Shown piece after piece: positions 1 to 64,000 of a DNA stretch of 64,000 nucleotides (its first letter is position 1; each line of letters opens with the position of its first letter). The notes beneath the pieces are model-generated. The model made no database searches. It was not told where the DNA came from and saw nothing but the letters and a program-made list of their open reading frames with translations. This DNA comes from Eubacterium sp. (GTDB taxonomy: Bacteria; Bacillota; Clostridia; Lachnospirales; Lachnospiraceae). The stretch lies in NCBI GenBank assembly GCA_017477505.1, contig JAFUVQ010000060.1:248001-312000 (forward strand), read 5' to 3'. The position numbers were made by a program, and so were the translations under genes.

Positions 1-2046
1 AATATCTTCATCTTCAATTATCATTAAAAACGACGAACCTGCATCGAATATTTCATCATTGGCATATTCATTGGTCATAGCTGTATTACATGCAGATACT
101 ATCTCACCCGCAGAAGTAAGATCTGCTGCAATCCTTAATTTGTCCAAGTAAGTTTTTTCATATTCAATATCTTCGTCATCAATACTATCATAACCACCAC
201 TCAAATCTAAATCTATGTATTCAATATCACCGTTGAAAAACTGATAACCATCATAAAAAGTATCATAATTCATGTTTTTACTATTCCAAAAACAGTTCAC
301 ATTATCATCAATAAGCACACTATTCTCCCCGTCAAAGCTATAAAGATCACCGTCTTGTTTAAATAAAAGAGTTTTCTTGTCAATTCGGGCATAATCCTCA
401 ACAGCTTCTTCCCTCAACATGACATTACCTTTTGAATCAACATACTCGATATCGCATTCATAATCATTATCACTTCTAAAAACCATATTCCCATCTTCAA
501 ACAAATCCATTATTTCCCCAACATTACTAGCGATTTGTCTAAAAGACCCCTTGTAATATAAAAACCAATCATAACCATCATTATTCTGAGCTGACTTATA
601 ATATGCTAACTTACCATTTTTTAATATCATTTCGTGGACATCATCTACTAACAATTTAATATCCGATACTCTCCCACTCTGTATATTTCCAACGTAAATT
701 CCTCCTTCTATATCCATAAGGAACAATTTATTGTCATATATAAATACATCATCAATTTCATTCTCTCGCAAGATCTTTATGTCCGGAAGTTCAACTTTTG
801 ATTTGTTATTATCAAATGTATAAAAAACGTAATTAAATAAGCCATTTCCATAATCTGAATCCATATAATCATAAATCTCTTCAATATCACTTTTTCCCGC
901 ATTTACATCCCATTCAGCATAAATATTACCCTTTATATCAATTGTTGAAGAGCTTATAAGAGAGCTTTTTCCTTCCCTATAATAATAAATGCTGCAGACA
1001 TCAAGCTCCTCCTGAAGCGACTCCCTTATTAGATTTCTCCCTGAAGCCTTTTCAAAATCTTCTTCGGTGTAACTACCATGATTCTTGATAATATCCTCGT
1101 CATTTTTTTTAAGATTATCATTAATATAGTCAAAAGGAATTAAAGGTTCATCGTTTATAACGTAATAAACCAGAGTGTCTTCATACAAATTCACTATTCC
1201 ACCTTTCTCCCCTTCGACTAGAATTGTTTTTCTTCCATCAAATCCTACAGATATAATATTATCGTCTTCATCCGCATACACTAATGACTTTGTTCCTTCT
1301 ACTAAATATACACTATCAACATCTTTTACGATAAGCTTAGCAGTATCCGGATTATTCAAATCTACACTATATACATTTTCTAAATAATCATCTGTATCTT
1401 CTCCTACTATCACAGTTCTATCGTTTTCCACTGAATACAGTGTATTATAGATTTGTTTAGAATCCTTTCCATCATAATAGTACAAATCATCATTTTTATA
1501 GTAAAGCAAACCGTTATTCACCGCTTGCATACCAGGCCTGACATTTTTAGATATTATTTCCCCAGCATTTGTAGTAGATTTCTTTTTTATTTTATTGACC
1601 TCAACCCTGTAAAGAGTACCTTCACCATAATCATCGCTATACGAAGCCAGATAATAAAAAAAACTTCCATCAGGACTAAAAACAGCAGTGGTCTTTTCGT
1701 CAGAAAGCAATTCATTACTATCAAAAACTATTCCATTATCCTTCTGAATCTTATTATATAGTGAATAGCCTTCATCAGAATTAACAATACAAACACTTTT
1801 CGTTGTTTTTTTCTTTATAAATTTGAACGCCTTTATTCCCAGAAAAGCCAAAACAATCGCACACACAACAATTACAGGAACAAGAATAAACAATCGCTTT
1901 CTATTCTTTGGAAGTGAACCTGGTGATCCGTGATTATATGTATCAAAGCCGTTATTCTCTTCTGAATAATCATATACTTTCTCGCCACAACTCGCGCAGA
2001 ATCTACTACCATATTCAATTTCTCTTCCACACTTTGTACAAAACAT
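1..2046 (-). CDS. Zinc-ribbon, single-TM protein with beta-propeller-like exterior (3' end outside window)
   Basis: The frame is open from an ATG at 2046 to the left edge without a stop, so at least 682 residues are present and the C-terminus is missing. A GGAGG Shine-Dalgarno sits just upstream of the start. Residues 1-25 form a CxxC...CxxC zinc ribbon (FCTKCGR, FCASCGE), a charged linker follows, and one hydrophobic helix lies near residues 50-70. The large remainder is rich in aromatic and acidic strands with repeated Y/L-Y-D patterns and an FSPDGSFFYY segment, as in TolB- or DUF5050-like beta-propellers. By the positive-inside rule the zinc ribbon is cytoplasmic and the propeller-like part is outside. 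It is the last visible member of the 25 kb cluster and shares its N-terminal layout with the proteins at 3242 and 4157. Function unknown. Confidence 0.8.
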   Translation of the reverse strand, partial: MFCTKCGREIEYGSRFCASCGEKVYDYSEENNGFDTYNHGSPGSLPKNRKRLFILVPVIVVCAIVLAFLGIKAFKFIKKKTTKSVCIVNSDEGYSLYNKIQKDNGIVFDSNELLSDEKTTAVFSPDGSFFYYLASYSDDYGEGTLYRVEVNKIKKKSTTNAGEIISKNVRPGMQAVNNGLLYYKNDDLYYYDGKDSKQIYNTLYSVENDRTVIVGEDTDDYLENVYSVDLNNPDTAKLIVKDVDSVYLVEGTKSLVYADEDDNIISVGFDGRKTILVEGEKGGIVNLYEDTLVYYVINDEPLIPFDYINDNLKKNDEDIIKNHGSYTEEDFEKASGRNLIRESLQEELDVCSIYYYREGKSSLISSSTIDIKGNIYAEWDVNAGKSDIEEIYDYMDSDYGNGLFNYVFYTFDNNKSKVELPDIKILRENEIDDVFIYDNKLFLMDIEGGIYVGNIQSGRVSDIKLLVDDVHEMILKNGKLAYYKSAQNNDGYDWFLYYKGSFRQIASNVGEIMDLFEDGNMVFRSDNDYECDIEYVDSKGNVMLREEAVEDYARIDKKTLLFKQDGDLYSFDGENSVLIDDNVNCFWNSKNMNYDTFYDGYQFFNGDIEYIDLDLSGGYDSIDDEDIEYEKTYLDKLRIAADLTSAGEIVSACNTAMTNEYANDEIFDAGSSFLMIIEDEDI

Positions 2047-2110
2047 AGCAGCCTCCTTTCTTCAACTTAAATCATAGTTTAAGTTATATCAAACGCTGGA
2101 TTTACCATAC

Positions 2111-3205
2111 TTATTCAAAATAAGAATATGTATTAAAGGCAAATATATCATCTTTCTCTCCAAATGAAATATCATACCAAATATACCGTGCTAGTCCTGT
2201 TTTCTTGGATACTAAGAGTTCTCCATGACCAGTTTGCCACTGAATATGTGCATAAAAATTATAATTATCTTCACTATCTATTCCACTATATGACTCTCTT
2301 CCTGATTTTGGTGGCAATGTTGCCATATACCTTCTTATAGCTCTATCAGCTTGCTGTTTGGTGATGCATTGATTATAGTCATATCTTTTATTATCCATAA
2401 ATCGGATCAATAACATAGCGCACTGAGCTCTTGACGCTCCTCTTGAATGATTCAAATATAGTCTTCCGTTTATATTAACACCATATATAATTCTACTGTA
2501 AAGTGCCCATTTAATAGGTATTCTCACCTGAGAATCGGTTGATAGTGAACTAACATCCGAATACTTCGATATATCACTCCTGCCAGAAACGGAAAAACTA
2601 TATAACGTAGCAAAATTAAAAAGCATTATACACATTTGCGCTCTTGTAATCTCATTCTTAGGTTTAAACTTTCCATTAGGAAATCCTCCCATTATTCCAT
2701 TTGCGTAACACCATCCCATTTCTTCGCTTCCATTTTCGCCCATCTTTAAGTCATCAAAATTCCCTCTATAAGCATAATCAACATTATACCCTAGGTATTT
2801 TGCCAAATTGTATAAAGAGATAGCAAACTGAGCTCTTGTCACATTTTTCTTCGGTCTAAAGCTTTGCTGTCCATAACTGTTATAGTCACCAAAACCTTTC
2901 ATTAACCCATAATTATATGCACGTAGCATCTCATTTGCTCCAGAATCAGTCTGTCTTACATCCTTAAAAGGCCAGCTTGCAAAAACATTGTCAACAATTT
3001 CGTTCTCAGGTAAGATTATTTCATCTGCATCAGTCTGAGTGGCTACTCTAGCATTTATATCAGTATGAGCATATGATAATAAATAACTATTATAGCTCGA
3101 TGACACACTACATAAAACAAGTAATACAATAACTACCTTTTTATACTTCTTTATATTTCTGGCATTATAATCACTATCAGATTTTGAAATTCTAAATAAT
3201 AACAT
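2111..3205 (-). CDS. SLH-domain surface protein
   Basis: A 364-residue protein with an N-terminal membrane segment (around residues 24-42, VVIVLLVLCSV) that can act as signal peptide or anchor. Three S-layer-homology repeats follow, recognisable by VTRAQFAISLY, ITRAQMCIMLF and ASRAQCAMLLIRF, each preceded by an F-x-D-[VL] strand. SLH domains bind pyruvylated secondary wall polymers, so this should sit in the wall. The C-terminal 80 residues are unassigned. It lies between zinc-ribbon proteins of the cluster on the same strand and may anchor that assembly to peptidoglycan; this role is inferred from position. Its SLH set resembles the one in the broken gene at 27.7-29.7 kb. Confidence 0.85.
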   Translation of the reverse strand: MLLFRISKSDSDYNARNIKKYKKVVIVLLVLCSVSSSYNSYLLSYAHTDINARVATQTDADEIILPENEIVDNVFASWPFKDVRQTDSGANEMLRAYNYGLMKGFGDYNSYGQQSFRPKKNVTRAQFAISLYNLAKYLGYNVDYAYRGNFDDLKMGENGSEEMGWCYANGIMGGFPNGKFKPKNEITRAQMCIMLFNFATLYSFSVSGRSDISKYSDVSSLSTDSQVRIPIKWALYSRIIYGVNINGRLYLNHSRGASRAQCAMLLIRFMDNKRYDYNQCITKQQADRAIRRYMATLPPKSGRESYSGIDSEDNYNFYAHIQWQTGHGELLVSKKTGLARYIWYDISFGEKDDIFAFNTYSYFE

Positions 3206-3241
3206 AACCTAATCTCCCTTCGATGATAAGTATTACGTGTT

Positions 3242-4129
3242 TTATCTATATCCATTCCCATCTATATATTCTTTTACAAACTCTGCAATAATATCCTCAC
3301 AAGCAGTATTATCCGCTCTGTTTGGATATTCAAAATATATCTCTATATATGCTGCTGATGTCATATTTGACATTCTGTAGTATACGTAAGTATTATCGTA
3401 CAGATAACCTGTAAGATAACTCCTGTTTCTATCTTCGTAACAGGCATCCCATTCGACGGTTGCCCCCTTGTTGAGCAATGCATTTTTTGCATTCTCGTGG
3501 CGTTCTTTAAAATTTATCTCCCCATAATCACTGTATCTTGGCCATTCAGTAATATACAATTTCAATCCGGTCTGAAGATGTTCAAATGTATATTCGGCAA
3601 TGTCACCTTCTTCATTCACTCCGGTTTTTTTGAATCCCTCCACTATCTCATAAGTATCACCATATTTCCCGGTAAAATGCTCAACGGATGTATATGCTCC
3701 ATTACCTGCCGCTTCGTGCATAGTATCAGGTGCTTCTGTTGAGGCCTCCGTCTTTGTCTCAGTAGTTTCCGTCGTTGCTTCTGTTGTATTTTCAGTTGTG
3801 ATTTCCGTTGAATACTCTGTTATATTCTGCGTATCCAGCATAATAGTATTTTTATCAGTTTTCTCTAAAGCTCCCTCTTTATCATGTAAATCAATCGTAT
3901 AATCAGTATCTTCTACTTCAATACTCTCATCAGATTGTTTGTGTCTTATAAGGATGATGATTGACGAAATCAAAAAGACAAGGATAATAAGTGAAACAAA
4001 AGATATTATAATAAGTCTCCACAGAAACGGCTTATTATCTTGTTTCACCTGTCTAACGATTGCCTCACCACAAAACGGACAGAACGCTGCAACTTCAGGA
4101 ACTTCTTTTCCACATTTCGAACAATACAT
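3242..4129 (-). CDS. Zinc-ribbon, single-TM protein with Thr-rich stalk
   Basis: A 295-residue protein. It opens with a four-cysteine zinc ribbon (MYCSKCGKE, FCPFCGE), then a strong membrane helix at about residues 37-60. A Thr/Glu-rich low-complexity stalk (TTENTTEATTETTE) leads to a C-terminal globular domain of about 150 residues with many Tyr and Asp that I cannot assign. The predicted topology is zinc ribbon inside, stalk and domain outside. Only 27 bases separate it from the next gene upstream, so it is part of the same transcript. It repeats the design of its neighbours at 1-2046 and 4157-6025 with a different outer domain. Confidence 0.8.
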   Translation of the reverse strand: MYCSKCGKEVPEVAAFCPFCGEAIVRQVKQDNKPFLWRLIIISFVSLIILVFLISSIIILIRHKQSDESIEVEDTDYTIDLHDKEGALEKTDKNTIMLDTQNITEYSTEITTENTTEATTETTETKTEASTEAPDTMHEAAGNGAYTSVEHFTGKYGDTYEIVEGFKKTGVNEEGDIAEYTFEHLQTGLKLYITEWPRYSDYGEINFKERHENAKNALLNKGATVEWDACYEDRNRSYLTGYLYDNTYVYYRMSNMTSAAYIEIYFEYPNRADNTACEDIIAEFVKEYIDGNGYR

Positions 4130-4156
4130 ACCCTATCCTCTTAATTCTATATTCTA

Positions 4157-6025
4157 TTATTGCCCAATCTTCTTTGCGTTATCATCATATACATCATAGC
4201 AATTCCCAGATACGAAGAAGGAATTTCCTTTAGACTTGAGTCCATCAACAATCAAAATATTATTGGGATACATATACTCATGTTCGTAATAATAATCTGA
4301 CATTAAATCAGTATCATTGCAAATTGTATAAATAATGAGTGCAGCCAGTCCCGGATTAGAACAATCTTTTGTTATTCCCAGATAGTTTCCTCCCCAACAA
4401 TATCCTTGAGGTGGTTTACATATGCAATAAGGAGATGAGAGCTCATCTGAATCAATGATTGCGGAGAACCATGGACACCCAAAGAAACCAAACACGTCCG
4501 TATTGGTCAGATCTTCAAACCAATCAGCATCCCACATATCTGTTTCTTTTATTGCACCTATAGAATTAAGCTTTGTCAATACATCAGCTTTTAATACAAA
4601 TGAATCCTCATAAGATTCTTCCACCATGTTAAGTCCAACCGCCAAATCCTGTTCTGCCGAAAGCATATAATATCCGCTAGCCTTCATCTTTTTTGCCAGT
4701 TCAACAAAACCATCCCAGGTACTTATCATATCACCAATCGTTTCAGAATCATCAGTTCCAATAACCTTCTTCGCTATATCAGATTTATAGTAAAACCCTC
4801 CAGGATAAGCACTATAAGCTACATACCTAAGCTCAGAATCATTATTTGCTTTTGTAAATGTATAGTCATAAGCATAGGAAAAGTTATCTCTCGAAAGTCC
4901 CACATCCGATAAATCTATAAAAAAGCTTCGACATTCTTCGAACGAATTATCAAGTTCAACCAATCCCTTTACGTTTGACAATGCATCGGCAAGATTAGCA
5001 GAAGTATCTCTATATTTCATATTAACAAGATCTTTGTACTCCGGATACTTTTCAAAAAAAACATCCATGATATCTAACAGATCCGAATTCCAGTATGAAA
5101 AAGTTAAAGTTTCATTACTAACCGCCGGCAGGTTTAATAGAGCTTCCGACAGGTCATCTTCCCCAATATGAGCAATATCCCCATCAGAAACAAAAGCATC
5201 GACACTTATAATTCTCTTTTTAGCAGACCCTGACTGTTCAATACTACAATCTATCTCAATATCAGAATCGTTCAAATTCAGTTGAATTTCTCCTGTTCGA
5301 TTCCTTATTAATGAATCGGATTCATCCTTAAGAGTATAATCTTCACCATATGAATCGTCTTGATCATTAATTACTGCCTTAAAAAAATCCTCTTTTGCCT
5401 CAAGCATGTCATACTCATCTACAAATTCATAAGATGAAATATCCCAAATCAGAGGGAATCCACCGGTTTGGATTCTCACCAGCGATTTTCGGACAAAAAA
5501 CTTATCGGTAAATGTAATGTTTGCCTCTATAATGCCATCAAACAGAAAATAATCCTTATTCACAATCTCTACATCAGAAATAATTGATTTGTTTTTCATA
5601 CTACTTTCATTTATTTCTAACGTATACTCCAAAGCATCGGAGGGCATTTTTTTAATTATATATTTGGAATTTGGTGCTGATGAACCCAGCAAAAAAACGA
5701 GAACAATGGCTAATAAAAATGTTATAAGTCCGGCAATTAAGGATAACTTTACTCTATTCCCCGAATTTATACCATGCTGAGGGGCATTTCCCCCAGTGTA
5801 CTCATCGCCATTGGTAAGATGATTACTTATGTTATCTTTTGAGTTTAATACAAATGATTCTTTTCCGAATGATACTGAAGCTGCAGATGACGCCTCATTT
5901 GATGCATCATATTGTCGATCTTGCGAGTTGCTTGCACCAGAAGAAATGTGTACAATTACTATGCCACATCTCCCACAAACAATACTTCCATCTGAAATTT
6001 CAGATTTACAAGAAGGACAGATCAT
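4157..6025 (-). CDS. Zinc-ribbon, single-TM protein with solute-binding-protein-like outer domain
   Basis: A 622-residue protein with an AGGAGG site before the ATG. Residues 1-20 are a zinc ribbon (MICPSCKSE, VCGRCG), a Ser/Asn-rich linker follows, and a membrane helix sits near residues 93-115. The distal half (about 330-610) looks like a family 1/8 extracellular solute-binding protein, with TWDGFVELAKKMKASGYYM and a late WGGNYLGITKD segment of the kind that precedes the last helices of that fold. Such a domain tethered behind a cytosolic zinc ribbon is not a normal ABC transporter component, and no permease is nearby. It may sense a ligand or use the fold as a scaffold. The solute-binding assignment is by pattern only. 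Confidence 0.75.
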   Translation of the reverse strand: MICPSCKSEISDGSIVCGRCGIVIVHISSGASNSQDRQYDASNEASSAASVSFGKESFVLNSKDNISNHLTNGDEYTGGNAPQHGINSGNRVKLSLIAGLITFLLAIVLVFLLGSSAPNSKYIIKKMPSDALEYTLEINESSMKNKSIISDVEIVNKDYFLFDGIIEANITFTDKFFVRKSLVRIQTGGFPLIWDISSYEFVDEYDMLEAKEDFFKAVINDQDDSYGEDYTLKDESDSLIRNRTGEIQLNLNDSDIEIDCSIEQSGSAKKRIISVDAFVSDGDIAHIGEDDLSEALLNLPAVSNETLTFSYWNSDLLDIMDVFFEKYPEYKDLVNMKYRDTSANLADALSNVKGLVELDNSFEECRSFFIDLSDVGLSRDNFSYAYDYTFTKANNDSELRYVAYSAYPGGFYYKSDIAKKVIGTDDSETIGDMISTWDGFVELAKKMKASGYYMLSAEQDLAVGLNMVEESYEDSFVLKADVLTKLNSIGAIKETDMWDADWFEDLTNTDVFGFFGCPWFSAIIDSDELSSPYCICKPPQGYCWGGNYLGITKDCSNPGLAALIIYTICNDTDLMSDYYYEHEYMYPNNILIVDGLKSKGNSFFVSGNCYDVYDDNAKKIGQ

Positions 6026-6035
6026 TAGAAGCCTC

Positions 6036-7457
6036 CTATGTCAAGCCTTTTGAATATTTATCATATAGCTTTTTTGCAGCCAAATTTCCTTGTGCAACTG
6101 ATCTTTTTATATATACGAAGCTTTTTTCATAACACCCGGGAACATTAGGGAACATACGGCATAGCATAGCTGCATTAAGAAGAATATTGTCATCATCACA
6201 CTGATATACATCCACTAATTCTATAGCAACTGATAATGCACACTCATAATCTTTCTCAAGCAAATATATATTGAGAAGTGTAAGCAGCGCCCTGAATCTT
6301 AGATCATTATCAGTAGATGACTTTACAACTCTTCTCATATATTCCTTTGACAAATTGTGATTCTTTTCAAAACCCGGTTCTCCATCATAGTATTTCATTC
6401 CAAGCCGATAATATGCAGATACTTCTCCATGTCTTCCTGCCATTTCATAAAATGAAATACCCTTTTGAATATCCTTAGGAACCACCTTCCCATTCATGTA
6501 TACATTGCCCAAAGTGACCATACTTTTCACATCGCCTCTTGAATACGAAGCTTTTAGATGTTTCATCGCCTTATCGTTATTTCCCGTCGAAAAATACAAA
6601 TAGTATTCTCCCAGAATTCGATTTACAGCTGATTCCTCAGAAAACTTTGTGTCATTCAACAGCATTTGTGCATACGGGCTTTTGTGATATAGCAATACTT
6701 GAAATAATTCAACAGCCTTTTCAGTATCTTTATCACAACCAATCCCTCTATATAGCATTTCTGCTACACGATAAAAAATCTTTTCATCATATTCGATGAT
6801 TGACATTATAACCTTGTAGATGGAAATGGCAGAGTCATAAAAACCAGCCGCTTCTAAGTCCTCAGCCATTTTCATTAATGAATCCTGATATTCATTTATG
6901 GACACATTTTCGTGTACACAATCCTCAATTATGCATTTTATAAAGAAGAATATATCTCTGTTACCATCAATGTATGCCTTAATCGCCCAACCAAGTGATT
7001 TTCGAATATCATATATTTCATCCGGAAGCAATGCACAACACACGGAACACATAAACTCAATGTCATTCGGTATTTCAACACCACTGCACTCATACAGTAG
7101 CACAGCTCTTGTTAAATACTCGTAGGAAAGACTTACTCTGTAATGAAACATAATCCTGGCAGCTTCAGCATTGTCATTCGCATTATTGAATCTGATTTTC
7201 AGCAAAGACTCTGAAACTGCAGGATATAGTTTTTTATCAAGATGAACTGCCTTAGAATAGCACTTAAGCCCTTTCGGTATATCTATTTCCGTACCTATTC
7301 CAAATGCATAACAGTTTGCCAGGTTGTACAATAATTCAGGATCATATGCATTAACCATCGACAAATGACTAAAAAGCCTAAAAGCGCTTTCATAGTTCCC
7401 TTCATCAATACACCTGCTGGCTCTATTAAATGTGTCTCTATACTCCTCTTTTGTCAT
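6036..7457 (-). CDS. Sel1/TPR-like repeat protein
   Basis: A cytoplasmic 473-residue all-helical protein without signal peptide or TM. Sel1-like repeats are clear: ANCYAFGIGTEIDIPKGLKC, AEMLYRGIGCDKDTEKAVEL and LGNVYMNGKVVPKDIQKGI, plus RLGMKYYDGEPGFEKN. Sel1 repeats are scaffolds for protein-protein contacts. The ATG at 7457 was chosen over a TTG one codon upstream because GGAGTG lies at a proper distance from it. The stop is 10 bases before the next gene's start, so translation is probably coupled. Within the cluster it is a plausible adaptor between the cytosolic parts. Confidence 0.85.
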   Translation of the reverse strand: MTKEEYRDTFNRASRCIDEGNYESAFRLFSHLSMVNAYDPELLYNLANCYAFGIGTEIDIPKGLKCYSKAVHLDKKLYPAVSESLLKIRFNNANDNAEAARIMFHYRVSLSYEYLTRAVLLYECSGVEIPNDIEFMCSVCCALLPDEIYDIRKSLGWAIKAYIDGNRDIFFFIKCIIEDCVHENVSINEYQDSLMKMAEDLEAAGFYDSAISIYKVIMSIIEYDEKIFYRVAEMLYRGIGCDKDTEKAVELFQVLLYHKSPYAQMLLNDTKFSEESAVNRILGEYYLYFSTGNNDKAMKHLKASYSRGDVKSMVTLGNVYMNGKVVPKDIQKGISFYEMAGRHGEVSAYYRLGMKYYDGEPGFEKNHNLSKEYMRRVVKSSTDNDLRFRALLTLLNIYLLEKDYECALSVAIELVDVYQCDDDNILLNAAMLCRMFPNVPGCYEKSFVYIKRSVAQGNLAAKKLYDKYSKGLT

Positions 7458-7483
7458 CAATTCACTCCGTGAACACTATTGTT

Positions 7484-8860
7484 CTACATGTATATCTTTC
7501 CGAATCCGTCATCGCCTTCTTCGCCTGTTTTATGACTGGAATTCTTATAGCCAGATAAATACTTTTTATCCGGTTTGATAGCCACTGTACTTGCAAATAG
7601 AATCCAAAGCAATAAAAACGGCAGAGCAGCTGCATTGAAAACCTGATATCCGAGTTCCATAGCAATAGCTCCTACTAGTGCCTGAATGGCAGATACAAGT
7701 ATTGTAAACTTAACAGTCTTCCTGTAGAAACATGAAAACGAAACCAATACTCCCATCAAAGATCCCATAACAGTAAGCGCAAACACTCTGAATATTCCCA
7801 AAAGAATATAATTGTCACAGTATGGTCTATATCCGTATAAATGTCTAACATATTTGGTGATTTTTGAAGCCTTTCCTAAAGCATCATATAAATCTGACAC
7901 ATTTTCAATATGAACATAATTTCCGCCTGTTCGCGACGTGATACCATTCATCAGATTCTGATTATCTAGTCCAAGACCTACTACACTTACACTTATATTA
8001 TTATCATTGAATTCTTTTAATAAGTCGTTAATATCTGATATCTTATCGAAATCCGTCGGATCACCATCCGTCAGCAATACTACTTGCGGATGATTACCTC
8101 CACTCCAAACACCATTCTTATAATCATCGAGTATTGTTTCGAGCGTCATTTTTATAGATGTGCCACCCTCTGGTTCTTCGGCTATGATTTCATCATTATC
8201 GATAAATGGTCCCATATCTCTGACTCTTCTCGGATATTCAGAAAACTTATATACCATATAAGGGAATTTTTTTGGAAATTGGTGTACTACTTCATTCAAA
8301 GCACGATATCTTTCATTTGTCGGATCTTGATACGACATAGATGATGAGTCATCTATTGCAAATATTACAGAAGTAGTCTCATCAACCTTTTTGCTTCTTT
8401 CTATACTATATAGGTACTGAAATAACGCAGTCAGACCAAATAAAAGAATCAGCGAAATGAAAAGCAGAATAAAGAATTTGGGATAACTGTAGAAAATCAC
8501 TTCCTCATCATTATTCCTAAATATCAAATTCGTTAACATCACCGTAGCCAGTACAATTAAAACAAGCATCATAAAAACCAAAGGTATCAATAACACATGT
8601 GGCACCACATCATGAAGTGCATTAAAAGTACGTACGCATAAAATATATGCGGGATATCCTACGATAGTTGTCAAAAGAAACAGTGCCAGATTGAATTTAT
8701 AATCCTTACTTTTATCTTCATCCTCGGACTGTGTATCATCATTTAATTCATCAAACCCTGAATCAAATCCTGAATCAAAACTATCACCTTTGCTTTTTTT
8801 CCTTTTTCTACCTTTTCTAGGAACAGCATCTTCCCAATCATCAAATCCATTTTCACTCAT
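7484..8860 (-). CDS. Polytopic membrane protein with a von Willebrand A domain
   Basis: About 458 residues from the ATG at 8860, which has GGGGA upstream. An in-frame ATG at 8887 overlaps the preceding stop but lacks a Shine-Dalgarno. The acidic, aromatic N-terminus (SENGFDDWEDAVPRKGRKR) precedes three TM helices (about 55-150). The vWA domain (about 165-330) has an intact MIDAS start, DDSSSMS, and the downstream LLTDGDPTD. Two to three more helices end the protein. Positive charges at the N-terminus place it inside, which puts the vWA domain outside. vWA domains bind partners through a divalent metal. It probably pairs with the GTPase and coiled-coil proteins encoded just upstream. Confidence 0.85.
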   Translation of the reverse strand: MSENGFDDWEDAVPRKGRKRKKSKGDSFDSGFDSGFDELNDDTQSEDEDKSKDYKFNLALFLLTTIVGYPAYILCVRTFNALHDVVPHVLLIPLVFMMLVLIVLATVMLTNLIFRNNDEEVIFYSYPKFFILLFISLILLFGLTALFQYLYSIERSKKVDETTSVIFAIDDSSSMSYQDPTNERYRALNEVVHQFPKKFPYMVYKFSEYPRRVRDMGPFIDNDEIIAEEPEGGTSIKMTLETILDDYKNGVWSGGNHPQVVLLTDGDPTDFDKISDINDLLKEFNDNNISVSVVGLGLDNQNLMNGITSRTGGNYVHIENVSDLYDALGKASKITKYVRHLYGYRPYCDNYILLGIFRVFALTVMGSLMGVLVSFSCFYRKTVKFTILVSAIQALVGAIAMELGYQVFNAAALPFLLLWILFASTVAIKPDKKYLSGYKNSSHKTGEEGDDGFGKIYM

Positions 8861-8886
8861 GTTTCTTATTCCCCTACATTCATTCA

Positions 8887-11211
8887 TTACTCAGTTTTTT
8901 TATAATTTTCCAGATAAGAATTAATCCTATCAATGTATTGAGAACTGATTATTAAGCTTTCATCGTCAGGTTCTTCATAACCATTTTCAGTATATTCAGA
9001 ATAATCAGTACCATCAAATATTAAAGTCAGAGTTTTAGGTGGATTTTCCTCATTTTCCCCTTCCTGTTTATACGTAATCTTGATGAAATACGGATTAATA
9101 ATATCCTTATTTAGTAGAACATAATACTCATCCAACTTGTAATAAGAACACTCTTCCACAATAATACCGGCAGGATAAGAATCTTTATTAAGTTCTCTGA
9201 TGACAAAATATGAAAGAAGTATTTCCAGTTTACCTGTCACAGATTCACCTTCATAGCCTTTATCAATATCTTTATCAATATATAAGATTTTATCAATTAT
9301 ACTCTGATTTAGATTATCGCTAATTGTCGTATTAAAATCTCTATCGCAAGCCTCAATAAAGTACTTTACATAATTAGAATTATACCATTGAGTTGTAGCA
9401 TCCAATTCTGTAGCCACATCTGCCGTTGTAGCATTTGTTTCGGTCGTATTATCTGTATCTTCTCTATCTTCATCTTCTAAATCATCATTTGCTTCATCTG
9501 TTACATCTTCCTGATACTCTGATGTATACTCTGATGAGAATTCAGTCGAAGAATAATCTGCATCAGTTGGAGTTGCATTTTTATCTGAAATATGCTTAAA
9601 AACAAATATTACTGCAATGACGATAAGAACAAAGGCGACAACCGCTACAGAAATAAAAATCCCCTTCTGTATAGATTCTTTACGTTGTTGTTCCTGTATC
9701 TTAATTCGCATTTCTGCATTTTTTCTGGCTTTTTCTTCTCTTTCCCAATCCGTTTCGAAGCCTATACCATTATCATTTTTGTATTTATTACCGGACTTCA
9801 TTTTCATCTCGCTGGATGATTTTCGTTTTTGCTCAGCTTCTCGTTTTCTCTGTTTTTCCTCTAATCGGAATTGCTGTTCTCTTCTGGCAAGTTCTTCAGC
9901 TTCTAATCTAGCCTGCTCTTCTCTTTTTATCCTTTCCTCTTCTTCAAGTTTGTTACAAATGTTATTTAAGAGATTGTATAAAGAGTTATAGTTTTCAGTT
10001 CCAAAGCACTTAGTATAATTACCCTGTGATGCTATTAAGCTATCAGTTTCTTTTCTAACAGCATCTGAATCCATTCCTCGAACAAGAACGTAACATTTAT
10101 TTTCCAAAGAATGCCAAGGAACATTTATACCTTTGCTACTCATAATCTGCATCAAATTCTTATGACGCATCAGACCAAGCATATTATCTATTTTAACATT
10201 AGATGTATCATATAATTCATTTCCAAGATATTCATCAGTCAGCACTCCTCTTGATGACAAGATTTTAATCATTTCACCAAAAATAGTCTGAATTATAGTA
10301 TCATTCCTGTTTTCATAAATAAATGATTCCCACGACTGAATAATACCTTCATCTACCTGATTGCAATTCTGCCATTCATAGATCTTTTCAAGATTTTGAA
10401 TAGTATTAATATTAAGTATCTGATCATCCTGTTCGCTGAATAGTTCCACTATACTTTTGATAAATGAGGAAAAGCTTGCATCATCAAACATCCTTGATAT
10501 GGTTTCATATTGACCACGATATTCAATGTTGTATCCTGATTGACCATCCAAAGAAATCGCAGTATTATCTGCTTTTGATTCAGGAACAAAGAACACTTTA
10601 GTAGTTTTATCTATCGGATTTGTTTCGAAGGAACAAATACTTTTTCGCAAAAACTCAGGAAGATTAATAAGTATAGTAACTATAGCAGACAAACAATACC
10701 TTTCATAATCCTGAGCATTTCCCGGAACTCTTATACCTACTACTCCATTTTTTCTTTTTATGATACACTGATAAGTAATATACTTTAACACTTCAGGAGA
10801 CAAATTAATAGTATCCCAATTAGTATTACTTGTCATATGATTACTTACATAGGCTTCACTTAGTTCAGCTTCCTCAGCTATGGAAGTAAAATCTCTAGGC
10901 AACATAAAAACAGTATTAACCATCTGACAAAGATTTCCTGTATCGTTTAAAATCTCTGACACTTCACCAAATACTTTTACATCTTTAACCTGAGGCATTA
11001 TCCCTTCATTAAGCCTATATGCCTTACCCATGATAATTGTATTTTCACTTATAGTAAGTGTAATGTTGGCCGCATCTTTAACTATGGATTCATCACCATA
11101 GGAAACCTTCGACTTTAACAAATCAGCACGTCTTTGAGTCATATTAGAAGGATAAACAACATTTTTATATGATTCCGCATGACCGTATATCAGTTCCTCA
11201 ATTATTCGCAT
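8887..11211 (-). CDS. Coiled-coil single-pass membrane protein, possibly GTPase-associated (GAP1-like)
   Basis: A 774-residue protein. The ATG at 11211 follows a near-perfect AAGGAGG; an upstream ATG at 11253 would overlap the previous gene and has no such site. Residues 1-410 are a soluble domain I cannot assign with certainty; IIEELIYGHAESY at the start and ILINLPEFLRKSICSFET later are reminiscent of GTPase-associated protein 1 (GAP1) families. Residues 420-510 are a highly charged coiled coil (EEEERIKREEQARLEAEEL). A single TM helix follows at 517-538, then a Thr/Asp/Glu-rich linker and an outer domain of about 170 residues. The order GTPase, this protein, vWA protein on one strand supports a three-part complex. 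Family placement is tentative. Confidence 0.75.
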   Translation of the reverse strand: MRIIEELIYGHAESYKNVVYPSNMTQRRADLLKSKVSYGDESIVKDAANITLTISENTIIMGKAYRLNEGIMPQVKDVKVFGEVSEILNDTGNLCQMVNTVFMLPRDFTSIAEEAELSEAYVSNHMTSNTNWDTINLSPEVLKYITYQCIIKRKNGVVGIRVPGNAQDYERYCLSAIVTILINLPEFLRKSICSFETNPIDKTTKVFFVPESKADNTAISLDGQSGYNIEYRGQYETISRMFDDASFSSFIKSIVELFSEQDDQILNINTIQNLEKIYEWQNCNQVDEGIIQSWESFIYENRNDTIIQTIFGEMIKILSSRGVLTDEYLGNELYDTSNVKIDNMLGLMRHKNLMQIMSSKGINVPWHSLENKCYVLVRGMDSDAVRKETDSLIASQGNYTKCFGTENYNSLYNLLNNICNKLEEEERIKREEQARLEAEELARREQQFRLEEKQRKREAEQKRKSSSEMKMKSGNKYKNDNGIGFETDWEREEKARKNAEMRIKIQEQQRKESIQKGIFISVAVVAFVLIVIAVIFVFKHISDKNATPTDADYSSTEFSSEYTSEYQEDVTDEANDDLEDEDREDTDNTTETNATTADVATELDATTQWYNSNYVKYFIEACDRDFNTTISDNLNQSIIDKILYIDKDIDKGYEGESVTGKLEILLSYFVIRELNKDSYPAGIIVEECSYYKLDEYYVLLNKDIINPYFIKITYKQEGENEENPPKTLTLIFDGTDYSEYTENGYEEPDDESLIISSQYIDRINSYLENYKKTE

Positions 11212-11224
11212 CTTATATTCCTCC

Positions 11225-13447
11225 TTACTCATTTGCCGGTGATTCATTAACATTATGGTTTCTTCGAACTAATACACCCGTTTCCCCACCCTGATCAGTA
11301 AACATGAGCATATTTCTTCTGCTGACCTCATTTATTGTTGCTTTATAATCTTTTGAAATAGTACCTGTTACGACATTTTCCGTGGAAAAAAGGCCTTTCT
11401 TTACCTTTTCTATTTTGGGGAATCGATTTCTTAGCCGCACCTTACCTTCGCAAATCATTACCCAAAGAATAGGCCACCCTCCCATGAATGAATCGGGTAT
11501 CCTCTGATTATACTTTGCGTCTTCAATCTTTCTTACCGTGTTGCCATCAAATCCTTCTCTAGCAAGATACGCCTCTTTTGATACTGCTGTAAGTCCATTA
11601 TTCTCTTTATATGCATAATAGTTTTCTAAAGCATCCTCATATTTCTTTTTATCTATATTTGGAAACAGCGCCGGTTTGAAACCATATGCAGACATAGCAC
11701 AATATCCACCCTCGTGTCTGAAAATAGTATCAAATCTTTTTATTATTGAGGAAAACCTATGATCACAAAAATACTTTCGCCAAGTATTCATGTATTCAAA
11801 CATAGCAGCCTCATCAACCCATATATACCTGTCAGTCACTCCAAATAGTTTATTCTTATTCTCTTTGTAAAAATCACTACTAAAAAGCTTATATTTACTA
11901 TAATCTTTGTCTGCTCCAAATATTCTTTGGAAATCCTCAGTATTACTGAAATCAGTTTTACCCAGAACTATCATCGCTTTAACACGCGGATTATTTGATA
12001 GGAATTCCATAGGTGAACCAACACCTGTCCATAGAGAATTAATCTGTTCCATATCCACAGTCTTATTAATTCTCTTTTGCTCTACACCATCCCTATACTC
12101 AACCTGGAATCTTCCCAGATTCATACTGATTGTATGCTTATCACTGGCATCTAACATCGTCATATCCTGTGTTTCGGCAAACTCTGTACAATACCACAGA
12201 TAATCAGTAGACTTGTACACTTCTCGATACAACTCACTGACCTTATCCCAGCCACCATTTACATTCAGAATATACTCACCCGGAATATCAATTATGGTTA
12301 AGACAAAACTTTCATTCACGTAAGGCAAGTTAACAAGGACTGAAAACCTTGGTATTTCAGTCTCAATAGCATTTGTAGCCTCAACAGCATATCCCTGGAT
12401 AAAATGCTGGTAATATCTCTTATCAAAATCGGACCAGTTTAGAACCTTAGCACCACTGGCATCCCTCTCTTTTCCATCTATATTACTTAAAGTATCATCA
12501 ACCTCTACGTTTAAACCCAAAACCTTCTCAAGAAAATAGATATTTGAAGCAATAGTTGTTGATTTTGATACTCGAGGAAATCCAATAGTCGTTAGAACTA
12601 TCTCCTGATACATTCCCGAAAACTTTGACAATGCAAAATTACAGTTTGGACAATGTCTCCTCTTTGCAGTTGCCGCACCTTTTAATCCTCTTATACTTCC
12701 TACAATATCGGAACCTATTGCCTTTTCAACATCTATCTCATTCTTATAAAGGTATAATCCATCCTCATACCAACTTAACAGCGTTTCAATATCCCCTGAA
12801 TCCTTGAGCGCTTCCAAAATAACCTTGCCTTCAAATGTAGGTCCGGAAATATCTCCGATATCTTTCATTTTCTCTTTAAAAGCCTGAATCGTGATATCAG
12901 CAGCAACAATAAAAAACATCCTGTCTGCCCTGCGAGAATCCTTGGTTCTGTTCTGCAACAACAGAGTATCCATCTTATTTCTATTTATGATTATGTTCGA
13001 GTCCTGAGCAGAATCCTGGTTCCTATTGTTGGCTGCTTCATCCATTTGAATTTTCCATTTTCTAAAGAAACTATCGCTTCGAAAATCTACAATATTCCCA
13101 ACATTATAAGCCCAGGAGATTATAAGGTAAGATACTTCTACCTGCAAATCTTCTAACATATATTCCCACGGCAGCGTCTGTGCGCCCACTGTAAGCTCTT
13201 TCTGACCAAGTTTAAGTGCCATACGCGGACATGCCCTAAGCTGATCCAGCACATTAACTATAACCTGTCTTTTTCTCTCCGGAAGATTATGAAATGTAGG
13301 ATTTCTTTCATTTATAACAATACTATACATATCAAAGTAAGCATCACTTAACTCAGTAAGACCATCTATTCTTTTTCCACACAACGGACAAGTACACTTC
13401 ACTATATTCCTGTATGTAAATCTTTGATTCATATTCTGTTCAATCAT
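11225..13447 (-). CDS. Zinc-ribbon GTPase-like protein (TRAFAC / double-GTPase type)
   Basis: A 740-residue cytoplasmic protein. The ATG at 13447 was chosen because TAGGAGGC precedes it; the longer frame from 13540 overlaps the upstream gene. It carries CPLCGKR near residue 20 and CPNC near 266. A nucleotide-binding core follows: GFPRVSKST (about 289-297, a Walker A with Ser where the last Gly normally stands), IDIPGE (about 387, G3/Walker B) and LGKTD (about 496, a G4 NKxD variant). This order and spacing fit TRAFAC GTPases of the kind seen in bacterial conflict systems. The Gly-to-Ser change may lower or alter NTP turnover. It sits between an unknown beta-rich protein and the coiled-coil membrane protein, with gaps of 10 and 13 bases. 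Confidence 0.75.
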   Translation of the reverse strand: MIEQNMNQRFTYRNIVKCTCPLCGKRIDGLTELSDAYFDMYSIVINERNPTFHNLPERKRQVIVNVLDQLRACPRMALKLGQKELTVGAQTLPWEYMLEDLQVEVSYLIISWAYNVGNIVDFRSDSFFRKWKIQMDEAANNRNQDSAQDSNIIINRNKMDTLLLQNRTKDSRRADRMFFIVAADITIQAFKEKMKDIGDISGPTFEGKVILEALKDSGDIETLLSWYEDGLYLYKNEIDVEKAIGSDIVGSIRGLKGAATAKRRHCPNCNFALSKFSGMYQEIVLTTIGFPRVSKSTTIASNIYFLEKVLGLNVEVDDTLSNIDGKERDASGAKVLNWSDFDKRYYQHFIQGYAVEATNAIETEIPRFSVLVNLPYVNESFVLTIIDIPGEYILNVNGGWDKVSELYREVYKSTDYLWYCTEFAETQDMTMLDASDKHTISMNLGRFQVEYRDGVEQKRINKTVDMEQINSLWTGVGSPMEFLSNNPRVKAMIVLGKTDFSNTEDFQRIFGADKDYSKYKLFSSDFYKENKNKLFGVTDRYIWVDEAAMFEYMNTWRKYFCDHRFSSIIKRFDTIFRHEGGYCAMSAYGFKPALFPNIDKKKYEDALENYYAYKENNGLTAVSKEAYLAREGFDGNTVRKIEDAKYNQRIPDSFMGGWPILWVMICEGKVRLRNRFPKIEKVKKGLFSTENVVTGTISKDYKATINEVSRRNMLMFTDQGGETGVLVRRNHNVNESPANE

Positions 13448-13457
13448 GCGTTGCCTC

Positions 13458-14039
13458 CTAACAAATCTGAATGCTGTTTTGATTATATATTCCTGAAGGT
13501 GCCAGTAATTCATTGACTTCGATCTTATATGCATGACCACCAGGAATTAAAAAAGATATTCCGTACTTAAATGTCTTACTCTTCTGAAGTAATGTAAAAG
13601 AAGGTATCGGAATTAACATATCATCACGTTTAAGAACGATATCCTTAACAATATCTGTATTAAGGCATACATTTGACTGTAGCGTCACTTTGAACTTGCC
13701 GGACACCCTTTTATAACTACAAGCAAGGTCAATTTTAGGTTGATTACCAGAGTCCCTTCTTCCCATATAGCCAACTCTGGACTCAATCACTTCCGATGTT
13801 CTATGATTTAATAAAGTCACTTTATAGAATCCGTCAGGATTCTGAATATCCTTGCACATATCAAATTCAGAAAGAGGAACCGGATACACAGTTATCTTAT
13901 AATGCTCTTTATCCCCGGGATGATTTCTTTTGAAATCTCTTATCTCTTCGATTTCAACTCGAAACTCTCTATTACTGATACCGTTGAAATCCTTAACCTG
14001 ACATACTTTATTTAAAAAACCTATTGATAATCTTGCCAT
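13458..14039 (-). CDS. Unknown 193-residue beta-rich protein
   Basis: I do not recognise this protein. It has no signal peptide or TM segment and is predicted to be mostly beta strand (alternating hydrophobics such as FKVTLQSNVCLN and YKITVYPVPL), with a conserved-looking RVGYMGRRDSG loop. A strong AAAGGAGAT site precedes the ATG and the stop is 10 bases before the GTPase-like gene, so the two are probably translated together. Its position directly before the GTPase suggests a small regulatory or adaptor subunit. That is inference only. Confidence 0.75.
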   Translation of the reverse strand: MARLSIGFLNKVCQVKDFNGISNREFRVEIEEIRDFKRNHPGDKEHYKITVYPVPLSEFDMCKDIQNPDGFYKVTLLNHRTSEVIESRVGYMGRRDSGNQPKIDLACSYKRVSGKFKVTLQSNVCLNTDIVKDIVLKRDDMLIPIPSFTLLQKSKTFKYGISFLIPGGHAYKIEVNELLAPSGIYNQNSIQIC

Positions 14040-14072
14040 GATTATTGATCTCCTTTGCTAAATACAATCTTA

Positions 14073-15413
14073 TTATCGATTCGTCCATACTACTGAAATA
14101 ATTGTATCCCTTTCCATTCCAGGCAAAACATGACAATAGTCTGATTTCACATCAGAAGTATATGATTCAACATTGTTGTCAATACATAAATGCATATTAC
14201 ACAATTCCTCAAAATGATTATCTACATAATCATGAAGCTTATCCTCATCCAGCCCAATATTGTTTTTAAGGTATCTCATTGATGGTATAAAAGATTCCAG
14301 CTGATGTTCAAGTTCTCTAATTTTTCCTCTTCTCTCATAACCAAGTTTTAGTATTTTATCTTTTTCTTCAAGACATCTATCTAACAAAATTGACCTTTTA
14401 TAATACTCCTGATACATCTTCAAGAATTCATCATTGATTTGTCCCTTTTTCAGTTTCTCATACAACTCATCTTTCTTATCATCATTCTTTTTCTTCGCTC
14501 TTTCCAATTCAATATTGAAACCATCCTCATTAAGTATCCAATACTTTGCATGTTTTAATGTGTCAAGAACACTTGAATTGGTCCATTTCTTAGAAACTGC
14601 TTCTTCAACAAAGTCAATTAATACATCAAGAAGCCCATTAAGAGAATAGCCATATTTGGATTTATATCCGATTGGAGGTTTTTTACTCTTTACTCCAAAC
14701 AAACTAAACCCTGTTTCTTCAGGAACGATCTCGGGCATATCCCTTAATCCAAAATATCCAAAATCCTCATTATCAACCTCTCCTGATATTAATGAAATCA
14801 TTTCGGTTATCTGAGCCGCCCTTTCAGTTCTACTCATATCAGGATTGCTTTCTCTGCTGACTTCAACAAAGGCCGGTAATAATCTCTTTATATGATTAAC
14901 ATTGTAATAGAACAGTTTTTCTATTACACATGATGCTCCTTCAATCTGATCAATAGCCTTTGAAATGAAATATACAAGTAAGGCAACAGGCAGATAAGGA
15001 ACAGAGCATTTTCCTACACTCCAGACATTAGCTCTATCTATATCCATGGGATTTGAAGCAATATCAACAATCCAGAAACTAATCCAGTCTTCCTGTAGTA
15101 CATCAATCACGTTTTCTTCTATCCTATGATAGGAATCCATATCTGATATAAATAACAGTATTATTAATCTCTTTAGATTATCAATACCATTAAGATTTCT
15201 CTTTTTTGTATATGTGTTTAACAGATTATCACTTTCAAACTTATCATTTACATATACAACATCAACCTTGCCGTCAAAGTCATGAACAACCACGTTTTCA
15301 ACAAAGCCGGAAAGATAACGAATTGCTGCCTCATCATGACTATCAGACAAAAACACCAATTCTTTTTCAGTTTCTCTCAAATCAATATCAAGGTTTGGAA
15401 AGACTTCATACAT
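14073..15413 (-). CDS. Unknown 446-residue cytoplasmic protein with C-terminal coiled coil
   Basis: The start at 15413 follows a run of six G at a usual distance; frames beginning at 15452 or 15419 lack proper spacing. The first half is a mixed alpha/beta domain (ELVFLSDSHDEAAIRYLSGF; LKRLIILLFISDMDSY) that could be a degenerate Rossmann-type fold. Residues 310-400 form charged helices with coiled-coil character (ERAKKKNDDKKDELYEKLKK; RRGKIRELEHQLESFI). No catalytic motif is seen. It follows the tubulin-like gene, from which a 24-base inverted repeat separates it, and precedes the beta-rich protein. It may be a partner of the tubulin-like filament or the GTPase. Family unknown. Confidence 0.75.
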   Translation of the reverse strand: MYEVFPNLDIDLRETEKELVFLSDSHDEAAIRYLSGFVENVVVHDFDGKVDVVYVNDKFESDNLLNTYTKKRNLNGIDNLKRLIILLFISDMDSYHRIEENVIDVLQEDWISFWIVDIASNPMDIDRANVWSVGKCSVPYLPVALLVYFISKAIDQIEGASCVIEKLFYYNVNHIKRLLPAFVEVSRESNPDMSRTERAAQITEMISLISGEVDNEDFGYFGLRDMPEIVPEETGFSLFGVKSKKPPIGYKSKYGYSLNGLLDVLIDFVEEAVSKKWTNSSVLDTLKHAKYWILNEDGFNIELERAKKKNDDKKDELYEKLKKGQINDEFLKMYQEYYKRSILLDRCLEEKDKILKLGYERRGKIRELEHQLESFIPSMRYLKNNIGLDEDKLHDYVDNHFEELCNMHLCIDNNVESYTSDVKSDYCHVLPGMERDTIISVVWTNR

Positions 15414-15433
15414 AAACATCCCCCCATATGCAT

Positions 15434-15457
15434 AAAGGATGTATAAATACATCCTTT
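15434..15457. repeat. Perfect inverted repeat between the tubulin-like gene and its downstream neighbour
   Basis: Arms AAAGGATGTA and TACATCCTTT are exact reverse complements separated by four bases (TAAA). It lies 20 bases after the tubulin-like stop and just ahead of the Shine-Dalgarno of the next gene. No T-tract follows, so a terminator is unlikely. It could be an operator or an RNA hairpin for processing, which would allow different amounts of the two proteins. Confidence 0.7.
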
Positions 15458-15477
15458 ACACATACGCTCTATATTAT

Positions 15478-18400
15478 TTATAACTGGTTTTCATATAGAT
15501 CATGATAAAACTTCTCTACATCTACCGGGTCAAGTCCTGCTTGACTTGCTTTCGTGGTGAACGATGCAGAATTAATTGAAAAGTTCCACTTATCACTCTT
15601 CTTATTCTCCATCATTGGCTTTAATAATTCTTTAAGATCAGCTTTATACTGTTTTTCTTTCTGAATTACATTTTTCTCTTCAGCCATCTCTTCATCAGAA
15701 AGCTCAGTCATCTTAGGAATACAGTCCTGTATTATCTCATCGTAATAATCTGCGCTTTGTGACACAAACCACTTATATACAGCATACAGCTTATGCTCAA
15801 GCTTAATATTAGAATCACTTGACATATCAATTATATATTCATCTTTTCTACCAGGAACATGAGTCATCCAGCTCATAAAGTCTTCATCGAATACAATATT
15901 GCCTCTACCAAGTAATTTAATAAAACTACCTATACGTCCACGAGATCTTATTCCATGTTCAACCTCATCATTATGTGATGTAATGACATCTGTCAATTCT
16001 TTTACAATATCATAGGTCTTTTCAAGCAGCTTCCTAAGGCGGAAATTTCTATAAAGAATTTGTTTTGAATAATACCATTTTGCCTTCTTATCCTCATCAG
16101 ACTCAAGAGCCACATTAGGATCAGTTGTGACCATATTGTAATATGTAATTTTTTCTTCTCTGAACAGCTTAGCATTCTTCAGCTTTGCATAGCTCTCTCC
16201 ATCAAATAATGCATTAATATCAAATTCTGTCATGGCATTGGCATCATCATTGATACCAAGACTTGAAACAATACTATCGACATTGGACTTTCCTGTTGCC
16301 GTAACAAGCACATATGGATACTCCTGCTCTCCGGACGGCTGATATTTTATAAGCCCCTTTTCCATCAGATAATCTGCTTTTTTAAACGTTGAGTATATCG
16401 CCTCAGCTTCTCTCTTTGAAGCTTCCGGATGTCTGTCAAAATTCGCATCCTCTCCATCGTTTTCTTTCCAGCCATCATCCTCAAGCTTCAAATTCCATCT
16501 GTCCATTACATTCAGATTCTGCAAATCAGCCCAGTTTTCATTCTCGCCCTGTACAAGATGCAGTCCGACTTCAGTAGCATTAACCTCGTATGCCTGCTCC
16601 ATATGATTAGCAACAGAAACAAGCATAAATGGAGCAAGTCCATGATTAACAGCAAAAGCACTTATCTTATCATCAACATTTGTGTGATAAACATTGAATT
16701 TCTCCATACTGTCTTTTCCAGCAAGATCCTTTAACTCACGACTGATTCTTGTCCAGTCTGAAGGAATTGCAATATACTTAAGCGGTGCAATAGATGTATA
16801 CATATTATTTACATAGTTTGCAAGTGGAAGTGCATTCTGCTTAATATCTGCATAAATCTGTGCAGCTGCAGTTTTTACATCCTGAGTAGGATTGCCCTGA
16901 GGATCATCAAGCTCTGCATCTGGATTACCACTATACGCAATAGTAAGCAGTAACTCCTTATCCTTATTTACTTTATCCCCAACTTTAGCAGAAACAAACT
17001 CTCTTATTGCCTTTGCAGCCCCGCTATTCATTTCTTTCCTGCTACTGATATTCTCTATGTCAGTCCATTCATCCCTTCTATCCCAGAGATCTGCACTCAA
17101 CTCTCTTGCAAATTCATGTGCCCTTGCTATATATCTCTTGCCGACAAACTGTTCAAGGGCATTGTGTCCCTTTGAATCACCATCAAAAGCAATAGGTGTC
17201 CAACTGAAAGTAGTAGAGAACTGTGACTTGAATATTTCAGGTGCAGTAAGGATGTTAGCATCCTCATTAATAATGCTGCTTATCTCTTCTATAACAGTAG
17301 TATAAATTCCAAATGTCTTATTATTTAACTCCAGTAAGTAACGCTTAAGCATTTTATAGGCGTTCTGACAATTGATGTCTTTCTTACTTGGTCCAAATAC
17401 ACCACCATCAAACTTCTTAATATACTTATCAAGAAAATGGTATTCATCACTAACAAGGAAATAAGTAAAGTCTATAGCATAGAAAGGTCCCATATTCTCA
17501 GATGTCATCATCTGTCTATATGCCTTGTTAACATTAGCCTCAAGGGTTTGCCTGCTTACAGGGTTCTTTCCAACTTCTTTTTCAGTAAGGCCACTCAATT
17601 CTAAGAATTTAAAGAATACATTTTCTTTCGATTCAGGCTTGAGGTTGTAAAAGTCACCACCCTTTCTATACATTTTGTAAAACTCATCAAAAACACTCTT
17701 CATTACATAAGATACTATAAGATCAACCGGAAGAATACACTCTGTATAGCCAAGTGAGTTATATGCATAATTGGCATTTCTAGGGAAATCCTTTCTACGT
17801 CCGCTAGTAACTTTTCTCTTAATATCAACAGGATTACTAAGAAGAGACTCCATAAGGAATACCTGATTACCCTCAGCATTTCTTGTCTCAAAATCATTCT
17901 TTATAATCATGCTGATCATAGTCTTAACAAGAACATTCTGGGCAGTTTTAGGAGGCAGTTTTGTAGTATTTGACATTCCCTCCACAAGCGACACAAAATC
18001 ATAAACCGCTTCATCTACTTTTAATTGTTCCGTACCACACTGAATAAAATATTCTACTCCCTGATCTTTAGCAGTATTGAGATAGTCAAACTCCTTTAAT
18101 GTTGCATATGCGTTACGTTCACCGGAAGTTTTCTTATCACCGGTCACATCCCCCTGTGATGATGGCATCATGATCATTGCTCTATAGCTGACTCTTCCAA
18201 TATTAATCTCCGCATTATATTTATTAATGACATTTCTCAGAATAATTCCAAAATCTACTATTGTGCCGCTGCCTGTTCCACCTGCAATACCTGCATACAC
18301 AAATATCTTAACATCAGCCTCAGGTTTACCAACGGTAAGCTCATTTGTAAGCCCTACAAGTTTCTTTCTCAGCATTTCATAATTATCCCGGAACATAAGG

Positions 18401-18864
18401 TGAGTCCTGCCAACCTGTCTCATGGCACCTGCACCAATACCGGCAAACTCAGATTTTGCACTGGTATTATTGTATAAGCTTTTGTTGGTCCAATCTTTAT
18501 AATCATTCCAGGAAGCATCATCAGGATTTATAGATTCATGTACATTCTCATTTGAAGACAGAGCACATACCTCCGAAGAATCTAGTTCATCCTTATCAAG
18601 ACGTCCCTGAAGATTGTTTCTAACATCCGTATCGATAGCAAGAAATCTAACCTTTTTCTTTATCTCATCTTCATTAATTGTTTTCTGCATTTCTGATTTG
18701 AGATCACACAAAACAGCAATTCCGCTACCGCCAAGTCCAACAAATATAAAATTCTCATCAGATAAATCCAACTTATTCTTGTTAGACATTCCAATTCCCG
18801 AAAGATACTTGAGTGTACCAACATTATTCTTAATTTTATCCTTAGTCTGCTTATCAAGTGCCAT
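15478..18864 (-). CDS. Tubulin/FtsZ-like GTPase (Tubulin_2 type), 1128 residues
   Basis: The N-terminal 350 residues carry the tubulin/FtsZ nucleotide fold: FVGLGGSGIAVLCDLK at about 41-56, RFLAIDTD at 73-80, and the signature AGIAGGTGSGTIVDFG at about 191-206, equal to the GGGTGSG loop of FtsZ and tubulin with one Gly replaced. The remaining 750 residues are mostly helical and far longer than FtsZ (about 380), so this belongs to the large tubulin-like family found in gene clusters rather than cell division. There is no TM or signal peptide. AAAAGGAGAAGG precedes the ATG. It is the largest cytosolic part of the cluster and may polymerise or act as a GTP switch at the membrane under the vWA protein encoded immediately upstream. 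Confidence 0.88.
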   Translation of the reverse strand: MALDKQTKDKIKNNVGTLKYLSGIGMSNKNKLDLSDENFIFVGLGGSGIAVLCDLKSEMQKTINEDEIKKKVRFLAIDTDVRNNLQGRLDKDELDSSEVCALSSNENVHESINPDDASWNDYKDWTNKSLYNNTSAKSEFAGIGAGAMRQVGRTHLMFRDNYEMLRKKLVGLTNELTVGKPEADVKIFVYAGIAGGTGSGTIVDFGIILRNVINKYNAEINIGRVSYRAMIMMPSSQGDVTGDKKTSGERNAYATLKEFDYLNTAKDQGVEYFIQCGTEQLKVDEAVYDFVSLVEGMSNTTKLPPKTAQNVLVKTMISMIIKNDFETRNAEGNQVFLMESLLSNPVDIKRKVTSGRRKDFPRNANYAYNSLGYTECILPVDLIVSYVMKSVFDEFYKMYRKGGDFYNLKPESKENVFFKFLELSGLTEKEVGKNPVSRQTLEANVNKAYRQMMTSENMGPFYAIDFTYFLVSDEYHFLDKYIKKFDGGVFGPSKKDINCQNAYKMLKRYLLELNNKTFGIYTTVIEEISSIINEDANILTAPEIFKSQFSTTFSWTPIAFDGDSKGHNALEQFVGKRYIARAHEFARELSADLWDRRDEWTDIENISSRKEMNSGAAKAIREFVSAKVGDKVNKDKELLLTIAYSGNPDAELDDPQGNPTQDVKTAAAQIYADIKQNALPLANYVNNMYTSIAPLKYIAIPSDWTRISRELKDLAGKDSMEKFNVYHTNVDDKISAFAVNHGLAPFMLVSVANHMEQAYEVNATEVGLHLVQGENENWADLQNLNVMDRWNLKLEDDGWKENDGEDANFDRHPEASKREAEAIYSTFKKADYLMEKGLIKYQPSGEQEYPYVLVTATGKSNVDSIVSSLGINDDANAMTEFDINALFDGESYAKLKNAKLFREEKITYYNMVTTDPNVALESDEDKKAKWYYSKQILYRNFRLRKLLEKTYDIVKELTDVITSHNDEVEHGIRSRGRIGSFIKLLGRGNIVFDEDFMSWMTHVPGRKDEYIIDMSSDSNIKLEHKLYAVYKWFVSQSADYYDEIIQDCIPKMTELSDEEMAEEKNVIQKEKQYKADLKELLKPMMENKKSDKWNFSINSASFTTKASQAGLDPVDVEKFYHDLYENQL

Positions 18865-18919
18865 AATCTACCTTCTCCTTTTATTGTTTATCTTTATTCA
18901 TCTGACTCATAAAATGCTT

Positions 18920-20827
18920 TTAAGCAAAATCCTCATCAGAAAAATCATTTGCATATGTGAAACTAAGCATTATAGTTGTAATAAATCCACTTTCTACATC
19001 AAGAAGTGAAGAGTCAAATACTGTCCCAGGAAATCCATTCTCAATAACATCTCTCTGGTGATTTCCTCTTATCATGTATTTATCCATCTTATCTTCTTTG
19101 ACTATTATCAGTTTCTTTCCAGCTATCTCGCTTTTTATAATTGGATTTGAATTAATACTATTTTTGATTTTATTAATTCGTTCTGAAACCATCGCCTGAT
19201 TAATTGTATTTCTAATCAACGCAAAAAGATCGTTAGAACTACCACGCGGCGGAGCAACCGGAATTGACTCTGTCATTCCATCAGAAGTAGTAATAAGCAA
19301 CTCCATCGTCCCAGGAATTGGTCCTTTAAAAATAGTATTTATAAGAAGAATCAATGTTCCTACTATTACAGCCAATGCCAAAACCGCACAAATAACAATT
19401 ATCAATATATTATCTTTTTTTACAGGTTGTGGTGGAGTTGGTCCAGGCTTCGATGAGCCACCTTTATTTTCAGAAACCGTCACATTTAGTTTATTGGCAT
19501 CTGTAGACTGAATCACATTCCCTTTAGTTGTAAGCTTAATTCCAAGTGTGTAATTTCCCTTGTCAGTAAACTGATAATCCGTATGAATTTCCGCTTGATT
19601 TATATCCATCTGGCTTTTGCCAACTTCATTTCCTTTATCATCCCAAATCACAAGTTCAGCATCTATGTCCGAATATGCCTCAAGATCATCTATTATACTT
19701 CCATCATCAATATAGTAGACAGCTCCTGAAACAGAAAAAGAAGTGTTTGTTTCTGTGGTATCAGGCTGTCCGTCTTTAAACTTTACTTCAAGATTCTGAT
19801 AATAAATAAGAACATCCACATGCACAAGCTGCTTAATATCACTTGAAACAGAAACAGTCCAATCTCCAGCTTCCGGTTGTAGAAGTTTAATGGTAAGTGA
19901 ATTGCCATTTGACAGCGTTTTATAATCTATTCCATCTATAGCATCTTTTCCATCCGGCTTTTTAACTCCAAATTCAATGTTATCGTCATGATCAATCTTA
20001 ATGTCCGCTTCAAATACATTGTCATCAATCTGTATAGGAACATCGACCGCCTGTCCATTTCCCGGAAGATTTACATCCTGTCCTTTTTCAGAGCCATCCT
20101 GACCATTTAGTTCCTTAAGAATCCCACTGATATTTGTAGTTAAATCTTCAGGAGTGTTTGGAAAATAAGATTTTCCATTCGTTTCGCTCGCGATAGTATC
20201 AATACAGTTCTTATAAGTATCATCTGTTGGATTAAGTCCTATAGAATAAATCGGATAGTTTTTAGCAGCGGCAGCCTTAATCGAATCATCCAATCTTTTT
20301 TCAGCCTCATCGGCAGAAACACCTGATTTTGCTACATCGTTCTGACCATCTGTCAAAAGTATTATAGCCTTGCTATGATTTGGAACGCCAAATTCATCAA
20401 GCTGAGAAATAGCCGACTCAAGTCCCGCTCCAATATTAGTATAATCACCATTTCTCTTTATTCTTGTATCAACAAAGTTATTAATCTCATCACGATCAGT
20501 TTCGCTTCTTATCTCTCTAAGATTAAACCTGTCAACTTCCTCAAGTGAATACGAAACAACACCCAACTGATCTCCAACATCAGGTCTTGTTGCAAAAAAA
20601 GCTTTAATTGCCTGAAGCGTAAGTTTATTAGGATCAGTCTTTTGCATAGAACCTGAATCGTCTATTACAAAAACTATATCAAAGTTTTTTGTTCCTCCAA
20701 GCCCATTACTTTGTTCAGCGTATACAGCTTCTGAATTCACCATTAGGGAAATAATCATAAATAGGACTAGAAAAATAGGAATAACTGTTTTTTCTCTCTT
20801 TACTACCCTTGACACACTTGAACGCAT
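18920..20827 (-). CDS. Secreted/membrane-anchored vWA protein
   Basis: A 635-residue protein. The signal peptide covers residues 1-37 (VIPIFLVLFMIISLMV, cleavage near VYAEQ). The vWA domain runs from about 48 to 240 with an intact MIDAS start, DDSGSM, at 56-61 and LLTDGQND later. Beta-sandwich segments follow, then a Pro-rich hinge, one TM helix (about 470-495, ILIIVICAVLALAVIVGTLI), and a cytoplasmic C-terminal domain of about 135 residues ending in an acidic tail (DFSDEDFA). It can therefore carry a signal between the outside and the tubulin-like protein encoded 55 bases downstream. A consensus promoter and a putative two-site operator lie directly upstream, so it heads the operon. Confidence 0.88.
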   Translation of the reverse strand: MRSSVSRVVKREKTVIPIFLVLFMIISLMVNSEAVYAEQSNGLGGTKNFDIVFVIDDSGSMQKTDPNKLTLQAIKAFFATRPDVGDQLGVVSYSLEEVDRFNLREIRSETDRDEINNFVDTRIKRNGDYTNIGAGLESAISQLDEFGVPNHSKAIILLTDGQNDVAKSGVSADEAEKRLDDSIKAAAAKNYPIYSIGLNPTDDTYKNCIDTIASETNGKSYFPNTPEDLTTNISGILKELNGQDGSEKGQDVNLPGNGQAVDVPIQIDDNVFEADIKIDHDDNIEFGVKKPDGKDAIDGIDYKTLSNGNSLTIKLLQPEAGDWTVSVSSDIKQLVHVDVLIYYQNLEVKFKDGQPDTTETNTSFSVSGAVYYIDDGSIIDDLEAYSDIDAELVIWDDKGNEVGKSQMDINQAEIHTDYQFTDKGNYTLGIKLTTKGNVIQSTDANKLNVTVSENKGGSSKPGPTPPQPVKKDNILIIVICAVLALAVIVGTLILLINTIFKGPIPGTMELLITTSDGMTESIPVAPPRGSSNDLFALIRNTINQAMVSERINKIKNSINSNPIIKSEIAGKKLIIVKEDKMDKYMIRGNHQRDVIENGFPGTVFDSSLLDVESGFITTIMLSFTYANDFSDEDFA

Positions 20828-20886
20828 TTACGTTTCCTCTTTTCCAAATATAGACTTTTGCTTTATTAGCAAAAACAGACAAACAC

Positions 20887-20916
20887 ATTATAATTTATTT
20901 GAGTATGTTTTGTCAA
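20887..20916 (-). promoter_or_regulatory. Consensus sigma-A promoter of the vWA/tubulin-like operon
   Basis: On the minus strand TTGACA (20916-20911) and TATAAT (20892-20887) are both perfect consensus boxes, 18 bp apart. They lie 60 bases upstream of the vWA start. The spacer contains TACTCA, one half of the repeated motif annotated next, so a bound regulator would cover the promoter. Confidence 0.85.
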
Positions 20917-20934
20917 TTATTGCTCATTTGAGTA
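20900..20934 (-). promoter_or_regulatory. Putative two-site operator (TACTCA pair, 29 bp apart)
   Basis: TACTCAAATGA at 20934-20924 is followed by a second TACTCAAAT whose first base is exactly 29 bp downstream, inside the promoter spacer. The same 11-base word and the same 29 bp spacing occur upstream of the XRE regulator at 27.2 kb, and a weaker copy lies upstream of its paralogue at 31.9 kb. Repression by an XRE protein is inferred. Confidence 0.6.
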
Positions 20935-20945
20935 CCTGTGAAAAA

Positions 20946-22244
20946 TCACCCAAGATAATTAGTTTTTACAACATGAAAACCTTTTTCATCCTGAGACAAT
21001 AGAACAGCACCACCTTCAAGAGTTGTAAATTCTTCCGGACGTATCCGGTCAAACAACTGCTCATGAATACCAGTACCTTTGTTCATCCCCGCAAAAGGAC
21101 TGAATGCCCCTTGAGAAGTTCCATTATTTACACTTTCAAACTGTCTCAGATACTGTCCTATACTTCCTGAATAAACTTCAGCTGTTTTTGCATTTGGACA
21201 ATTCATGATTACGGCAGTATTCATTTTATGCAACGAATATTGTGCATCGTTTTCAGAGTCCCCAAAAACACTTTGAATGCTGTCAGCGGACAAAACCACA
21301 GAAAACGGTAATGTCGGAGCTTTTAGTATTTGAGTATTTAACACTGTATTACTTACATTAATCGAATCTAGCACAAGCATAAAATGTTTGCCCTTATCCA
21401 TAAGTGAATTAATCTCCGATGCAAGATAATCCAGCACATATGTATTTGAAGGGGTATAAATTGAAAGAATGTTCTTCATTTCAACCGCACTTATTATGCT
21501 TACATTAGTTGCCTCTTCATGTCTTTTTTGCCATATCCTCCCATCCAGATGACTGGCAAAAGCATTAACATCAGCCCTGACCTGGAAAGAAATATTATCT
21601 TGTTTTAACAAACTGAATATTCTTTCTCTATCATAAACAGATACATCATTTTGTTCATAAGAAGAAGCTCCTAATCTTCCACTAGAGGCCGAAAAACATT
21701 CTTTTTCAATTGTCTCCACATCCATATTTACGATGCTTAATATAGCATCTAAATCTATTATCTCATTTTTGCCCTCAAGAATATCTATATAACAATTCAA
21801 GGCATCAGAGCATTTATGTTGCTGCATATAGGATGGATTATCCATTGAAAGCTGAGGATATATAGTTTCAACTATCCTCTCTCTATTCATCCCATAGAGC
21901 GGTTCATATAGCATATTATCCCCGCTTATATGACATTGTGAAACACGTCCACCTTGTTTTGCCAGCCTCTGATATAATCCAGGAAATAGTTTTATAATTC
22001 TAGAGATATCATTTATCAACCCTGGATTATTATGGATAATTATCACTCCAATATTTCCATAACATCTTGCAATTGCCTCAAGAACTATCCTATTCCTTTT
22101 GGATAGACTGCCACCATATATCGCCATATTCTCGCGTTTGGAAAAATCAGCAAGCCAATCACCTATAGCCTCTGCTTTAGTAAGCGTCACCCCTCTATTA
22201 GTTCTATTATTATAATTCAGGTTTTCTTTGCTCATTCTTTTCAT
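20946..22244 (-). CDS. Degenerate VirD4/HerA-like ATPase paralogue (predicted inactive)
   Basis: A 432-residue protein from the ATG at 22244 with GAGGAA upstream; a TTG two codons earlier is the alternative. Its layout parallels the active ATPase encoded immediately upstream: a P-loop region at the front, a Walker-B-like LVLDS, a PFSVVLSADSIQSVFG segment matching KVIAGIQSINQLF in the neighbour, and a C-terminal LEGGAVLLSQDEKGFHV strand pair. The P-loop reads YGGSLSKRN, without the Gly-Lys-Thr needed to hold phosphates, and the Walker B lacks the catalytic Glu. It probably arose by duplication and now serves as a structural partner in a mixed ring. No TM segment is seen. Confidence 0.7.
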   Translation of the reverse strand: MKRMSKENLNYNNRTNRGVTLTKAEAIGDWLADFSKRENMAIYGGSLSKRNRIVLEAIARCYGNIGVIIIHNNPGLINDISRIIKLFPGLYQRLAKQGGRVSQCHISGDNMLYEPLYGMNRERIVETIYPQLSMDNPSYMQQHKCSDALNCYIDILEGKNEIIDLDAILSIVNMDVETIEKECFSASSGRLGASSYEQNDVSVYDRERIFSLLKQDNISFQVRADVNAFASHLDGRIWQKRHEEATNVSIISAVEMKNILSIYTPSNTYVLDYLASEINSLMDKGKHFMLVLDSINVSNTVLNTQILKAPTLPFSVVLSADSIQSVFGDSENDAQYSLHKMNTAVIMNCPNAKTAEVYSGSIGQYLRQFESVNNGTSQGAFSPFAGMNKGTGIHEQLFDRIRPEEFTTLEGGAVLLSQDEKGFHVVKTNYLG

Positions 22245-22246
22245 AA

Positions 22247-23575
22247 TCAATTTCCTCTGTACTCCTGAAATTTGAAGAAGAATGGAACTTCAACATCAGA
22301 AAGACCAATTATAGCCTCACCGGTTTTTAGCCTCATCTGATCCCATGTTTCAACAGCATACCCCTCTCTTTCTCTTATCTCTATGCTCTTATCTATCCCT
22401 GTATATTCATAGCCGATAACATTATTCCCAAAAACCTCAGATACATATTGTCTTGATGCATTATCCGATGTATGAAAGGCGAAAAGGTTTGAAAACCCAC
22501 CAGCAAGCACATGTCCTTTGGCGTCACCATATATATCAAACAACTGGTTAATTGACTGTATACCAGCTATTACCTTAACACCTTTACTCCTCCCAAAATT
22601 AAGAGCGTCGTCAAGATGCTGTAACTTTGGTAAAAGTTTTAATTCATCAAGAATAAGATATACGTTTCCTTCTTCTTTATCCCCTCTTCCCAGTGCTTCC
22701 TGCAAAGCCAAATCAATCAGTAATCTGTATATTGGAGTCATAGTTTCCCCCGTAGTCAGATCATACTCAACAAAAACCGTATTTCCTCCTTTATTTTTTA
22801 CGGTATTTCTCATTGAAAATCTTCCCTGACTATCATCATCAGCGAAAACCCCCAAAAAGCAATCGTATAGCATATTCTTAAGTTCAGCAAAAACACCTAA
22901 TGCCTGATTAGAACTACCATCTCCAAAATATGAAAGCATTCCTCTCATATCGCTATAGGAACTGAACACACGAATATATTTACTAACATCAGCTTTTTGA
23001 ATATAGCTGACTAAATGCTTATTTGTAAGCTGTTCTCTCCCAAGAGCTGGATTTTTCTCAACCTGACGTATGAAATAAATAATCAGATGTGCAAAAATAT
23101 CTCTTGCAGCATTTGAAAAAAAAGGTTGCGATTCAGATCCTCTTCCGACAAACAATCCTGCAGCTATCTCCCGGGCATTCATCTCATAGTCCTCAGGATT
23201 CATTCCATCTGCAAGAACCTCATCGAACAGATTCCATCTTTCACTCAGTTTTCTATATTCCTTCCCATTTCCCAGAACTATATCACTTTCTCTGCCAAAA
23301 TTATTATAGAAATCACCCTTTGTATCAAACACGATAAAAACATCATTACTGTTTCGTCTACTTAACAACTGACTAAACATCAGATTGAATACATTCGTCT
23401 TACCGGAGCCTGCTCCTCCCAAAAGGAGTGTATGTCTCGAAAGCATGCTTTCATTTAAGGAAAAGTAAAACTTATCCGGTTCATAAGCATCGAACAAATT
23501 AATAATTCCGTCCTGCAGCGGTCGTTTAATTCCGTCCTGTAATTCGATTCCAAGAACAGTCTTTTTATTGTTCAA
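22247..23575 (-). CDS. VirD4/TraG/HerA-like ATPase
   Basis: A 442-residue ATPase starting with TTG at 23575, supported by GAGGTGA eight bases upstream and by the absence of a nearby ATG. Motifs: Walker A LLGGAGSGKTNVF at about 51-63, IVFDTKGDFY at about 81-90, Walker B VYLILDELKLLP near 305, and the sensor-like IAGIQSINQLFDIYG typical of TraG/VirD4 coupling proteins. Those proteins pump DNA or protein through membranes, but this one has no TM helices of its own. The small membrane protein encoded immediately upstream may provide them. Its stop nearly touches the start of the degenerate paralogue, so the two are likely made in equal amounts. No relaxase or VirB4 is nearby, so conjugation is unlikely. 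Confidence 0.85.
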   Translation of the reverse strand: MNNKKTVLGIELQDGIKRPLQDGIINLFDAYEPDKFYFSLNESMLSRHTLLLGGAGSGKTNVFNLMFSQLLSRRNSNDVFIVFDTKGDFYNNFGRESDIVLGNGKEYRKLSERWNLFDEVLADGMNPEDYEMNAREIAAGLFVGRGSESQPFFSNAARDIFAHLIIYFIRQVEKNPALGREQLTNKHLVSYIQKADVSKYIRVFSSYSDMRGMLSYFGDGSSNQALGVFAELKNMLYDCFLGVFADDDSQGRFSMRNTVKNKGGNTVFVEYDLTTGETMTPIYRLLIDLALQEALGRGDKEEGNVYLILDELKLLPKLQHLDDALNFGRSKGVKVIAGIQSINQLFDIYGDAKGHVLAGGFSNLFAFHTSDNASRQYVSEVFGNNVIGYEYTGIDKSIEIREREGYAVETWDQMRLKTGEAIIGLSDVEVPFFFKFQEYRGN

Positions 23576-23581
23576 AGTTTG

Positions 23582-24115
23582 TCACCTCGCAACTAATCCT
23601 ACGATAAAAATAATAATACTGATGATAGCCAGAATAACAACTAACGAAGGAAACAGCATACATATAAGAATTAATACAGAACTGAAAAAATATACCAATA
23701 AGGCAGTTCCAATTCCTGATCCACGTCCCATACCAAATATGGTTATTCCGCAAAGAAGTGCAGATAATAAAACCCATATCATTATTTTCTTCACTATGCT
23801 TTCAAACCACGCATGCAGTCCATGAAAACCTCCTCCATCAATACCCACGATTTTTACTGTAACGATATAAACAACTACTATCAGTACTATAGTTACAATG
23901 AATTTTATTAGATCTAGTCCATTGAAAGAAAAAGCACTGAAATCAATTCCTTTTCCTAAAGATATACCAGCGCCTCTTCCACCTTTTCTTTTTCTGGTGT
24001 CAACAGGCAAATTCCAATCATCAGTAGCTGAGTCATCATTCCAACCATCTTCGGAAAAGCCATCAAATCCATTAGAACTTATATCTGTATCATCCCATAC
24101 GCTTCTTCTTTTCAT
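23582..24115 (-). CDS. Small polytopic membrane protein with acidic/basic N-terminus
   Basis: A 177-residue protein. The first 55 residues are soluble, acidic and aromatic (GFDGFSEDGWNDDSATDDW) and end in a basic patch (DTRKRKGGRG). Three to four TM helices follow (IVTIVLIVVVYIVTVKIV; IMIWVLLSALLCGITIF; GTALLVYFFSSVLILICM; a last Ile-rich helix). The acidic-aromatic plus basic head closely resembles that of the polytopic vWA protein at 7.5-8.9 kb. It lies directly before the TTG-initiated ATPase and could be its membrane dock. Family unknown. Confidence 0.8.
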   Translation of the reverse strand: MKRRSVWDDTDISSNGFDGFSEDGWNDDSATDDWNLPVDTRKRKGGRGAGISLGKGIDFSAFSFNGLDLIKFIVTIVLIVVVYIVTVKIVGIDGGGFHGLHAWFESIVKKIMIWVLLSALLCGITIFGMGRGSGIGTALLVYFFSSVLILICMLFPSLVVILAIISIIIFIVGLVAR

Positions 24116-24133
24116 AGCAAACTTGAATCCCTT

Positions 24134-25213
24134 CTACATATCAATCCCAAAACTGTTATCAGCGCCTTCTGTCATTTGATCAATCCCACTATCAATTCCG
24201 TCAACAGTCTGATCTATTCCATCATCAATTCCATCAACTGCATTCTCAATTCCTTCGTCAACCCTGTCAATCGCACTGTCTATCCCATCATCTATTTCAT
24301 CAACTGTATGTTCAATCCCTTCATCTATCTTATCAATTCCTTCATCAATACTATCATCTATCTCATTGACTGTATGCTCAATCCCTTCATCTACTCTATC
24401 GATGGCCGAATCTATCCCATCATCTATTTCATCAACCGTATCATTTATTCCATTATCTATTCCATCAACAAAATTATCTAATGGGTCACTTTCTTCAGCT
24501 TGACTATTTGTACCATATACTCCGTTTCTTAATTCTGTCATAGATTCCTCTCTTTTCCGGCTAATTATAGCCTCCATTTCAGGGCCGTCCTCCATCCCAT
24601 CACTTCTCATCTCATCCCTAAGGATTTCCATATACTGATCTATAGCTTTCTCGCCACTAGCCATCAATTCTTCCTTTGTCGGATCACGGTAGTAATCATT
24701 TTTTAACACCAGTGTTTTTGCCATTTTTTCTTCCTCATCTTCCCATAACTCCAACATCTCATCTGCTTCTTCAGGAAGTGAAAACTCTTCTGACTCAAGG
24801 TTCTCATTTGTCATAGAATAGTAATCAACTTCTTTTTTTTCACCATCAAAAATTTCAGTTTTAGCCGTTATTACGTCCGGTCTCGATGATGCACCATGAT
24901 ATACAGGTTCAACTTCTACATAAACATCATTACCTTTCTCAAGATTATCAGCCCACCAATTCTCAAGACTTTTATATGAGCCTCGATTTATGTGTTTGTC
25001 TTCTGGAACCAGGTTTTCCTTTTTCCCCGAACCCGCAAATCTCGTTCCAATTAGGTGACCGCCATCATCATTTTCTCGGCGATATTCCCCTCCTACAGTT
25101 CTCTGTGCATAAGCATCTCTCTCCCCTTCTTCAAGTTTAAGCTGCCCTCCGGCATAGACTACTTGTCCTAGGTCATTTGCTTTATACTCATATCCTTCAT
25201 TTTGTTTTTCCAT
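24134..25213 (-). CDS. DNA/RNA non-specific endonuclease-like protein with hendecad-repeat tail
   Basis: A 359-residue protein from the ATG at 25213, with AGGGGGA at the right spacing; an ATG at 25219 is too close to that site. Residues 10-125 match the bacterial toxin-type Endonuclea_NS family: GQVVYAGGQLKL, then DDGGHLIGTRFAGSG (about 49-63) with the catalytic His, then NLVPEDKHINRG (67-78) with the metal-binding Asn, then WWADNLEKGNDVYVEVEPVY. Residues 130-245 are acidic helices. Residues 249-350 are about nine tandem 11-residue units (such as DDGIDSAIDRV and DEGIEHTVDEI), expected to form a long amphipathic helix or coiled coil. There is no signal peptide. It is the likely effector of the cluster; no cognate immunity gene is certain. 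Confidence 0.8.
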   Translation of the reverse strand: MEKQNEGYEYKANDLGQVVYAGGQLKLEEGERDAYAQRTVGGEYRRENDDGGHLIGTRFAGSGKKENLVPEDKHINRGSYKSLENWWADNLEKGNDVYVEVEPVYHGASSRPDVITAKTEIFDGEKKEVDYYSMTNENLESEEFSLPEEADEMLELWEDEEEKMAKTLVLKNDYYRDPTKEELMASGEKAIDQYMEILRDEMRSDGMEDGPEMEAIISRKREESMTELRNGVYGTNSQAEESDPLDNFVDGIDNGINDTVDEIDDGIDSAIDRVDEGIEHTVNEIDDSIDEGIDKIDEGIEHTVDEIDDGIDSAIDRVDEGIENAVDGIDDGIDQTVDGIDSGIDQMTEGADNSFGIDM

Positions 25214-25251
25214 AAACATCCCCCTAAAAGGACAATAAGTTTCATTTGTTT

Positions 25252-25257
25252 ATTATA
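25252..25257 (-). promoter_or_regulatory. Candidate -10 box for the nuclease operon
   Basis: TATAAT on the minus strand lies 39 bases upstream of the nuclease start. The matching -35 (TTCAAA at 18 bp) is poor. The TACTCA operator motif of the downstream operon is absent here, so this promoter may be controlled differently. Confidence 0.4.
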
Positions 25258-25301
25258 TCAATTTATAATCTTCTTTTGAAGCTTATTTTGAATAATATAA
25301 A

Positions 25302-25326
25302 AGACCAGTTCCACTAGAACCAGCCC
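25302..25326 (-). terminator. Rho-independent terminator after the 221-residue protein gene
   Basis: On the minus strand GGGCTGGTTC and GAACTGGTCT form a ten-pair stem with several G-U pairs and a five-base loop, followed by TTTTATATT. It separates the upstream accessory gene from the nuclease operon promoter. Confidence 0.65.
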
Positions 25327-25448
25327 TTTATATACAACAACCGTTCCATATATACAATTTACTGTTTGCTCAAAACCTTTGAATCCCCATATTATGTAAA
25401 TCTGCCTTCGCCAAGAGTGTTTATTGCCGCGCAATATAATACCCAGTC

Positions 25449-26114
25449 TTATAACAAAGCTACTAATTTTAGTCCATGATATATTGTTCCCACACAAGGA
25501 TCGAACGCCTGAAAATTGTCGCAACGCGAGACTGCTTGTTTGTTAAAACAATCATAGGCGCACTGGTAAATAATAGTCTTTTCAATCAGATTATACTTTT
25601 CCTCCAATAGTTCTCTATCCAAATCTTCTAAGAATTCATTCCACGAAACATTCCAATTCTTGTCCATATCGACAATTGCAATGGCATCATTCATACAAAT
25701 ATAGATTATATAGTTGGAATTTTTTCCATTAAAAGCAATTCGGAACGTCGCCAGAACTTGACCACTGCCAAATAACGATTGATCATTAACTAAGAAATAG
25801 ATTTGCGTTTTATCATATTGTGTAAACTGCAATTGTTTCACGTTATTGCAAAAGACAAACGACTGTTTATACTTTTGTATAAAAGGTTGAAAATCTGTCG
25901 GACATTTAATAAAGTATGGTGGAGTATTATTAATGTATAATTGATACAAAGAATTATTAGCTGTTGATAAGTCTGCCATATTATACACTCCCGCTTCCGT
26001 ATTTCGTGGATATCCTCCAACCTGATTCCACATTCTTATCCGTTCACTTTCTAATGCAGACATTTTGTTCATTTTATATAGCACTTCATTTATTTCATCA
26101 TTTGCATTACTCAT
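25449..26114 (-). CDS. Unknown 221-residue protein, possibly SUKH (SMI1/KNR4)-like
   Basis: GGGGGA precedes the ATG. There is no TM or signal peptide. The middle (DFQPFIQKYKQSFVF, then YIIYICMNDAIAIVDM and SWNEFLEDLDREL) has the rhythm of SUKH superfamily proteins, many of which are immunity proteins against nuclease toxins, but the diagnostic W and NG residues are not convincing. The C-terminus contains several Cys residues. It lies one terminator away from the nuclease-like gene on the same strand, so an immunity role is possible though unproven. I am not sure of the family. Confidence 0.6.
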   Translation of the reverse strand: MSNANDEINEVLYKMNKMSALESERIRMWNQVGGYPRNTEAGVYNMADLSTANNSLYQLYINNTPPYFIKCPTDFQPFIQKYKQSFVFCNNVKQLQFTQYDKTQIYFLVNDQSLFGSGQVLATFRIAFNGKNSNYIIYICMNDAIAIVDMDKNWNVSWNEFLEDLDRELLEEKYNLIEKTIIYQCAYDCFNKQAVSRCDNFQAFDPCVGTIYHGLKLVALL

Positions 26115-26277
26115 AAATATAATCCCCCAAACAATATCATCATATGCAAAAAGTTATATTATTACAGTATGAATAATTACTTCTGAAAGAACTCTGCAGT
26201 CCACTTTTTCATTTCACATTTATGTATTCTATTTTCAAACAAATCACCCCATAACACAGATAAGCACTTAACTGTTT

Positions 26278-26700
26278 TTATACCTCGATAATAATTGATT
26301 CTTTGTACACAGAAGCCTCAGAATTTGTATTGCTTAAACCACAAATATATCTATATGCGAATATTTGTCTCTCTTCAAGTACATATATTAGCATATATAA
26401 TTGATCTATATTATTTACTCTGCAAATAGCATCCGCGTATTCTTTGTCCGAAAAGGATAAAAATCTATTTCGCATATGACTATGAATTATCCCTTCAAAA
26501 ACAATCCCTGTATCACTCCATTCCTCGAGAATTGTGTTTAAATAAAAAGTATTCGGAATATACTCTCCTTTATCACCTTTTCTATCAAAAACAAAAGTAT
26601 TAATTATCCCGCCGGAAGATCCGATTATTCCTCCTGACTCTACATTAATACTTCCAATCTCCCTTTTTATATTATTAACAACAGCCTGTGTAATCTTCAT
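26278..26700 (-). CDS. JAMM/JAB (MPN) metalloprotease-like protein
   Basis: A 140-residue single-domain protein. The JAMM elements are present in order: Glu in VESGGIIGSSGG (about residue 21), HSH in EGIIHSHMRN, and SFSD just after, which gives H-x-H-x6-S-x2-D, one residue shorter than the usual x7. Such domains remove ubiquitin-like proteins or cleave C-terminal tails; in bacteria they occur with ubiquitin-like conjugation and conflict systems. No ubiquitin-like, E1 or E2 gene is visible nearby. The ATG lacks an obvious Shine-Dalgarno and a strong hairpin lies 17 bases upstream. It lies between the unknown 221-residue gene and the Cys-rich gene. Confidence 0.75.
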   Translation of the reverse strand: MKITQAVVNNIKREIGSINVESGGIIGSSGGIINTFVFDRKGDKGEYIPNTFYLNTILEEWSDTGIVFEGIIHSHMRNRFLSFSDKEYADAICRVNNIDQLYMLIYVLEERQIFAYRYICGLSNTNSEASVYKESIIIEV

Positions 26701-26716
26701 TTGTTAATTAATTACA

Positions 26717-26751
26717 AATAGAGTTGTCAAATCCTCTTTGACAACTCTATT
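26717..26751. terminator. Strong hairpin between the Cys-rich gene and the JAB gene
   Basis: Two exact 15-base arms (starting AATAGAGTTG and TTTGACAACT) flank a five-base loop. The minus-strand tail is only moderately T-rich (TTTGTAATT). It probably ends the Cys-rich transcript, and it also sits in the leader region of the JAB gene. Confidence 0.6.
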
Positions 26752-26764
26752 TATTCTTTTACCA

Positions 26765-26953
26765 TTATTTCTGAGAGAAATAGCTACATGAACTTGCATT
26801 TTCAGAAGGATGGTAGTACTTCTGGTACTTTCCACACCATGCCTCACCATAATTGTTCTTGTAGTTTAAATCCATATAATTGCAATCCCCGCAACAATAA
26901 GCGCAGCATCTTCCACAAGGTAGTTCAACCTTTTTTTGTTCTTCTTTTTTCAT
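26765..26953 (-). CDS. Cysteine-rich miniprotein
   Basis: A 62-residue protein from the ATG at 26953, which has GAGGAGGTG at ideal spacing; the longer frame to 26968 has no such site. A basic N-terminus is followed by nine Cys in the pattern CGRCCAYCCGDCNYMD...AWCGKYQKYY...SSCSYF, which suggests binding of one or two zinc ions or an Fe-S cluster. There is no TM segment. Family not recognised. It is flanked by a strong hairpin downstream and by the XRE transcript's terminator upstream. Confidence 0.7.
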   Translation of the reverse strand: MKKEEQKKVELPCGRCCAYCCGDCNYMDLNYKNNYGEAWCGKYQKYYHPSENASSCSYFSQK

Positions 26954-27054
26954 ATTACACCTCCTCATATTATATAAATTTTGCTACTCTTTTGTGTATT
27001 ATAGCATAGGTTACGCTTCATTTGAATGTGCGAACTGTTCAATTTAAACAAAAA

Positions 27055-27085
27055 AGAAGACCGATTCCGCAAGAATTAGCCTTCT
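27055..27085 (-). terminator. Rho-independent terminator of the XRE gene
   Basis: On the minus strand AGAAGGCTAATTC pairs with GAATCGGTCTTCT (one mismatch, two G-U pairs) around a five-base loop, followed by six T. It resembles the terminator at 25.3 kb in design. Confidence 0.75.
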
Positions 27086-27217
27086 AATAAGTAATGCACT
27101 TATACCAACCTGTTTTACAACAAAATTGAAAGTGTATGTATATCATTATCTACTTAACTATGTAATAATATAAAAATCCCCAAACAAAGTTTTAGTGAAA
27201 TTAATCATGTCAATAAA

Positions 27218-27580
27218 CTACCTGGAATCCATCTTGTCAGTTTTTTCAACATCAGCAACCCCCTGTATATACGCCAAAAGAATCTTTTTCCCGGTCTCTG
27301 ACATATTTCTGTACTTGTAAATTATTCTCTGTTCATCCTCCTCAATTGAATAATCTCTTAATGGATTCTCATCAAAAAGAAAGAACTCTGCTAATGATAT
27401 ACCAAAAGCATCACATAAACTTTTAAGTATAGGTATGCTTGGAAAGGATTTCCTGTTATACACATTGTTCATCGTGGACGGAGAAACTCCTGCCTCTTTA
27501 TGCAATCTATATCTTGTCCACCCGTTAAAATCACAGAGTTCATCTATTCTCGCAATTATATTCTCAACCTGAATCATCAT
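27218..27580 (-). CDS. XRE-family transcriptional regulator (copy 1)
   Basis: A 120-residue protein with a Cro/CI-type helix-turn-helix (RYRLHKEAGVSPSTMNNVYN, then SFPSIPILKSLCDAFGISLAEFF) and a short C-terminal part (RNMSETGKKILLAYIQG). GGAGGAG precedes the start. It is about 80% identical by eye to the protein at 31.9 kb. Two direct TGAGTAGTGTT repeats, 29 bp apart, lie in its own upstream region and match the word upstream of the vWA/tubulin operon, so autoregulation and control of that operon are plausible. It is divergent from, and abuts, the broken SLH gene. Confidence 0.9.
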   Translation of the reverse strand: MMIQVENIIARIDELCDFNGWTRYRLHKEAGVSPSTMNNVYNRKSFPSIPILKSLCDAFGISLAEFFLFDENPLRDYSIEEDEQRIIYKYRNMSETGKKILLAYIQGVADVEKTDKMDSR

Positions 27581-27650
27581 AAGATCATCTCCTCCATGTA
27601 TTTATCAGATAAATGTTATCAAAACTTACTCTTTGATAATAGTGACAGCA

Positions 27651-27690
27651 TGAGTAGTGTTCATCGTATGATGTTCATTTGAGTAGTGTT
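27651..27690 (-). promoter_or_regulatory. Putative operator of XRE copy 1
   Basis: Direct repeats TGAGTAGTGTT at 27651-27661 and 27680-27690 (plus-strand reading) are spaced by exactly 29 bp. The distal one is part of TCATTTGAGTA, identical to the site at 20924-20934. A possible -10 (TATTAT) on the minus strand at 27641-27636 follows. Confidence 0.6.
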
Positions 27691-29690
27691 GCTTTGGAGA
27701 TTACGATTTTTCCAGCATATATAAAGAAGATTATCTATTTGTAGGTTGGTATATTAAAGGGTATCCAGATACATACTATCAACTTGAAGAGTATCCTATA
27801 ATTAATGACGTTACATTTGTTGCAAAATGGGCAGAGCCTTGCGAGCTCACCTTCGATGCAAATGGTGGTAGATTCACGGGACCTGATGGAAATTCCGATT
27901 TCAGTGCATCAATAACACTTTTAGTTGCTAAGGGAGAGCCCCTCACTGAAGAAAACTCTTCATATCTCCTAAATGTTGAAAATGGAACCTGTACTTTTGC
28001 CGGATGGAGAGTTGGTACTCAGACGCTTACTTCCTTGACAGGTTACAAGCCTACATCTGATACAGTATTATACGCCGTATGGAAAGATGGAACTCTTGGC
28101 AGTTATTACGATATCAGCTTTGATGCTAACGGTGGCACATTCTATGATACCAATTCGTCACATAAAACCATTAGAATAGAAAAAGGGAAATCTATCAGCT
28201 ACAACGCATTCATTTCCCCTTACAAGGATGGTTATGGATATGATCAGTTTATCAATTTAAAAACCGGAGAGACCGTTTCCTATCACGATTTAGTTGAAAT
28301 TGTCCCTCAGAGTGATATGTCTTTCTCTGTGATTTGGTTAAAAGAGATTACTGTCAAATTAAGTTTTCCTGGAGGAATATACAAATCCGTGTATTATGAG
28401 GACGATGACTTAGTATGTGAGAATTATAATGGTTCGTATGAATACCAAACAATTCCTGGGCGAGCATTTTGGAATATTCCGATTCTAAATGAAAATTCAG
28501 CTTTGGCAGGCTGGACTGTCAGAGGAGATAGTTCAGGAAAACTGATTGAAAGCCTTGATGATTTTTCTGCGACTAAAGACACAACGTTAGATGCTGTATG
28601 GACGGATGGTTATAAAGTTACTCTCGATGGAAGCGGCGGAAAATTTGGAGATAGCAACAAAATCACATTCAGAGTCGAAAAAGGGAAATCCATAGATTTC
28701 GAATACTTTAACTTATACAAAAAACCATACGGATATTTGTTAAAAGGATGGTTTAATAACACAGACAATTACCCCGCACACGAAGACATCATTCCTACCT
28801 CAGACACTATACTATATGCAGACTTAAAGAGAGGCTGGTCAGTTACGCTCTGGTCAAATGGGGGAGATGTTTATTGGGGCAATGAGTTCTGGGACACGAA
28901 TAGTGGTTTTGGTATAGAATTAGAGGAAAATGAATCTATCCCAAGTAACTATAACGGACATACTTTTAAATATAACGGTAAAGTTTTATTGGGTTGGACT
29001 GAAAATCCTTATAATTATAATATGGCAGACGTTATCGATATTAAAGGTATGAAGTCCAAAAAAGATATTGAATTATGGGCTGTATGGGAAGATAAAGACA
29101 ATGTATTCAAAGATGTATCATCTAACAGTATTGGAGTAGACGAAATAATGGAAGCATATGAATATGGTGTAGTTGGTGGATACGGAACCATTGGTAACCT
29201 CTCATACAAACCAAATAGAAACGTAACCAGAGCTCAGTTTGCTATTATGCTATATAAGCTTGGAGTCTATAACGATTGGATAGATGAAGATGATCCAATC
29301 TATGGGAACGGATTTACGGATATGTCTCCGTCCGACTCAGGCTACAAAGAAGTAATGTGGGCTGAAAGCCATGGCGTTATAAGCGGTTTTTCCAACGGAA
29401 AGTTCAAACCAACCAATCCGATAACTCGCCAACAATTAACACTTATGCTTCAACGTTTCGGTGATCTATATGGCATTGATGTTTATTCCGGTTCAAAGAG
29501 CATATCTGGTTTTGTAGATAGTGCTAAAGTTAATAATACTTTTAGAAGTAGCGTTGAATGGGCATATGGTCAGGGAATCCTTTCCGGCAAGAAGAAAAAT
29601 GGTCAGAATATCATAGATCCAAATGGTTCAGCCACAAGAGCTCAATGCGCAATGTTTGTAATGCGTTTTCAGCATAAAATTATGCACTAA
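27687..29690 (+). pseudogene. 5'-truncated InlB-type repeat / SLH surface protein
   Basis: The frame is open from 27687, just after an in-frame TAG, to a stop at 29690, but it contains no ATG at a usable place; the first possible start is a TTG at 28035. Repeat homology clearly continues upstream of that TTG (YLFVGWYIKGYPD...TFVAKW; LTFDANGG), so the real N-terminus with its signal peptide has been lost. The preserved part has four to five Listeria-Bacteroides (InlB B) repeats with the FDANGG...GW...LYAVW pattern, then three SLH repeats (VTRAQFAIMLYKL, ITRQQLTLMLQRF, ATRAQCAMFVMRF). Secreted wall proteins have this architecture. The break falls next to the upstream region of XRE copy 1, which suggests that gene's arrival removed the front. 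Confidence 0.75.
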
Positions 29691-29702
29691 AAAATGATAT
29701 AG

Positions 29703-29733
29703 CAAACCGCGGACTTCAACAATCCGCGGTTTG
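29703..29733 (+). terminator. Terminator after the SLH remnant
   Basis: A perfect 11-pair stem, CAAACCGCGGA with TCCGCGGTTTG, and a nine-base loop are followed by TTCTTTATC. It shares its CCGCGGA core with the hairpin at 31.85 kb. Confidence 0.75.
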
Positions 29734-29782
29734 TTCTTTATCACCCCTTTTCTAATCTCTACCGATATTCTACCTTGCATAA

Positions 29783-29811
29783 TTGACGCGGGATTTTATC
29801 TTTGTTACTGT
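29783..29811 (+). promoter_or_regulatory. Promoter of the HTH-NTPase-CYTH gene
   Basis: TTGACG and TACTGT are 17 bp apart, 22 bases before the ATG. The -35 is close to consensus and the -10 is moderate. Confidence 0.5.
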
Positions 29812-29833
29812 TTAATCGGGAGGTAAAAACAGC

Positions 29834-31138
29834 ATGAATGATTACAGATTTGGAAATTTTATTTATGAGAGAAGAACTATGGCAGGGCTGTCCCAGCAAC
29901 AGATGGCCGGTCTTCTGAAGGTATCAGATAAGACAGTATCAAAATGGGAAAATGGAAAAGCAAAGCCCCGTCCGGATGTCCTGAAGAAGATTGCAGTACT
30001 GTTTGATGTTTCAGTTGAAGATCTTCTACAGATGAAAAAAGAGAATACAACTCCTGACATCATTAAAATTGTTATCACAGGTGGGCCGTGCGCCGGTAAA
30101 ACTACCGGTATGAGCTGGATTCAGAATGAGTTTTCCAAACTCGGATATACGGTTCTCTTTATTCCGGAAACTGCTACTGAGTTGATAAACGGTGGCGTTG
30201 CTCCATTTTCGTGTAGCTCAAATGTAGAGTTTCAGAAATGCCAGATGAGGCTTCAGGTTGAAAAAGAACGAGTCTTCGAACAGGCCGCAAGAACCATGAA
30301 TAACGACAAGATTCTGATAGTATGTGACAGAGGTCTTATGGACAACCGTGCCTATATGGATGATCTTGAGTTTTCAGAGCTCTGCAGGGAATTAAAGACA
30401 GATGCTGTTTCGCTCCGAGACGGATATGATGCAGTATTTCATCTGGTTACAGCTGCTAAAGGTGCTGTAGAGTTTTATACGACTGAGAATAATACGGCAA
30501 GAACTGAAACTCCTGAACAGGCTGCTATGCTGGATGATAAACTGATATCTGCATGGACCGGTCATCCGCATTTAAGAGTAATAGATAATTCATCAGACTT
30601 TGAACACAAAATGATAAATCTCATAACAGAGATAAGATCATTCCTCGGTGAACCGGAACCGTTTGAGATAGAGAGAAAGTACCTCATAGAGTATCCAAAT
30701 CTGAAATGGCTTGAGAGTATTGATAACTGCAGGAAAGTTGATATTATACAGACTTATCTCAAGTCTGATGATGGAGATGAGATCAGGGTTCGCCAGCGCG
30801 GCGAGAACGGAAGCTTCACATATACCAGGACCGTGAAACGCAAGGTGTCAGATGTAAAACGTCTGGAGATGGAAAAAAGACTTACTAAGGATGAGTACCT
30901 GACACTTCTTATGGAGGCTGATGAAACTAAACGTCCGATCAGAAAAACACGATATTGCCTGATGGAAAACAATCAGTACTTCGAGATAGATATATATCCG
31001 TTTTGGAATAATCAGGCTATAGTCGAGATAGAACTGAAATCGGAAGATGAAGCAATTCATTTCCCAAAAGAATTAAAGGTAGTCAAGGAGGTAACTGACG
31101 ACGCAGCATATAAGAATGCTGCTCTTGCTAAGATATAA
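29834..31138 (+). CDS. HTH - P-loop NTPase (AAA_28) - CYTH fusion protein
   Basis: A 434-residue three-domain protein with GGGAGG before its ATG. Residues 5-65 are an XRE helix-turn-helix (LSQQQMAGLLKVSDKTVSKW). Residues 75-270 are a nucleotide-kinase-like P-loop domain with Walker A TGGPCAGKTTG and the later ILIVCDRGLMDNRAYM. Residues 275-434 are a CYTH domain with the ExExK-type start FEIERKYLIE, RVRQRG and the closing ExE strand IVEIELKS. CYTH proteins hydrolyse or bind triphosphates. The combination suggests a regulator that senses or modifies a nucleotide or phosphate compound. Its partner gene follows after 12 bases. Confidence 0.9.
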   Translation: MNDYRFGNFIYERRTMAGLSQQQMAGLLKVSDKTVSKWENGKAKPRPDVLKKIAVLFDVSVEDLLQMKKENTTPDIIKIVITGGPCAGKTTGMSWIQNEFSKLGYTVLFIPETATELINGGVAPFSCSSNVEFQKCQMRLQVEKERVFEQAARTMNNDKILIVCDRGLMDNRAYMDDLEFSELCRELKTDAVSLRDGYDAVFHLVTAAKGAVEFYTTENNTARTETPEQAAMLDDKLISAWTGHPHLRVIDNSSDFEHKMINLITEIRSFLGEPEPFEIERKYLIEYPNLKWLESIDNCRKVDIIQTYLKSDDGDEIRVRQRGENGSFTYTRTVKRKVSDVKRLEMEKRLTKDEYLTLLMEADETKRPIRKTRYCLMENNQYFEIDIYPFWNNQAIVEIELKSEDEAIHFPKELKVVKEVTDDAAYKNAALAKI

Positions 31139-31150
31139 GGAGGTATCGCC

Positions 31151-31792
31151 ATGAGTATCTGGAGTAAGCTTTTTAAGAAAGATGACAACATGGATTATCA
31201 GAAGAAATTGCCAGAAAGTGATGCAAAGATTGTTCAGCCGGATAGCTTTCAGAGGATTCTTACATCACAGCTCGTTGCATATTGGGCTGCAACAGGAGAA
31301 GAGAAATACAAGAAAGAATATCTGAGAAGGATGAAGCTTTGTGGAGTTTCCGACGAATTGGCAGAAAAGACCTTTGGATTTGAAGAAGAAATACTGAAAA
31401 GATGTCCAAGACCGGAGATGACTGATCCTGATTTTATAGCAAAACCTATGTTTAGTCTTGGTGGCTGTGTCCTTAATCATCCAATCAGTTATTACGAAAC
31501 ACATTTTGATTATCCACTCTCATATATCGTGAAGCTTTCAGATGAGGCGGAGTGGCATTTCTGGAACAGTCATGAAAAGAATCTGCCGGAGGATGTTTGG
31601 ACGGAGATTTTTGACTTATCAGACAAGAACAGAAAGCTTTTCCTGCCATACGCCATGAATATGGTTGACGGACTTGGCTGGACAGTACAACAGGTTAATA
31701 AATTTTCATACCACGAACAGGGCATGCTAGATCTATATCGTTGGAACAAAAAGATGTCAGGAGCAGCGCATAATCCTTGGGATATGAAATAG
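31151..31792 (+). CDS. Unknown 213-residue protein downstream of the HTH-NTPase-CYTH gene
   Basis: An AAGGAGG site precedes the ATG, and the gene follows the HTH-NTPase-CYTH gene after 12 bases, so the two are one operon. The protein is soluble and helical, with aromatic-rich segments (LTSQLVAYWAATGEEKYKKE; SYIVKLSDEAEWHFWNSHEK; HEQGMLDLYRWNKKMSG). I do not recognise the family and see no catalytic motif. Confidence 0.8.
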   Translation: MSIWSKLFKKDDNMDYQKKLPESDAKIVQPDSFQRILTSQLVAYWAATGEEKYKKEYLRRMKLCGVSDELAEKTFGFEEEILKRCPRPEMTDPDFIAKPMFSLGGCVLNHPISYYETHFDYPLSYIVKLSDEAEWHFWNSHEKNLPEDVWTEIFDLSDKNRKLFLPYAMNMVDGLGWTVQQVNKFSYHEQGMLDLYRWNKKMSGAAHNPWDMK

Positions 31793-31850
31793 CTACGAAT
31801 CCACTTGTTTTCGTCTTTCCCAACACAGGATTAGATACAATCTATTATGT

Positions 31851-31889
31851 AAATAACCGCGGATTGTGCCATACAATCCGCGGTTATTT
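31851..31889. terminator. Bidirectional terminator between convergent genes
   Basis: Two exact 17-base arms (AAATAACCGCGGATTGT and its complement) flank a five-base loop and are followed by T-rich bases on both strands. It serves the plus-strand operon ending at 31792 and the minus-strand XRE gene ending at 31926. Confidence 0.85.
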
Positions 31890-31925
31890 CGTTAGTAACT
31901 TATCCACAATGTTACTTTGAATTCA

Positions 31926-32285
31926 TCATGAATCCTCTTCATCCTTCTTCTCGGTATCACTAATCCCTTGAATATATGCCATAAGAATCTTCTTCCCAGA
32001 TTCTGACATATTTCTATACTTGTTAACGATTCTCTGTTCATCCTCGCCGATTGAATAGTCCCTTAAGGGATTTACATCAAATGTAAAGAACTCTGCCAAT
32101 GAAATACCAAAAGCATCACATAGCCTCTTAAGCGTGGGTATAGATGGAAACGATTTCCTATTGTAGACATTGTTCATTGTAGACGGTGAAACGTCCGCCT
32201 CTATATTCAATCTATATCTTGACCATCCATTAAAGTCACAAAGCTCGTCAATTCTTGCAATTATATCCTCAACCTGAATCACCAT
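31926..32285 (-). CDS. XRE-family transcriptional regulator (copy 2)
   Basis: A 119-residue paralogue of the regulator at 27.2 kb, with the same helix-turn-helix core (SPSTMNNVYNRKSFPSIPTL) and C-terminal stretch. The ATG at 32285 follows AAGGAGATGG and lines up with the start of copy 1; the longer frame to 32330 reads through this ribosome site. TACTCAACTGA lies about 90 bases upstream, with a weaker half-site (AATTCA) 29 bp further on, like the operator of copy 1. Copies 1 and 2 bracket a 4.3 kb segment. Confidence 0.9.
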   Translation of the reverse strand: MVIQVEDIIARIDELCDFNGWSRYRLNIEADVSPSTMNNVYNRKSFPSIPTLKRLCDAFGISLAEFFTFDVNPLRDYSIGEDEQRIVNKYRNMSESGKKILMAYIQGISDTEKKDEEDS

Positions 32286-32346
32286 AAAACCATCTCCTTC
32301 ATGAATTCGTTCAAAAGAAAAACTATACACTCCACTAGTAGTAACA

Positions 32347-32381
32347 TGAATTCAAATGATTTTTTAGTATTCAGTTGAGTA
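32347..32381 (-). promoter_or_regulatory. Putative weaker operator of XRE copy 2
   Basis: TACTCAACTGA (32381-32371, minus strand) matches 10 of 11 bases of the sites at 20.9 and 27.7 kb. The expected second half-site 29 bp on reads AATTCA, which matches four of six bases. Confidence 0.45.
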
Positions 32382-32436
32382 TTATCTAAAAATAGTTATT
32401 GCAGAATTATTATAACCGGATAACCACCGCCCCATC

Positions 32437-34367
32437 TCACCAATTCTCAATTTCCTTCTCTTTCCCAAATGTCATCTCGAGAAGTTTCGCTGCAATATCC
32501 TTGCTACATACGCGCATCAAGTTATCTTCAACATCTTCCTTTGAAAGCAGATTCATACTTCCGTACCACACAATCTCCTTATCTATAACGGCGTAACGCT
32601 CGCAACTGTCTTCTACTAGCTTTATCTCAAACCCCGCATTCCTAAGTCTCTCCATGAGTGACATTCTTACATCATCCCGCCCATATTTATATGAATCCGG
32701 ATGCCATGTTACGATTGTAATCCTCAACCCAACTTCCTGTCTAAAAGCAAGTTCTGCTATTATTCTGTTGACTTTTGCATTATTAAGACTCGGACTGGAG
32801 ATGACGATACTATCATTTGCTTCTGCTATATCACGCCAATAGGTTTCTGAATATGTATCCATGTCATAGATTGCATTCGCTTTTTGCTTTTCTCCATCTA
32901 TACTTGTGCATAGTTCATATCCGATTTTCTTATAAGCTTTTAATCTGGCATTATACATCTTATCAACTTCGGAATATGACTGTCCACATAATCATATACT
33001 ATGACATTTTCTTTACCTTCATAATCTCGATTCAGTCGACCGACATATTGTTCAACAACATTTTCCCCGGATACAGGTATTGCCATAAAAAGAGTATCAA
33101 GTCTTGGATAATCAAATCCCTCTCCAAGAAGAGAACCTGTTCCTATCAGAATAAGACTTTCCGTAGTATGTACTACATTAAGTTCTACCACCTGCTCATG
33201 ACGTTTCTTTGTACCATCGGCACCGGTAAGAAGTATTACTCTGTCGGCATTTTCACGTAGCTTCTCAGAAAGATTTTTCGCATGATCCACATATTTTGTC
33301 ATTACCACTGGAGTACGCCCCACTTTATCACATTAAATGACATCCCGAATAATCTGCTCATCCCTAAGTTCATTATTTCGAAGCAGCTGAAATGCTTCAT
33401 TGCCATATGGCATTTTTGACATATGATGTGCTTTCACCGTGCGTGTGAAACGTGGATATACTAAGTGATCAATATTCTGTTCCTCAGCACGGTCTTTGGC
33501 CGTAAATCTATATCTGACAGGTCCCAAAAGAAATTCATTTATCTTTTCTTTGCCATCACCTCTTTTAGGTGTTGCAGTTACACCATACACGTATTTTGCT
33601 TTTATTTCCTGAAGCACCTCTATAGCACTGTCAGAAGCGGCATGATGGCATTCATCAAAAAGCACTTTTGAATAGTTATCTAACATCGGGTGAAAACCAT
33701 CTTTTTTCTTCAATAACCTTATCATTGCAACATCCACGATTCCAGTCAATGTATCATGTGCTCCTTGAAGATTGCCGATAAGTGCTTTCTTTTCTTTATT
33801 CTTCCTGTCTTTGTTGTATATTCAGGCAACTCCTCATCAATTGAAAGAAATGTATCTAATTGCTTAATCCACTGATTCATAAGAATCGCCCGATCAACAA
33901 GTATCAGAGTGTTAACCTTTCTCTTTGCAATCAAGTTACAGCATACAACAGTTTTGCCGAATGCTGTAGCAGCGTGAAGATTCCCCTCCAGCATAGGATA
34001 TATAGCAACTACATCGTTGCCATTGGGATTTTTGCCCAATATGGCAACCCGAATCCCATCTGTTAAAGCACTGTGTATAATAACCAGTCTTTCCTGTCTT
34101 AGGATTTGAATATCTCTGATCATAGACATCCTTTCTCCCCCGACAGAACATAAGAAAGAATACATTTGCCACATCATCAGTGACATCAAACAGCTTTATA
34201 CGAGCACCCTGATTTGGTTCATAAAGAGAGTCATCATCACTTTCTTCAATAATATCTGCATACGAAATACCGGCTTCATTAAGGCGCTCCCTTAACAGCC
34301 GGTTCTCGTTTTCCAATAATTCAATTCGATTTTGTAATTCCTGTATTTCTTTGTTTGAATCAGTCAT
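32437..34367 (-). pseudogene. Decayed TOTE-type primase-helicase with PLD-like C-terminus
   Basis: Pieces of one protein are read in order from 34367 down. They are a coiled-coil N-terminus (IQELQNRIELLENENRLL) with the start of an archaeo-eukaryotic-primase-type region (LMFCRGRKDVYDQRY, KTGKTGYYTQCFNRW), then a second frame with PNGNDVVAIYPMLEGN joined straight to helicase motif I ATAFGKTVV. A frameshift near 33.8 kb leads to VLFDECHHAASD and VTATPKRGDGKEK. An in-frame TAA at 33335-33333 is followed in the same frame by RTPVVMTKYVDHA and the QYVGRLNRDYEG motif. Another one-base shift near 32.95 kb leads to a phospholipase-D-like tail (VIDKEIVWYGSMNLLS). The primase core is deleted. Intact relatives are long conflict-system proteins; this one is dead. 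Confidence 0.85.
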
Positions 34368-34603
34368 ATTTCTATCAAACTTTCTGGTCTTCCATCAAAT
34401 TCTTCCTGCAAAGTATTCAGGACGGATTCTCTTGATTCTAAAAACAGTTCTGTCGATGGATCTGTAAGCGCTGCATATACTGTGGTTTCCATTAGCACTT
34501 CGACAGCTTCATCCCTTGAACAATTCTTGATTTCCATGATTTTTCCAACTAAATATGCTGCCGTTTCTCTAATAATCTTGTTTTTTTCTGAACTTGTTAT
34601 CAT
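34364..34603 (-). CDS. Small helical protein of the DUF3791/DUF3990 module
   Basis: A 79-residue acidic helical protein (IIRETAAYLVGKIMEIKNCS; EAVEVLMETTVYAALTDPST), similar in style to DUF3791-type small proteins. It overlaps the DUF3990 gene by four bases (ATGA) and the primase-helicase remnant by four bases at its other end, so the genes form one operon. A role as antitoxin or adaptor for the ADP-ribosyltransferase-like protein is inferred. Confidence 0.75.
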   Translation of the reverse strand: MITSSEKNKIIRETAAYLVGKIMEIKNCSRDEAVEVLMETTVYAALTDPSTELFLESRESVLNTLQEEFDGRPESLIEI

Positions 34604-35154
34604 CCAACCACCTGCCTCTTAATCTTATCAAACGATAAAGTTTGTAAAGCTTTTTCTGTTCTGAAAAAATACTGTTTGGGTAAGTTTTCAGGTCTTAACT
34701 CTGAGATTACCTTTTCACATACCTCATCAGAATACCCTTTCTCCTCTAATTCGTCATAATACTCATTGATAATAGCAGTTGTTTCAGCATCAGCTGTAGG
34801 TCCGATTACAATATCATATTCATGTGTACATGTTTTACAATTTCTATTAGCAATAACAAACCTCAACCATTCATTATCCGCTTTATCAAACCTTTTCACC
34901 AACAAATCATCTATTTGTTCATTAAAAATCAAATTATATCTATAAGCAATAATTGGATTTAGCTTTGAACCATGTGTTTTTATAAGATACTCTCTTCTCT
35001 TTTCAGCTATAATTTTATTTCGAATAGCAATCCTTTCAGCATGTGTAGCTACTGCAGTTGCATAGAAACCTTTTCCAAAGTCTTTATATCCTCGACCTGC
35101 ATCTATATCAATCACATCAAACAAGTATATTGTCCCATGATATAATGCTTTCAT
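34600..35154 (-). CDS. DUF3990 protein, ADP-ribosyltransferase-like
   Basis: A 184-residue protein. Its N-terminus has the family pattern LYHGT followed by GRGYKDFGKGFYATAV, the NAD-site-like H-G-T and D-F-G-x-G-F-Y elements that link DUF3990 to ADP-ribosyltransferases. A later part reads YDIVIGPTADAET. It overlaps the genes on both sides by four bases. In this three-gene layout with small DUF3791-like partners it probably acts as a toxin or protein-modifying enzyme; its target is unknown. Confidence 0.8.
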   Translation of the reverse strand: MKALYHGTIYLFDVIDIDAGRGYKDFGKGFYATAVATHAERIAIRNKIIAEKRREYLIKTHGSKLNPIIAYRYNLIFNEQIDDLLVKRFDKADNEWLRFVIANRNCKTCTHEYDIVIGPTADAETTAIINEYYDELEEKGYSDEVCEKVISELRPENLPKQYFFRTEKALQTLSFDKIKRQVVG

Positions 35155-35375
35155 CCTATCTGCCCTCCCTGCATTTCAATATACTCTCTCAAATCATCAA
35201 TTATTCCCTGATTACCTGTAGAATTATAGCTTTCATAGCATGCATCAATATAACTTAAAACACTATACTTTTTGAAAATTCGAGAAAGATCAGAATAAGA
35301 ACACCTCCATGCATCAGCCAGTAAAGGAATCAAAACTAATTGCATATTTAACACTTCTTTATCCCTTGCGTTCAT
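35151..35375 (-). CDS. DUF3791 small protein
   Basis: About 74 residues from the ATG at 35375, which has GGGAGGGTG upstream; the frame extends to 35414 without a better start. It is a helical protein with LVLIPLLADAWRCSYSDLSR and IFKKYSVLSYIDACYE, the usual DUF3791 pattern. It heads the operon and overlaps the DUF3990 gene by four bases. It is a probable antitoxin or partner of that protein. Confidence 0.8.
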   Translation of the reverse strand: MNARDKEVLNMQLVLIPLLADAWRCSYSDLSRIFKKYSVLSYIDACYESYNSTGNQGIIDDLREYIEMQGGQIG

Positions 35376-35516
35376 AAAAAACACCCTCCCAATTACTTTG
35401 TTGATTCGATACATTAAAAGACGCTTTCTTTAGTTCAATACTATCACAACTCATACACTGCTTCAATATGATGATTCACTCCATCAAAGCATCATATGTC
35501 ACTGATGCCACATTCC

Positions 35517-36578
35517 TCATTCCCTCCTCACCCTATCTGCTAAGACCTCTGCCACGATCATAAACCCTGTCACCCATATCATTTTCCCGATGACGAGTAT
35601 GCTGTAGTAGTGTGGCATTCCAAATTCCACTCCCGTGAGCACCGGTATCCATCTATGCCATGGAAATGTAGTGAGCTCTATGACATGCCCCATCAGGAAG
35701 TACAGGCTGTTCCTTCCGATATATTCCAAAGGGAATCCAGCATTCTTCAGCAATCGGGAAATTCCATATGATATCAAAAGTACGAGTCCGCTTGCTGAAA
35801 GACTTCCGAGTATATCTAAAACACCCTTGCCCATGTCAGAATGCACGAGCCAGAATCGCTTAAAATTCATAATGAAATGTATTGCAAGGCACAGTGCAAC
35901 CAATGTAAGCACTATTTCTGAAACTAACACAGCTGTTTTATGACTTTTCTTCAGCTCCTTAAAATCAGAATTACGAAGCAGCTTACCCACCATATATCCT
36001 ATATAGATAAAAAGCAGTGCAGTGCATCCCGCCTGAATGCTGAGCGGAAACCAGAATATATATCTTCTTGAAAAATCTGCAAATGCAACGAGTAAGGCTA
36101 CGATAAAAGGTCTTACATGCGGATTACATTTCAATATAAGCTTCAGGAAGAGTTCTCCCCAGAACAATGCTAAAAGAAACCAGATTGCACCAATACCTCT
36201 TATATGGAAAGGCTTTTCATAGGAGTCGCCGGCGCCATAAAGGGCTGCAAAACACCAATCCTTTAATAGGCTGAATAAACCTTCCCCTTGAGCATATATT
36301 AGATTCATAATAACAGCTGAAATGATTATCAGAACTGATGCGATAATATATGGGATTATAAGGCTTCTAAACTTCTTTTTGAGAAATGAAGAAATGGACT
36401 CATCCTCTTTCATGAAATAGCCTGCAATCAGATAAAAAACAGGAATATGATAAGTAAATACTACCCTGTTGATACTATCCAGCCCAAGATGTCCCAGGAG
36501 TATGCTGATCATACATATCCCTTTTGCAATATCTATAAAGCTGTATCTGGTTTTGGTTCTGGTTCCGGTTCCGCTTTC
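35517..36578 (-). CDS. Acyltransferase 3 family integral membrane protein
   Basis: About 354 residues starting with GTG near 36581, with GGAGG somewhat far upstream. The family start is clear: SFIDIAKGICMISILLGHLG, then YHIPVFYLIAGYFMK with the conserved His, and about ten TM helices. Such enzymes O-acetylate or acylate wall polymers or exopolysaccharides. The first residues (ESGTGTRTKT) come from a GGAACC-type short repeat and are probably not part of the domain. The stop is at 35517. The gene stands alone; a run of hairpins lies upstream. Confidence 0.85.
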   Translation of the reverse strand, partial: ESGTGTRTKTRYSFIDIAKGICMISILLGHLGLDSINRVVFTYHIPVFYLIAGYFMKEDESISSFLKKKFRSLIIPYIIASVLIIISAVIMNLIYAQGEGLFSLLKDWCFAALYGAGDSYEKPFHIRGIGAIWFLLALFWGELFLKLILKCNPHVRPFIVALLVAFADFSRRYIFWFPLSIQAGCTALLFIYIGYMVGKLLRNSDFKELKKSHKTAVLVSEIVLTLVALCLAIHFIMNFKRFWLVHSDMGKGVLDILGSLSASGLVLLISYGISRLLKNAGFPLEYIGRNSLYFLMGHVIELTTFPWHRWIPVLTGVEFGMPHYYSILVIGKMIWVTGFMIVAEVLADRVRRE

Positions 36579-36626
36579 CACAGATATCTATACCTCCAAT
36601 ATATGCGCTTCCTTAGCACCCTGTGC

Positions 36627-36732
36627 CATATGTGCTTCGCACATATGATATCCCTGCTTCGCAGGTCTATGTTCCGCTTCGCGTAACGCATCCTCGCTTC
36701 GCTCGGATCAGGAGGTGGTGCCCACCTCCTGA
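36627..36732. repeat. Array of five tandem hairpins upstream of rubrerythrin / acyltransferase
   Basis: Four consecutive small hairpins have a GC-TTC-GC tip: CATATGTGC-TTC-GCACATATG (36627-36647), CCTGC-TTC-GCAGG (36653-36665), GTTCCGC-TTC-GCGTAAC (36671-36687, one mismatch), and ATCC..GC-TTC-GC..GGAT (36690-36708). A perfect 11-pair hairpin TCAGGAGGTGG-TGC-CCACCTCCTGA follows at 36708-36732. The last may end transcription. The first four share only the tip. Confidence 0.75.
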
Positions 36733-36759
36733 CCTAATTTTACCAAACCATAATAAAGG

Positions 36760-36788
36760 TGGCAACTGCACTCGAAATATGTTATACT
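36760..36788 (+). promoter_or_regulatory. Candidate promoter of rubrerythrin
   Basis: TGGCAA and TATACT are 17 bp apart, about 70 bases before the ATG. The -10 is good and the -35 weak. Confidence 0.45.
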
Positions 36789-36800
36789 TCCGATTAGCAG

Positions 36801-36840
36801 GCCGTCCCTGACTTTGGGGTTGTGTGACGGCAGTATTTTT
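36801..36840 (+). promoter_or_regulatory. Terminator-like leader hairpin before rubrerythrin
   Basis: GCCGTC and GACGGC pair around a 19-base loop that contains its own CCC/GGG pairing. AGTATTTTT follows, then the ribosome site and ATG. It lies between the candidate promoter and the gene and may attenuate transcription. This is inferred from structure only. Confidence 0.4.
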
Positions 36841-36859
36841 ATAAATGGAGGGTAACACT

Positions 36860-37399
36860 ATGGCAAACAAATACGCTGGAACTAAGACAGAACAGAATCT
36901 TCAGGCTGCTTTTGCAGGTGAATCACAGGCAAGAAACAAGTATACTTATTTCGCATCTGTTGCAAAGAAGGAAGGCTTCGAGCAGATAGCTGCAATTTTC
37001 CTTCACACAGCTGACAATGAGAAGGAACATGCCAAGATGTGGTTCAAGGAGCTCGAAGGTATCGGCGATACCAAGGCTAATCTTGCTGCAGCAGCTGATG
37101 GTGAGAATTATGAATGGACAGATATGTATGAAGACTTTGCAAAGACAGCTGAGGAAGAAGGTTTCAAGGCTCTTGCTGCAAAGTTCCGCATGGTAGCTGC
37201 TATCGAAAAGCTTCATGAAGAGAGATATCGTGCACTTCTGAATAATGTTGAGATGCAGGAAGTATTCGAGAAGAGTGAAGTTAAGGTTTGGGAATGCCGT
37301 AATTGCGGACATGTTGTTGTAGGAACCAAGGCTCCTGGTATGTGTCCTGTATGCGCTCATCCACAGAGCTTCTTCGAAGTAAGAAATGAGAATTATTAA
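36860..37399 (+). CDS. rbr: Rubrerythrin
   Basis: 179 residues from the ATG at 36860, which has GGAGGG at the right distance; an ATG at 36845 is part of that site. The ferritin-like di-iron domain shows Glu residues in [30 protein letters not shown] and [11 protein letters not shown]. The C-terminal rubredoxin-type centre is CRNCGH and CPVCAHP. Rubrerythrins reduce hydrogen peroxide in anaerobes. It is monocistronic, with a shared hairpin terminator behind it. Confidence 0.97.
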
Positions 37400-37435
37400 T
37401 ATTCAGTCATAATTACAAAACTAAAGCCTTAATGA

Positions 37436-37466
37436 AAAGAACCGGGAGATAAAATCCCGGTTCTTT
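37436..37466. terminator. Bidirectional terminator after rubrerythrin
   Basis: Twelve-base arms AAAGAACCGGGA and TCCCGGTTCTTT flank a seven-base loop, with T-rich flanks on both strands. It serves rubrerythrin and the convergent gene ending at 37489. Confidence 0.85.
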
Positions 37467-37488
37467 CATTACATGCCAAAGAATATTA

Positions 37489-39462
37489 CTATTTCATATT
37501 ATGTGCCTGTTCCTTCGGTTTCTTCTGTTTCCTTGCATCTATCTGTTTACGGCGTGTCTCAGCACGTTTTCCTCCGTATGAATCTTCAAAAGTAACCATG
37601 TTGATGCCATCATTAATATCATTTCTCTTTTTCTGAATTCTTGCTATTATATCCGTAATCCTTAGATTCATCGGCTGACCCTTGTCTTTTGATGTATATC
37701 TGGATACGGCTGCAAGAGCATCCAGGGCATTATTAATGCAGTCGTTTCTTTCCTGCTTCCTGCTTATCTTTTCCCTGCCCTCTATATATTTATCAGCAGC
37801 ATGCACCACATCGAGGCCTGCCTGCAGGAAGACTTCTGCTTTCTTTTCAGGCGTCATGTCTATAATATTATCATTTAATGATGCCGCTTTTCTGACTGCC
37901 CTTACGAAAGCCTTATATTCATCACTGTGACCTTTCTCAGAGATCATATTGTCACTGATTTTCTTCATTTCATCTACAAAATTACCATAATCATTAGGCT
38001 TTATGCTGTAGTATTTCTCCCTTCTTTTCTGTCCAAAAGCAAGTACACTTTTCTTATCCTTTAGAATCTCATCAAGGTTTATACTTTTCATCATATCATG
38101 CTCGATCACATAAGTAGTTGCAATATGCTTACTCATCTTATGAATCTCCTTCAAAGAGAAATCCCTTCCAAGCTTCTTAAGAGAATATGCTGCCAGAACC
38201 TTACAAACAGCCTCACATTTATCTTTCTGGTTCTTCCCCTTGAAGCCGCCTTCTCCGGTATGAAGTTTAATGTAACTGTCAAAATTCACCGGCAGCTTCT
38301 TAGGTTTTTTAGCCGGTTCTTTTATGCCAGACTTATGTGGTGCTTCTGCCACCTTGCTGCTTTTCGGAACTTTTATGTCGAATTTGTTCTTCCCAAGATT
38401 AAGCGTAGGCATATTACTATATTCGATTAAATATCCTTCACTATTTTTTTGGGGCACGGCAGTTACTGAAGTATATTTAAAGAGTTCTCCACTGTTAGCC
38501 TGTTTATATAAGTTTTGACTCAGTTTAGGGTTCATCTGCAATTCAGAAAACCACCCCTGTACATCATCTCTCATTCCGAAATGCGAAGTAATACTGATAA
38601 CCTTTGTCCCTGTCTTATCATCAAGATAGTAATCAGAGGCAGACTTCCCGCTTTTCTTGCATTTCTTAAATGTATTCTTCATATTCTGAAGATTGAAGGC
38701 TGCAATAAGAACCTTACCATCCTGCGAGTCTTTACCTTTATAATAATTAACTGACTCATTTATATATTTAGTTGCTTCGCTGGTCCATAATGCAAATGGT
38801 CCGCAGAATTTATTCTTTGTATATTCATGCGCAGATTTTTCGTCCGTACATTCCGGACGATCCTTCGAAGTATTATCAATCAGCCATTTTTTATTTCCTG
38901 CAAGCTCCTGCCATGCATCATGCATAATGGCGCTTATCTTGCTGAGCATCTGAAATTTATCAGATAATTCAACCGTTGGATCATCCATGTCAAGTTCATC
39001 CGTCATCTGATCCATAATCATTGAACCATTCTTGAGACCGTCATAGATTAATTTCCCCAGAGCAGTTCTTGACTCTTCAGAAGAATCCCCGGTCAATTTA
39101 ATAATCTTATCAAACATATCCTGCTTTTCGTCTACGAATTTTTTAGGATTCAGAATCTGTTCAAGAGTATATTTAGGATTTCCGTATGAATCTTTTTCCA
39201 TCAAAAGAGCAAGGGATGCTATAGACGCACCCGCGGTTCTGTCCAGGCTTAAATTATCATGGCCCTTATACTCACTTTGAATATTTGATTTATTATACTT
39301 ATTACCAAAAAATGACTTCACCCAATCAGAATCTGAGTGGATCTGATATTTATCATTCATCTTCTTTGCATGATAAAACTTCTCTTCAATAGACATATCT
39401 TTGGAATATACTTCTCCGTCTACACCTATTTCTTCACCAAATAAATCATCTACTTCTTTCAC
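37489..39462 (-). CDS. Unknown 657-residue charged helical protein
   Basis: Starts with GTG at 39462 behind AGGAGGAAG. The protein is Lys/Asp-rich and helical, without signal peptide or TM. A long N-terminal domain (about 1-230, with SLDRTAGASIASLALLM and MDQMTDELDMDDPTVELSDK) is followed by a basic linker rich in Lys/Pro (KEPAKKPKKLPVNFDSYIKL) and a second helical domain ending in a very basic tail (KRAETRRKQIDARKQKKPKE). I do not recognise the family. It stands alone between two terminators. The composition suggests a cytosolic or injected effector-like protein, but there is no direct evidence. Confidence 0.75.
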   Translation of the reverse strand: MKEVDDLFGEEIGVDGEVYSKDMSIEEKFYHAKKMNDKYQIHSDSDWVKSFFGNKYNKSNIQSEYKGHDNLSLDRTAGASIASLALLMEKDSYGNPKYTLEQILNPKKFVDEKQDMFDKIIKLTGDSSEESRTALGKLIYDGLKNGSMIMDQMTDELDMDDPTVELSDKFQMLSKISAIMHDAWQELAGNKKWLIDNTSKDRPECTDEKSAHEYTKNKFCGPFALWTSEATKYINESVNYYKGKDSQDGKVLIAAFNLQNMKNTFKKCKKSGKSASDYYLDDKTGTKVISITSHFGMRDDVQGWFSELQMNPKLSQNLYKQANSGELFKYTSVTAVPQKNSEGYLIEYSNMPTLNLGKNKFDIKVPKSSKVAEAPHKSGIKEPAKKPKKLPVNFDSYIKLHTGEGGFKGKNQKDKCEAVCKVLAAYSLKKLGRDFSLKEIHKMSKHIATTYVIEHDMMKSINLDEILKDKKSVLAFGQKRREKYYSIKPNDYGNFVDEMKKISDNMISEKGHSDEYKAFVRAVRKAASLNDNIIDMTPEKKAEVFLQAGLDVVHAADKYIEGREKISRKQERNDCINNALDALAAVSRYTSKDKGQPMNLRITDIIARIQKKRNDINDGINMVTFEDSYGGKRAETRRKQIDARKQKKPKEQAHNMK

Positions 39463-39556
39463 TTATTCTTCCTCCTGTTCTCTTTAATCCATCCATCAAA
39501 GTTTTCGGATTACTCTTTCTACCACGTCAGTATCATACCACAAACAGAATAACAAA

Positions 39557-39604
39557 AGCGCAACAACCCGGAAAATCATTGCAGATTCAGCGGATTGCTG
39601 CGCT
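39557..39604 (-). terminator. Terminator after the NlpC/P60 gene
   Basis: On the minus strand AGCGCAGCAATCC pairs with GGGTTGTTGCGCT (two G-U pairs) across a 22-base loop, followed by TTTTGTTATT. Confidence 0.65.
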
Positions 39605-39610
39605 TATTAT

Positions 39611-41692
39611 TTACGGAAATGGTCTCGTGGCCCCCCTCAGATCATGAGGTTGAATCTTATGGATTATCCCCATCTTGTCTGTTACGCCGTCTCCCGGCCA
39701 GGCTTCTATGACCTGTCCGTTGCCAAGATATATGGCAACATGAGTAACAAGCGGAGTATAAAGCCCTTTCTGATATACCAGATCCCCTCTCTTTAAATGA
39801 CTGTAATCATTGTTATTAACAGAAATATGCATCATAGAATGCTCTTCCCAAAGCACTCTTGAACAGTATCCTACATATACATGTCTTTCGGGAGTTGCCG
39901 GATACGGGTCGAAACCTGCCGCATAGAGACACTGCATCGTAAGCCCGCTGCAGTCAACCCCTTTATTGTGTGGTTCAGCTGATGTATATCCTGTATAAGG
40001 ATCACCATAATAATCATAGGCTCTCCTTATCATAGCCTCAATCCTTTCCTCGCTGGAATTGAGATTTCCCGTGTACATCGGGCTGATATAGAAGCCCGGC
40101 ATCTCGACAAGTCTCGGTGCCTCTTTCTGGCAGACTATAATATCGCCCTTTTTGTCAAACTTATAGAAATAAGCCGCCGCGTCATATGCAGCCCAGCCCT
40201 TCAGGTCTCTTGCATTTGCATATTTCGTCTTAAATGTAGGGTCGAATTTCAGCCATCCGTCCTTATAACCCTTACCGAAAAGAGCCTCAGAGAGCTTCTT
40301 CTTCTCAGCCAGAACAGCTTTATCCACGTTTTCTTTGGAGACACGTCCCTCTCTTATACCATATCTCACGAAATGATTAAGAACAGCCTTTTCATCAAGT
40401 GCATAAAGCTTTGCCACATCAGGGTGATACTTCAGATAATAATTATAATCATAGACTGCACCATAGTCCCCGAGGATATGCTTTGTTTCGTAGCCGGCCA
40501 TTTCCTTAACACCGGTCGCTACTCTTCCTTCTGCCGCCCCAAAATTCATGTAATGATAATAATACTTTGAAAAATTAATACCATATACATTTCTTAAGTC
40601 TTTATATGCATTCACATAAGAATATATTTCAAATGAACTCTTGGCCGTCCTCTTCTCATTCATGCCGTGAAGCACGAAATGCTGCAGCGCACCCTGATCG
40701 TCACATTCGAAAGCAGCAGCTATGTCAGGGTAATATCTTGTGTAATCCTTATAATCATATACCTTGCTGTAATCTGTTCCTTTATAAACAGTTGTGGGAT
40801 TCTGCAGTTCGGTAACTCCGGTCGCCGTGCGCCCTTCATTTTTACCAAAATTCATGTAATGAGTATAGTATCTCTCCCAATTGGAGCCAAAGGCGCTTCT
40901 TAAATCAGGATACTGATTTGCATAGGATTTAACGTCAAATGAATTGTTGCCCTGTCTCTTGGCCTTCATGCCTTCCTTCACGAAATTCTCGAGAAGGCCA
41001 TAGTCATTATCAAAGTTAAGCGCTATCTTGACCTTCTTGTTATTAAGGGCATATTCCTTATAATCAAAAACCGCCGCATAATCTGTCCCGTTATAAACAG
41101 TTACAGGATTCACCATCCCGGTTACATCCTTTGAAGCCCTGTTCTCATTGCATCCGAAGTACAGAAAATGAGTATAATATCTTGCGTAATTATTCCTATA
41201 TGCAGCCCTGAGGTCAGGATTGGCAAAAATATAAGACTGAACGTCAAATGAATCGTTGCCCTGCCTCTTCTCTTTCATTCCGAAATTAACAAAGTGCCTT
41301 AAGACCTTCTCCTGATCATCACCGAAAACCCTTTTCATGTCAGGATATCTCTCGGTATAATAGTAATAATCATAAACCTTACTGTAGTCAACTCCGTCGA
41401 GAATATGGATGTAACCGGACGCTTCCGTGTCAGTATACGTTTCCGTATCCGTATATCCGGACGCATTAGGGACACTATATCCGGTCGTTACCGTGTCACT
41501 ATATCCGGCCGCATCCCGGTCAGTATATGTTTTTGTATCCGTATTTTCATCGTTAGTCACGTCACTAAATACAGCATCCGAAGGTGTAGCATCGTATGCG
41601 GCATCCGCAGCCGCATTTGAACTGATTCCAAAGGAAAGTGATGCCGCAACTGCCAGCATCACTATTCCGGAACCAAATATGGTTTTTCGCAT
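39611..41692 (-). CDS. Secreted NlpC/P60 hydrolase with repeat modules
   Basis: A 693-residue protein. The signal peptide covers about 1-29 (FGSGIVMLAVAASLSFGISS). An Asp/Thr/Tyr-rich linker of short repeats (YTDTETYTDTEASGY) follows. Five modules of about 75-80 residues begin with GxDYSKVYDYxxYxxxYPD, contain VLRHFVNFGMKEKRQGN-like and SYxxAYxDLR segments, and end in YTHYMNFGxNEGR. The C-terminal NlpC/P60 domain has the catalytic Cys in NKGVDCSGLTMQC and His in VTHVAIYLGNGQVIEAW. The modules are probably wall- or sugar-binding. It cleaves peptidoglycan stems outside the cell. It stands alone with its own terminator. Confidence 0.9.
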   Translation of the reverse strand: MRKTIFGSGIVMLAVAASLSFGISSNAAADAAYDATPSDAVFSDVTNDENTDTKTYTDRDAAGYSDTVTTGYSVPNASGYTDTETYTDTEASGYIHILDGVDYSKVYDYYYYTERYPDMKRVFGDDQEKVLRHFVNFGMKEKRQGNDSFDVQSYIFANPDLRAAYRNNYARYYTHFLYFGCNENRASKDVTGMVNPVTVYNGTDYAAVFDYKEYALNNKKVKIALNFDNDYGLLENFVKEGMKAKRQGNNSFDVKSYANQYPDLRSAFGSNWERYYTHYMNFGKNEGRTATGVTELQNPTTVYKGTDYSKVYDYKDYTRYYPDIAAAFECDDQGALQHFVLHGMNEKRTAKSSFEIYSYVNAYKDLRNVYGINFSKYYYHYMNFGAAEGRVATGVKEMAGYETKHILGDYGAVYDYNYYLKYHPDVAKLYALDEKAVLNHFVRYGIREGRVSKENVDKAVLAEKKKLSEALFGKGYKDGWLKFDPTFKTKYANARDLKGWAAYDAAAYFYKFDKKGDIIVCQKEAPRLVEMPGFYISPMYTGNLNSSEERIEAMIRRAYDYYGDPYTGYTSAEPHNKGVDCSGLTMQCLYAAGFDPYPATPERHVYVGYCSRVLWEEHSMMHISVNNNDYSHLKRGDLVYQKGLYTPLVTHVAIYLGNGQVIEAWPGDGVTDKMGIIHKIQPHDLRGATRPFP

Positions 41693-41785
41693 TTGTCAAA
41701 CTCCCTCATTACACTATTCAAAACCGGCAGGTGTTTCAAGTTTCGCCCGCAAGACTTAGCTCAGGAATCAGGTCAGTCTCAGTAC

Positions 41786-43579
41786 CTACTCTTCATTCTC
41801 AGTAATAGAAATCCCAAGTTCCTCGAGCTGAACCGGATCAACCACATTCGGTGCATCCGTAAGAAGATCCGAAGCATCCTTAATCTTAGGGAATGCCATG
41901 GTATCTCTGATGCTGTCAGCCTTGCACATCAGCATGATGAGACGGTCAAGACCGTAAGCAAGTCCTGCGTGAGGAGGCACACCGTATTTAAATGCCGTAA
42001 GCAGGAATCCGAACTTGTCCTCAGCCGACTCTCTTGTAAGTCCGATAACCTCGAACATTTTCTCCTGTATATCATTCTGATGGATACGGACAGAACCTCC
42101 GCCCAGTTCAACACCGTTTAATACTATATCATAAGCCTTGGCACGAACTCTTCCAGGATCGGAATCAATGTATTCCCAGTCCTCTTCCATAGGCATGGTG
42201 AACGGATGGTGCATTGCAACGAAACGGTTTTCATCCTCGCTCCACTCAAGAAGCGGGAATTCAGTGATCCATACAAACCTGAAGGCATCTTTATCGATGA
42301 TACCCATCATCTCAGCCACTTCAAGTCTGAGAGCACCGAGAGTTGTAAGGACAAATGAAGTCTTTGCATCAGCTATGAAGAGGAGCAGGTCTCCCGGCTT
42401 TCCTTCCATAGTTTCAACTATAGCCTTAAGTTCATCCTCTGTCATGAATTTTGCAAATGAGGATTTATAGCTTCCGTCCTCGTTGATTGCAAGCCATGCC
42501 AGACCCTTTGCGCCGTAGCCCTTTACGAAATCCTGAAGAGCATCAATCTTCTTTCTCGGAAGTGTTCCGAGTCCCTCGGCATTGATACCTCTTACAGATC
42601 CGCCTGCATCGATGGCACCCTTAAATACAACAAATTCAGAACCCTTTACAGCTTCTGTTATATCCTTTATCTCAACGCCGAAACGAAGATCCGGCTTATC
42701 TGAACCATAATGCTCCATAGCATACTGCCATGTCATCCTCTCGATAGGAAGCGGTACTTCTATACCGAGAGCATCCTTGAACATCTTATGAATAAGTCTT
42801 TCATTTACATCTATTACATCATCAATGTCAACAAATGAAAGTTCCATATCTATCTGTGTGAATTCCGGCTGTCTGTCTGCACGAAGGTCCTCATCTCTGA
42901 AGCACTTCGCAATCTGGAAATATCTGTCATAACCCGAAACCATAAGAAGCTGCTTAAAGAGCTGCGGTGACTGCGGGAGTGCATAGAAGTTGCCCGGATG
43001 AACACGGCTCGGTACAAGATAATCTCTTGCGCCTTCAGGTGTGGATTTGCAGAGTATAGGTGTTTCTATCTCTATGAAGCCTTCCTCTGCAAGAAACTCT
43101 CTTACACTGGTTGTAACCTTGCTTCTGAGGATAAGATTCTTCTGAATCTCCGGACGGCGAAGGTCGAGGAAACGATATTTAAGTCTTATCTCTTCCTTGG
43201 TCTTTATGTCATCCTCAACAGGGAATGGAGGTGTTTCGGACTCGGAAAGTATTCTGAGCTGTTCTGCAATAAGTTCAATATCACCTGTTACAAGCTTATC
43301 ATTTACAGCGCCTGCACGTTTTGCGACAGTACCCGTAACAGCTATAACGAATTCGGAACGAAGACGCGCTGCCTTTTCAAGAACCTCTGCTCCGCAGTTC
43401 TTCTCCTCGAAGATTATCTGCAGTATTCCGCTTCTGTCTCTTAAGTCCGTGAAAATGATTCCACCCTTATTACGGCTCTTCTGAACCCATCCCATGACAG
43501 TTACCCTGTCACCTATGGCAGCTTTCTTTACCTCAGCTGCACGATAGTCTCTCCTGAGACCTTTCATTGATTCTGACAT
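41786..43579 (-). CDS. aspS: Aspartyl-tRNA synthetase
   Basis: 597 residues, the normal bacterial length. An N-terminal OB-fold anticodon domain (VTVMGWVQKSRNKGGIIFTD) is followed by class II motif 2 (FRDEDLRADRQPEFTQIDME), the bacterial GAD insertion (about 300-420) and motif 3 (GLAYGLDRLIMLM). It charges tRNA-Asp. GGAGAG precedes the ATG. It lies 42 bases after hemZ on the same strand; the hisS gene that often stands between them in related clostridia is absent here. Confidence 0.98.
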   Translation of the reverse strand: MSESMKGLRRDYRAAEVKKAAIGDRVTVMGWVQKSRNKGGIIFTDLRDRSGILQIIFEEKNCGAEVLEKAARLRSEFVIAVTGTVAKRAGAVNDKLVTGDIELIAEQLRILSESETPPFPVEDDIKTKEEIRLKYRFLDLRRPEIQKNLILRSKVTTSVREFLAEEGFIEIETPILCKSTPEGARDYLVPSRVHPGNFYALPQSPQLFKQLLMVSGYDRYFQIAKCFRDEDLRADRQPEFTQIDMELSFVDIDDVIDVNERLIHKMFKDALGIEVPLPIERMTWQYAMEHYGSDKPDLRFGVEIKDITEAVKGSEFVVFKGAIDAGGSVRGINAEGLGTLPRKKIDALQDFVKGYGAKGLAWLAINEDGSYKSSFAKFMTEDELKAIVETMEGKPGDLLLFIADAKTSFVLTTLGALRLEVAEMMGIIDKDAFRFVWITEFPLLEWSEDENRFVAMHHPFTMPMEEDWEYIDSDPGRVRAKAYDIVLNGVELGGGSVRIHQNDIQEKMFEVIGLTRESAEDKFGFLLTAFKYGVPPHAGLAYGLDRLIMLMCKADSIRDTMAFPKIKDASDLLTDAPNVVDPVQLEELGISITENEE

Positions 43580-43621
43580 AATTAAATCTCTCCTTTATAA
43601 ATTACCAGATATCAGGTAATA

Positions 43622-45106
43622 TCATTTAGCATAAAATTTTTCCTGCTTTCGGCGGATCATCTCCTCCGTCCGCTCTATATATTCATCTACATTTTTCACA
43701 TTCGGAACCCTGTCAACCGAAGTATCTCCCGGATGTACTATTCTGGTGACAGCCCCCGCTCCGGCGGCAAATGTATCACAGCGTTCCTCCATGATAAGCA
43801 CATTGTAGATGCATTCATGACCGGGCTTGGAATAACCTACATTTTCAAGATTCCCGGAAATATTTTTCTGCCTGTACAGATAATACGGATCATATCCGCC
43901 CTTTCTCAGCAGCTCTTCGGCCAGTGCCAGGGACTCGGTCATATCATGTCCCTTGTCCTCCCGCAGTGCCTTTATATAAGGGTTCTCCCTGTCCGAAAGC
44001 TCAGCGGCCCTCTTTACCGCAAGGCTGTGAACCGTAATGCTTTCGGGAGAATTTGCAAGTATTCCCTCTATAGTCCTCGTGAATTCCTTAATTCCTTCAC
44101 CGGGAAGTCCCGCGATTATATCTGTATTGATATTATCAAAGCCGCTCTTTCTCGCAATGTCAAATGCATGCTCGTACTGTGCCACGGTATGACCTCTTCC
44201 TATCTTACGAAGAGTCCCGTCATTCATGGTCTGGGGATTGATACTGATTCTGGTGACTCCGCTCTGCTTCATCACGTCCAGCTTATCCCTGGTTATGGAA
44301 TCCGGACGACCGGCTTCAACAGTATATTCTCTTAGATATGAAAAGTCAAAATTACTTTCAATGGCCTTAAGCAGACGTCCTAACTGAACAGGTGATATTG
44401 AGGTCGGCGTACCACCGCCTATATAGATTACCTTCAGATGCCTGCTGGCATTCATAAGCGCTATATTTTGAAGTTCGGAGATCAAAGAATCTATATACTT
44501 TGGAACCAGATTCTCATATTTTGCTATAGGATATGCGGCAAATGAACAGTATACGCATCTCGACGGACAGAAAGGAATACCCACATAGAGAGAATAATCC
44601 TTCTACGGATTACATTCATTCAGAATGTTCTCTTCACGTCTTGATACCTCTATGGCGAGACCGGCCTTTGCCTTACTGCAGTCATAGGTATGCCTGTAAT
44701 ACTCTTCAATCTCAATATCTGAAAGTCCGGCATTCCGCTTCGCTGTCGCAATCTTGGTAGGTCTCATACCTGTGAGACTTCCCCAGGGAAGTGTTTTCTT
44801 ACTGTATTCAGAAAGCAGCCTGTAGATTCCCAGCTTCAGCTTATTTCTGAAGCTCTGCCTATCCTCATAATCTCCGTATATATACGCAGAGAAGAGCACC
44901 CTGCCGTGCTCCTCAAGTTTAAGACAGACCTCCCTGCCTCTGTAGAGAGCTGTCAGTATAAATGTAAATTCATGGTGCAGCTTCCTGTCAAAGCCTGCAA
45001 CCTCACTGGGAATGGCAGTCTGCTGCTTTTCGTCAGGAAAAAACGCCTGCAGCATAGCCCGAAGATCATTTTCGTATAAATCATTTGACTGTACCAGAAG
45101 TATCAT
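43622..45106 (-). pseudogene. hemZ: Coproporphyrinogen dehydrogenase HemZ, interrupted by one in-frame TAG
   Basis: Two reading frames form one HemZ of about 494 residues. The first (45106-44603) has the HemZ N-terminus, including LPWGSLTGMRPTKIA, and ends ILNECNP at a TAG (44605-44603). In the same frame the sequence continues KDYSLYVGIPFCP and carries the radical-SAM cluster CPSRCVYC, IYIGGGTPTS and VEAGRPDS to the normal C-terminus at 43622. Only the single TAG separates them; a GTG at 44584 could restart translation but would remove the N-terminal domain. The enzyme makes protoporphyrinogen anaerobically. It is either a recent loss or a base-call error. Confidence 0.85.
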
Positions 45107-45149
45107 ATCATACCTCCCAATTTATAATAAAATGTTCTACCGTTTCCCG

Positions 45150-45788
45150 TTACGCAAAAAACATATTTGTTGTCTTCTCTCTTCCGATAGTTGTTGTATT
45201 ATTATGTCCCGGATAAACCCTGGTCTCATCAGGAAGTGTAAAGAGCTTTTCCTCTATGGAAGAAAGCAGCAGTTCCCCATTTCCCGTAGGAAAATCCGAT
45301 CTTCCTATACTTCCTGCAAAAAGCGTATCCCCGTCAAACAGAAATCCGTTTTCCTCTATGTAATAGCAGATGCCGCCCTTGGTATGTCCCGGAACTTCTA
45401 TACACTTAATCTTAGTCCCAAGCAGCCGGAGTTCTTCCCCATCGCTGACAGTCTTATCCGACTTAACGAACACAGGTTCATCTCCGAACATCATGGATAG
45501 ATTTGCTGCACAGTTGCCCAGAAGTTCATCATCATTTTCACCTATTACAACCGGCGCATCAGGATAAGCTTCCTTAAGCTCATTTACCGCCCCGATATGA
45601 TCATAATGGGCATGTGTCAGAAGAAAAGCCACAGGTTTATAATTCTGGTTTTTGATCATCTGAAGGAGAAATGCGGCGTTGGCTGCCGGATCAACTATTA
45701 CTGCCTCACGGGTATCAGTATTAACCACGGTATAGCAATTGGTTCCAAGAGAACCCAGTACATTCTTTACTACTATTAAATTTGCCAC
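45150..45788 (-). CDS. MBL-fold hydrolase (glyoxalase II-like)
   Basis: About 212 residues from GTG at 45788, seven bases after AGGAGG; a TTG two codons earlier is too close to that site. The zinc-ligand motif THAHYDHIGA, then VPGHTKGGICYY, FDGDTLFAGSIGR and the last His in VYPGHNNTTTIG place it in the YcbL-type hydroxyacylglutathione-hydrolase-like group. Substrate unknown; a thioester is likely. It lies in the conserved apt-relA-MBL-hemZ order. Confidence 0.92.
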   Translation of the reverse strand: MANLIVVKNVLGSLGTNCYTVVNTDTREAVIVDPAANAAFLLQMIKNQNYKPVAFLLTHAHYDHIGAVNELKEAYPDAPVVIGENDDELLGNCAANLSMMFGDEPVFVKSDKTVSDGEELRLLGTKIKCIEVPGHTKGGICYYIEENGFLFDGDTLFAGSIGRSDFPTGNGELLLSSIEEKLFTLPDETRVYPGHNNTTTIGREKTTNMFFA

Positions 45789-45869
45789 CTTCAAGCCTCC
45801 TTATCTGCAGCACCCATGAAATCGTGTGCATGGATATATCTCACTTTGTATGCTGTACCTTAACCAAGA

Positions 45870-48143
45870 TCAGCCCTGGGTACGTTCAATCTCGATAACC
45901 CCTTCAATGCTTCTCACCTTTGCGATCATGCGTCTAAGCTGATCCTTGGACTTTATGCCAAACTGCATAGAGATGGTCATCTTGCCCTGTTTCGTGGTAC
46001 GAACATTCATACCGATGATGGTTATCTTTGCTTCTGTAAATATCTTGGATACCTCAGAGATAATGCTCTGTTCTCCGGAAGTATAAATATTGATATCAGT
46101 TGTATATTCTTCACCGCTGTCGCCTTCAGGCTCAACCCACTCGGCATCGATAAGTCTGGAACGACTGGCTTCATCCATGCAGAGTACATTTACACAATCT
46201 GTTCTGTGAACGGAAACGCCCCGGCCTCTGGTTATGAAACCAACAATCTCGTCACCGGGAACAGGTGAACAGCACTTTGAAAATCTGACTGCAACGTCAT
46301 CAATGCCTCTTACCTTGATGCCGCCGTGAGATGTCTCATGTCTGCGGTTAAGTCTTGCGCCGTCCTGGAAATCTCCGAGAATATCGGCATCAGTCTTCTT
46401 TGCTTCCTTCTCTCTCTCGATATCATCGAGCATGCGGTTAACAATCTGGCCCTCTTTGATACCGCCGTGACCAACAGCAGCCATAAGGGAATCCCAGTCC
46501 TGGTGATTGTATTTCCTGAGGGCTTTCTCCATAAGTTCAGGTTTAAGAAGATCCTGGGAATTAATGCTTTTTGCCTTGCAATAAGCCTCGAATGCATTTT
46601 TACCCTTTATGATATTCTCCGCACGATGTTCCTGCTTAAACCACTGATTGATCTTATTCTTTGCCTGTGCGCTCTTGACTATCTTCAGCCAGTCAAGAGA
46701 TGGTCCATGGCCATTCTGGGAAGTAAGTATCTCTACTCTGTCACCGCTGGAAAGTCTGGTCTCGATAGGAACCTGTCTTCCGTTTATCCTTGCGCCCACC
46801 ATGGTATTACCTACTGCCGAATGAATCGCGTAAGCAAAATCGATGGTGATCGAACCCTTCGGAAGGGTCTTGACATCACCCGCAGGTGTGAAGACATAAA
46901 CCTGATCCTGGAAAAGGTCCAGGTCAGTCTTGATAGTGCTCATGAATTCCTTATTGTCAGCGGTTTCAGTCTGCCACTCAAGAATCTCCTTGAGCCAGTT
47001 CATCTTCTCTTCTTCCTTGCTGACCTTTCCGCCGCCTTCCTTGTATTTCCAATGAGCTGCGATACCGTATTCAGCAGTCCTGTGCATGTCATAGGTTCTG
47101 ATCTGAATCTCAAACGGACGGCCTTCATGACCTATAAGTGTAGTATGGAGCGACTGATACATATTTGCCTTAGGCATTGCTATGTAATCCTTGAAACGCC
47201 CCGGAATAGGCTTGTATTTTTCATGAATGGTACCCAGTGCTGCATAGCAGTCACGTACCGTATCAACCTTAACACGGAGAGCAAATATATCGTATATCTG
47301 ATCCAGAGTCTTATTCTGGGTCACCATCTTCTTATAAATACTGAAAATGTGTTTTACACGACCGTCAATCTCTGCCTCGATGCCGGCTTCTTTGATGTAT
47401 TCCCTGACCTCATTGACCATATCATTTATGAAATCCTCTCTCTCAGAAAGGCTTTCATCTATCTGTCTCTTGAGGTCATAATAAACGTCATGATAGAGAT
47501 ACTGCATACATATCTCATCAAGTTCAACCTTGATCTTGGATATACCGAGCCTGTGAGCTATAGGCGCATAGATATCCATGGTCTCTCTTGCCTTTTCCTT
47601 CTGCTTTGCAGGAGACTGGTATTGGAGAGTCCTGAGGTTATGCAGACGGTCGGCAAGCTTGATAATGATAACTCTTATGTCCTTTGCCATAGCAAGGAAC
47701 ATCTTCCTTAAGTTTTCTGCCTGAATCTCAATCTTGTCCTGAGAGAGATTCAACTGAGTCAGCTTTGTAACACCGTCAACCAAGTCTGCCACTTCAGGTG
47801 AGAACTCCTTGGCGAGTTCCTCCTTCGTAACGGCTGTATCCTCGATAACATCATGCAGGAGGCCTGCTATGATGGTCTCTTTATCCATTTCCAGTTCAGC
47901 AAGGATAATAGCAACGCAGATAGGATGCATGATATATGGTTCACCGGACTTTCTCTTCTGTCCCTTGTGTGCGTCATCAGCAACCTTATATGCTTTTTCG
48001 ATAAGTGAAAAATCATCCGACGGATGATACTCCTTTATCTTCTCAATAAGCTCTGCATAAAGCTCTGCAGGTGGGGTAAAATCTGCGGGCGTATCCAGCG
48101 TATCGTCATGTTTTTTTACTTCTTCAATTGTACTTTCCTGCAT
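45870..48143 (-). CDS. relA: Bifunctional (p)ppGpp synthetase/hydrolase RelA/SpoT
   Basis: 757 residues, full length. The HD hydrolase domain (GLLHDVIEDTAVT; KLADRLHNLRTLQY) is followed by the synthetase domain (YKPIPGRFKDYIAMPKANMY, YQSLHTTLIG), a TGS domain (VYVFTPAGDVKTLPKGSITI) and a C-terminal ACT domain (KITIIGMNVRTTKQG). It makes and degrades the stringent-response alarmone. The intact HD residues predict hydrolase activity. It lies downstream of apt, the standard clostridial arrangement. Confidence 0.97.
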   Translation of the reverse strand: MQESTIEEVKKHDDTLDTPADFTPPAELYAELIEKIKEYHPSDDFSLIEKAYKVADDAHKGQKRKSGEPYIMHPICVAIILAELEMDKETIIAGLLHDVIEDTAVTKEELAKEFSPEVADLVDGVTKLTQLNLSQDKIEIQAENLRKMFLAMAKDIRVIIIKLADRLHNLRTLQYQSPAKQKEKARETMDIYAPIAHRLGISKIKVELDEICMQYLYHDVYYDLKRQIDESLSEREDFINDMVNEVREYIKEAGIEAEIDGRVKHIFSIYKKMVTQNKTLDQIYDIFALRVKVDTVRDCYAALGTIHEKYKPIPGRFKDYIAMPKANMYQSLHTTLIGHEGRPFEIQIRTYDMHRTAEYGIAAHWKYKEGGGKVSKEEEKMNWLKEILEWQTETADNKEFMSTIKTDLDLFQDQVYVFTPAGDVKTLPKGSITIDFAYAIHSAVGNTMVGARINGRQVPIETRLSSGDRVEILTSQNGHGPSLDWLKIVKSAQAKNKINQWFKQEHRAENIIKGKNAFEAYCKAKSINSQDLLKPELMEKALRKYNHQDWDSLMAAVGHGGIKEGQIVNRMLDDIEREKEAKKTDADILGDFQDGARLNRRHETSHGGIKVRGIDDVAVRFSKCCSPVPGDEIVGFITRGRGVSVHRTDCVNVLCMDEASRSRLIDAEWVEPEGDSGEEYTTDINIYTSGEQSIISEVSKIFTEAKITIIGMNVRTTKQGKMTISMQFGIKSKDQLRRMIAKVRSIEGVIEIERTQG

Positions 48144-48299
48144 ATTTTCTCACCACCTTCCATTATTATGGTTCTGCATATGCTTATTGCATATTTCACA
48201 TATAAACTCCAAGTCCCGACCAAAATCGGCCAGTGTCACACAATTATTAGGTTGTCTCATGCCTCAACTTACATAGTACGCATGATGTACATGCATGAA

Positions 48300-48824
48300 T
48301 TACGCTCCCTCATATGCCACAACAGATCCGACGCTGTACTTAGCAAGCTTCTCGCGACCGTTAAGTCCCTTAAGCTCAAGAAGGAATATCATCTTTACAA
48401 CTTCTCCACCGAGAGTCTCTACCAGCTTAGCTGATGCTTCCATGGTACCGCCTGTTGCAAGAAGATCATCAACAAGAACAACCTTCTGTCCCGGCTTGAT
48501 GCTGTCCTTATGCATCTCGATAGTAGCTGTACCGTACTCAAGATCATATGTCTCAGATACAGTTTCTCTAGGAAGCTTGCCCTTCTTTCTTACAAGGACA
48601 AATGGTTTTCCAAGATTATAAGCGATAGGAGTACCGAATACGAAACCTCTTGATTCGGTTCCTGCTATAACGTCAAAATCAACTCCGTCAAGGAGCTTTG
48701 TCATCTCATCAATAGAAAGCTTGAAACCCTCAGCATCTCCGAGAACACTTGTAATATCTCTGAACATAATACCGGGGCTCGGAAAATCCGGGATAGTTGT
48801 AATATAATCCTCTACTTTTTTCAT
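48300..48824 (-). CDS. apt: Adenine phosphoribosyltransferase
   Basis: 174 residues from the ATG at 48824, which has GGAGG five bases upstream; an in-frame TTG at 48836 overlaps that site. FPSPGIMFRDITSVL at the start and the PRPP-binding loop VVLVDDLLATGGTMEAS are diagnostic. It salvages adenine to AMP. About 155 bases separate it from relA. Confidence 0.97.
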   Translation of the reverse strand: MKKVEDYITTIPDFPSPGIMFRDITSVLGDAEGFKLSIDEMTKLLDGVDFDVIAGTESRGFVFGTPIAYNLGKPFVLVRKKGKLPRETVSETYDLEYGTATIEMHKDSIKPGQKVVLVDDLLATGGTMEASAKLVETLGGEVVKMIFLLELKGLNGREKLAKYSVGSVVAYEGA

Positions 48825-48970
48825 AACATCCTCCAACTCTGACAGTAATCACAAAATAAGAGAAAAAAACGGCATCATAAAACTACCGTAACAGATTGAT
48901 TTTAGCACATTCCTGCCATCAAAACAATTTTTTTTAACAAATGAATTACGGCGGATTCCCATCCGGGAAC

Positions 48971-51796
48971 TTAGAAAATATATTCATCCATATCCTGCCA
49001 GTCAACTCTTGCAACAGGTTCTTTCTCAAATGTGAATCTCATCTTCTTCGGCTTCAGACCGCCATTCATGAATTTCAGTCTCATGACGCCATATTTAGAG
49101 TGGAACCATATCTTTCTCCTGATGGTTAGTTCCTCTCCGCCTCCGTGGAATGTAAATGTTCCGCATGGAACCCCCTGGAAATATACACCCACGGGTATCT
49201 GCGACAGTTCTGAAAGATCGGAGCTTCCTATCATATCGATATAATAACATCCAAGTCGGTCAACCGAGAACCCAAAGAAGCATACCGTTCCTTTTCCTGT
49301 ATCCATACCCGAAAGATCTATCTCTGTTCCATCGTTTATATCATAATACTGAACATCGGCAGGGTCCGCATTTTCCTCTTCGGAAACAAGACCCACAACT
49401 TCAACCTTATATGGTTCACCGCAGAGCCGCTTCGTCGCATTTGTCTGCATCAGAACACTGCATATATTTCCTGCAACTCTCACCAGCTGTCCTCTTGTGA
49501 TCACACCTTTTTCCAAAGCCGTAAGAGTATCATCTCCCGTTGAATTAACGGTCGCGTCCGGGCAGACTGCATAGAAATCATTCTGTGCCAGAACCAGTCT
49601 GGAAAATGAAGTCTTATTAACCTTCGCTCCCACATCTCCCATGTCAGCCCACCAGTCTGTCATAACAATGCCTTTAAATCCCCATTCCTTTCTCAGAATA
49701 TTGGTATTAAGGTCGTGTCTTGAACTGGTCCATGTTCCGTTTACGGGGCCGTAGGTTGTCATCACCGCATCAGCCTTCGCCTCCTTTACGGCTATTTCAA
49801 AGCCTTTAAGATAAATCTCTCTAAGGGCTCTTTCTGATATCACATTTTCTTCAAGCCGGCGGCAGGTTTCCTGATTATTGCCGCAGAAATGTTTAAGGGT
49901 TCCCGAAACACCGCTTTTCTTAAGGCCGCTTATCTGCGCCGCTGCAATCCTGCCGGTAACAAGAGGATCCTCGCTGAAGTATTCAAAATTCCTTCCGTTA
50001 AGAGGAAAACGATGAATATTCATTCCGGGTCCCAGAAGAAAATCCACATTATTTTTATTCATTTCCATCCCGAGCATGCTGTAAAGGTCTCTGTTCAGTT
50101 CTGTGTTCCATGTGCATGCAAGAAGAGTTCCGCTTGGAAGGCTGAAGGCCCGGCTTCCGGAATCAAGTCTCATACCGCTGGGGCCGTCAGAGCAGCATCC
50201 TGCTGGTATTCCATAGTCTTTGAGACTGTTACTTACTCCACCGAAGGCAGCTGCCGTACCGGGAGTAACCTTTGGACTTCCCATACCCTCACCGCGTATT
50301 ATCACGGAAAGCTCCTCATCTGTGAGCTGAGCCAGGAAATCCTCCATGGCCGCATTTCCGTCTCTGACATCCTTCAGCCTGATACCTCTGTCTCCTGTGA
50401 AAGGAAGTGCTTCCGGTCTGTCAGCCATTGCCTCTTCCATATCTACCGAAGGCGCGGCCGGTACCATTTCCTTTCCGACGGAATAAATGCCGTTATCGTA
50501 TATCGGCCTGATCCTTTCAAAGCTGACAGAAGGAGCCATCTGGCGGCTCAGCTTTTCAATGCAGAGATTTTCATTTTCCGTAAACCGTCCCGCTTCATTT
50601 ATATCCCTGACATTCTGTCCGGCATAGAAAATGTATTCTCCTGCTTCAAGTACATAGCTGCTTATATTTCCCGTAACACCCGTTTCATCATAAGATGCAA
50701 ATGTATATGGTGATACTTCAACCGAGATACTGCAGCTTTCTCCCGGCTGCAGTATATCTGTCTTAAGAAATCCCACAAGGCTGACCGAAGGCTTCCCAAG
50801 CTTTCCCTGAGGAGCCGTCACATAAAACTGAACCACTTCCTTTCCTGCCATTTTCCCGTTATTCTTAACTACTGCAGAGAGAATGACCTTATCGGAAGCA
50901 TCGCTTATATTCTCTTTCTCAGCCCCTTCCGGGGAAACTATACGTATATTCTCCGGAATGACCTCGAATTCAGTATACGATAGTCCGTAACCAAAAGGAT
51001 ACATTACCGCATCTTTATTAAAGGTTTCATAATAACGGTAACCTACATAAATGTCTTCTGCATAGAAATTTCTTACCCTGTCTCCGAAATTCCCGTAAGC
51101 AGAAGCATTTTCTATCTTCCTTACAATAGTATCCGTCAGGCGGCCGCTGGGACTGGCCTTCCCCAGCATGATATCCACACAGCTAAGGGCACCTATCTCA
51201 CCGCCCTGCCATGCATAAAGAATTGCATCCGGAGAAATCTCTTCTATTTCAGACATGTCAAGAATAGCGCTCACATTCATAACAAGCACTACTCTGCCAA
51301 ATACTTTTCTTACTTTTCGGAGCAAATCCGATTCATTTTCAGAAAGTCTGTAGGCTCCTCTTTCGTTTACATAATCCTGTTCCTCCCCGGCAGTACGACC
51401 TATGATCACAAGTGCCGTATCGGAATCGGCAGCGGCCTTTCCCACCAGTTCTTCGGAAACTTCCATTTCTTTCTGGGACCAGGGTTCATTTCCGAATCCG
51501 ACTCCCGGGTCAAATGGATTGGAGTGCTCAAATTCCTCATAAACAGAGATCAGCTCTTTGTTAAGATTGATTCCTTCCCCGTCAAGTCCCTCTACTATAC
51601 TCCATACCTTCGGTACATTTACCATACCCCCTGAACCGGTACCGCTCTTGTAGTAATTATTCTGCATACGGCCAAATACAGCCAGTCTGCAGTCCTCTGA
51701 AAGAGGAAGTATATCATTTTCATTTTTGAGAAGCACTACACCTTCTCTGACCGCTTCTCTGGCCAGTTCTTCATACTTTTTCCAATCCAGTATCAT
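48971..51796 (-). CDS. Glycoside hydrolase family 3 with swapped domain order
   Basis: 941 residues, no signal peptide, so cytoplasmic. The half that is normally C-terminal comes first: EGVVLLKNENDILPL near residue 20, the sandwich domain to about 260, and a fibronectin-III-like domain (MYPFGYGLSYTEFEV). The TIM-barrel half follows (CCSDGPSGMRLD; LLGPGMNIHRFPLNGRNFEY; GTLKHFCGNNQE; GIVMTDWWA with the nucleophile Asp near residue 715). This circular order is known in GH3 beta-glucosidases of Ruminococcus and Butyrivibrio. It probably cleaves imported beta-glucosides or xylo/arabino-oligosaccharides. It is the last gene of the sugar locus. Confidence 0.92.
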   Translation of the reverse strand: MILDWKKYEELAREAVREGVVLLKNENDILPLSEDCRLAVFGRMQNNYYKSGTGSGGMVNVPKVWSIVEGLDGEGINLNKELISVYEEFEHSNPFDPGVGFGNEPWSQKEMEVSEELVGKAAADSDTALVIIGRTAGEEQDYVNERGAYRLSENESDLLRKVRKVFGRVVLVMNVSAILDMSEIEEISPDAILYAWQGGEIGALSCVDIMLGKASPSGRLTDTIVRKIENASAYGNFGDRVRNFYAEDIYVGYRYYETFNKDAVMYPFGYGLSYTEFEVIPENIRIVSPEGAEKENISDASDKVILSAVVKNNGKMAGKEVVQFYVTAPQGKLGKPSVSLVGFLKTDILQPGESCSISVEVSPYTFASYDETGVTGNISSYVLEAGEYIFYAGQNVRDINEAGRFTENENLCIEKLSRQMAPSVSFERIRPIYDNGIYSVGKEMVPAAPSVDMEEAMADRPEALPFTGDRGIRLKDVRDGNAAMEDFLAQLTDEELSVIIRGEGMGSPKVTPGTAAAFGGVSNSLKDYGIPAGCCSDGPSGMRLDSGSRAFSLPSGTLLACTWNTELNRDLYSMLGMEMNKNNVDFLLGPGMNIHRFPLNGRNFEYFSEDPLVTGRIAAAQISGLKKSGVSGTLKHFCGNNQETCRRLEENVISERALREIYLKGFEIAVKEAKADAVMTTYGPVNGTWTSSRHDLNTNILRKEWGFKGIVMTDWWADMGDVGAKVNKTSFSRLVLAQNDFYAVCPDATVNSTGDDTLTALEKGVITRGQLVRVAGNICSVLMQTNATKRLCGEPYKVEVVGLVSEEENADPADVQYYDINDGTEIDLSGMDTGKGTVCFFGFSVDRLGCYYIDMIGSSDLSELSQIPVGVYFQGVPCGTFTFHGGGEELTIRRKIWFHSKYGVMRLKFMNGGLKPKKMRFTFEKEPVARVDWQDMDEYIF

Positions 51797-51832
51797 TTTA
51801 CTTATCTCTGCCCCTTTTTCACAAAACCTTGA

Positions 51833-53404
51833 CTATTCAGCAATCCCTGTATTTTTAAGAGCCGGATAAAATCTCCTGAATTTCCCGTACTCTGCATCGT
51901 ATCTTTCCATAAGTACCGGATCCGGTTCCACGCTGTACTCCACATTTCTTACAATGTTCCCTGCCGCAATGATATCGGAAAATGTACCGCATCCCACCGC
52001 CGCAAGCATGGCACCTCCCATGGAAGGCCCTTCCTCCGTTACAGGTATATCCAGCCGGAGTTTAAGTACATTTGCAAGTATCTTAAGCCAGAGCGGGCTT
52101 CTGGCTCCTCCTCCACAGATAGTAGCAGAAGTAATCTCAAGTCCCATGTCTCTTGCCACTTCCAGACTGTCACGAAGCCCGTAGGCAACTCCCTCAAGAA
52201 CCGCCTGATACATATCCTCACGTTTTGTATCGAGACTCATGCCATAGAACATTGCCCTGATATCCGGATCGTTATGAGGACTTCTTTCCCCCATCAGATA
52301 CGGAAGGAAATATATTCTGTTATTTCCGAGTTTGTCATAGTTCCGGCTGTTGATCTCGCCGCTGATCTCATCGTTGATCTCACCACTGTTCTCATCACCG
52401 ATTTCCGTACTTTCCGGATCAGTCTCAGAAGCCTTTTTTATATCACATATCTTTGCCTGCAGGGCAGCATAATCCTTATCCTGCAGTATTTCATCCATAA
52501 ACCATTTGTTGCATGAAGCCGCCGACAGCATGCAGCCCATAAGATGAAATCCACCGTCTGCATGTGCAAATGCATGAAGGCTGTTTTTCTCATCCACCAC
52601 AAACTTATCATTGGTTATAAATATGGTACCGGATGTTCCGATGGATATATTGCAGCGTCCCGGTCCCACGGCTCCGGTTCCCACAGCCGCTGCCGCATTA
52701 TCTCCGGCGCCGGCCACAACAATTATCTTTTTATCTGTCGGAATCACCTCTTTTTTCAGCTCACCTACAACCTCATAGCTTTCATAGAGTTTCGGCAGCA
52801 TCTCCTCCGTGATCCCGCAGATGCTCAGCATTTCCGGACTCCATTTCTTATTCTTCACATCCAGGAACAGCATTCCCGAAGCATCCGAATAATCCGTGGA
52901 AAATGCTCCTGTCAGCCTGTACACCAGATAATCCTTGGGAAGCATAATCTTTGCGATCCTTGCAAAATTCTCCGGTTCATTCTTCCTTACCCACAGAAGC
53001 TTGGGTGCAGTAAAGCCCGCAAAAGCTATATTTCCTGTATATTCAGTCAGCTTATCATTTCCTATGGTCTCATTCAGATAAGCCACTTCTTCGGTACTTC
53101 TTCCGTCATTCCACAGAATAGCCGGCCTTATCACATTGTCATCCTTATCCAGCATGACCAGGCCGTGCATCTGACCGCCTGTTCCTATTCCGTCTATATC
53201 TTCTATGTCGGCATTTCCTTTTTTAAGCAGCTTTTTAAGTCCCGAAAGACTCTTCTCATACCATACTTCAGGTTCCTGCTCCGACCATCCCGGTTTCGGA
53301 AAAGAGCAGGGATATTCCTCAGTATGAGTAGCTATTACGCTCCCCTCATTTCCCATAAGAAGAAGCTTGACACCTGACGTTCCCAGATCGATTCCAACAA
53401 ACAT
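51833..53404 (-). CDS. xylB: Xylulokinase (FGGY family)
   Basis: 523 residues. The N-terminal FGGY phosphate motif is MFVGIDLGTSGVKLLL, followed by GIGTGGQMHGLVMLD and RPAILWNDGRS, and the C-terminal domain has ATICGGGARSPLWLKILANV. The enzyme phosphorylates D-xylulose, or possibly ribulose, the product expected from the isomerase encoded upstream. Before the LPYLMGERSPHNDP motif there is an extra low-complexity stretch of about 25 residues (STEIGDENSGEINDEISGEI), absent from usual XylB and encoded by a short DNA repeat. GH3 follows after 36 bases. Confidence 0.93.
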   Translation of the reverse strand: MFVGIDLGTSGVKLLLMGNEGSVIATHTEEYPCSFPKPGWSEQEPEVWYEKSLSGLKKLLKKGNADIEDIDGIGTGGQMHGLVMLDKDDNVIRPAILWNDGRSTEEVAYLNETIGNDKLTEYTGNIAFAGFTAPKLLWVRKNEPENFARIAKIMLPKDYLVYRLTGAFSTDYSDASGMLFLDVKNKKWSPEMLSICGITEEMLPKLYESYEVVGELKKEVIPTDKKIIVVAGAGDNAAAAVGTGAVGPGRCNISIGTSGTIFITNDKFVVDEKNSLHAFAHADGGFHLMGCMLSAASCNKWFMDEILQDKDYAALQAKICDIKKASETDPESTEIGDENSGEINDEISGEINSRNYDKLGNNRIYFLPYLMGERSPHNDPDIRAMFYGMSLDTKREDMYQAVLEGVAYGLRDSLEVARDMGLEITSATICGGGARSPLWLKILANVLKLRLDIPVTEEGPSMGGAMLAAVGCGTFSDIIAAGNIVRNVEYSVEPDPVLMERYDAEYGKFRRFYPALKNTGIAE

Positions 53405-53427
53405 ACATTTCCCCCCAATACTTTCTC

Positions 53428-55047
53428 TTATTCATCCTCAGGTTCAGGCACCTGGCTCATATCAAACCAGCCGTTATAGAGTGCGACTCCTGTTTCATAA
53501 TCCCCGGCAAGCTCTATAAGAGCTCCCGTCTGGAATGCATCCGAAAGCGGATTATCTCTTATATAGAATCCTGCGTTTGAAACAACCCGGATATCACTTC
53601 CGCGAAGCATAGCCTCGGAATCAAACACCAGCATTCCTGTCGTAATATGATAATTACTTGAAGTTATGGCTATATATTTAATCTCAGGATAATCCGATTG
53701 GATGATATCAAGGGAGTAGATGGCATTCTGACTTGTGGTCGTGGATCTGTCTTCAACTATTATCCTCTTCTCATCAATCCCCTGCTGTTTAAGCCACTCC
53801 GCCATCTGGCCGGCTTCGGTTACGGAAGGATTGCCCGGAGCTGTTCCCCCGCCGGTACAGAGTACATAAGCATTCGGATACTTAAGGGCACTGTCCCTGC
53901 AGACGGTAAGTCTATTGATCAGTTCAGGCTTCATGGAACCGTCATTTTCCAGCATAAAACCAAGACATACTATGCAGAGTGCGCTGGTATTATCAAGTCC
54001 GTCGGGAAGAACATTGTCATTGACTTTTACAGTGTTCTGAATCGTATGCCAATGATCCACTATTTCTGCCCATCTTTCAGCCCGCACCGGATCTGCCGCT
54101 TTAAGTTCTTCAAAATATTCCCTTGACTTTTTTGCGCCTCTCTCTCCATAAAGGCCGTCATAGAGAAGCATCATTTTTATGGAATCCGAATTATTTCCCC
54201 TCTCAAGTGTAAGATCGATACCTGAATCAGCCCCATCATTATCTGACGAATCCCCATCACTGCCGTCTGTTTTCCCGGAGTCTCCCAAAGATCCGTCACC
54301 ACCGGAACCGTCGCCATCGGAACCGTCTCCCGCTTTCGCAGTATACTCTCCCGACAGCTTACCGTAGCTGATAAGATTATTGTAATCAGTATATGGAGAA
54401 TTATTCAGCTGCTTTGCTATCTCCTCTATATCATTTCCTGCACCGTCAAAGTTTATATCGGAAACAGAATACGTCTCAAGCTTAAGTGCGAAAACATAAA
54501 CCGTGTAGGTGTGGGTCCCCGAGGGCGGATAAGGTCCTACATACTGACCTTTGGTAGTAATTCCGTCCTTCGAGGAAACCTCAGAGAATTCATCCGTAAA
54601 TAAGCCTTCCTCAATACTGTTATCCGTTACATTTTCCGCATACCAGTGCATCCAGTTATCTGCAGATTCGTCAATCATTATGACATAATATCTTTCCGCA
54701 CCCTTAACACTGTCCCAGTGAAGCTCCGGATTTAGGTTTCTTCCATCGGCCTGGTTACTTATCTCATTTTTCCAGATACCTCTCTCAAGGCTGTCGGATT
54801 CCACTTTGAAAGTATCCAGGTTGTCAAAATTAAATTCATACTGCTTAACCGCACTCACAAAGCTCCCAAACATGCCCAGTCCCATCATGCCGATTCCGAT
54901 CACTGCTCCCACTGCACACTTTTTTGCTTTCTTATTATTCTTTTTAATCATACTCACGATAATAAGAATAACATAGACCCAGAAAGCCAGAAGCCCCATC
55001 CAGCAGAAGGCTGAAAAAACATATTTTAAAATTTCAAACACTTTCAT
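53428..55047 (-). CDS. Membrane protein fusing a PEBP-like domain to a DUF218 (YdcF/SanA-like) domain
   Basis: 539 residues. One or two N-terminal TM helices (FCWMGLLAFWVYVILIIVSM; VGAVIGIGMMGLGMFGSFV) precede a YbhB/YbcL/PEBP-type domain (about 95-205: LNPELHWDSVKGAERYYVIM, GPYPPSGTHTYTVYVFALK). A Gly/Asp/Ser repeat linker follows (DGSGGDGSLGDSGK), then a DUF218 domain (TSALCIVCLGFMLENDGS, VLCTGGGTAPGNPSVTEA, STTTSQNAIYSLDII). DUF218 proteins act in wall or envelope metabolism. The fusion is uncommon. It lies between the isomerase terminator and xylB, has its own possible promoter, and may not belong to sugar breakdown. Confidence 0.85.
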   Translation of the reverse strand: MKVFEILKYVFSAFCWMGLLAFWVYVILIIVSMIKKNNKKAKKCAVGAVIGIGMMGLGMFGSFVSAVKQYEFNFDNLDTFKVESDSLERGIWKNEISNQADGRNLNPELHWDSVKGAERYYVIMIDESADNWMHWYAENVTDNSIEEGLFTDEFSEVSSKDGITTKGQYVGPYPPSGTHTYTVYVFALKLETYSVSDINFDGAGNDIEEIAKQLNNSPYTDYNNLISYGKLSGEYTAKAGDGSDGDGSGGDGSLGDSGKTDGSDGDSSDNDGADSGIDLTLERGNNSDSIKMMLLYDGLYGERGAKKSREYFEELKAADPVRAERWAEIVDHWHTIQNTVKVNDNVLPDGLDNTSALCIVCLGFMLENDGSMKPELINRLTVCRDSALKYPNAYVLCTGGGTAPGNPSVTEAGQMAEWLKQQGIDEKRIIVEDRSTTTSQNAIYSLDIIQSDYPEIKYIAITSSNYHITTGMLVFDSEAMLRGSDIRVVSNAGFYIRDNPLSDAFQTGALIELAGDYETGVALYNGWFDMSQVPEPEDE

Positions 55048-55137
55048 TTATCTTTCCTTTTAATATCTCAGACATCCAAAAAAGCTTCATACGGCATATA
55101 TCTCCGCCGTTCATTCAACGAGATGATACATGGAATA

Positions 55138-55143
55138 ATTATA
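55138..55143 (-). promoter_or_regulatory. Candidate -10 box upstream of the PEBP-DUF218 gene
   Basis: TATAAT on the minus strand lies about 90 bases before the start codon and just after the isomerase terminator. No good -35 is seen (a T-rich region only). Confidence 0.35.
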
Positions 55144-55167
55144 TCATTTCAAAACAGCAAAAAACAC

Positions 55168-55207
55168 AAAAAAATGACAGAGGGCCACCCGATGGGCGAC
55201 CCCCTGT
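55168..55207 (-). terminator. Strong terminator after the isomerase gene
   Basis: On the minus strand two 14-base arms (ACAGGGGGTCGCCC and GGGTGGCCCTCTGT, all paired with three G-U pairs) flank a three-base loop, followed by CATTTTTTT. It ends the transporter-isomerase transcript. Confidence 0.85.
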
Positions 55208-55231
55208 TTTATATTGGTCTTTTTTGTGAGC

Positions 55232-56725
55232 TTAGTTAAAAGGATTCTCCGAAGGATATCTTACTCCCTTTGGCTGGTTATAGTTAATCTCATCCAGCTC
55301 AACTCCTATAAACTTAAATACTTCATAGAGAAGTCTTCCGTTATGATGGAAGGTTATAGCCGCATGATGCGGATAATTCTTCTCGATAAGAACGTGTCTG
55401 TAGAAACGTCCCATCTCAGGTATCGCAAATACACCGATGGAGCCAAATGACCTTGTAGCAACCGGAAGGATTTCACCTTCTGCAACGTAAGCACGAAGCT
55501 TGGCATCCGATGTACTCTGAATACGATATACAGTTGCATGACCCGGTATAAGGTCTCCTTCAAGAGTTCCGTTTGTAACTTCGATAGGAAGCGTACGGGC
55601 CATGATCTTCTGATATTTCATCTCATGGAAGCTGAGTTTTGCTGTACATGTATTTCCACAATGGAATCCCATAAATGTATCTTTGATATCATATGGATAA
55701 TCGAACTTACCCTTAATCTCCTCTTCATACATATCACGGGGAACTGAATTATTTATATCAAGAAGTGTAACCGCATCCTGACTTACCAGCTGTCCTATGT
55801 ACTCGGAAAGAGCTCCATAGATATCAACTTCGCAGCTTACCGGAATTCCGCGGCTTGCAAGACGGCTGTTAACATAGCATGGCACGAACTTGAACTGTGT
55901 CTGGAATGCCGGCCAGCACTTACCTGCGATTATAGTATAGCTCCTGCTTCCCTTATGAGCCTCAACCCAGTCAATGAGCGTCAGTTCATACTGAGCAAGC
56001 TTTGCGAGAACCTCCGGCTTCTTGTTGCCTGCGCCGAGCTCATTCTCCATATCCTTAACAGTATCAGCTATACGAGGATCATCTGCATGATTATTAAATG
56101 ATTCGAAGAGATCAAGCTCTGAATTCTCTTCTATCTCAATGCCCAGATTGTAAAGCTGCTTAATAGGAGCATTGCAGGCAAGGAAATCCTGCGGACGGGG
56201 TCCGAATGAAATGATCTTCAGATCTGAAAGCGCTATTCTTACACGGGCTATAGTCTCGAAATCATGCATCATATCTGCAACCTCTGCCGGATCTCCGACA
56301 GGATACTCAGGTATATAAGCCTTAAGATTTCTAAGATAAAGATTATAGCTTGCATTAAGCATACCGCAGTAAGCATCTCCTCTGTCATTGCAGAGACCGC
56401 CTGTTGCTTCTTCTGCAGCAGCTGCCAGCATGCATGGTCCGCCAAATTCTTTTACGAGAAGAATCTCACTGGACTCAGGTCCGAAGTTACCAAGATATAC
56501 AACCAGGGCATTACAGCCGGCAGCCTTAACCTCGGCAAGAGCCTTCCTCATATCAACTTCATTTTCAACAGTAGTTTCACACTCAAATATCTCACCATAC
56601 TTAGCGGTATATTCCTTTACAACCGTTTTTCTTCTCTCAATGGAGAGAGACATCGGAAAACAATCCCTGCTAACAGCAATAATACCCATTTTTACAACCG
56701 GCATATTTCCCATATTCATATGCAT
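55232..56725 (-). CDS. L-fucose/L-arabinose isomerase family protein
   Basis: About 498 residues from the ATG at 56725, close behind GGAGG; the ATG two codons later is also possible. The fold matches the fucose/arabinose isomerase group: ALVVYLGNFGPESSEILLVK, ISFGPRPQDFLACN, the SCEVDIYGALSEYIGQ segment with the metal-binding Glu, and late FMGFHCGNTC and HHAAITFHHNGRLLYE. It should convert an aldose (arabinose, fucose or xylose type) to a ketose for the downstream xylulokinase. Exact substrate cannot be read from sequence. It is co-transcribed with the ABC transporter genes. Confidence 0.88.
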   Translation of the reverse strand: MHMNMGNMPVVKMGIIAVSRDCFPMSLSIERRKTVVKEYTAKYGEIFECETTVENEVDMRKALAEVKAAGCNALVVYLGNFGPESSEILLVKEFGGPCMLAAAAEEATGGLCNDRGDAYCGMLNASYNLYLRNLKAYIPEYPVGDPAEVADMMHDFETIARVRIALSDLKIISFGPRPQDFLACNAPIKQLYNLGIEIEENSELDLFESFNNHADDPRIADTVKDMENELGAGNKKPEVLAKLAQYELTLIDWVEAHKGSRSYTIIAGKCWPAFQTQFKFVPCYVNSRLASRGIPVSCEVDIYGALSEYIGQLVSQDAVTLLDINNSVPRDMYEEEIKGKFDYPYDIKDTFMGFHCGNTCTAKLSFHEMKYQKIMARTLPIEVTNGTLEGDLIPGHATVYRIQSTSDAKLRAYVAEGEILPVATRSFGSIGVFAIPEMGRFYRHVLIEKNYPHHAAITFHHNGRLLYEVFKFIGVELDEINYNQPKGVRYPSENPFN

Positions 56726-56776
56726 ATTACCTCCATCTGATTCAAAACAAAAATACAAAAACCGTCACTGGAACTA

Positions 56777-57808
56777 TTATTTAGAAATCATCTTGTTCTT
56801 CTTTGCTATTACCACGCTCTGTATCACAAGGAACAGACACAGCATAACTGCGATGGTAATACCTGTCCACCATGCATCATCAAGTCCGGCTGATGAAACG
56901 ATATTCTTAATTGTCTCAAGCATAAGAACACCGAAGAATGTTCCTATGATATTTCCTACACCACCTGTAAGCATTGTTCCACCGATGATAGATGAAGCGA
57001 TAGCATTCATTTCCATACCGGTTGCATGTGATGCGGAACCCGAACCAACGTGCATGAAGTATACGAATCCGCCTATACCTGCAAGAAGTCCGCAGATAAG
57101 GTGTGAAAGGAACTTAGTCCTCTTTACATTTATACCGAGCATCAGTGCACTCTGTGCATTACCGCCTACCGCATAGAAGCTTCTTCCGAGCTTGGTCCAT
57201 TTAAGAACTACGAAGAAAAGAATAACTATGAGGATTGCAACGATAACTCCGATCTCAACATAAGCATTTACATAGTCTCCGAGCTTATTTACAGAACCGA
57301 AGCCCGGTACGTTTATTCTGGTATCCTTAAGCTTTACAAATGCTTCATTCTGAACATTGAATGGAGCCGTATGAACTATGGTGGTCATACCTCTTGCGAA
57401 GAACATTCCCGCAAGTGTTACGATGAACGGCTGAATGTCGAGGTATGCAACCAGGAGTCCCTGTGTGATGCCGAATGCAAGGCCTATGCCTACTGCTATA
57501 CAGATAGCACCGAAGATATTTCCGTTATGGAAATCAAGGTAAACTGCACAGCACATACTTACAAGAGCAACTACACCGCCGACTGAAATGTCGATTCCTC
57601 CGCAAATCATAACTATACTGAGGCCGCATGAGGTTATGATAAGGGATGCATTTGTATTTAAGAAATTAAAGAATGTCTGTGGTCTGAGGAATCCCTCTCC
57701 CTGGAAGATCATAGCCCCGATATACATCAGGAAGAAAACTACTATGGTGATCGTAAGGAGCAGATTCGTATTGCTTGTCTTTATAAACCAGTTCTTGATC
57801 TTATTCAT
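56777..57808 (-). CDS. Sugar ABC transporter permease (RbsC/YjfF type), second subunit
   Basis: 343 residues with about ten TM helices. The family signature (GGIDISVGGVVALVSM) and the late GIGGFVYFMHVGSGSASHATGMEMNAIASSIIGGT-type region are present. It forms a heterodimeric channel with the permease encoded upstream, whose stop lies two bases before this start. The pair resembles YtfT/YjfF, which import furanose sugars. Confidence 0.95.
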   Translation of the reverse strand: MNKIKNWFIKTSNTNLLLTITIVVFFLMYIGAMIFQGEGFLRPQTFFNFLNTNASLIITSCGLSIVMICGGIDISVGGVVALVSMCCAVYLDFHNGNIFGAICIAVGIGLAFGITQGLLVAYLDIQPFIVTLAGMFFARGMTTIVHTAPFNVQNEAFVKLKDTRINVPGFGSVNKLGDYVNAYVEIGVIVAILIVILFFVVLKWTKLGRSFYAVGGNAQSALMLGINVKRTKFLSHLICGLLAGIGGFVYFMHVGSGSASHATGMEMNAIASSIIGGTMLTGGVGNIIGTFFGVLMLETIKNIVSSAGLDDAWWTGITIAVMLCLFLVIQSVVIAKKNKMISK

Positions 57809-57809
57809 G

Positions 57810-58868
57810 CTAAGCCACCTCCTTCTTAGGAGCTATCTTAGCCCATATTTTCTGAAGTCTGGTTCTTACAACCGGTGTACTGAGTACAACAAGTACGATA
57901 ACAACTACAGCCTTATATGCTGAAAGAGCATCTGAATTTACATTCATCTTGTAAAGTGTAGTTGTAAGGAACTGTATAACGTATGCTCCGAGGATGGATG
58001 CAGTCATATTGAACTTACCGCCTGAAAGAGCATTTCCGCCAAGTGCAACCGCCAGAATGGCATCCATCTCAATATCCTTTGCAATTACTGAATAGTTGAT
58101 GGTTGAAAGACGGCTTACCTTGATAAGTCCGCAGATTGCAACACAGAGTCCGAGGATTACAAATGTAATGAATTTTACGAACTCAGGGTTGATACCGTTA
58201 AGTCTTGAAGAGCTTTCATTTATACCTACTGACTGTGTGTAAAGTCCGAGGGTTGTGAACTTCAGAACAAGCATAATAATTATTACTGAAGCTACAGCTA
58301 TAAAGAAAGGAGTCGGAATCGGAATACCCGGAATGTAACCGCCAAAGTATGTGAATTTCGTCTCATTTACTATTGGAAGCTCATTGTTATTGATCCAGGC
58401 TGCGATTGATCTTCCTGCTGTGAAGAGTATCAGAGTTGCAACCATAGGCTGAATCTTGAAATATGCTACCAGCACACCGTTAAATGCACCGAAGGCCATG
58501 GCTACGAGACAAGCTACAAGAAATGCAACTATTATCGGAGCCTTAAGGGTATCAGGTCTTGACTCTGTTCCACAGAGAACTCGAAGTATAACGCTGCCGG
58601 CTATAGCTATAGCCGCACCGACACTGATATCCTGTCCGCCTGATGCGGCAGTGACAAGTGTCATACCGATTGCAAGTATTGCAAGCTCTGAGCCGTAGTC
58701 GAGTATGGTTATGAGATATCCGTTAAGAACAGGATCTCCCAGACTGTTGGTTCCCAGTGTAACCTTAAAGAAAGAAGGATCCACAATAAGGTTAAACAGT
58801 GCAAGTGCCAGGATTGCAACAAGCGGTATAAGTAATTGTTTATTGAATGTAAATTTTTTAGTACTCAT
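57810..58868 (-). CDS. Sugar ABC transporter permease (RbsC/YtfT type), first subunit
   Basis: 352 residues, polytopic, with the matching signature GGQDISVGAAIAIAGSV and the conserved EMDAILAVALGGNALSGGK loop that contacts the ATPase. Its ATG overlaps the ATPase stop by one base, which points to translational coupling. It partners the permease encoded immediately downstream. Confidence 0.95.
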   Translation of the reverse strand: MSTKKFTFNKQLLIPLVAILALALFNLIVDPSFFKVTLGTNSLGDPVLNGYLITILDYGSELAILAIGMTLVTAASGGQDISVGAAIAIAGSVILRVLCGTESRPDTLKAPIIVAFLVACLVAMAFGAFNGVLVAYFKIQPMVATLILFTAGRSIAAWINNNELPIVNETKFTYFGGYIPGIPIPTPFFIAVASVIIIMLVLKFTTLGLYTQSVGINESSSRLNGINPEFVKFITFVILGLCVAICGLIKVSRLSTINYSVIAKDIEMDAILAVALGGNALSGGKFNMTASILGAYVIQFLTTTLYKMNVNSDALSAYKAVVVIVLVVLSTPVVRTRLQKIWAKIAPKKEVA

Positions 58869-60403
58869 TACTCCTCATCCTCCCCACTGTTTTGTTTATG
58901 TCCTGCGATAGTCTGCATGATACCGCTCTGGGTGAGCTGATCGCCCTTAAGCTCTCCTACCATCTTTCTGTCTCGCATGACAACAAGCCTTGAGCAGGTA
59001 CGTAACATCTCATCTGTTTCCGATGATATAAATGTAATGCTCATGCCTTCAGATGCAAGTTTAAGCACGAGCTTCTGAATATCAACCTTGGTTCCTACGT
59101 CTATCCCACGGGTAGGTTCATCAAGTATGAGATATTCAGGATGCATAAGAAGCCATCTGGCAAGAATAACCTTCTGCTGGTTACCACCGGAAAGTGATTT
59201 GATCGGCGTATCCGCAGATGCGGTCTTTATATCAAGAAGCTTGATATATTCATCAGCAATCTTATAGGTTTCTGATTTAGTGTAAGGCTTTAAGAATCCG
59301 CGAAGCACCTGAGATGCAAGGATTATATTCTCTCTTACAGAAAGGTCCCCGACAATACCGTCAACCTTTCTGTCTTCAGGAAGGTATGCGATGCCATTCT
59401 TCATTGCATCGATAGGCTTACTGATCTTAACTTCTTTGCCGTTCTTCTTAACCTTGCCTTTTAAAACTCTGTCGGCGCCGAATATCGCACGGACGCATTC
59501 GCTTCGGCCTGAGCCGAGGAGTCCGGTGAATCCGTTTACCTCTCCCTTATTGATATAGAAGTCAAACGGGCTTATGCCTGCATCACTCTGAAGTCCTTCT
59601 GCTTCAAATACAGGAACTGCATCTCTGTCAGTCTTAACATCTCCTGTATCACCCTTGATATCGGAAAGGTCATCCAGCTCTTTACCAAGCATCTTGGAAA
59701 CAAGTTCAACTCTCGGAAGGTCCTTGATCTCATATTCGCCGACCAGCTTTCCGTCTCGAAGAACCGTGATCCTGTCACATACTTCATAAACCTGATCAAG
59801 GAAATGAGTAACGAAGATGATTCCAACACCTTTTGCCTTAAGGTCTCTCATAAGACCGAAGAGCTTCTGAACTTCACTTTCATCAAGGGATGAAGTAGGT
59901 TCATCGAGTATGAGAACCTTACAATCCATATCCACCGCTCTTGCTATGGCAACCATCTGCTGAACTGCAAGTGAGCAGCTGGCCAGCTGCTGGGATGCCT
60001 GAGCAGGAATATCAAGACTCTTAAGAATCTTATCCGCGTCAGCCTTCATCTTGCCCCAGTTGGTGAATGCTCCCTTCGTTCTCCCTATATACATATTTTC
60101 GGCAACCGTAAGATTAGGACAGAGTGTGATCTCCTGATACACAGTACTTATACCGACATTCTGTGCATCCTGAGGAGAATGAATATGTATCTCTCCTTCA
60201 TGATCCTTAAGAAATATCTGTCCGCCGTCCTTCTCATATACTCCGGTTATAACCTTGATAAGAGTAGACTTTCCGGCTCCGTTTTCACCCATCAGAGCAT
60301 GAATCTCACCTTCTCTTAATGTAAAATCCACGTTCTGGAGAGCCTTAACACCCGGAAAGGTTTTCTGTATATTATGTAATTCAAGTACAGCTTTATCCTT
60401 CAC
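58868..60403 (-). CDS. Sugar ABC transporter ATP-binding protein (two-domain, RbsA/MglA/YtfR type)
   Basis: 511 residues with two fused ATPase halves. The first has an intact Walker A (GENGAGKSTLIK) and LILDEPTSSLDESE. The second has the usual altered P-loop (GLLGSGRSE), LSGGNQQKVILARW and LILDEPTRGIDVG. This is standard for the carbohydrate uptake transporter-2 family. A nested hairpin and the binding-protein terminator lie upstream, so it is probably made in smaller amounts than the binding protein. Confidence 0.97.
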   Translation of the reverse strand: MKDKAVLELHNIQKTFPGVKALQNVDFTLREGEIHALMGENGAGKSTLIKVITGVYEKDGGQIFLKDHEGEIHIHSPQDAQNVGISTVYQEITLCPNLTVAENMYIGRTKGAFTNWGKMKADADKILKSLDIPAQASQQLASCSLAVQQMVAIARAVDMDCKVLILDEPTSSLDESEVQKLFGLMRDLKAKGVGIIFVTHFLDQVYEVCDRITVLRDGKLVGEYEIKDLPRVELVSKMLGKELDDLSDIKGDTGDVKTDRDAVPVFEAEGLQSDAGISPFDFYINKGEVNGFTGLLGSGRSECVRAIFGADRVLKGKVKKNGKEVKISKPIDAMKNGIAYLPEDRKVDGIVGDLSVRENIILASQVLRGFLKPYTKSETYKIADEYIKLLDIKTASADTPIKSLSGGNQQKVILARWLLMHPEYLILDEPTRGIDVGTKVDIQKLVLKLASEGMSITFISSETDEMLRTCSRLVVMRDRKMVGELKGDQLTQSGIMQTIAGHKQNSGEDEE

Positions 60404-60443
60404 CGTCTCACCTTCCTTTATTTTATCAATCCTTGCCCTGTGT

Positions 60444-60490
60444 CCCCTGATGATGCTTAAACACTGACTGTTTTAAGGCAGATTCAGGGG
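60444..60490 (-). promoter_or_regulatory. Nested hairpin between binding-protein and ATPase genes
   Basis: CCCCTGA and TCAGGGG enclose a second pairing of TTAAA-type arms (around the ACTGACTG loop). It sits 41 bases before the ATPase start and downstream of the terminator. It may stabilise or process the read-through transcript. Its role is inferred. Confidence 0.45.
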
Positions 60491-60513
60491 TAAAAATCCC
60501 GAATTTTGGGTAT

Positions 60514-60546
60514 AAAAAGGGCGCGTCATACATGTATGCCGCGCCC
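60514..60546 (-). terminator. Intra-operon terminator after the sugar-binding protein gene
   Basis: On the minus strand GGGCGCG and CGCGCCC enclose a CATAC-AT-GTATG inner stem, followed by TTTTTATA. It lies 17 bases past the stop. Partial termination here would give excess binding protein. Confidence 0.85.
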
Positions 60547-60562
60547 CCAAATCCCTTAGTTA

Positions 60563-61573
60563 TTAGATACCGTAATTATTTACGTCATCCTCTGTAATTG
60601 TTGTAGCGTCAAAGCCCTTTTCCTGCATTATGATTGTCTTCTCTGAAAGTGTCTCGCCTGCTTCAAGCTTCTTGATAACTTCGTCGATGTACTTAGCCTG
60701 GAAAGGATTGCACTGACCATCATAGTTCCAGTTCTTGTTAAGGAGTTCTTCAAGAGCCCACTTGTTGCAGTCAAATCCCATAACTACTACGTCTTTACCA
60801 ACACCGTGTGAGATGTTAGCCTTGTCAAGTGCTGCAACAGCACCCTTAGCCATATCGTCGTTCTCAGCGTAGATTACGTTGAAGCTTTCGCCTGAGTCGA
60901 TAACTGACTGAACGATCTGCTGTGCCTTCTCTGCATTCCACTCAGCTGTCTGCTGTGTAACGATTGTCCAACCATTTTCCTTAGCAAGTGTATCAAGAGC
61001 ACCTGATCTACCCTGCTGAGCTGCTGAACCCATAACACCCTGAAGGTGAATGATCTTATATTCACTTAAGTTCTGATCCTTTAACCAGTTAGCTGCCTGC
61101 TCGCCTTCCTTGTCCATATCGGATACGATTGATGCTGCATAAAGGCTTGGATCTGCATCGATTGTACGGTCAAAGAGGATAACCTGGATTCCTGCTGCCT
61201 GAGCATCCTTGAGAACGCTGTCCCAACCTGATGTATCAGCTGCTGAAAGAAGAAGGTAATCAACTCCGTCCTGGATGAACTTCTGAGCTGCTGCAATCTG
61301 CTCATCATTCTTTAAGCTGTAAGCGAACTCACCCTTGTAACCGTTGGTGTTACCTTCACCGAACATAGCCTTGAGATCCTTATCGTTAGCTGTACGATAA
61401 CCGGACTCGTTAGGATCGTTGTTGATGATACCAACCTTGATCTCCTTGCCACCGCCTGATGTATCTCCACCGGTTGTATTTGTTTCTCCGCCCTTTGCGC
61501 CGCCGCATCCAACTGCGCCAACTAACATTGTTGCTGCAAGAGCTGCAGCCATAATCTTCTTAAACTTTTTCAT
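60563..61573 (-). CDS. Sugar-binding lipoprotein of the ABC transporter (YtfQ/RbsB type)
   Basis: 336 residues. The signal peptide has a lipobox (MLVGAVGC, Cys near 23), so it is anchored to the membrane outside. The periplasmic-binding fold type 1 shows KVGIINNDPNESGYRTAND, YLLLSAADTSGWDSVLKDAQ, QVILFDRTIDAD and VYAENDDMAKGAVAALD. It captures the sugar for the permease pair. It is about half identical in pattern to the second binding protein encoded upstream. GGGAGGGA precedes the ATG and is part of a long inverted repeat. Confidence 0.95.
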   Translation of the reverse strand: MKKFKKIMAAALAATMLVGAVGCGGAKGGETNTTGGDTSGGGKEIKVGIINNDPNESGYRTANDKDLKAMFGEGNTNGYKGEFAYSLKNDEQIAAAQKFIQDGVDYLLLSAADTSGWDSVLKDAQAAGIQVILFDRTIDADPSLYAASIVSDMDKEGEQAANWLKDQNLSEYKIIHLQGVMGSAAQQGRSGALDTLAKENGWTIVTQQTAEWNAEKAQQIVQSVIDSGESFNVIYAENDDMAKGAVAALDKANISHGVGKDVVVMGFDCNKWALEELLNKNWNYDGQCNPFQAKYIDEVIKKLEAGETLSEKTIIMQEKGFDATTITEDDVNNYGI

Positions 61574-61577
61574 GAAT

Positions 61578-61646
61578 AATCCCTCCCATAAAGTTTAGTT
61601 TCTGCTTTGCTTCGATGATAGAACTATAACAGATATGGGAGGGATT
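61578..61646 (-). promoter_or_regulatory. Promoter region and 13-bp inverted repeat covering the ribosome site of the binding protein gene
   Basis: AATCCCTCCCATA (61578-61590) and TATGGGAGGGATT (61634-61646) are exact complements 43 bases apart. The arm nearest the gene contains its Shine-Dalgarno. A TATAGT -10 on the minus strand (61628-61623) lies between the arms, with no good -35, as expected for an activated promoter. Transcripts starting further upstream could fold and hide the ribosome site. Confidence 0.55.
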
Positions 61647-61759
61647 TAAAACGGAGTATCTTTTGAAGTTTTTACGATTATTTATCAATGCTCAGGTCAA
61701 TTACCATAATTTTTGTATGATTTTTTATCAAACGTTGGATATTTTACGTTCAGAATCAT

Positions 61760-62830
61760 CTAATACTCTCTTCCATTCAGTAATTCTTCCGTTACAAGGG
61801 TAATACTGCAGGAATCATTTCCGATTTTTATTTCTTTTACAGTATTATCTGCTGAAAATATCTGCTCGGATACATATGTGTATTTCTCTATTTCCTTTCC
61901 TGCAGCATAATCATTTATGATACGTTCGATCTCAGGTCCCTGAAGAGGATTACATTCCACATCGAGCGCTATCTTTCCTTCAAGAACCTTCCTTAGGCCG
62001 GCTCTTGCAGCATCAAATGATATGATCATTATCTCACCGTTCTTTATATCCGTTCCGACCTTTCTTCCCTGCTCTTCCACAGCTATGATGGCTCCGAGAG
62101 CTTCATTATCATTCTCACAGTAGAGCACATTGATTTCTTCATGCTCACGCAGCAGCCTTGATACAACTTCATAACCTTTAGCCTCGGTATAGTCCGCAGG
62201 CTCCGAAGCCACCAGATTCCATCCGTTCTCCCTGCAGGCCATGGCCAGGCTCTGTGTTCTTCCTATCTGGGCCGTAGCGCCTATAGTACCCTGTATGTCG
62301 GCTATATGGATATCTTCCGCCTTAATACCCTTGGCGTCGGCAAAGCTCTTAAGCCACTCACAGGCCGCCTGGCCCTCACGTCCGAAATCAGAGCCCACCC
62401 ATGCAAGATAGTCGTCTTCGTCCTTTATATCAACCTTTCTGTCAACGACTATGACAGGAACTCCCGCATCATGAGCCTCCATAAGAACCGTATCCCAGCC
62501 GGTCTCCGTAACAGGAGCAAGAATTATATAATCCACCTCCTGCTGTATGAATTTCCTCATAGCCATTATCTGCTTATCCTGCTTCTGCTGGCCGTCATCA
62601 AAAAGAAGCTCATATCCTTTTTCTCTTGTAAATGTATTTTTTACGGACTCTGTATTCGCTACTCTCCAGTCAGACTCAGCACCCAGCTGCGAGAATCCCA
62701 CAACCTTACTGGGCTGTTTTTTATACCCGGGATCATTTTCCGTCTTTTTCTCTTTCCCGCATGCCGAAAGCAGAAGTACCCCACAGAATGCGAGTATATA
62801 TATCCATTTTCTTTTTATGCTGTGAATCAT
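61760..62830 (-). CDS. Second sugar-binding lipoprotein, probably a sensor partner of the histidine kinase
   Basis: 356 residues with a lipoprotein signal (GVLLLSACGKEKK). It has the same type 1 binding fold as the transporter's binding protein: KVVGFSQLGAESDWRVANTE, YIILAPVTETGWDTVLMEAH, VPVIVVDRKVDI, LYCENDNEALGAIIA. It lies between the sensor kinase and the transporter operon; in such loci an extra binding protein often presents the ligand to the kinase. Its stop is 187 bases from the next start, across a promoter, so its expression may differ. Confidence 0.92.
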   Translation of the reverse strand: MIHSIKRKWIYILAFCGVLLLSACGKEKKTENDPGYKKQPSKVVGFSQLGAESDWRVANTESVKNTFTREKGYELLFDDGQQKQDKQIMAMRKFIQQEVDYIILAPVTETGWDTVLMEAHDAGVPVIVVDRKVDIKDEDDYLAWVGSDFGREGQAACEWLKSFADAKGIKAEDIHIADIQGTIGATAQIGRTQSLAMACRENGWNLVASEPADYTEAKGYEVVSRLLREHEEINVLYCENDNEALGAIIAVEEQGRKVGTDIKNGEIMIISFDAARAGLRKVLEGKIALDVECNPLQGPEIERIINDYAAGKEIEKYTYVSEQIFSADNTVKEIKIGNDSCSITLVTEELLNGREY

Positions 62831-62869
62831 TTTTTTGCTCCGTTCCGCCGGTGTGTCAGGGCAGAAAAT

Positions 62870-64000
62870 CTATCTGTCCTGCAGTCTTACTGCACACGAT
62901 GCTCCGTTAATCTGTGGAATCTTAACGGTCACCGTAGTACCCTTCATATACTCACTTTCAACTCTCATGCCGTATTCACGGCCGTAATGCATCTCAAGCC
63001 TCTGCTCTACATTTGCCATTCCGAAGCCGCCTTCCTCAGGCGGTTTCGTATCACCGCTGATTAGACTTCTGAGATTCTCCAGTTCATCTTCCTTCATTCC
63101 GATTCCGTCATCCTCCACCGTGAAGATCAGGTCTCTTCCCTCAGCTCTGCCCATAACCTTTATATGACCTGAGCCTCTCTTATTCTTGACGCCATGATAG
63201 AGCGCATTTTCAACTATCGGCTGAAGCGTCAGCTTCTGTATCCTGCAGTCAAGGATGTTTTCATCAAATGAAATGTCATAATCCATGATATCCCTGTATC
63301 TGTAATGCTGTATCTCCAGGTAGCTTCTCACATGCTCCATCTCGGATTTTACGGATATCTCACTCTTGCCCTTGCTGAGAGATATCCTGAAGAAGTTCGA
63401 AAGCTCCTGTATCATCTTAATGGCATCCTGATTCTCCCCTGCCTCTGTCATCCAGAGTATTGCATCAAGTGTATTATACAGAAAATGAGGATTGATCTGT
63501 TCCTGCAGAAGCCGGAGCTCTGCATCACGGGCATTTTCCTGTTCCTTATGAATATCATTTATAAGTGTCTCGATTTCCTTTACCATGCTGTTAAAGCTGT
63601 TGGCAAGAACCTCCATCTCATCATGACTCTCAATATGATACTCTACCGAGAAATCGCCGCCCGCAAACTTCTCCGTCATATCAACAAGTTCTGTGATAGG
63701 CTCTGTAATACTCTTGGACAGTTTACTGGATAAAATGATAATGGCGATGACTGTGATCACAAGAAGTATCACCAGTATTCTTGTTGTGGTAAGAAGACTT
63801 GCCGCCACCTCACGACGTAGCATCTCCATATTCTTAGCTTCGTCACGAATATAGACCTGAATGTCCTCCTGAATCAGAGAAGTAAGAGTCCTTATATTGA
63901 AATCCAGCAGCTCCATATTTTCATCATAATGGCCGCCCTCTTCAACATTCTTCAGTATATCATCGACCCTCTCGTCCAATATGCCCAGCAGCTTTATCAG
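62870..64000 (-). CDS. Sensor histidine kinase (YesM/LytS type), N-terminus outside window
   Basis: The frame is open to the right edge, so at least 377 residues are present and the beginning of the outer sensor part is missing. A TTG near 63979 is not the true start. A TM helix (about 70 residues in, ILVILLVITVIAIIILSS) is followed by a HAMP domain (SITEPITELVDMTEKFAGGD), the His_kinase domain with its phospho-acceptor in EQINPHFLYNTLDAILWM, and HATPase_c (PIVENALYHGVKNK, DDGIGM, GFGMANVEQRLEMHYG). It probably controls the sugar operon through a response regulator located outside the window. Confidence 0.93.
   Translation of the reverse strand: MIKLLGILDERVDDILKNVEEGGHYDENMELLDFNIRTLTSLIQEDIQVYIRDEAKNMEMLRREVAASLLTTTRILVILLVITVIAIIILSSKLSKSITEPITELVDMTEKFAGGDFSVEYHIESHDEMEVLANSFNSMVKEIETLINDIHKEQENARDAELRLLQEQINPHFLYNTLDAILWMTEAGENQDAIKMIQELSNFFRISLSKGKSEISVKSEMEHVRSYLEIQHYRYRDIMDYDISFDENILDCRIQKLTLQPIVENALYHGVKNKRGSGHIKVMGRAEGRDLIFTVEDDGIGMKEDELENLRSLISGDTKPPEEGGFGMANVEQRLEMHYGREYGMRVESEYMKGTTVTVKIPQINGASCAVRLQDR

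What the first reader, a model, noticed from the sequence alone, without database searches (positions are those of the whole stretch)
1..25213. A 25 kb envelope-spanning system: nuclease, active/dead ATPase pair, tubulin-like protein, GTPase, two vWA proteins and zinc-ribbon membrane proteins
Sixteen genes on one strand with short gaps combine parts rarely seen together. Cytosolic NTP machines (tubulin-like, GTPase-like, VirD4-like pair) lie beside membrane proteins whose vWA, SLH and binding domains point outward, and a nuclease-like protein heads the set. Known conflict systems join a GTPase, a GAP1-like protein and a vWA protein. The tubulin-like protein, ATPase pair and wall-binding SLH protein go beyond that. 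It could be a defence system, a contact-dependent delivery device, or an envelope stress machine.
Basis: partly seen in the sequence, partly recalled or inferred. Interest (0 to 1): 0.9.

Follow-up and report, generated by a model that had tools for sequence, protein, structure and literature searches.

The report
Tubulin-GTPase conflict machine with toxin nuclease
This bacterial gene island joins a predicted tubulin/GTPase membrane "conflict" machine to a toxin-type DNA-cutting enzyme and a matched pair of pump-like proteins, one apparently working and one dead, which suggests a machine that handles, and perhaps exports, toxins.

Summary
In detail: 16 same-strand genes with gaps of -83 to 118 bases, in a low-G+C island whose GTPase is in 1 of 61 genomes of the genus, the own one.

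The core (vWA, tubulin-like, GTPase, GAP1-like, membrane vWA) is not new: it is the Tubulin_2/FtsZl1 set of Makarova and Koonin (2010), placed by Kaur et al. (2020) among GAP1-N2 DO-GTPase conflict systems. Both are predictions.

The first module looks new: nuclease, 3-TM protein, VirD4/TrwB-like ATPase (ATPa), dead paralogue (ATPd).

(1) Paired ATPa form one group (split support 97/100); 8 of 8 have an adjacent ATPd. Beside pairs stand tubulin, HSP70/GrpE or kinase-vWA-PP2C genes, the three themes of Kaur et al.

(2) In 4 of 4 loci where ATPa adjoins a tubulin gene, a toxin-type nuclease lies just upstream; in 8 other judged loci none was recognised.

(3) These have the enzyme first and a low-complexity tail last, like type IV effectors.

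I read it as a toxin-deploying machine; export is somewhat likelier than suicide. Channel, immunity gene and direction are unproven.

The parts
24134..25219 (-). NUC: EsaD-type (Endonuclea_NS_2) nuclease domain at residues 5-120, then a long acidic low-complexity C-terminal part; predicted effector
   Evidence: Pfam 5.7e-29; EssD/EsaD nuclease structure 8guo 7e-18 with the catalytic His and Asn columns kept (residue roles); tail entropy within the lowest 1.6% of 249 background ORFs, disorder fraction only within the top 10%
23582..24115 (-). TM4: small protein with 3 predicted TM stretches and an acidic N-terminal tail with W/D motifs
   Evidence: hydropathy; no Pfam family over cut-off
22247..23575 (-). 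ATPa: VirD4/TrwB-like ATPase, Walker A GGAGSGKT and Walker B DE intact, no predicted TM helix
   Evidence: Pfam TrwB_AAD_bind 1.8e-47; family profile hits TrwB structures 3.3e-27; motifs; no TM
20946..22250 (-). ATPd: inactive paralogue of ATPa, overlapping it by 4 bases
   Evidence: hhalign to ATPa family; leave-one-out match to the other seven ATPd 4.2e-32; motifs lost; gap
20887..20916 (-). possible promoter of the second module (12 of 12 to sigma-70 consensus) in the 118-base gap before vWA1
   Evidence: promoter-like sites overall are near chance (92 against a shuffle mean of 82.5, sd 9.8)
18920..20827 (-). vWA1: N-terminal hydrophobic stretch, vWA with DxSxS motif, one TM, cytosolic tail (topology inferred)
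   Evidence: Pfam VWA 2.5e-19; hydropathy; MIDAS motif
15478..18864 (-). TUB: Tubulin_2 / FtsZl1 protein with intact GGTGSG loop and a long C-terminal part
   Evidence: Pfam 1.9e-40; alignment A1
14073..15452 (-). CC: unassigned 459-aa protein; in relatives a protein of about 520-640 aa follows the tubulin gene
   Evidence: position; no convincing profile match
13458..14039 (-). BETA: unassigned 193-aa protein, same position as a protein of about 180-245 aa before the GTPase in relatives
   Evidence: position; no profile match
11225..13540 (-). GTP: DO-GTPase2-like GTPase with two CxxC motifs; Walker A reads GxxxxSKS
   Evidence: hhalign 96.5 to a set of 14 relatives, of which the three scanned hit DO-GTPase2 over cut-off; 99.8 to nearer relatives; alignment A2
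8887..11253 (-). GAP: GAP1-like protein with one TM and a polar C-terminal part (tentative)
   Evidence: hhalign 93.6 to positional relatives, whose family aligns at 44 with a set of 7 GAP-position proteins; of two of that set scanned, L049 hits GAP1-N2 3.8e-39 and GAP1-M 9.3e-12, L036 hits neither
7484..8887 (-). vWA2: multi-TM vWA protein (3 TM stretches, vWA, 3 TM stretches)
   Evidence: Pfam VWA 1.9e-11; hhalign 99.7 over 308 columns to relatives; hydropathy
6036..7460 (-). SEL1: Sel1/TPR repeat scaffold
   Evidence: Pfam 1.5e-22
4157..6025 (-). SBP: zinc ribbon (sub-threshold), TM, solute-binding-like outer part
   Evidence: SBP_bac_8 3.6e-6 (27.4 bits, cut-off 27), Zn_ribbon_3 2.1e-4; hydropathy
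3242..4129 (-). ZR2: zinc ribbon, TM, outer domain of unknown type
   Evidence: Zn_Ribbon_1 4.6e-8; hydropathy
2111..3205 (-). SLH: S-layer homology (wall-binding) protein
   Evidence: Pfam SLH 4.6e-24
1..2046 (-). ZR3: zinc ribbon (sub-threshold), TM, long outer part; its 3' end lies beyond the window
   Evidence: Zn_Ribbon_1 4.2e-5, under cut-off; hydropathy; continuation in L211

Best explanation
A toxin-deploying conflict machine in two modules. Module A makes a toxin-type nuclease (NUC) and the motor that handles it: a VirD4/TrwB-like ring of active (ATPa) and dead (ATPd) subunits, tied to the membrane by the small TM protein. The low-complexity C-terminal tail of NUC is read as its docking signal for the motor. 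Module B is a GAP1-N2/Tubulin_2 set: outward-facing vWA proteins and wall-binding SLH and zinc-ribbon proteins sense contact or damage at the envelope; the GTPase and GAP1-like protein act as a switch; the tubulin-like protein polymerises at the membrane and places or gates the motor. On triggering, NUC is pushed across the membrane, more likely towards a neighbouring cell than into the own cytosol. Shown by sequence: domains, intact and lost motifs, gene order, recurrence, different nuclease domains in the same slot. Inferred: the docking signal, the ATPa/ATPd ring, tubulin polymerisation, the trigger, export and its direction.
For: ATPa and ATPd stand beside the core in L070 and L073 (record titles Pseudoflavonifractor and Gracilibacteraceae; ATPd of L070 by alignment and leave-one-out 5.5e-27), and ATPa beside two tubulin genes in L177. 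Of 295 genomes of the order, 45 have TUB, 11 ATPa, 6 both, p 0.0023; without the own genome p 0.0085. Of 8 genomes picked from the 79 tubulin loci for nearness, 4 have strong ATPa (2 of the 4 are rows of the query profile), p 1.8e-4 against 10 of 294 in the order (not the same population). Toxin-type nuclease upstream of ATPa in 4 of 4 tubulin-linked loci: window Endonuclea_NS_2, L070 by its match to NUC 3e-31, L073 Tox-HNH-HHH 1.2e-38, L177 GH-E 2.3e-14. NUC matches the antibacterial type VII nuclease EsaD/EssD. In 7 of 12 slot genes the tail is more disorder-prone in composition than at least 98% of 249 background ORFs. A wall-binding domain occurs in L073 (CWB2) and an SLH protein in the window.
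Against: No type IV channel gene among the 19 window proteins scanned. ATPa has no TM helix of its own. No PF04634 (recalled as EsaG's family) in the genome (assembly 97% complete) and no other recognised immunity gene; the SUKH-2/Syd match in L073 is below cut-off (20.6 against 25 bits) and a PDB search did not confirm it. In the 8 other judged slots Pfam recognised no toxin domain. I found no export signal on NUC. Kaur et al. read such systems as acting inside the cell. The slot test was made after I had seen the sequences; the window's own tail passes on entropy (0.016) but not on disorder fraction (0.10). In two near relatives, G630 and G632, TUB and ATPa lie on different contigs.
Confidence: 0.45

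Rival explanations
1. Intracellular suicide or anti-invader system, as Kaur et al. propose for GAP1-N2 systems: envelope or phage signals trip the GTPase/GAP1 switch, and the nuclease destroys DNA in the same cell; the ATPase pair is a HerA-like remodeller that holds or feeds the nuclease.
For: Published reading of the core; no recognised immunity gene or channel; ATPa also hits mad8 (4.2e-16) and HerA models of defence systems; NucA-type nucleases are effectors of another system in the same paper.
Against: ATPa scores higher against TrwB/VirD4 coupling proteins than against HerA; the nuclease domains are of kinds known from secreted toxins (EsaD; Tox-HNH-HHH; GH-E, the last recalled as such); wall-binding and outward vWA proteins are part of the island.
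Confidence: 0.35
2. Membrane-remodelling or envelope-stress machine, as Makarova and Koonin proposed for FtsZl1 operons; the nuclease is incidental.
For: Tubulin_2, vWA, GTPase association; many membrane and wall-binding parts.
Against: Does not explain the toxin-type nuclease and coupling-type ATPase in 4 tubulin-linked loci; patchy presence (GTPase in 1 of 61 of the genus) does not suit housekeeping.
Confidence: 0.12
3. Chance neighbourhood: the nuclease and ATPase genes are remains of a mobile element or a toxin locus next to an unrelated tubulin operon.
For: Low-G+C accessory island; related ATPases on plasmids (65 records at E up to 1e-10), one beside a relaxase; a type VII EssC on another contig of the genome.
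Against: The association recurs elsewhere with different nuclease domains; NUC lies in a tight unit with the ATPases (gaps 18, 6, -4); ATPd had no match on plasmids or phages.
Confidence: 0.08

Closest known systems
GAP1-N2-type DO-GTPase systems, tubulin theme (Kaur et al. 2020, PMC7159879; section 29 and passages of others seen)
   Same: DO-GTPase2-like protein with zinc-ribbon motifs, GAP1-like protein with TM and polar part, Tubulin_2, two vWA proteins, one with several TM helices
   Different: one tubulin in the locus instead of the two given for Bacillota, no fn3 match among the proteins scanned, and an added VirD4-like active/dead ATPase pair with a toxin-type nuclease; 'VirD4' and 'TraG' occur 0 times in that paper's main text (supplements not seen)
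FtsZl1/Tubulin_2 operons (Makarova and Koonin 2010, PMC2875224; parts 1 and 2 of 5 seen)
   Same: tubulin-like protein, vWA and GTPase in one operon; a kinase also lies further along this island
   Different: no ATPase pair or nuclease in the parts read; OmpA proteins there, SLH and zinc-ribbon proteins here
VirD4/TrwB coupling ATPases of type IV secretion
   Same: ATPase domain and motifs; beside a protein with enzyme first and low-complexity tail last (effector layout recalled)
   Different: no N-terminal TM helices, no channel gene or relaxase among the window proteins scanned, far below NCBIfam equivalog cut-offs; paired with a dead paralogue
Type VIIb toxin EsaD/EssD (PMC9616950, passages seen)
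   Same: nuclease domain with catalytic His and metal-binding Asn
   Different: nuclease at the N-terminus (C-terminal in EsaD), no PF04634 gene in the genome, EssC on another contig

Membership tests
GAP1-N2-type DO-GTPase conflict system | DO-GTPase with N-terminal zinc ribbons | tested here: met
   Not by direct Pfam; by hhalign 96.5 to 14 relatives, of which the three scanned hit DO-GTPase2 over cut-off; CxxC at 51 and 297
GAP1-N2-type DO-GTPase conflict system | GAP1 protein with N2, M and C domains beside the GTPase | tested here: inconclusive
   Right position; middle region linked by hhalign 93.6 then 44; no direct hit; of two GAP-position relatives scanned one hits GAP1-N2/M, one does not
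GAP1-N2-type DO-GTPase conflict system | tubulin protein and two vWA proteins, one multi-TM | tested here: met
   one tubulin gene only
GAP1-N2-type DO-GTPase conflict system | fibronectin type III protein | tested here: not met
   no fn3 match at E up to 1 among the 19 window proteins scanned; the island beyond the window was scanned for 3 proteins only
Type IV coupling protein / secretion system | ATPase with intact Walker A and B | tested here: met
Type IV coupling protein / secretion system | N-terminal TM helices on the ATPase | tested here: not met
   no TM stretch in ATPa by hydropathy
Type IV coupling protein / secretion system | channel genes (VirB4, VirB6, VirB8) or relaxase in the locus | tested here: not met
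   none among the 19 window proteins scanned; the rest of the genome was not searched for them
Type VIIb EsaD-type toxin system | EsaD nuclease domain with catalytic His and Asn | tested here: met
Type VIIb EsaD-type toxin system | EsaG immunity protein (PF04634, YezG-like; equation recalled) | tested here: not met
   0 matches in the own genome (97% complete); among 14 controls Bacillus subtilis rings
Type VIIb EsaD-type toxin system | EssC in the locus | tested here: not met
   EssC over cut-off on contig C39, the window is on C23
FtsZl1/Tubulin_2 operon | FtsZ-like GTP loop with vWA and GTPase neighbours | tested here: met
FtsZl1/Tubulin_2 operon | forms filaments | not testable with these tools
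   open also for the family
any export system | nuclease leaves the cell | not testable with these tools
   needs an experiment

The most novel reading that the evidence does not exclude
A tubulin- and GTPase-controlled toxin injection machine of single-membrane bacteria: a VirD4-like motor of active and dead subunits takes interchangeable toxins (EsaD-type, HNH-HHH, GH-E nucleases, perhaps a zinc protease) by their C-terminal tails. The motor pair is a shared module that plugs into tubulin, HSP70/GrpE or kinase-vWA-PP2C control sets.
Probability: 0.3. Interest if true: 0.92.

Novelty: new variant of a known kind. Interest (0 to 1): 0.72.

Why it matters
The tubulin/vWA/GTPase set was predicted in 2010 and again in 2020; in the texts I saw it has no function shown by experiment. 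The link to a coupling-type ATPase and to different antibacterial-type nucleases gives it a testable job, handling a toxin, and direct assays: toxicity, binding of the tail by the ATPase, rival killing, phage challenge. The active/dead pair that recurs beside tubulin, HSP70 and kinase sets would also tie together three themes that Kaur et al. list as variable partners of one GTPase/GAP1 core.

Tried and rejected
Direct Pfam for CC, BETA, GTP, GAP, N1 and N2 gave no family over cut-off; CC and BETA stay unassigned after hhalign and alignment A8. A single-sequence genome-contig scan with the GTPase found nothing. ATPd found no relative on plasmids or phages and no PDB chain. The tubulin-like protein has no match on plasmids at 1e-10. 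A viral scan with ATPa gave one weak relative. PADLOC (10 proteins): ATPa hits mad8 4.2e-16 and HerA models; ZorA hits are to the repetitive tail of NUC and I do not trust them. N2, N1 and L193's slot gene have no NCBIfam hit.

Zinc-ribbon membrane proteins looked like constant ATPa partners, but counted they are not clearly more frequent: 5 of 15 ATPa loci against 14 of 63 tubulin loci; dropped. W/D acidic motifs in TM4 and vWA2 are only an impression. L194-L198 from the class search carry another ATPase group with other neighbours; not used.

Rows left out: from the tree L180, L183, L184, where ATPa is cut by a contig end or broken. Slots not counted: L169 (ATPa first on its strand), L170 (contig end near), L178 (a radical SAM gene upstream), L180, L183, L184 (cut), and the plasmid loci L208-L210. 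In the window the slot gene is two genes upstream of ATPa (TM4 between). L173's slot gene is cut by the contig start. ATPd of L070 was first placed by position and alignment; to avoid a circular profile I ran a leave-one-out test, which all 8 ATPd pass (1.9e-13 or better).

Considered and rejected: simple type VII toxin locus (no PF04634, EssC elsewhere); conjugative element (no channel gene or relaxase among 19 proteins scanned).
Full report
WHAT IS THERE. They form two units. Module A (25219 to 20946) is NUC, TM4, ATPa, ATPd, with gaps of 18, 6 and -4. Module B starts after the widest gap, 118 bases, which holds a promoter-like site that matches the consensus in 12 of 12 positions (such sites overall are near chance, 92 against 82.5). 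It runs vWA1, TUB, CC, BETA, GTP, GAP, vWA2, SEL1, SBP, ZR2, SLH, ZR3 and continues past the window start with further zinc-ribbon membrane proteins, one with an F5/8 type C domain, and a Ser/Thr kinase. The G+C of 1-26000 is 0.32-0.37; that of 40000-64000 is 0.43-0.47. The GTPase gene occurs in 1 of 61 genomes of the genus, the own one. So this is an accessory island.

THE CORE IS KNOWN. TUB matches Tubulin_2 at 1.9e-40. Makarova and Koonin 2010 (PMC2875224, parts 1 and 2 of 5 seen) described this kind of protein as FtsZl1, with vWA and GTPase neighbours, and proposed membrane remodelling; that Tubulin_2 is FtsZl1 is my reading of that text. Kaur et al. 2020 (PMC7159879; section 29, passages) placed tubulins with DO-GTPase and GAP1-N2 proteins and two vWA proteins in Bacillota and proposed biological conflict. 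The window's GTPase does not hit Pfam directly, but it aligns at hhalign 96.5 with a set of 14 relatives, of which the three scanned hit DO-GTPase2 over cut-off, and at 99.8 with nearer ones. The GAP1 link is weaker: hhalign 93.6 to positional relatives, whose family matches a set of 7 GAP-position proteins at 44 in the middle-domain region; of two of that set scanned, one hits GAP1-N2 and GAP1-M and one hits neither. vWA2 matches its relatives at 99.7 over 308 columns. A relative of TUB is found in 45 of 295 genomes of the order and 14 of 299 of the family, the own genome counted in both.

THE ATPASE PAIR. ATPa is TrwB/VirD4-like (1.8e-47; TrwB structures 3.3e-27) with intact Walker motifs, no TM helix, and scores far below NCBIfam equivalog cut-offs. 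ATPd is its dead paralogue: the families align over 335 columns, and 6 of 6 aligned ATPd lack GK[S/T] and the Walker B glutamate; the two further ones, printed, lack them too by eye. With ATPd alone as query no other genome of 295 was found. Through the nearest tubulin loci the pair appeared in L070 and L073. An ATPa profile found 11 of 295 genomes of the order at E up to 1e-20. Six of these also have TUB, p 0.0023; without the own genome 5 of 10, p 0.0085. Of 8 genomes that I picked for near tubulins from 79 loci, 4 have strong ATPa (1e-113 or better), one a weak match, 3 none; two of the four are rows of the query profile, and in the other two ATPa and TUB lie on different contigs.

In a tree of 18 ATPa, the paired ones form one group of 8 with split support 97/100 (midpoint root). 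Seven were known to have ATPd next door; for the eighth, L178, the neighbour was tested after the tree and is an ATPd too (hhalign 95.5). A leave-one-out test finds each of the 8 ATPd from the other seven (1.9e-13 or better). Beside the pair stand tubulin systems (window, L070, L073), HSP70 and GrpE genes (L170, and L171 with a sub-threshold GrpE match), or kinase, vWA and PP2C genes (L169). These are the three themes that Kaur et al. list for GAP1-N2 systems. No DO-GTPase was found by profile in the stretches L169-L171, which are limited by contig ends. L193 has the pair, but no tubulin was found in its genome. ATPa outside the group of 8 occurs without a recognised ATPd, L177 among them.

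THE TOXIN SLOT. NUC is a close match to the nuclease domain of EsaD/EssD (8guo, 7e-18), an antibacterial type VII toxin (PMC9616950, passages seen). By my count along the chain, its catalytic H528 and metal-binding N551 fall on H55 and N78 of NUC, both also kept in L070. In 4 of 4 loci where ATPa and a tubulin gene were on one fetched stretch, a toxin-type nuclease lies one or two genes upstream of ATPa: Endonuclea_NS_2 in the window, its relative in L070 (3e-31 to NUC), Tox-HNH-HHH in L073 (1.2e-38), GH-E in L177 (2.3e-14; recalled as a toxin domain). In the 8 other slots that could be judged Pfam recognised no toxin domain; one of them, L193, has an HEGTH motif, recalled as a zinc-protease signature. 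In the four nucleases and L193 the enzyme part is at the N-terminus and a low-complexity part at the C-terminus. Of 12 slot genes, 7 have tails more disorder-prone in composition than at least 98% of 249 background ORFs of these loci; the window's NUC passes on entropy (lowest 1.6%) but not on that measure (10%); 4 slots show nothing unusual. This count was made after I had seen the sequences. That type IV effectors carry C-terminal signals is recalled knowledge.

HOW IT MAY WORK. A motor next to different toxins with such tails suggests that the motor handles the toxin. The core supplies membrane sensors (vWA, SLH, zinc-ribbon proteins), a GTPase switch and a tubulin-like polymer. I put export at 0.45 and action inside the own cell at 0.35. 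Against export: no channel gene among 19 proteins scanned, no proven immunity gene (PF04634 absent; SUKH-like match in L073 below cut-off, unconfirmed), no TM in ATPa. The genome has a type VII EssC on another contig; I saw no type VII targeting region in NUC but ran no test beyond Pfam.

NOVELTY. Paper searches (listings seen) showed no paper that joins a VirD4-like ATPase pair with these systems; 'VirD4' and 'TraG' occur 0 times in the main text of Kaur et al.. A 2025 review of type IV secretion (PMC12857230, passages seen) has 0 occurrences of 'tubulin'. Supplements, most subscription papers and bioRxiv were not searched. I call it a new variant of a known kind.

Noticed in passing
G000:C32, locus L052 8663-11164: A second Tubulin_2 gene of the genome stands beside LepA, HemN-like, HrcA, GrpE, HSP70 and DnaJ genes; tubulins of like length (846-848 aa frames) occur in G028, G309 and G474 of the family. 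A tubulin next to the heat-shock operon may be a separate, more conserved use.
   Followed up: partly
window 26278-26700 and 25449-26114: Two unassigned genes upstream of the island; the first has an HSH-S-D pattern that I recall from JAB metalloproteases. Either could be an immunity gene for NUC.
   Followed up: partly
window 28035-29690: A plus-strand SLH protein with sub-threshold Flg_new-type repeats next to the island.
   Followed up: no
window 32437-34367: A helicase-like gene split over several short ORFs in different frames; looks decayed.
   Followed up: no
L211 11350-13031 and 17629-18738: A Ser/Thr kinase with a neighbouring TPR protein, and a zinc-ribbon protein with an F5/8 type C (NADase_transloc) domain, further along the island; a protein with the same domain lies near ATPa in L175.
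   Followed up: partly
L169, L170, L171: ATPase pair with kinase-vWA-PP2C or GrpE-HSP70 genes and no DO-GTPase found in the stretch: the pair may replace the GTPase/GAP1 core there.
   Followed up: partly
L070 6234-7574: A transglutaminase-like membrane protein directly before the nuclease gene of this relative.
   Followed up: no
window 23582-24115 and 7484-8887; L181 12003-12497: Acidic tails with tryptophan (such as DDW) in TM4, in the N-terminus of vWA2 and in a small membrane protein of the L070 genome; perhaps a shared docking motif.
   Followed up: no
window 11225-13540: The GTPase Walker A motif reads GxxxxSKS, with Ser for the usual Gly; activity may be changed.
   Followed up: no
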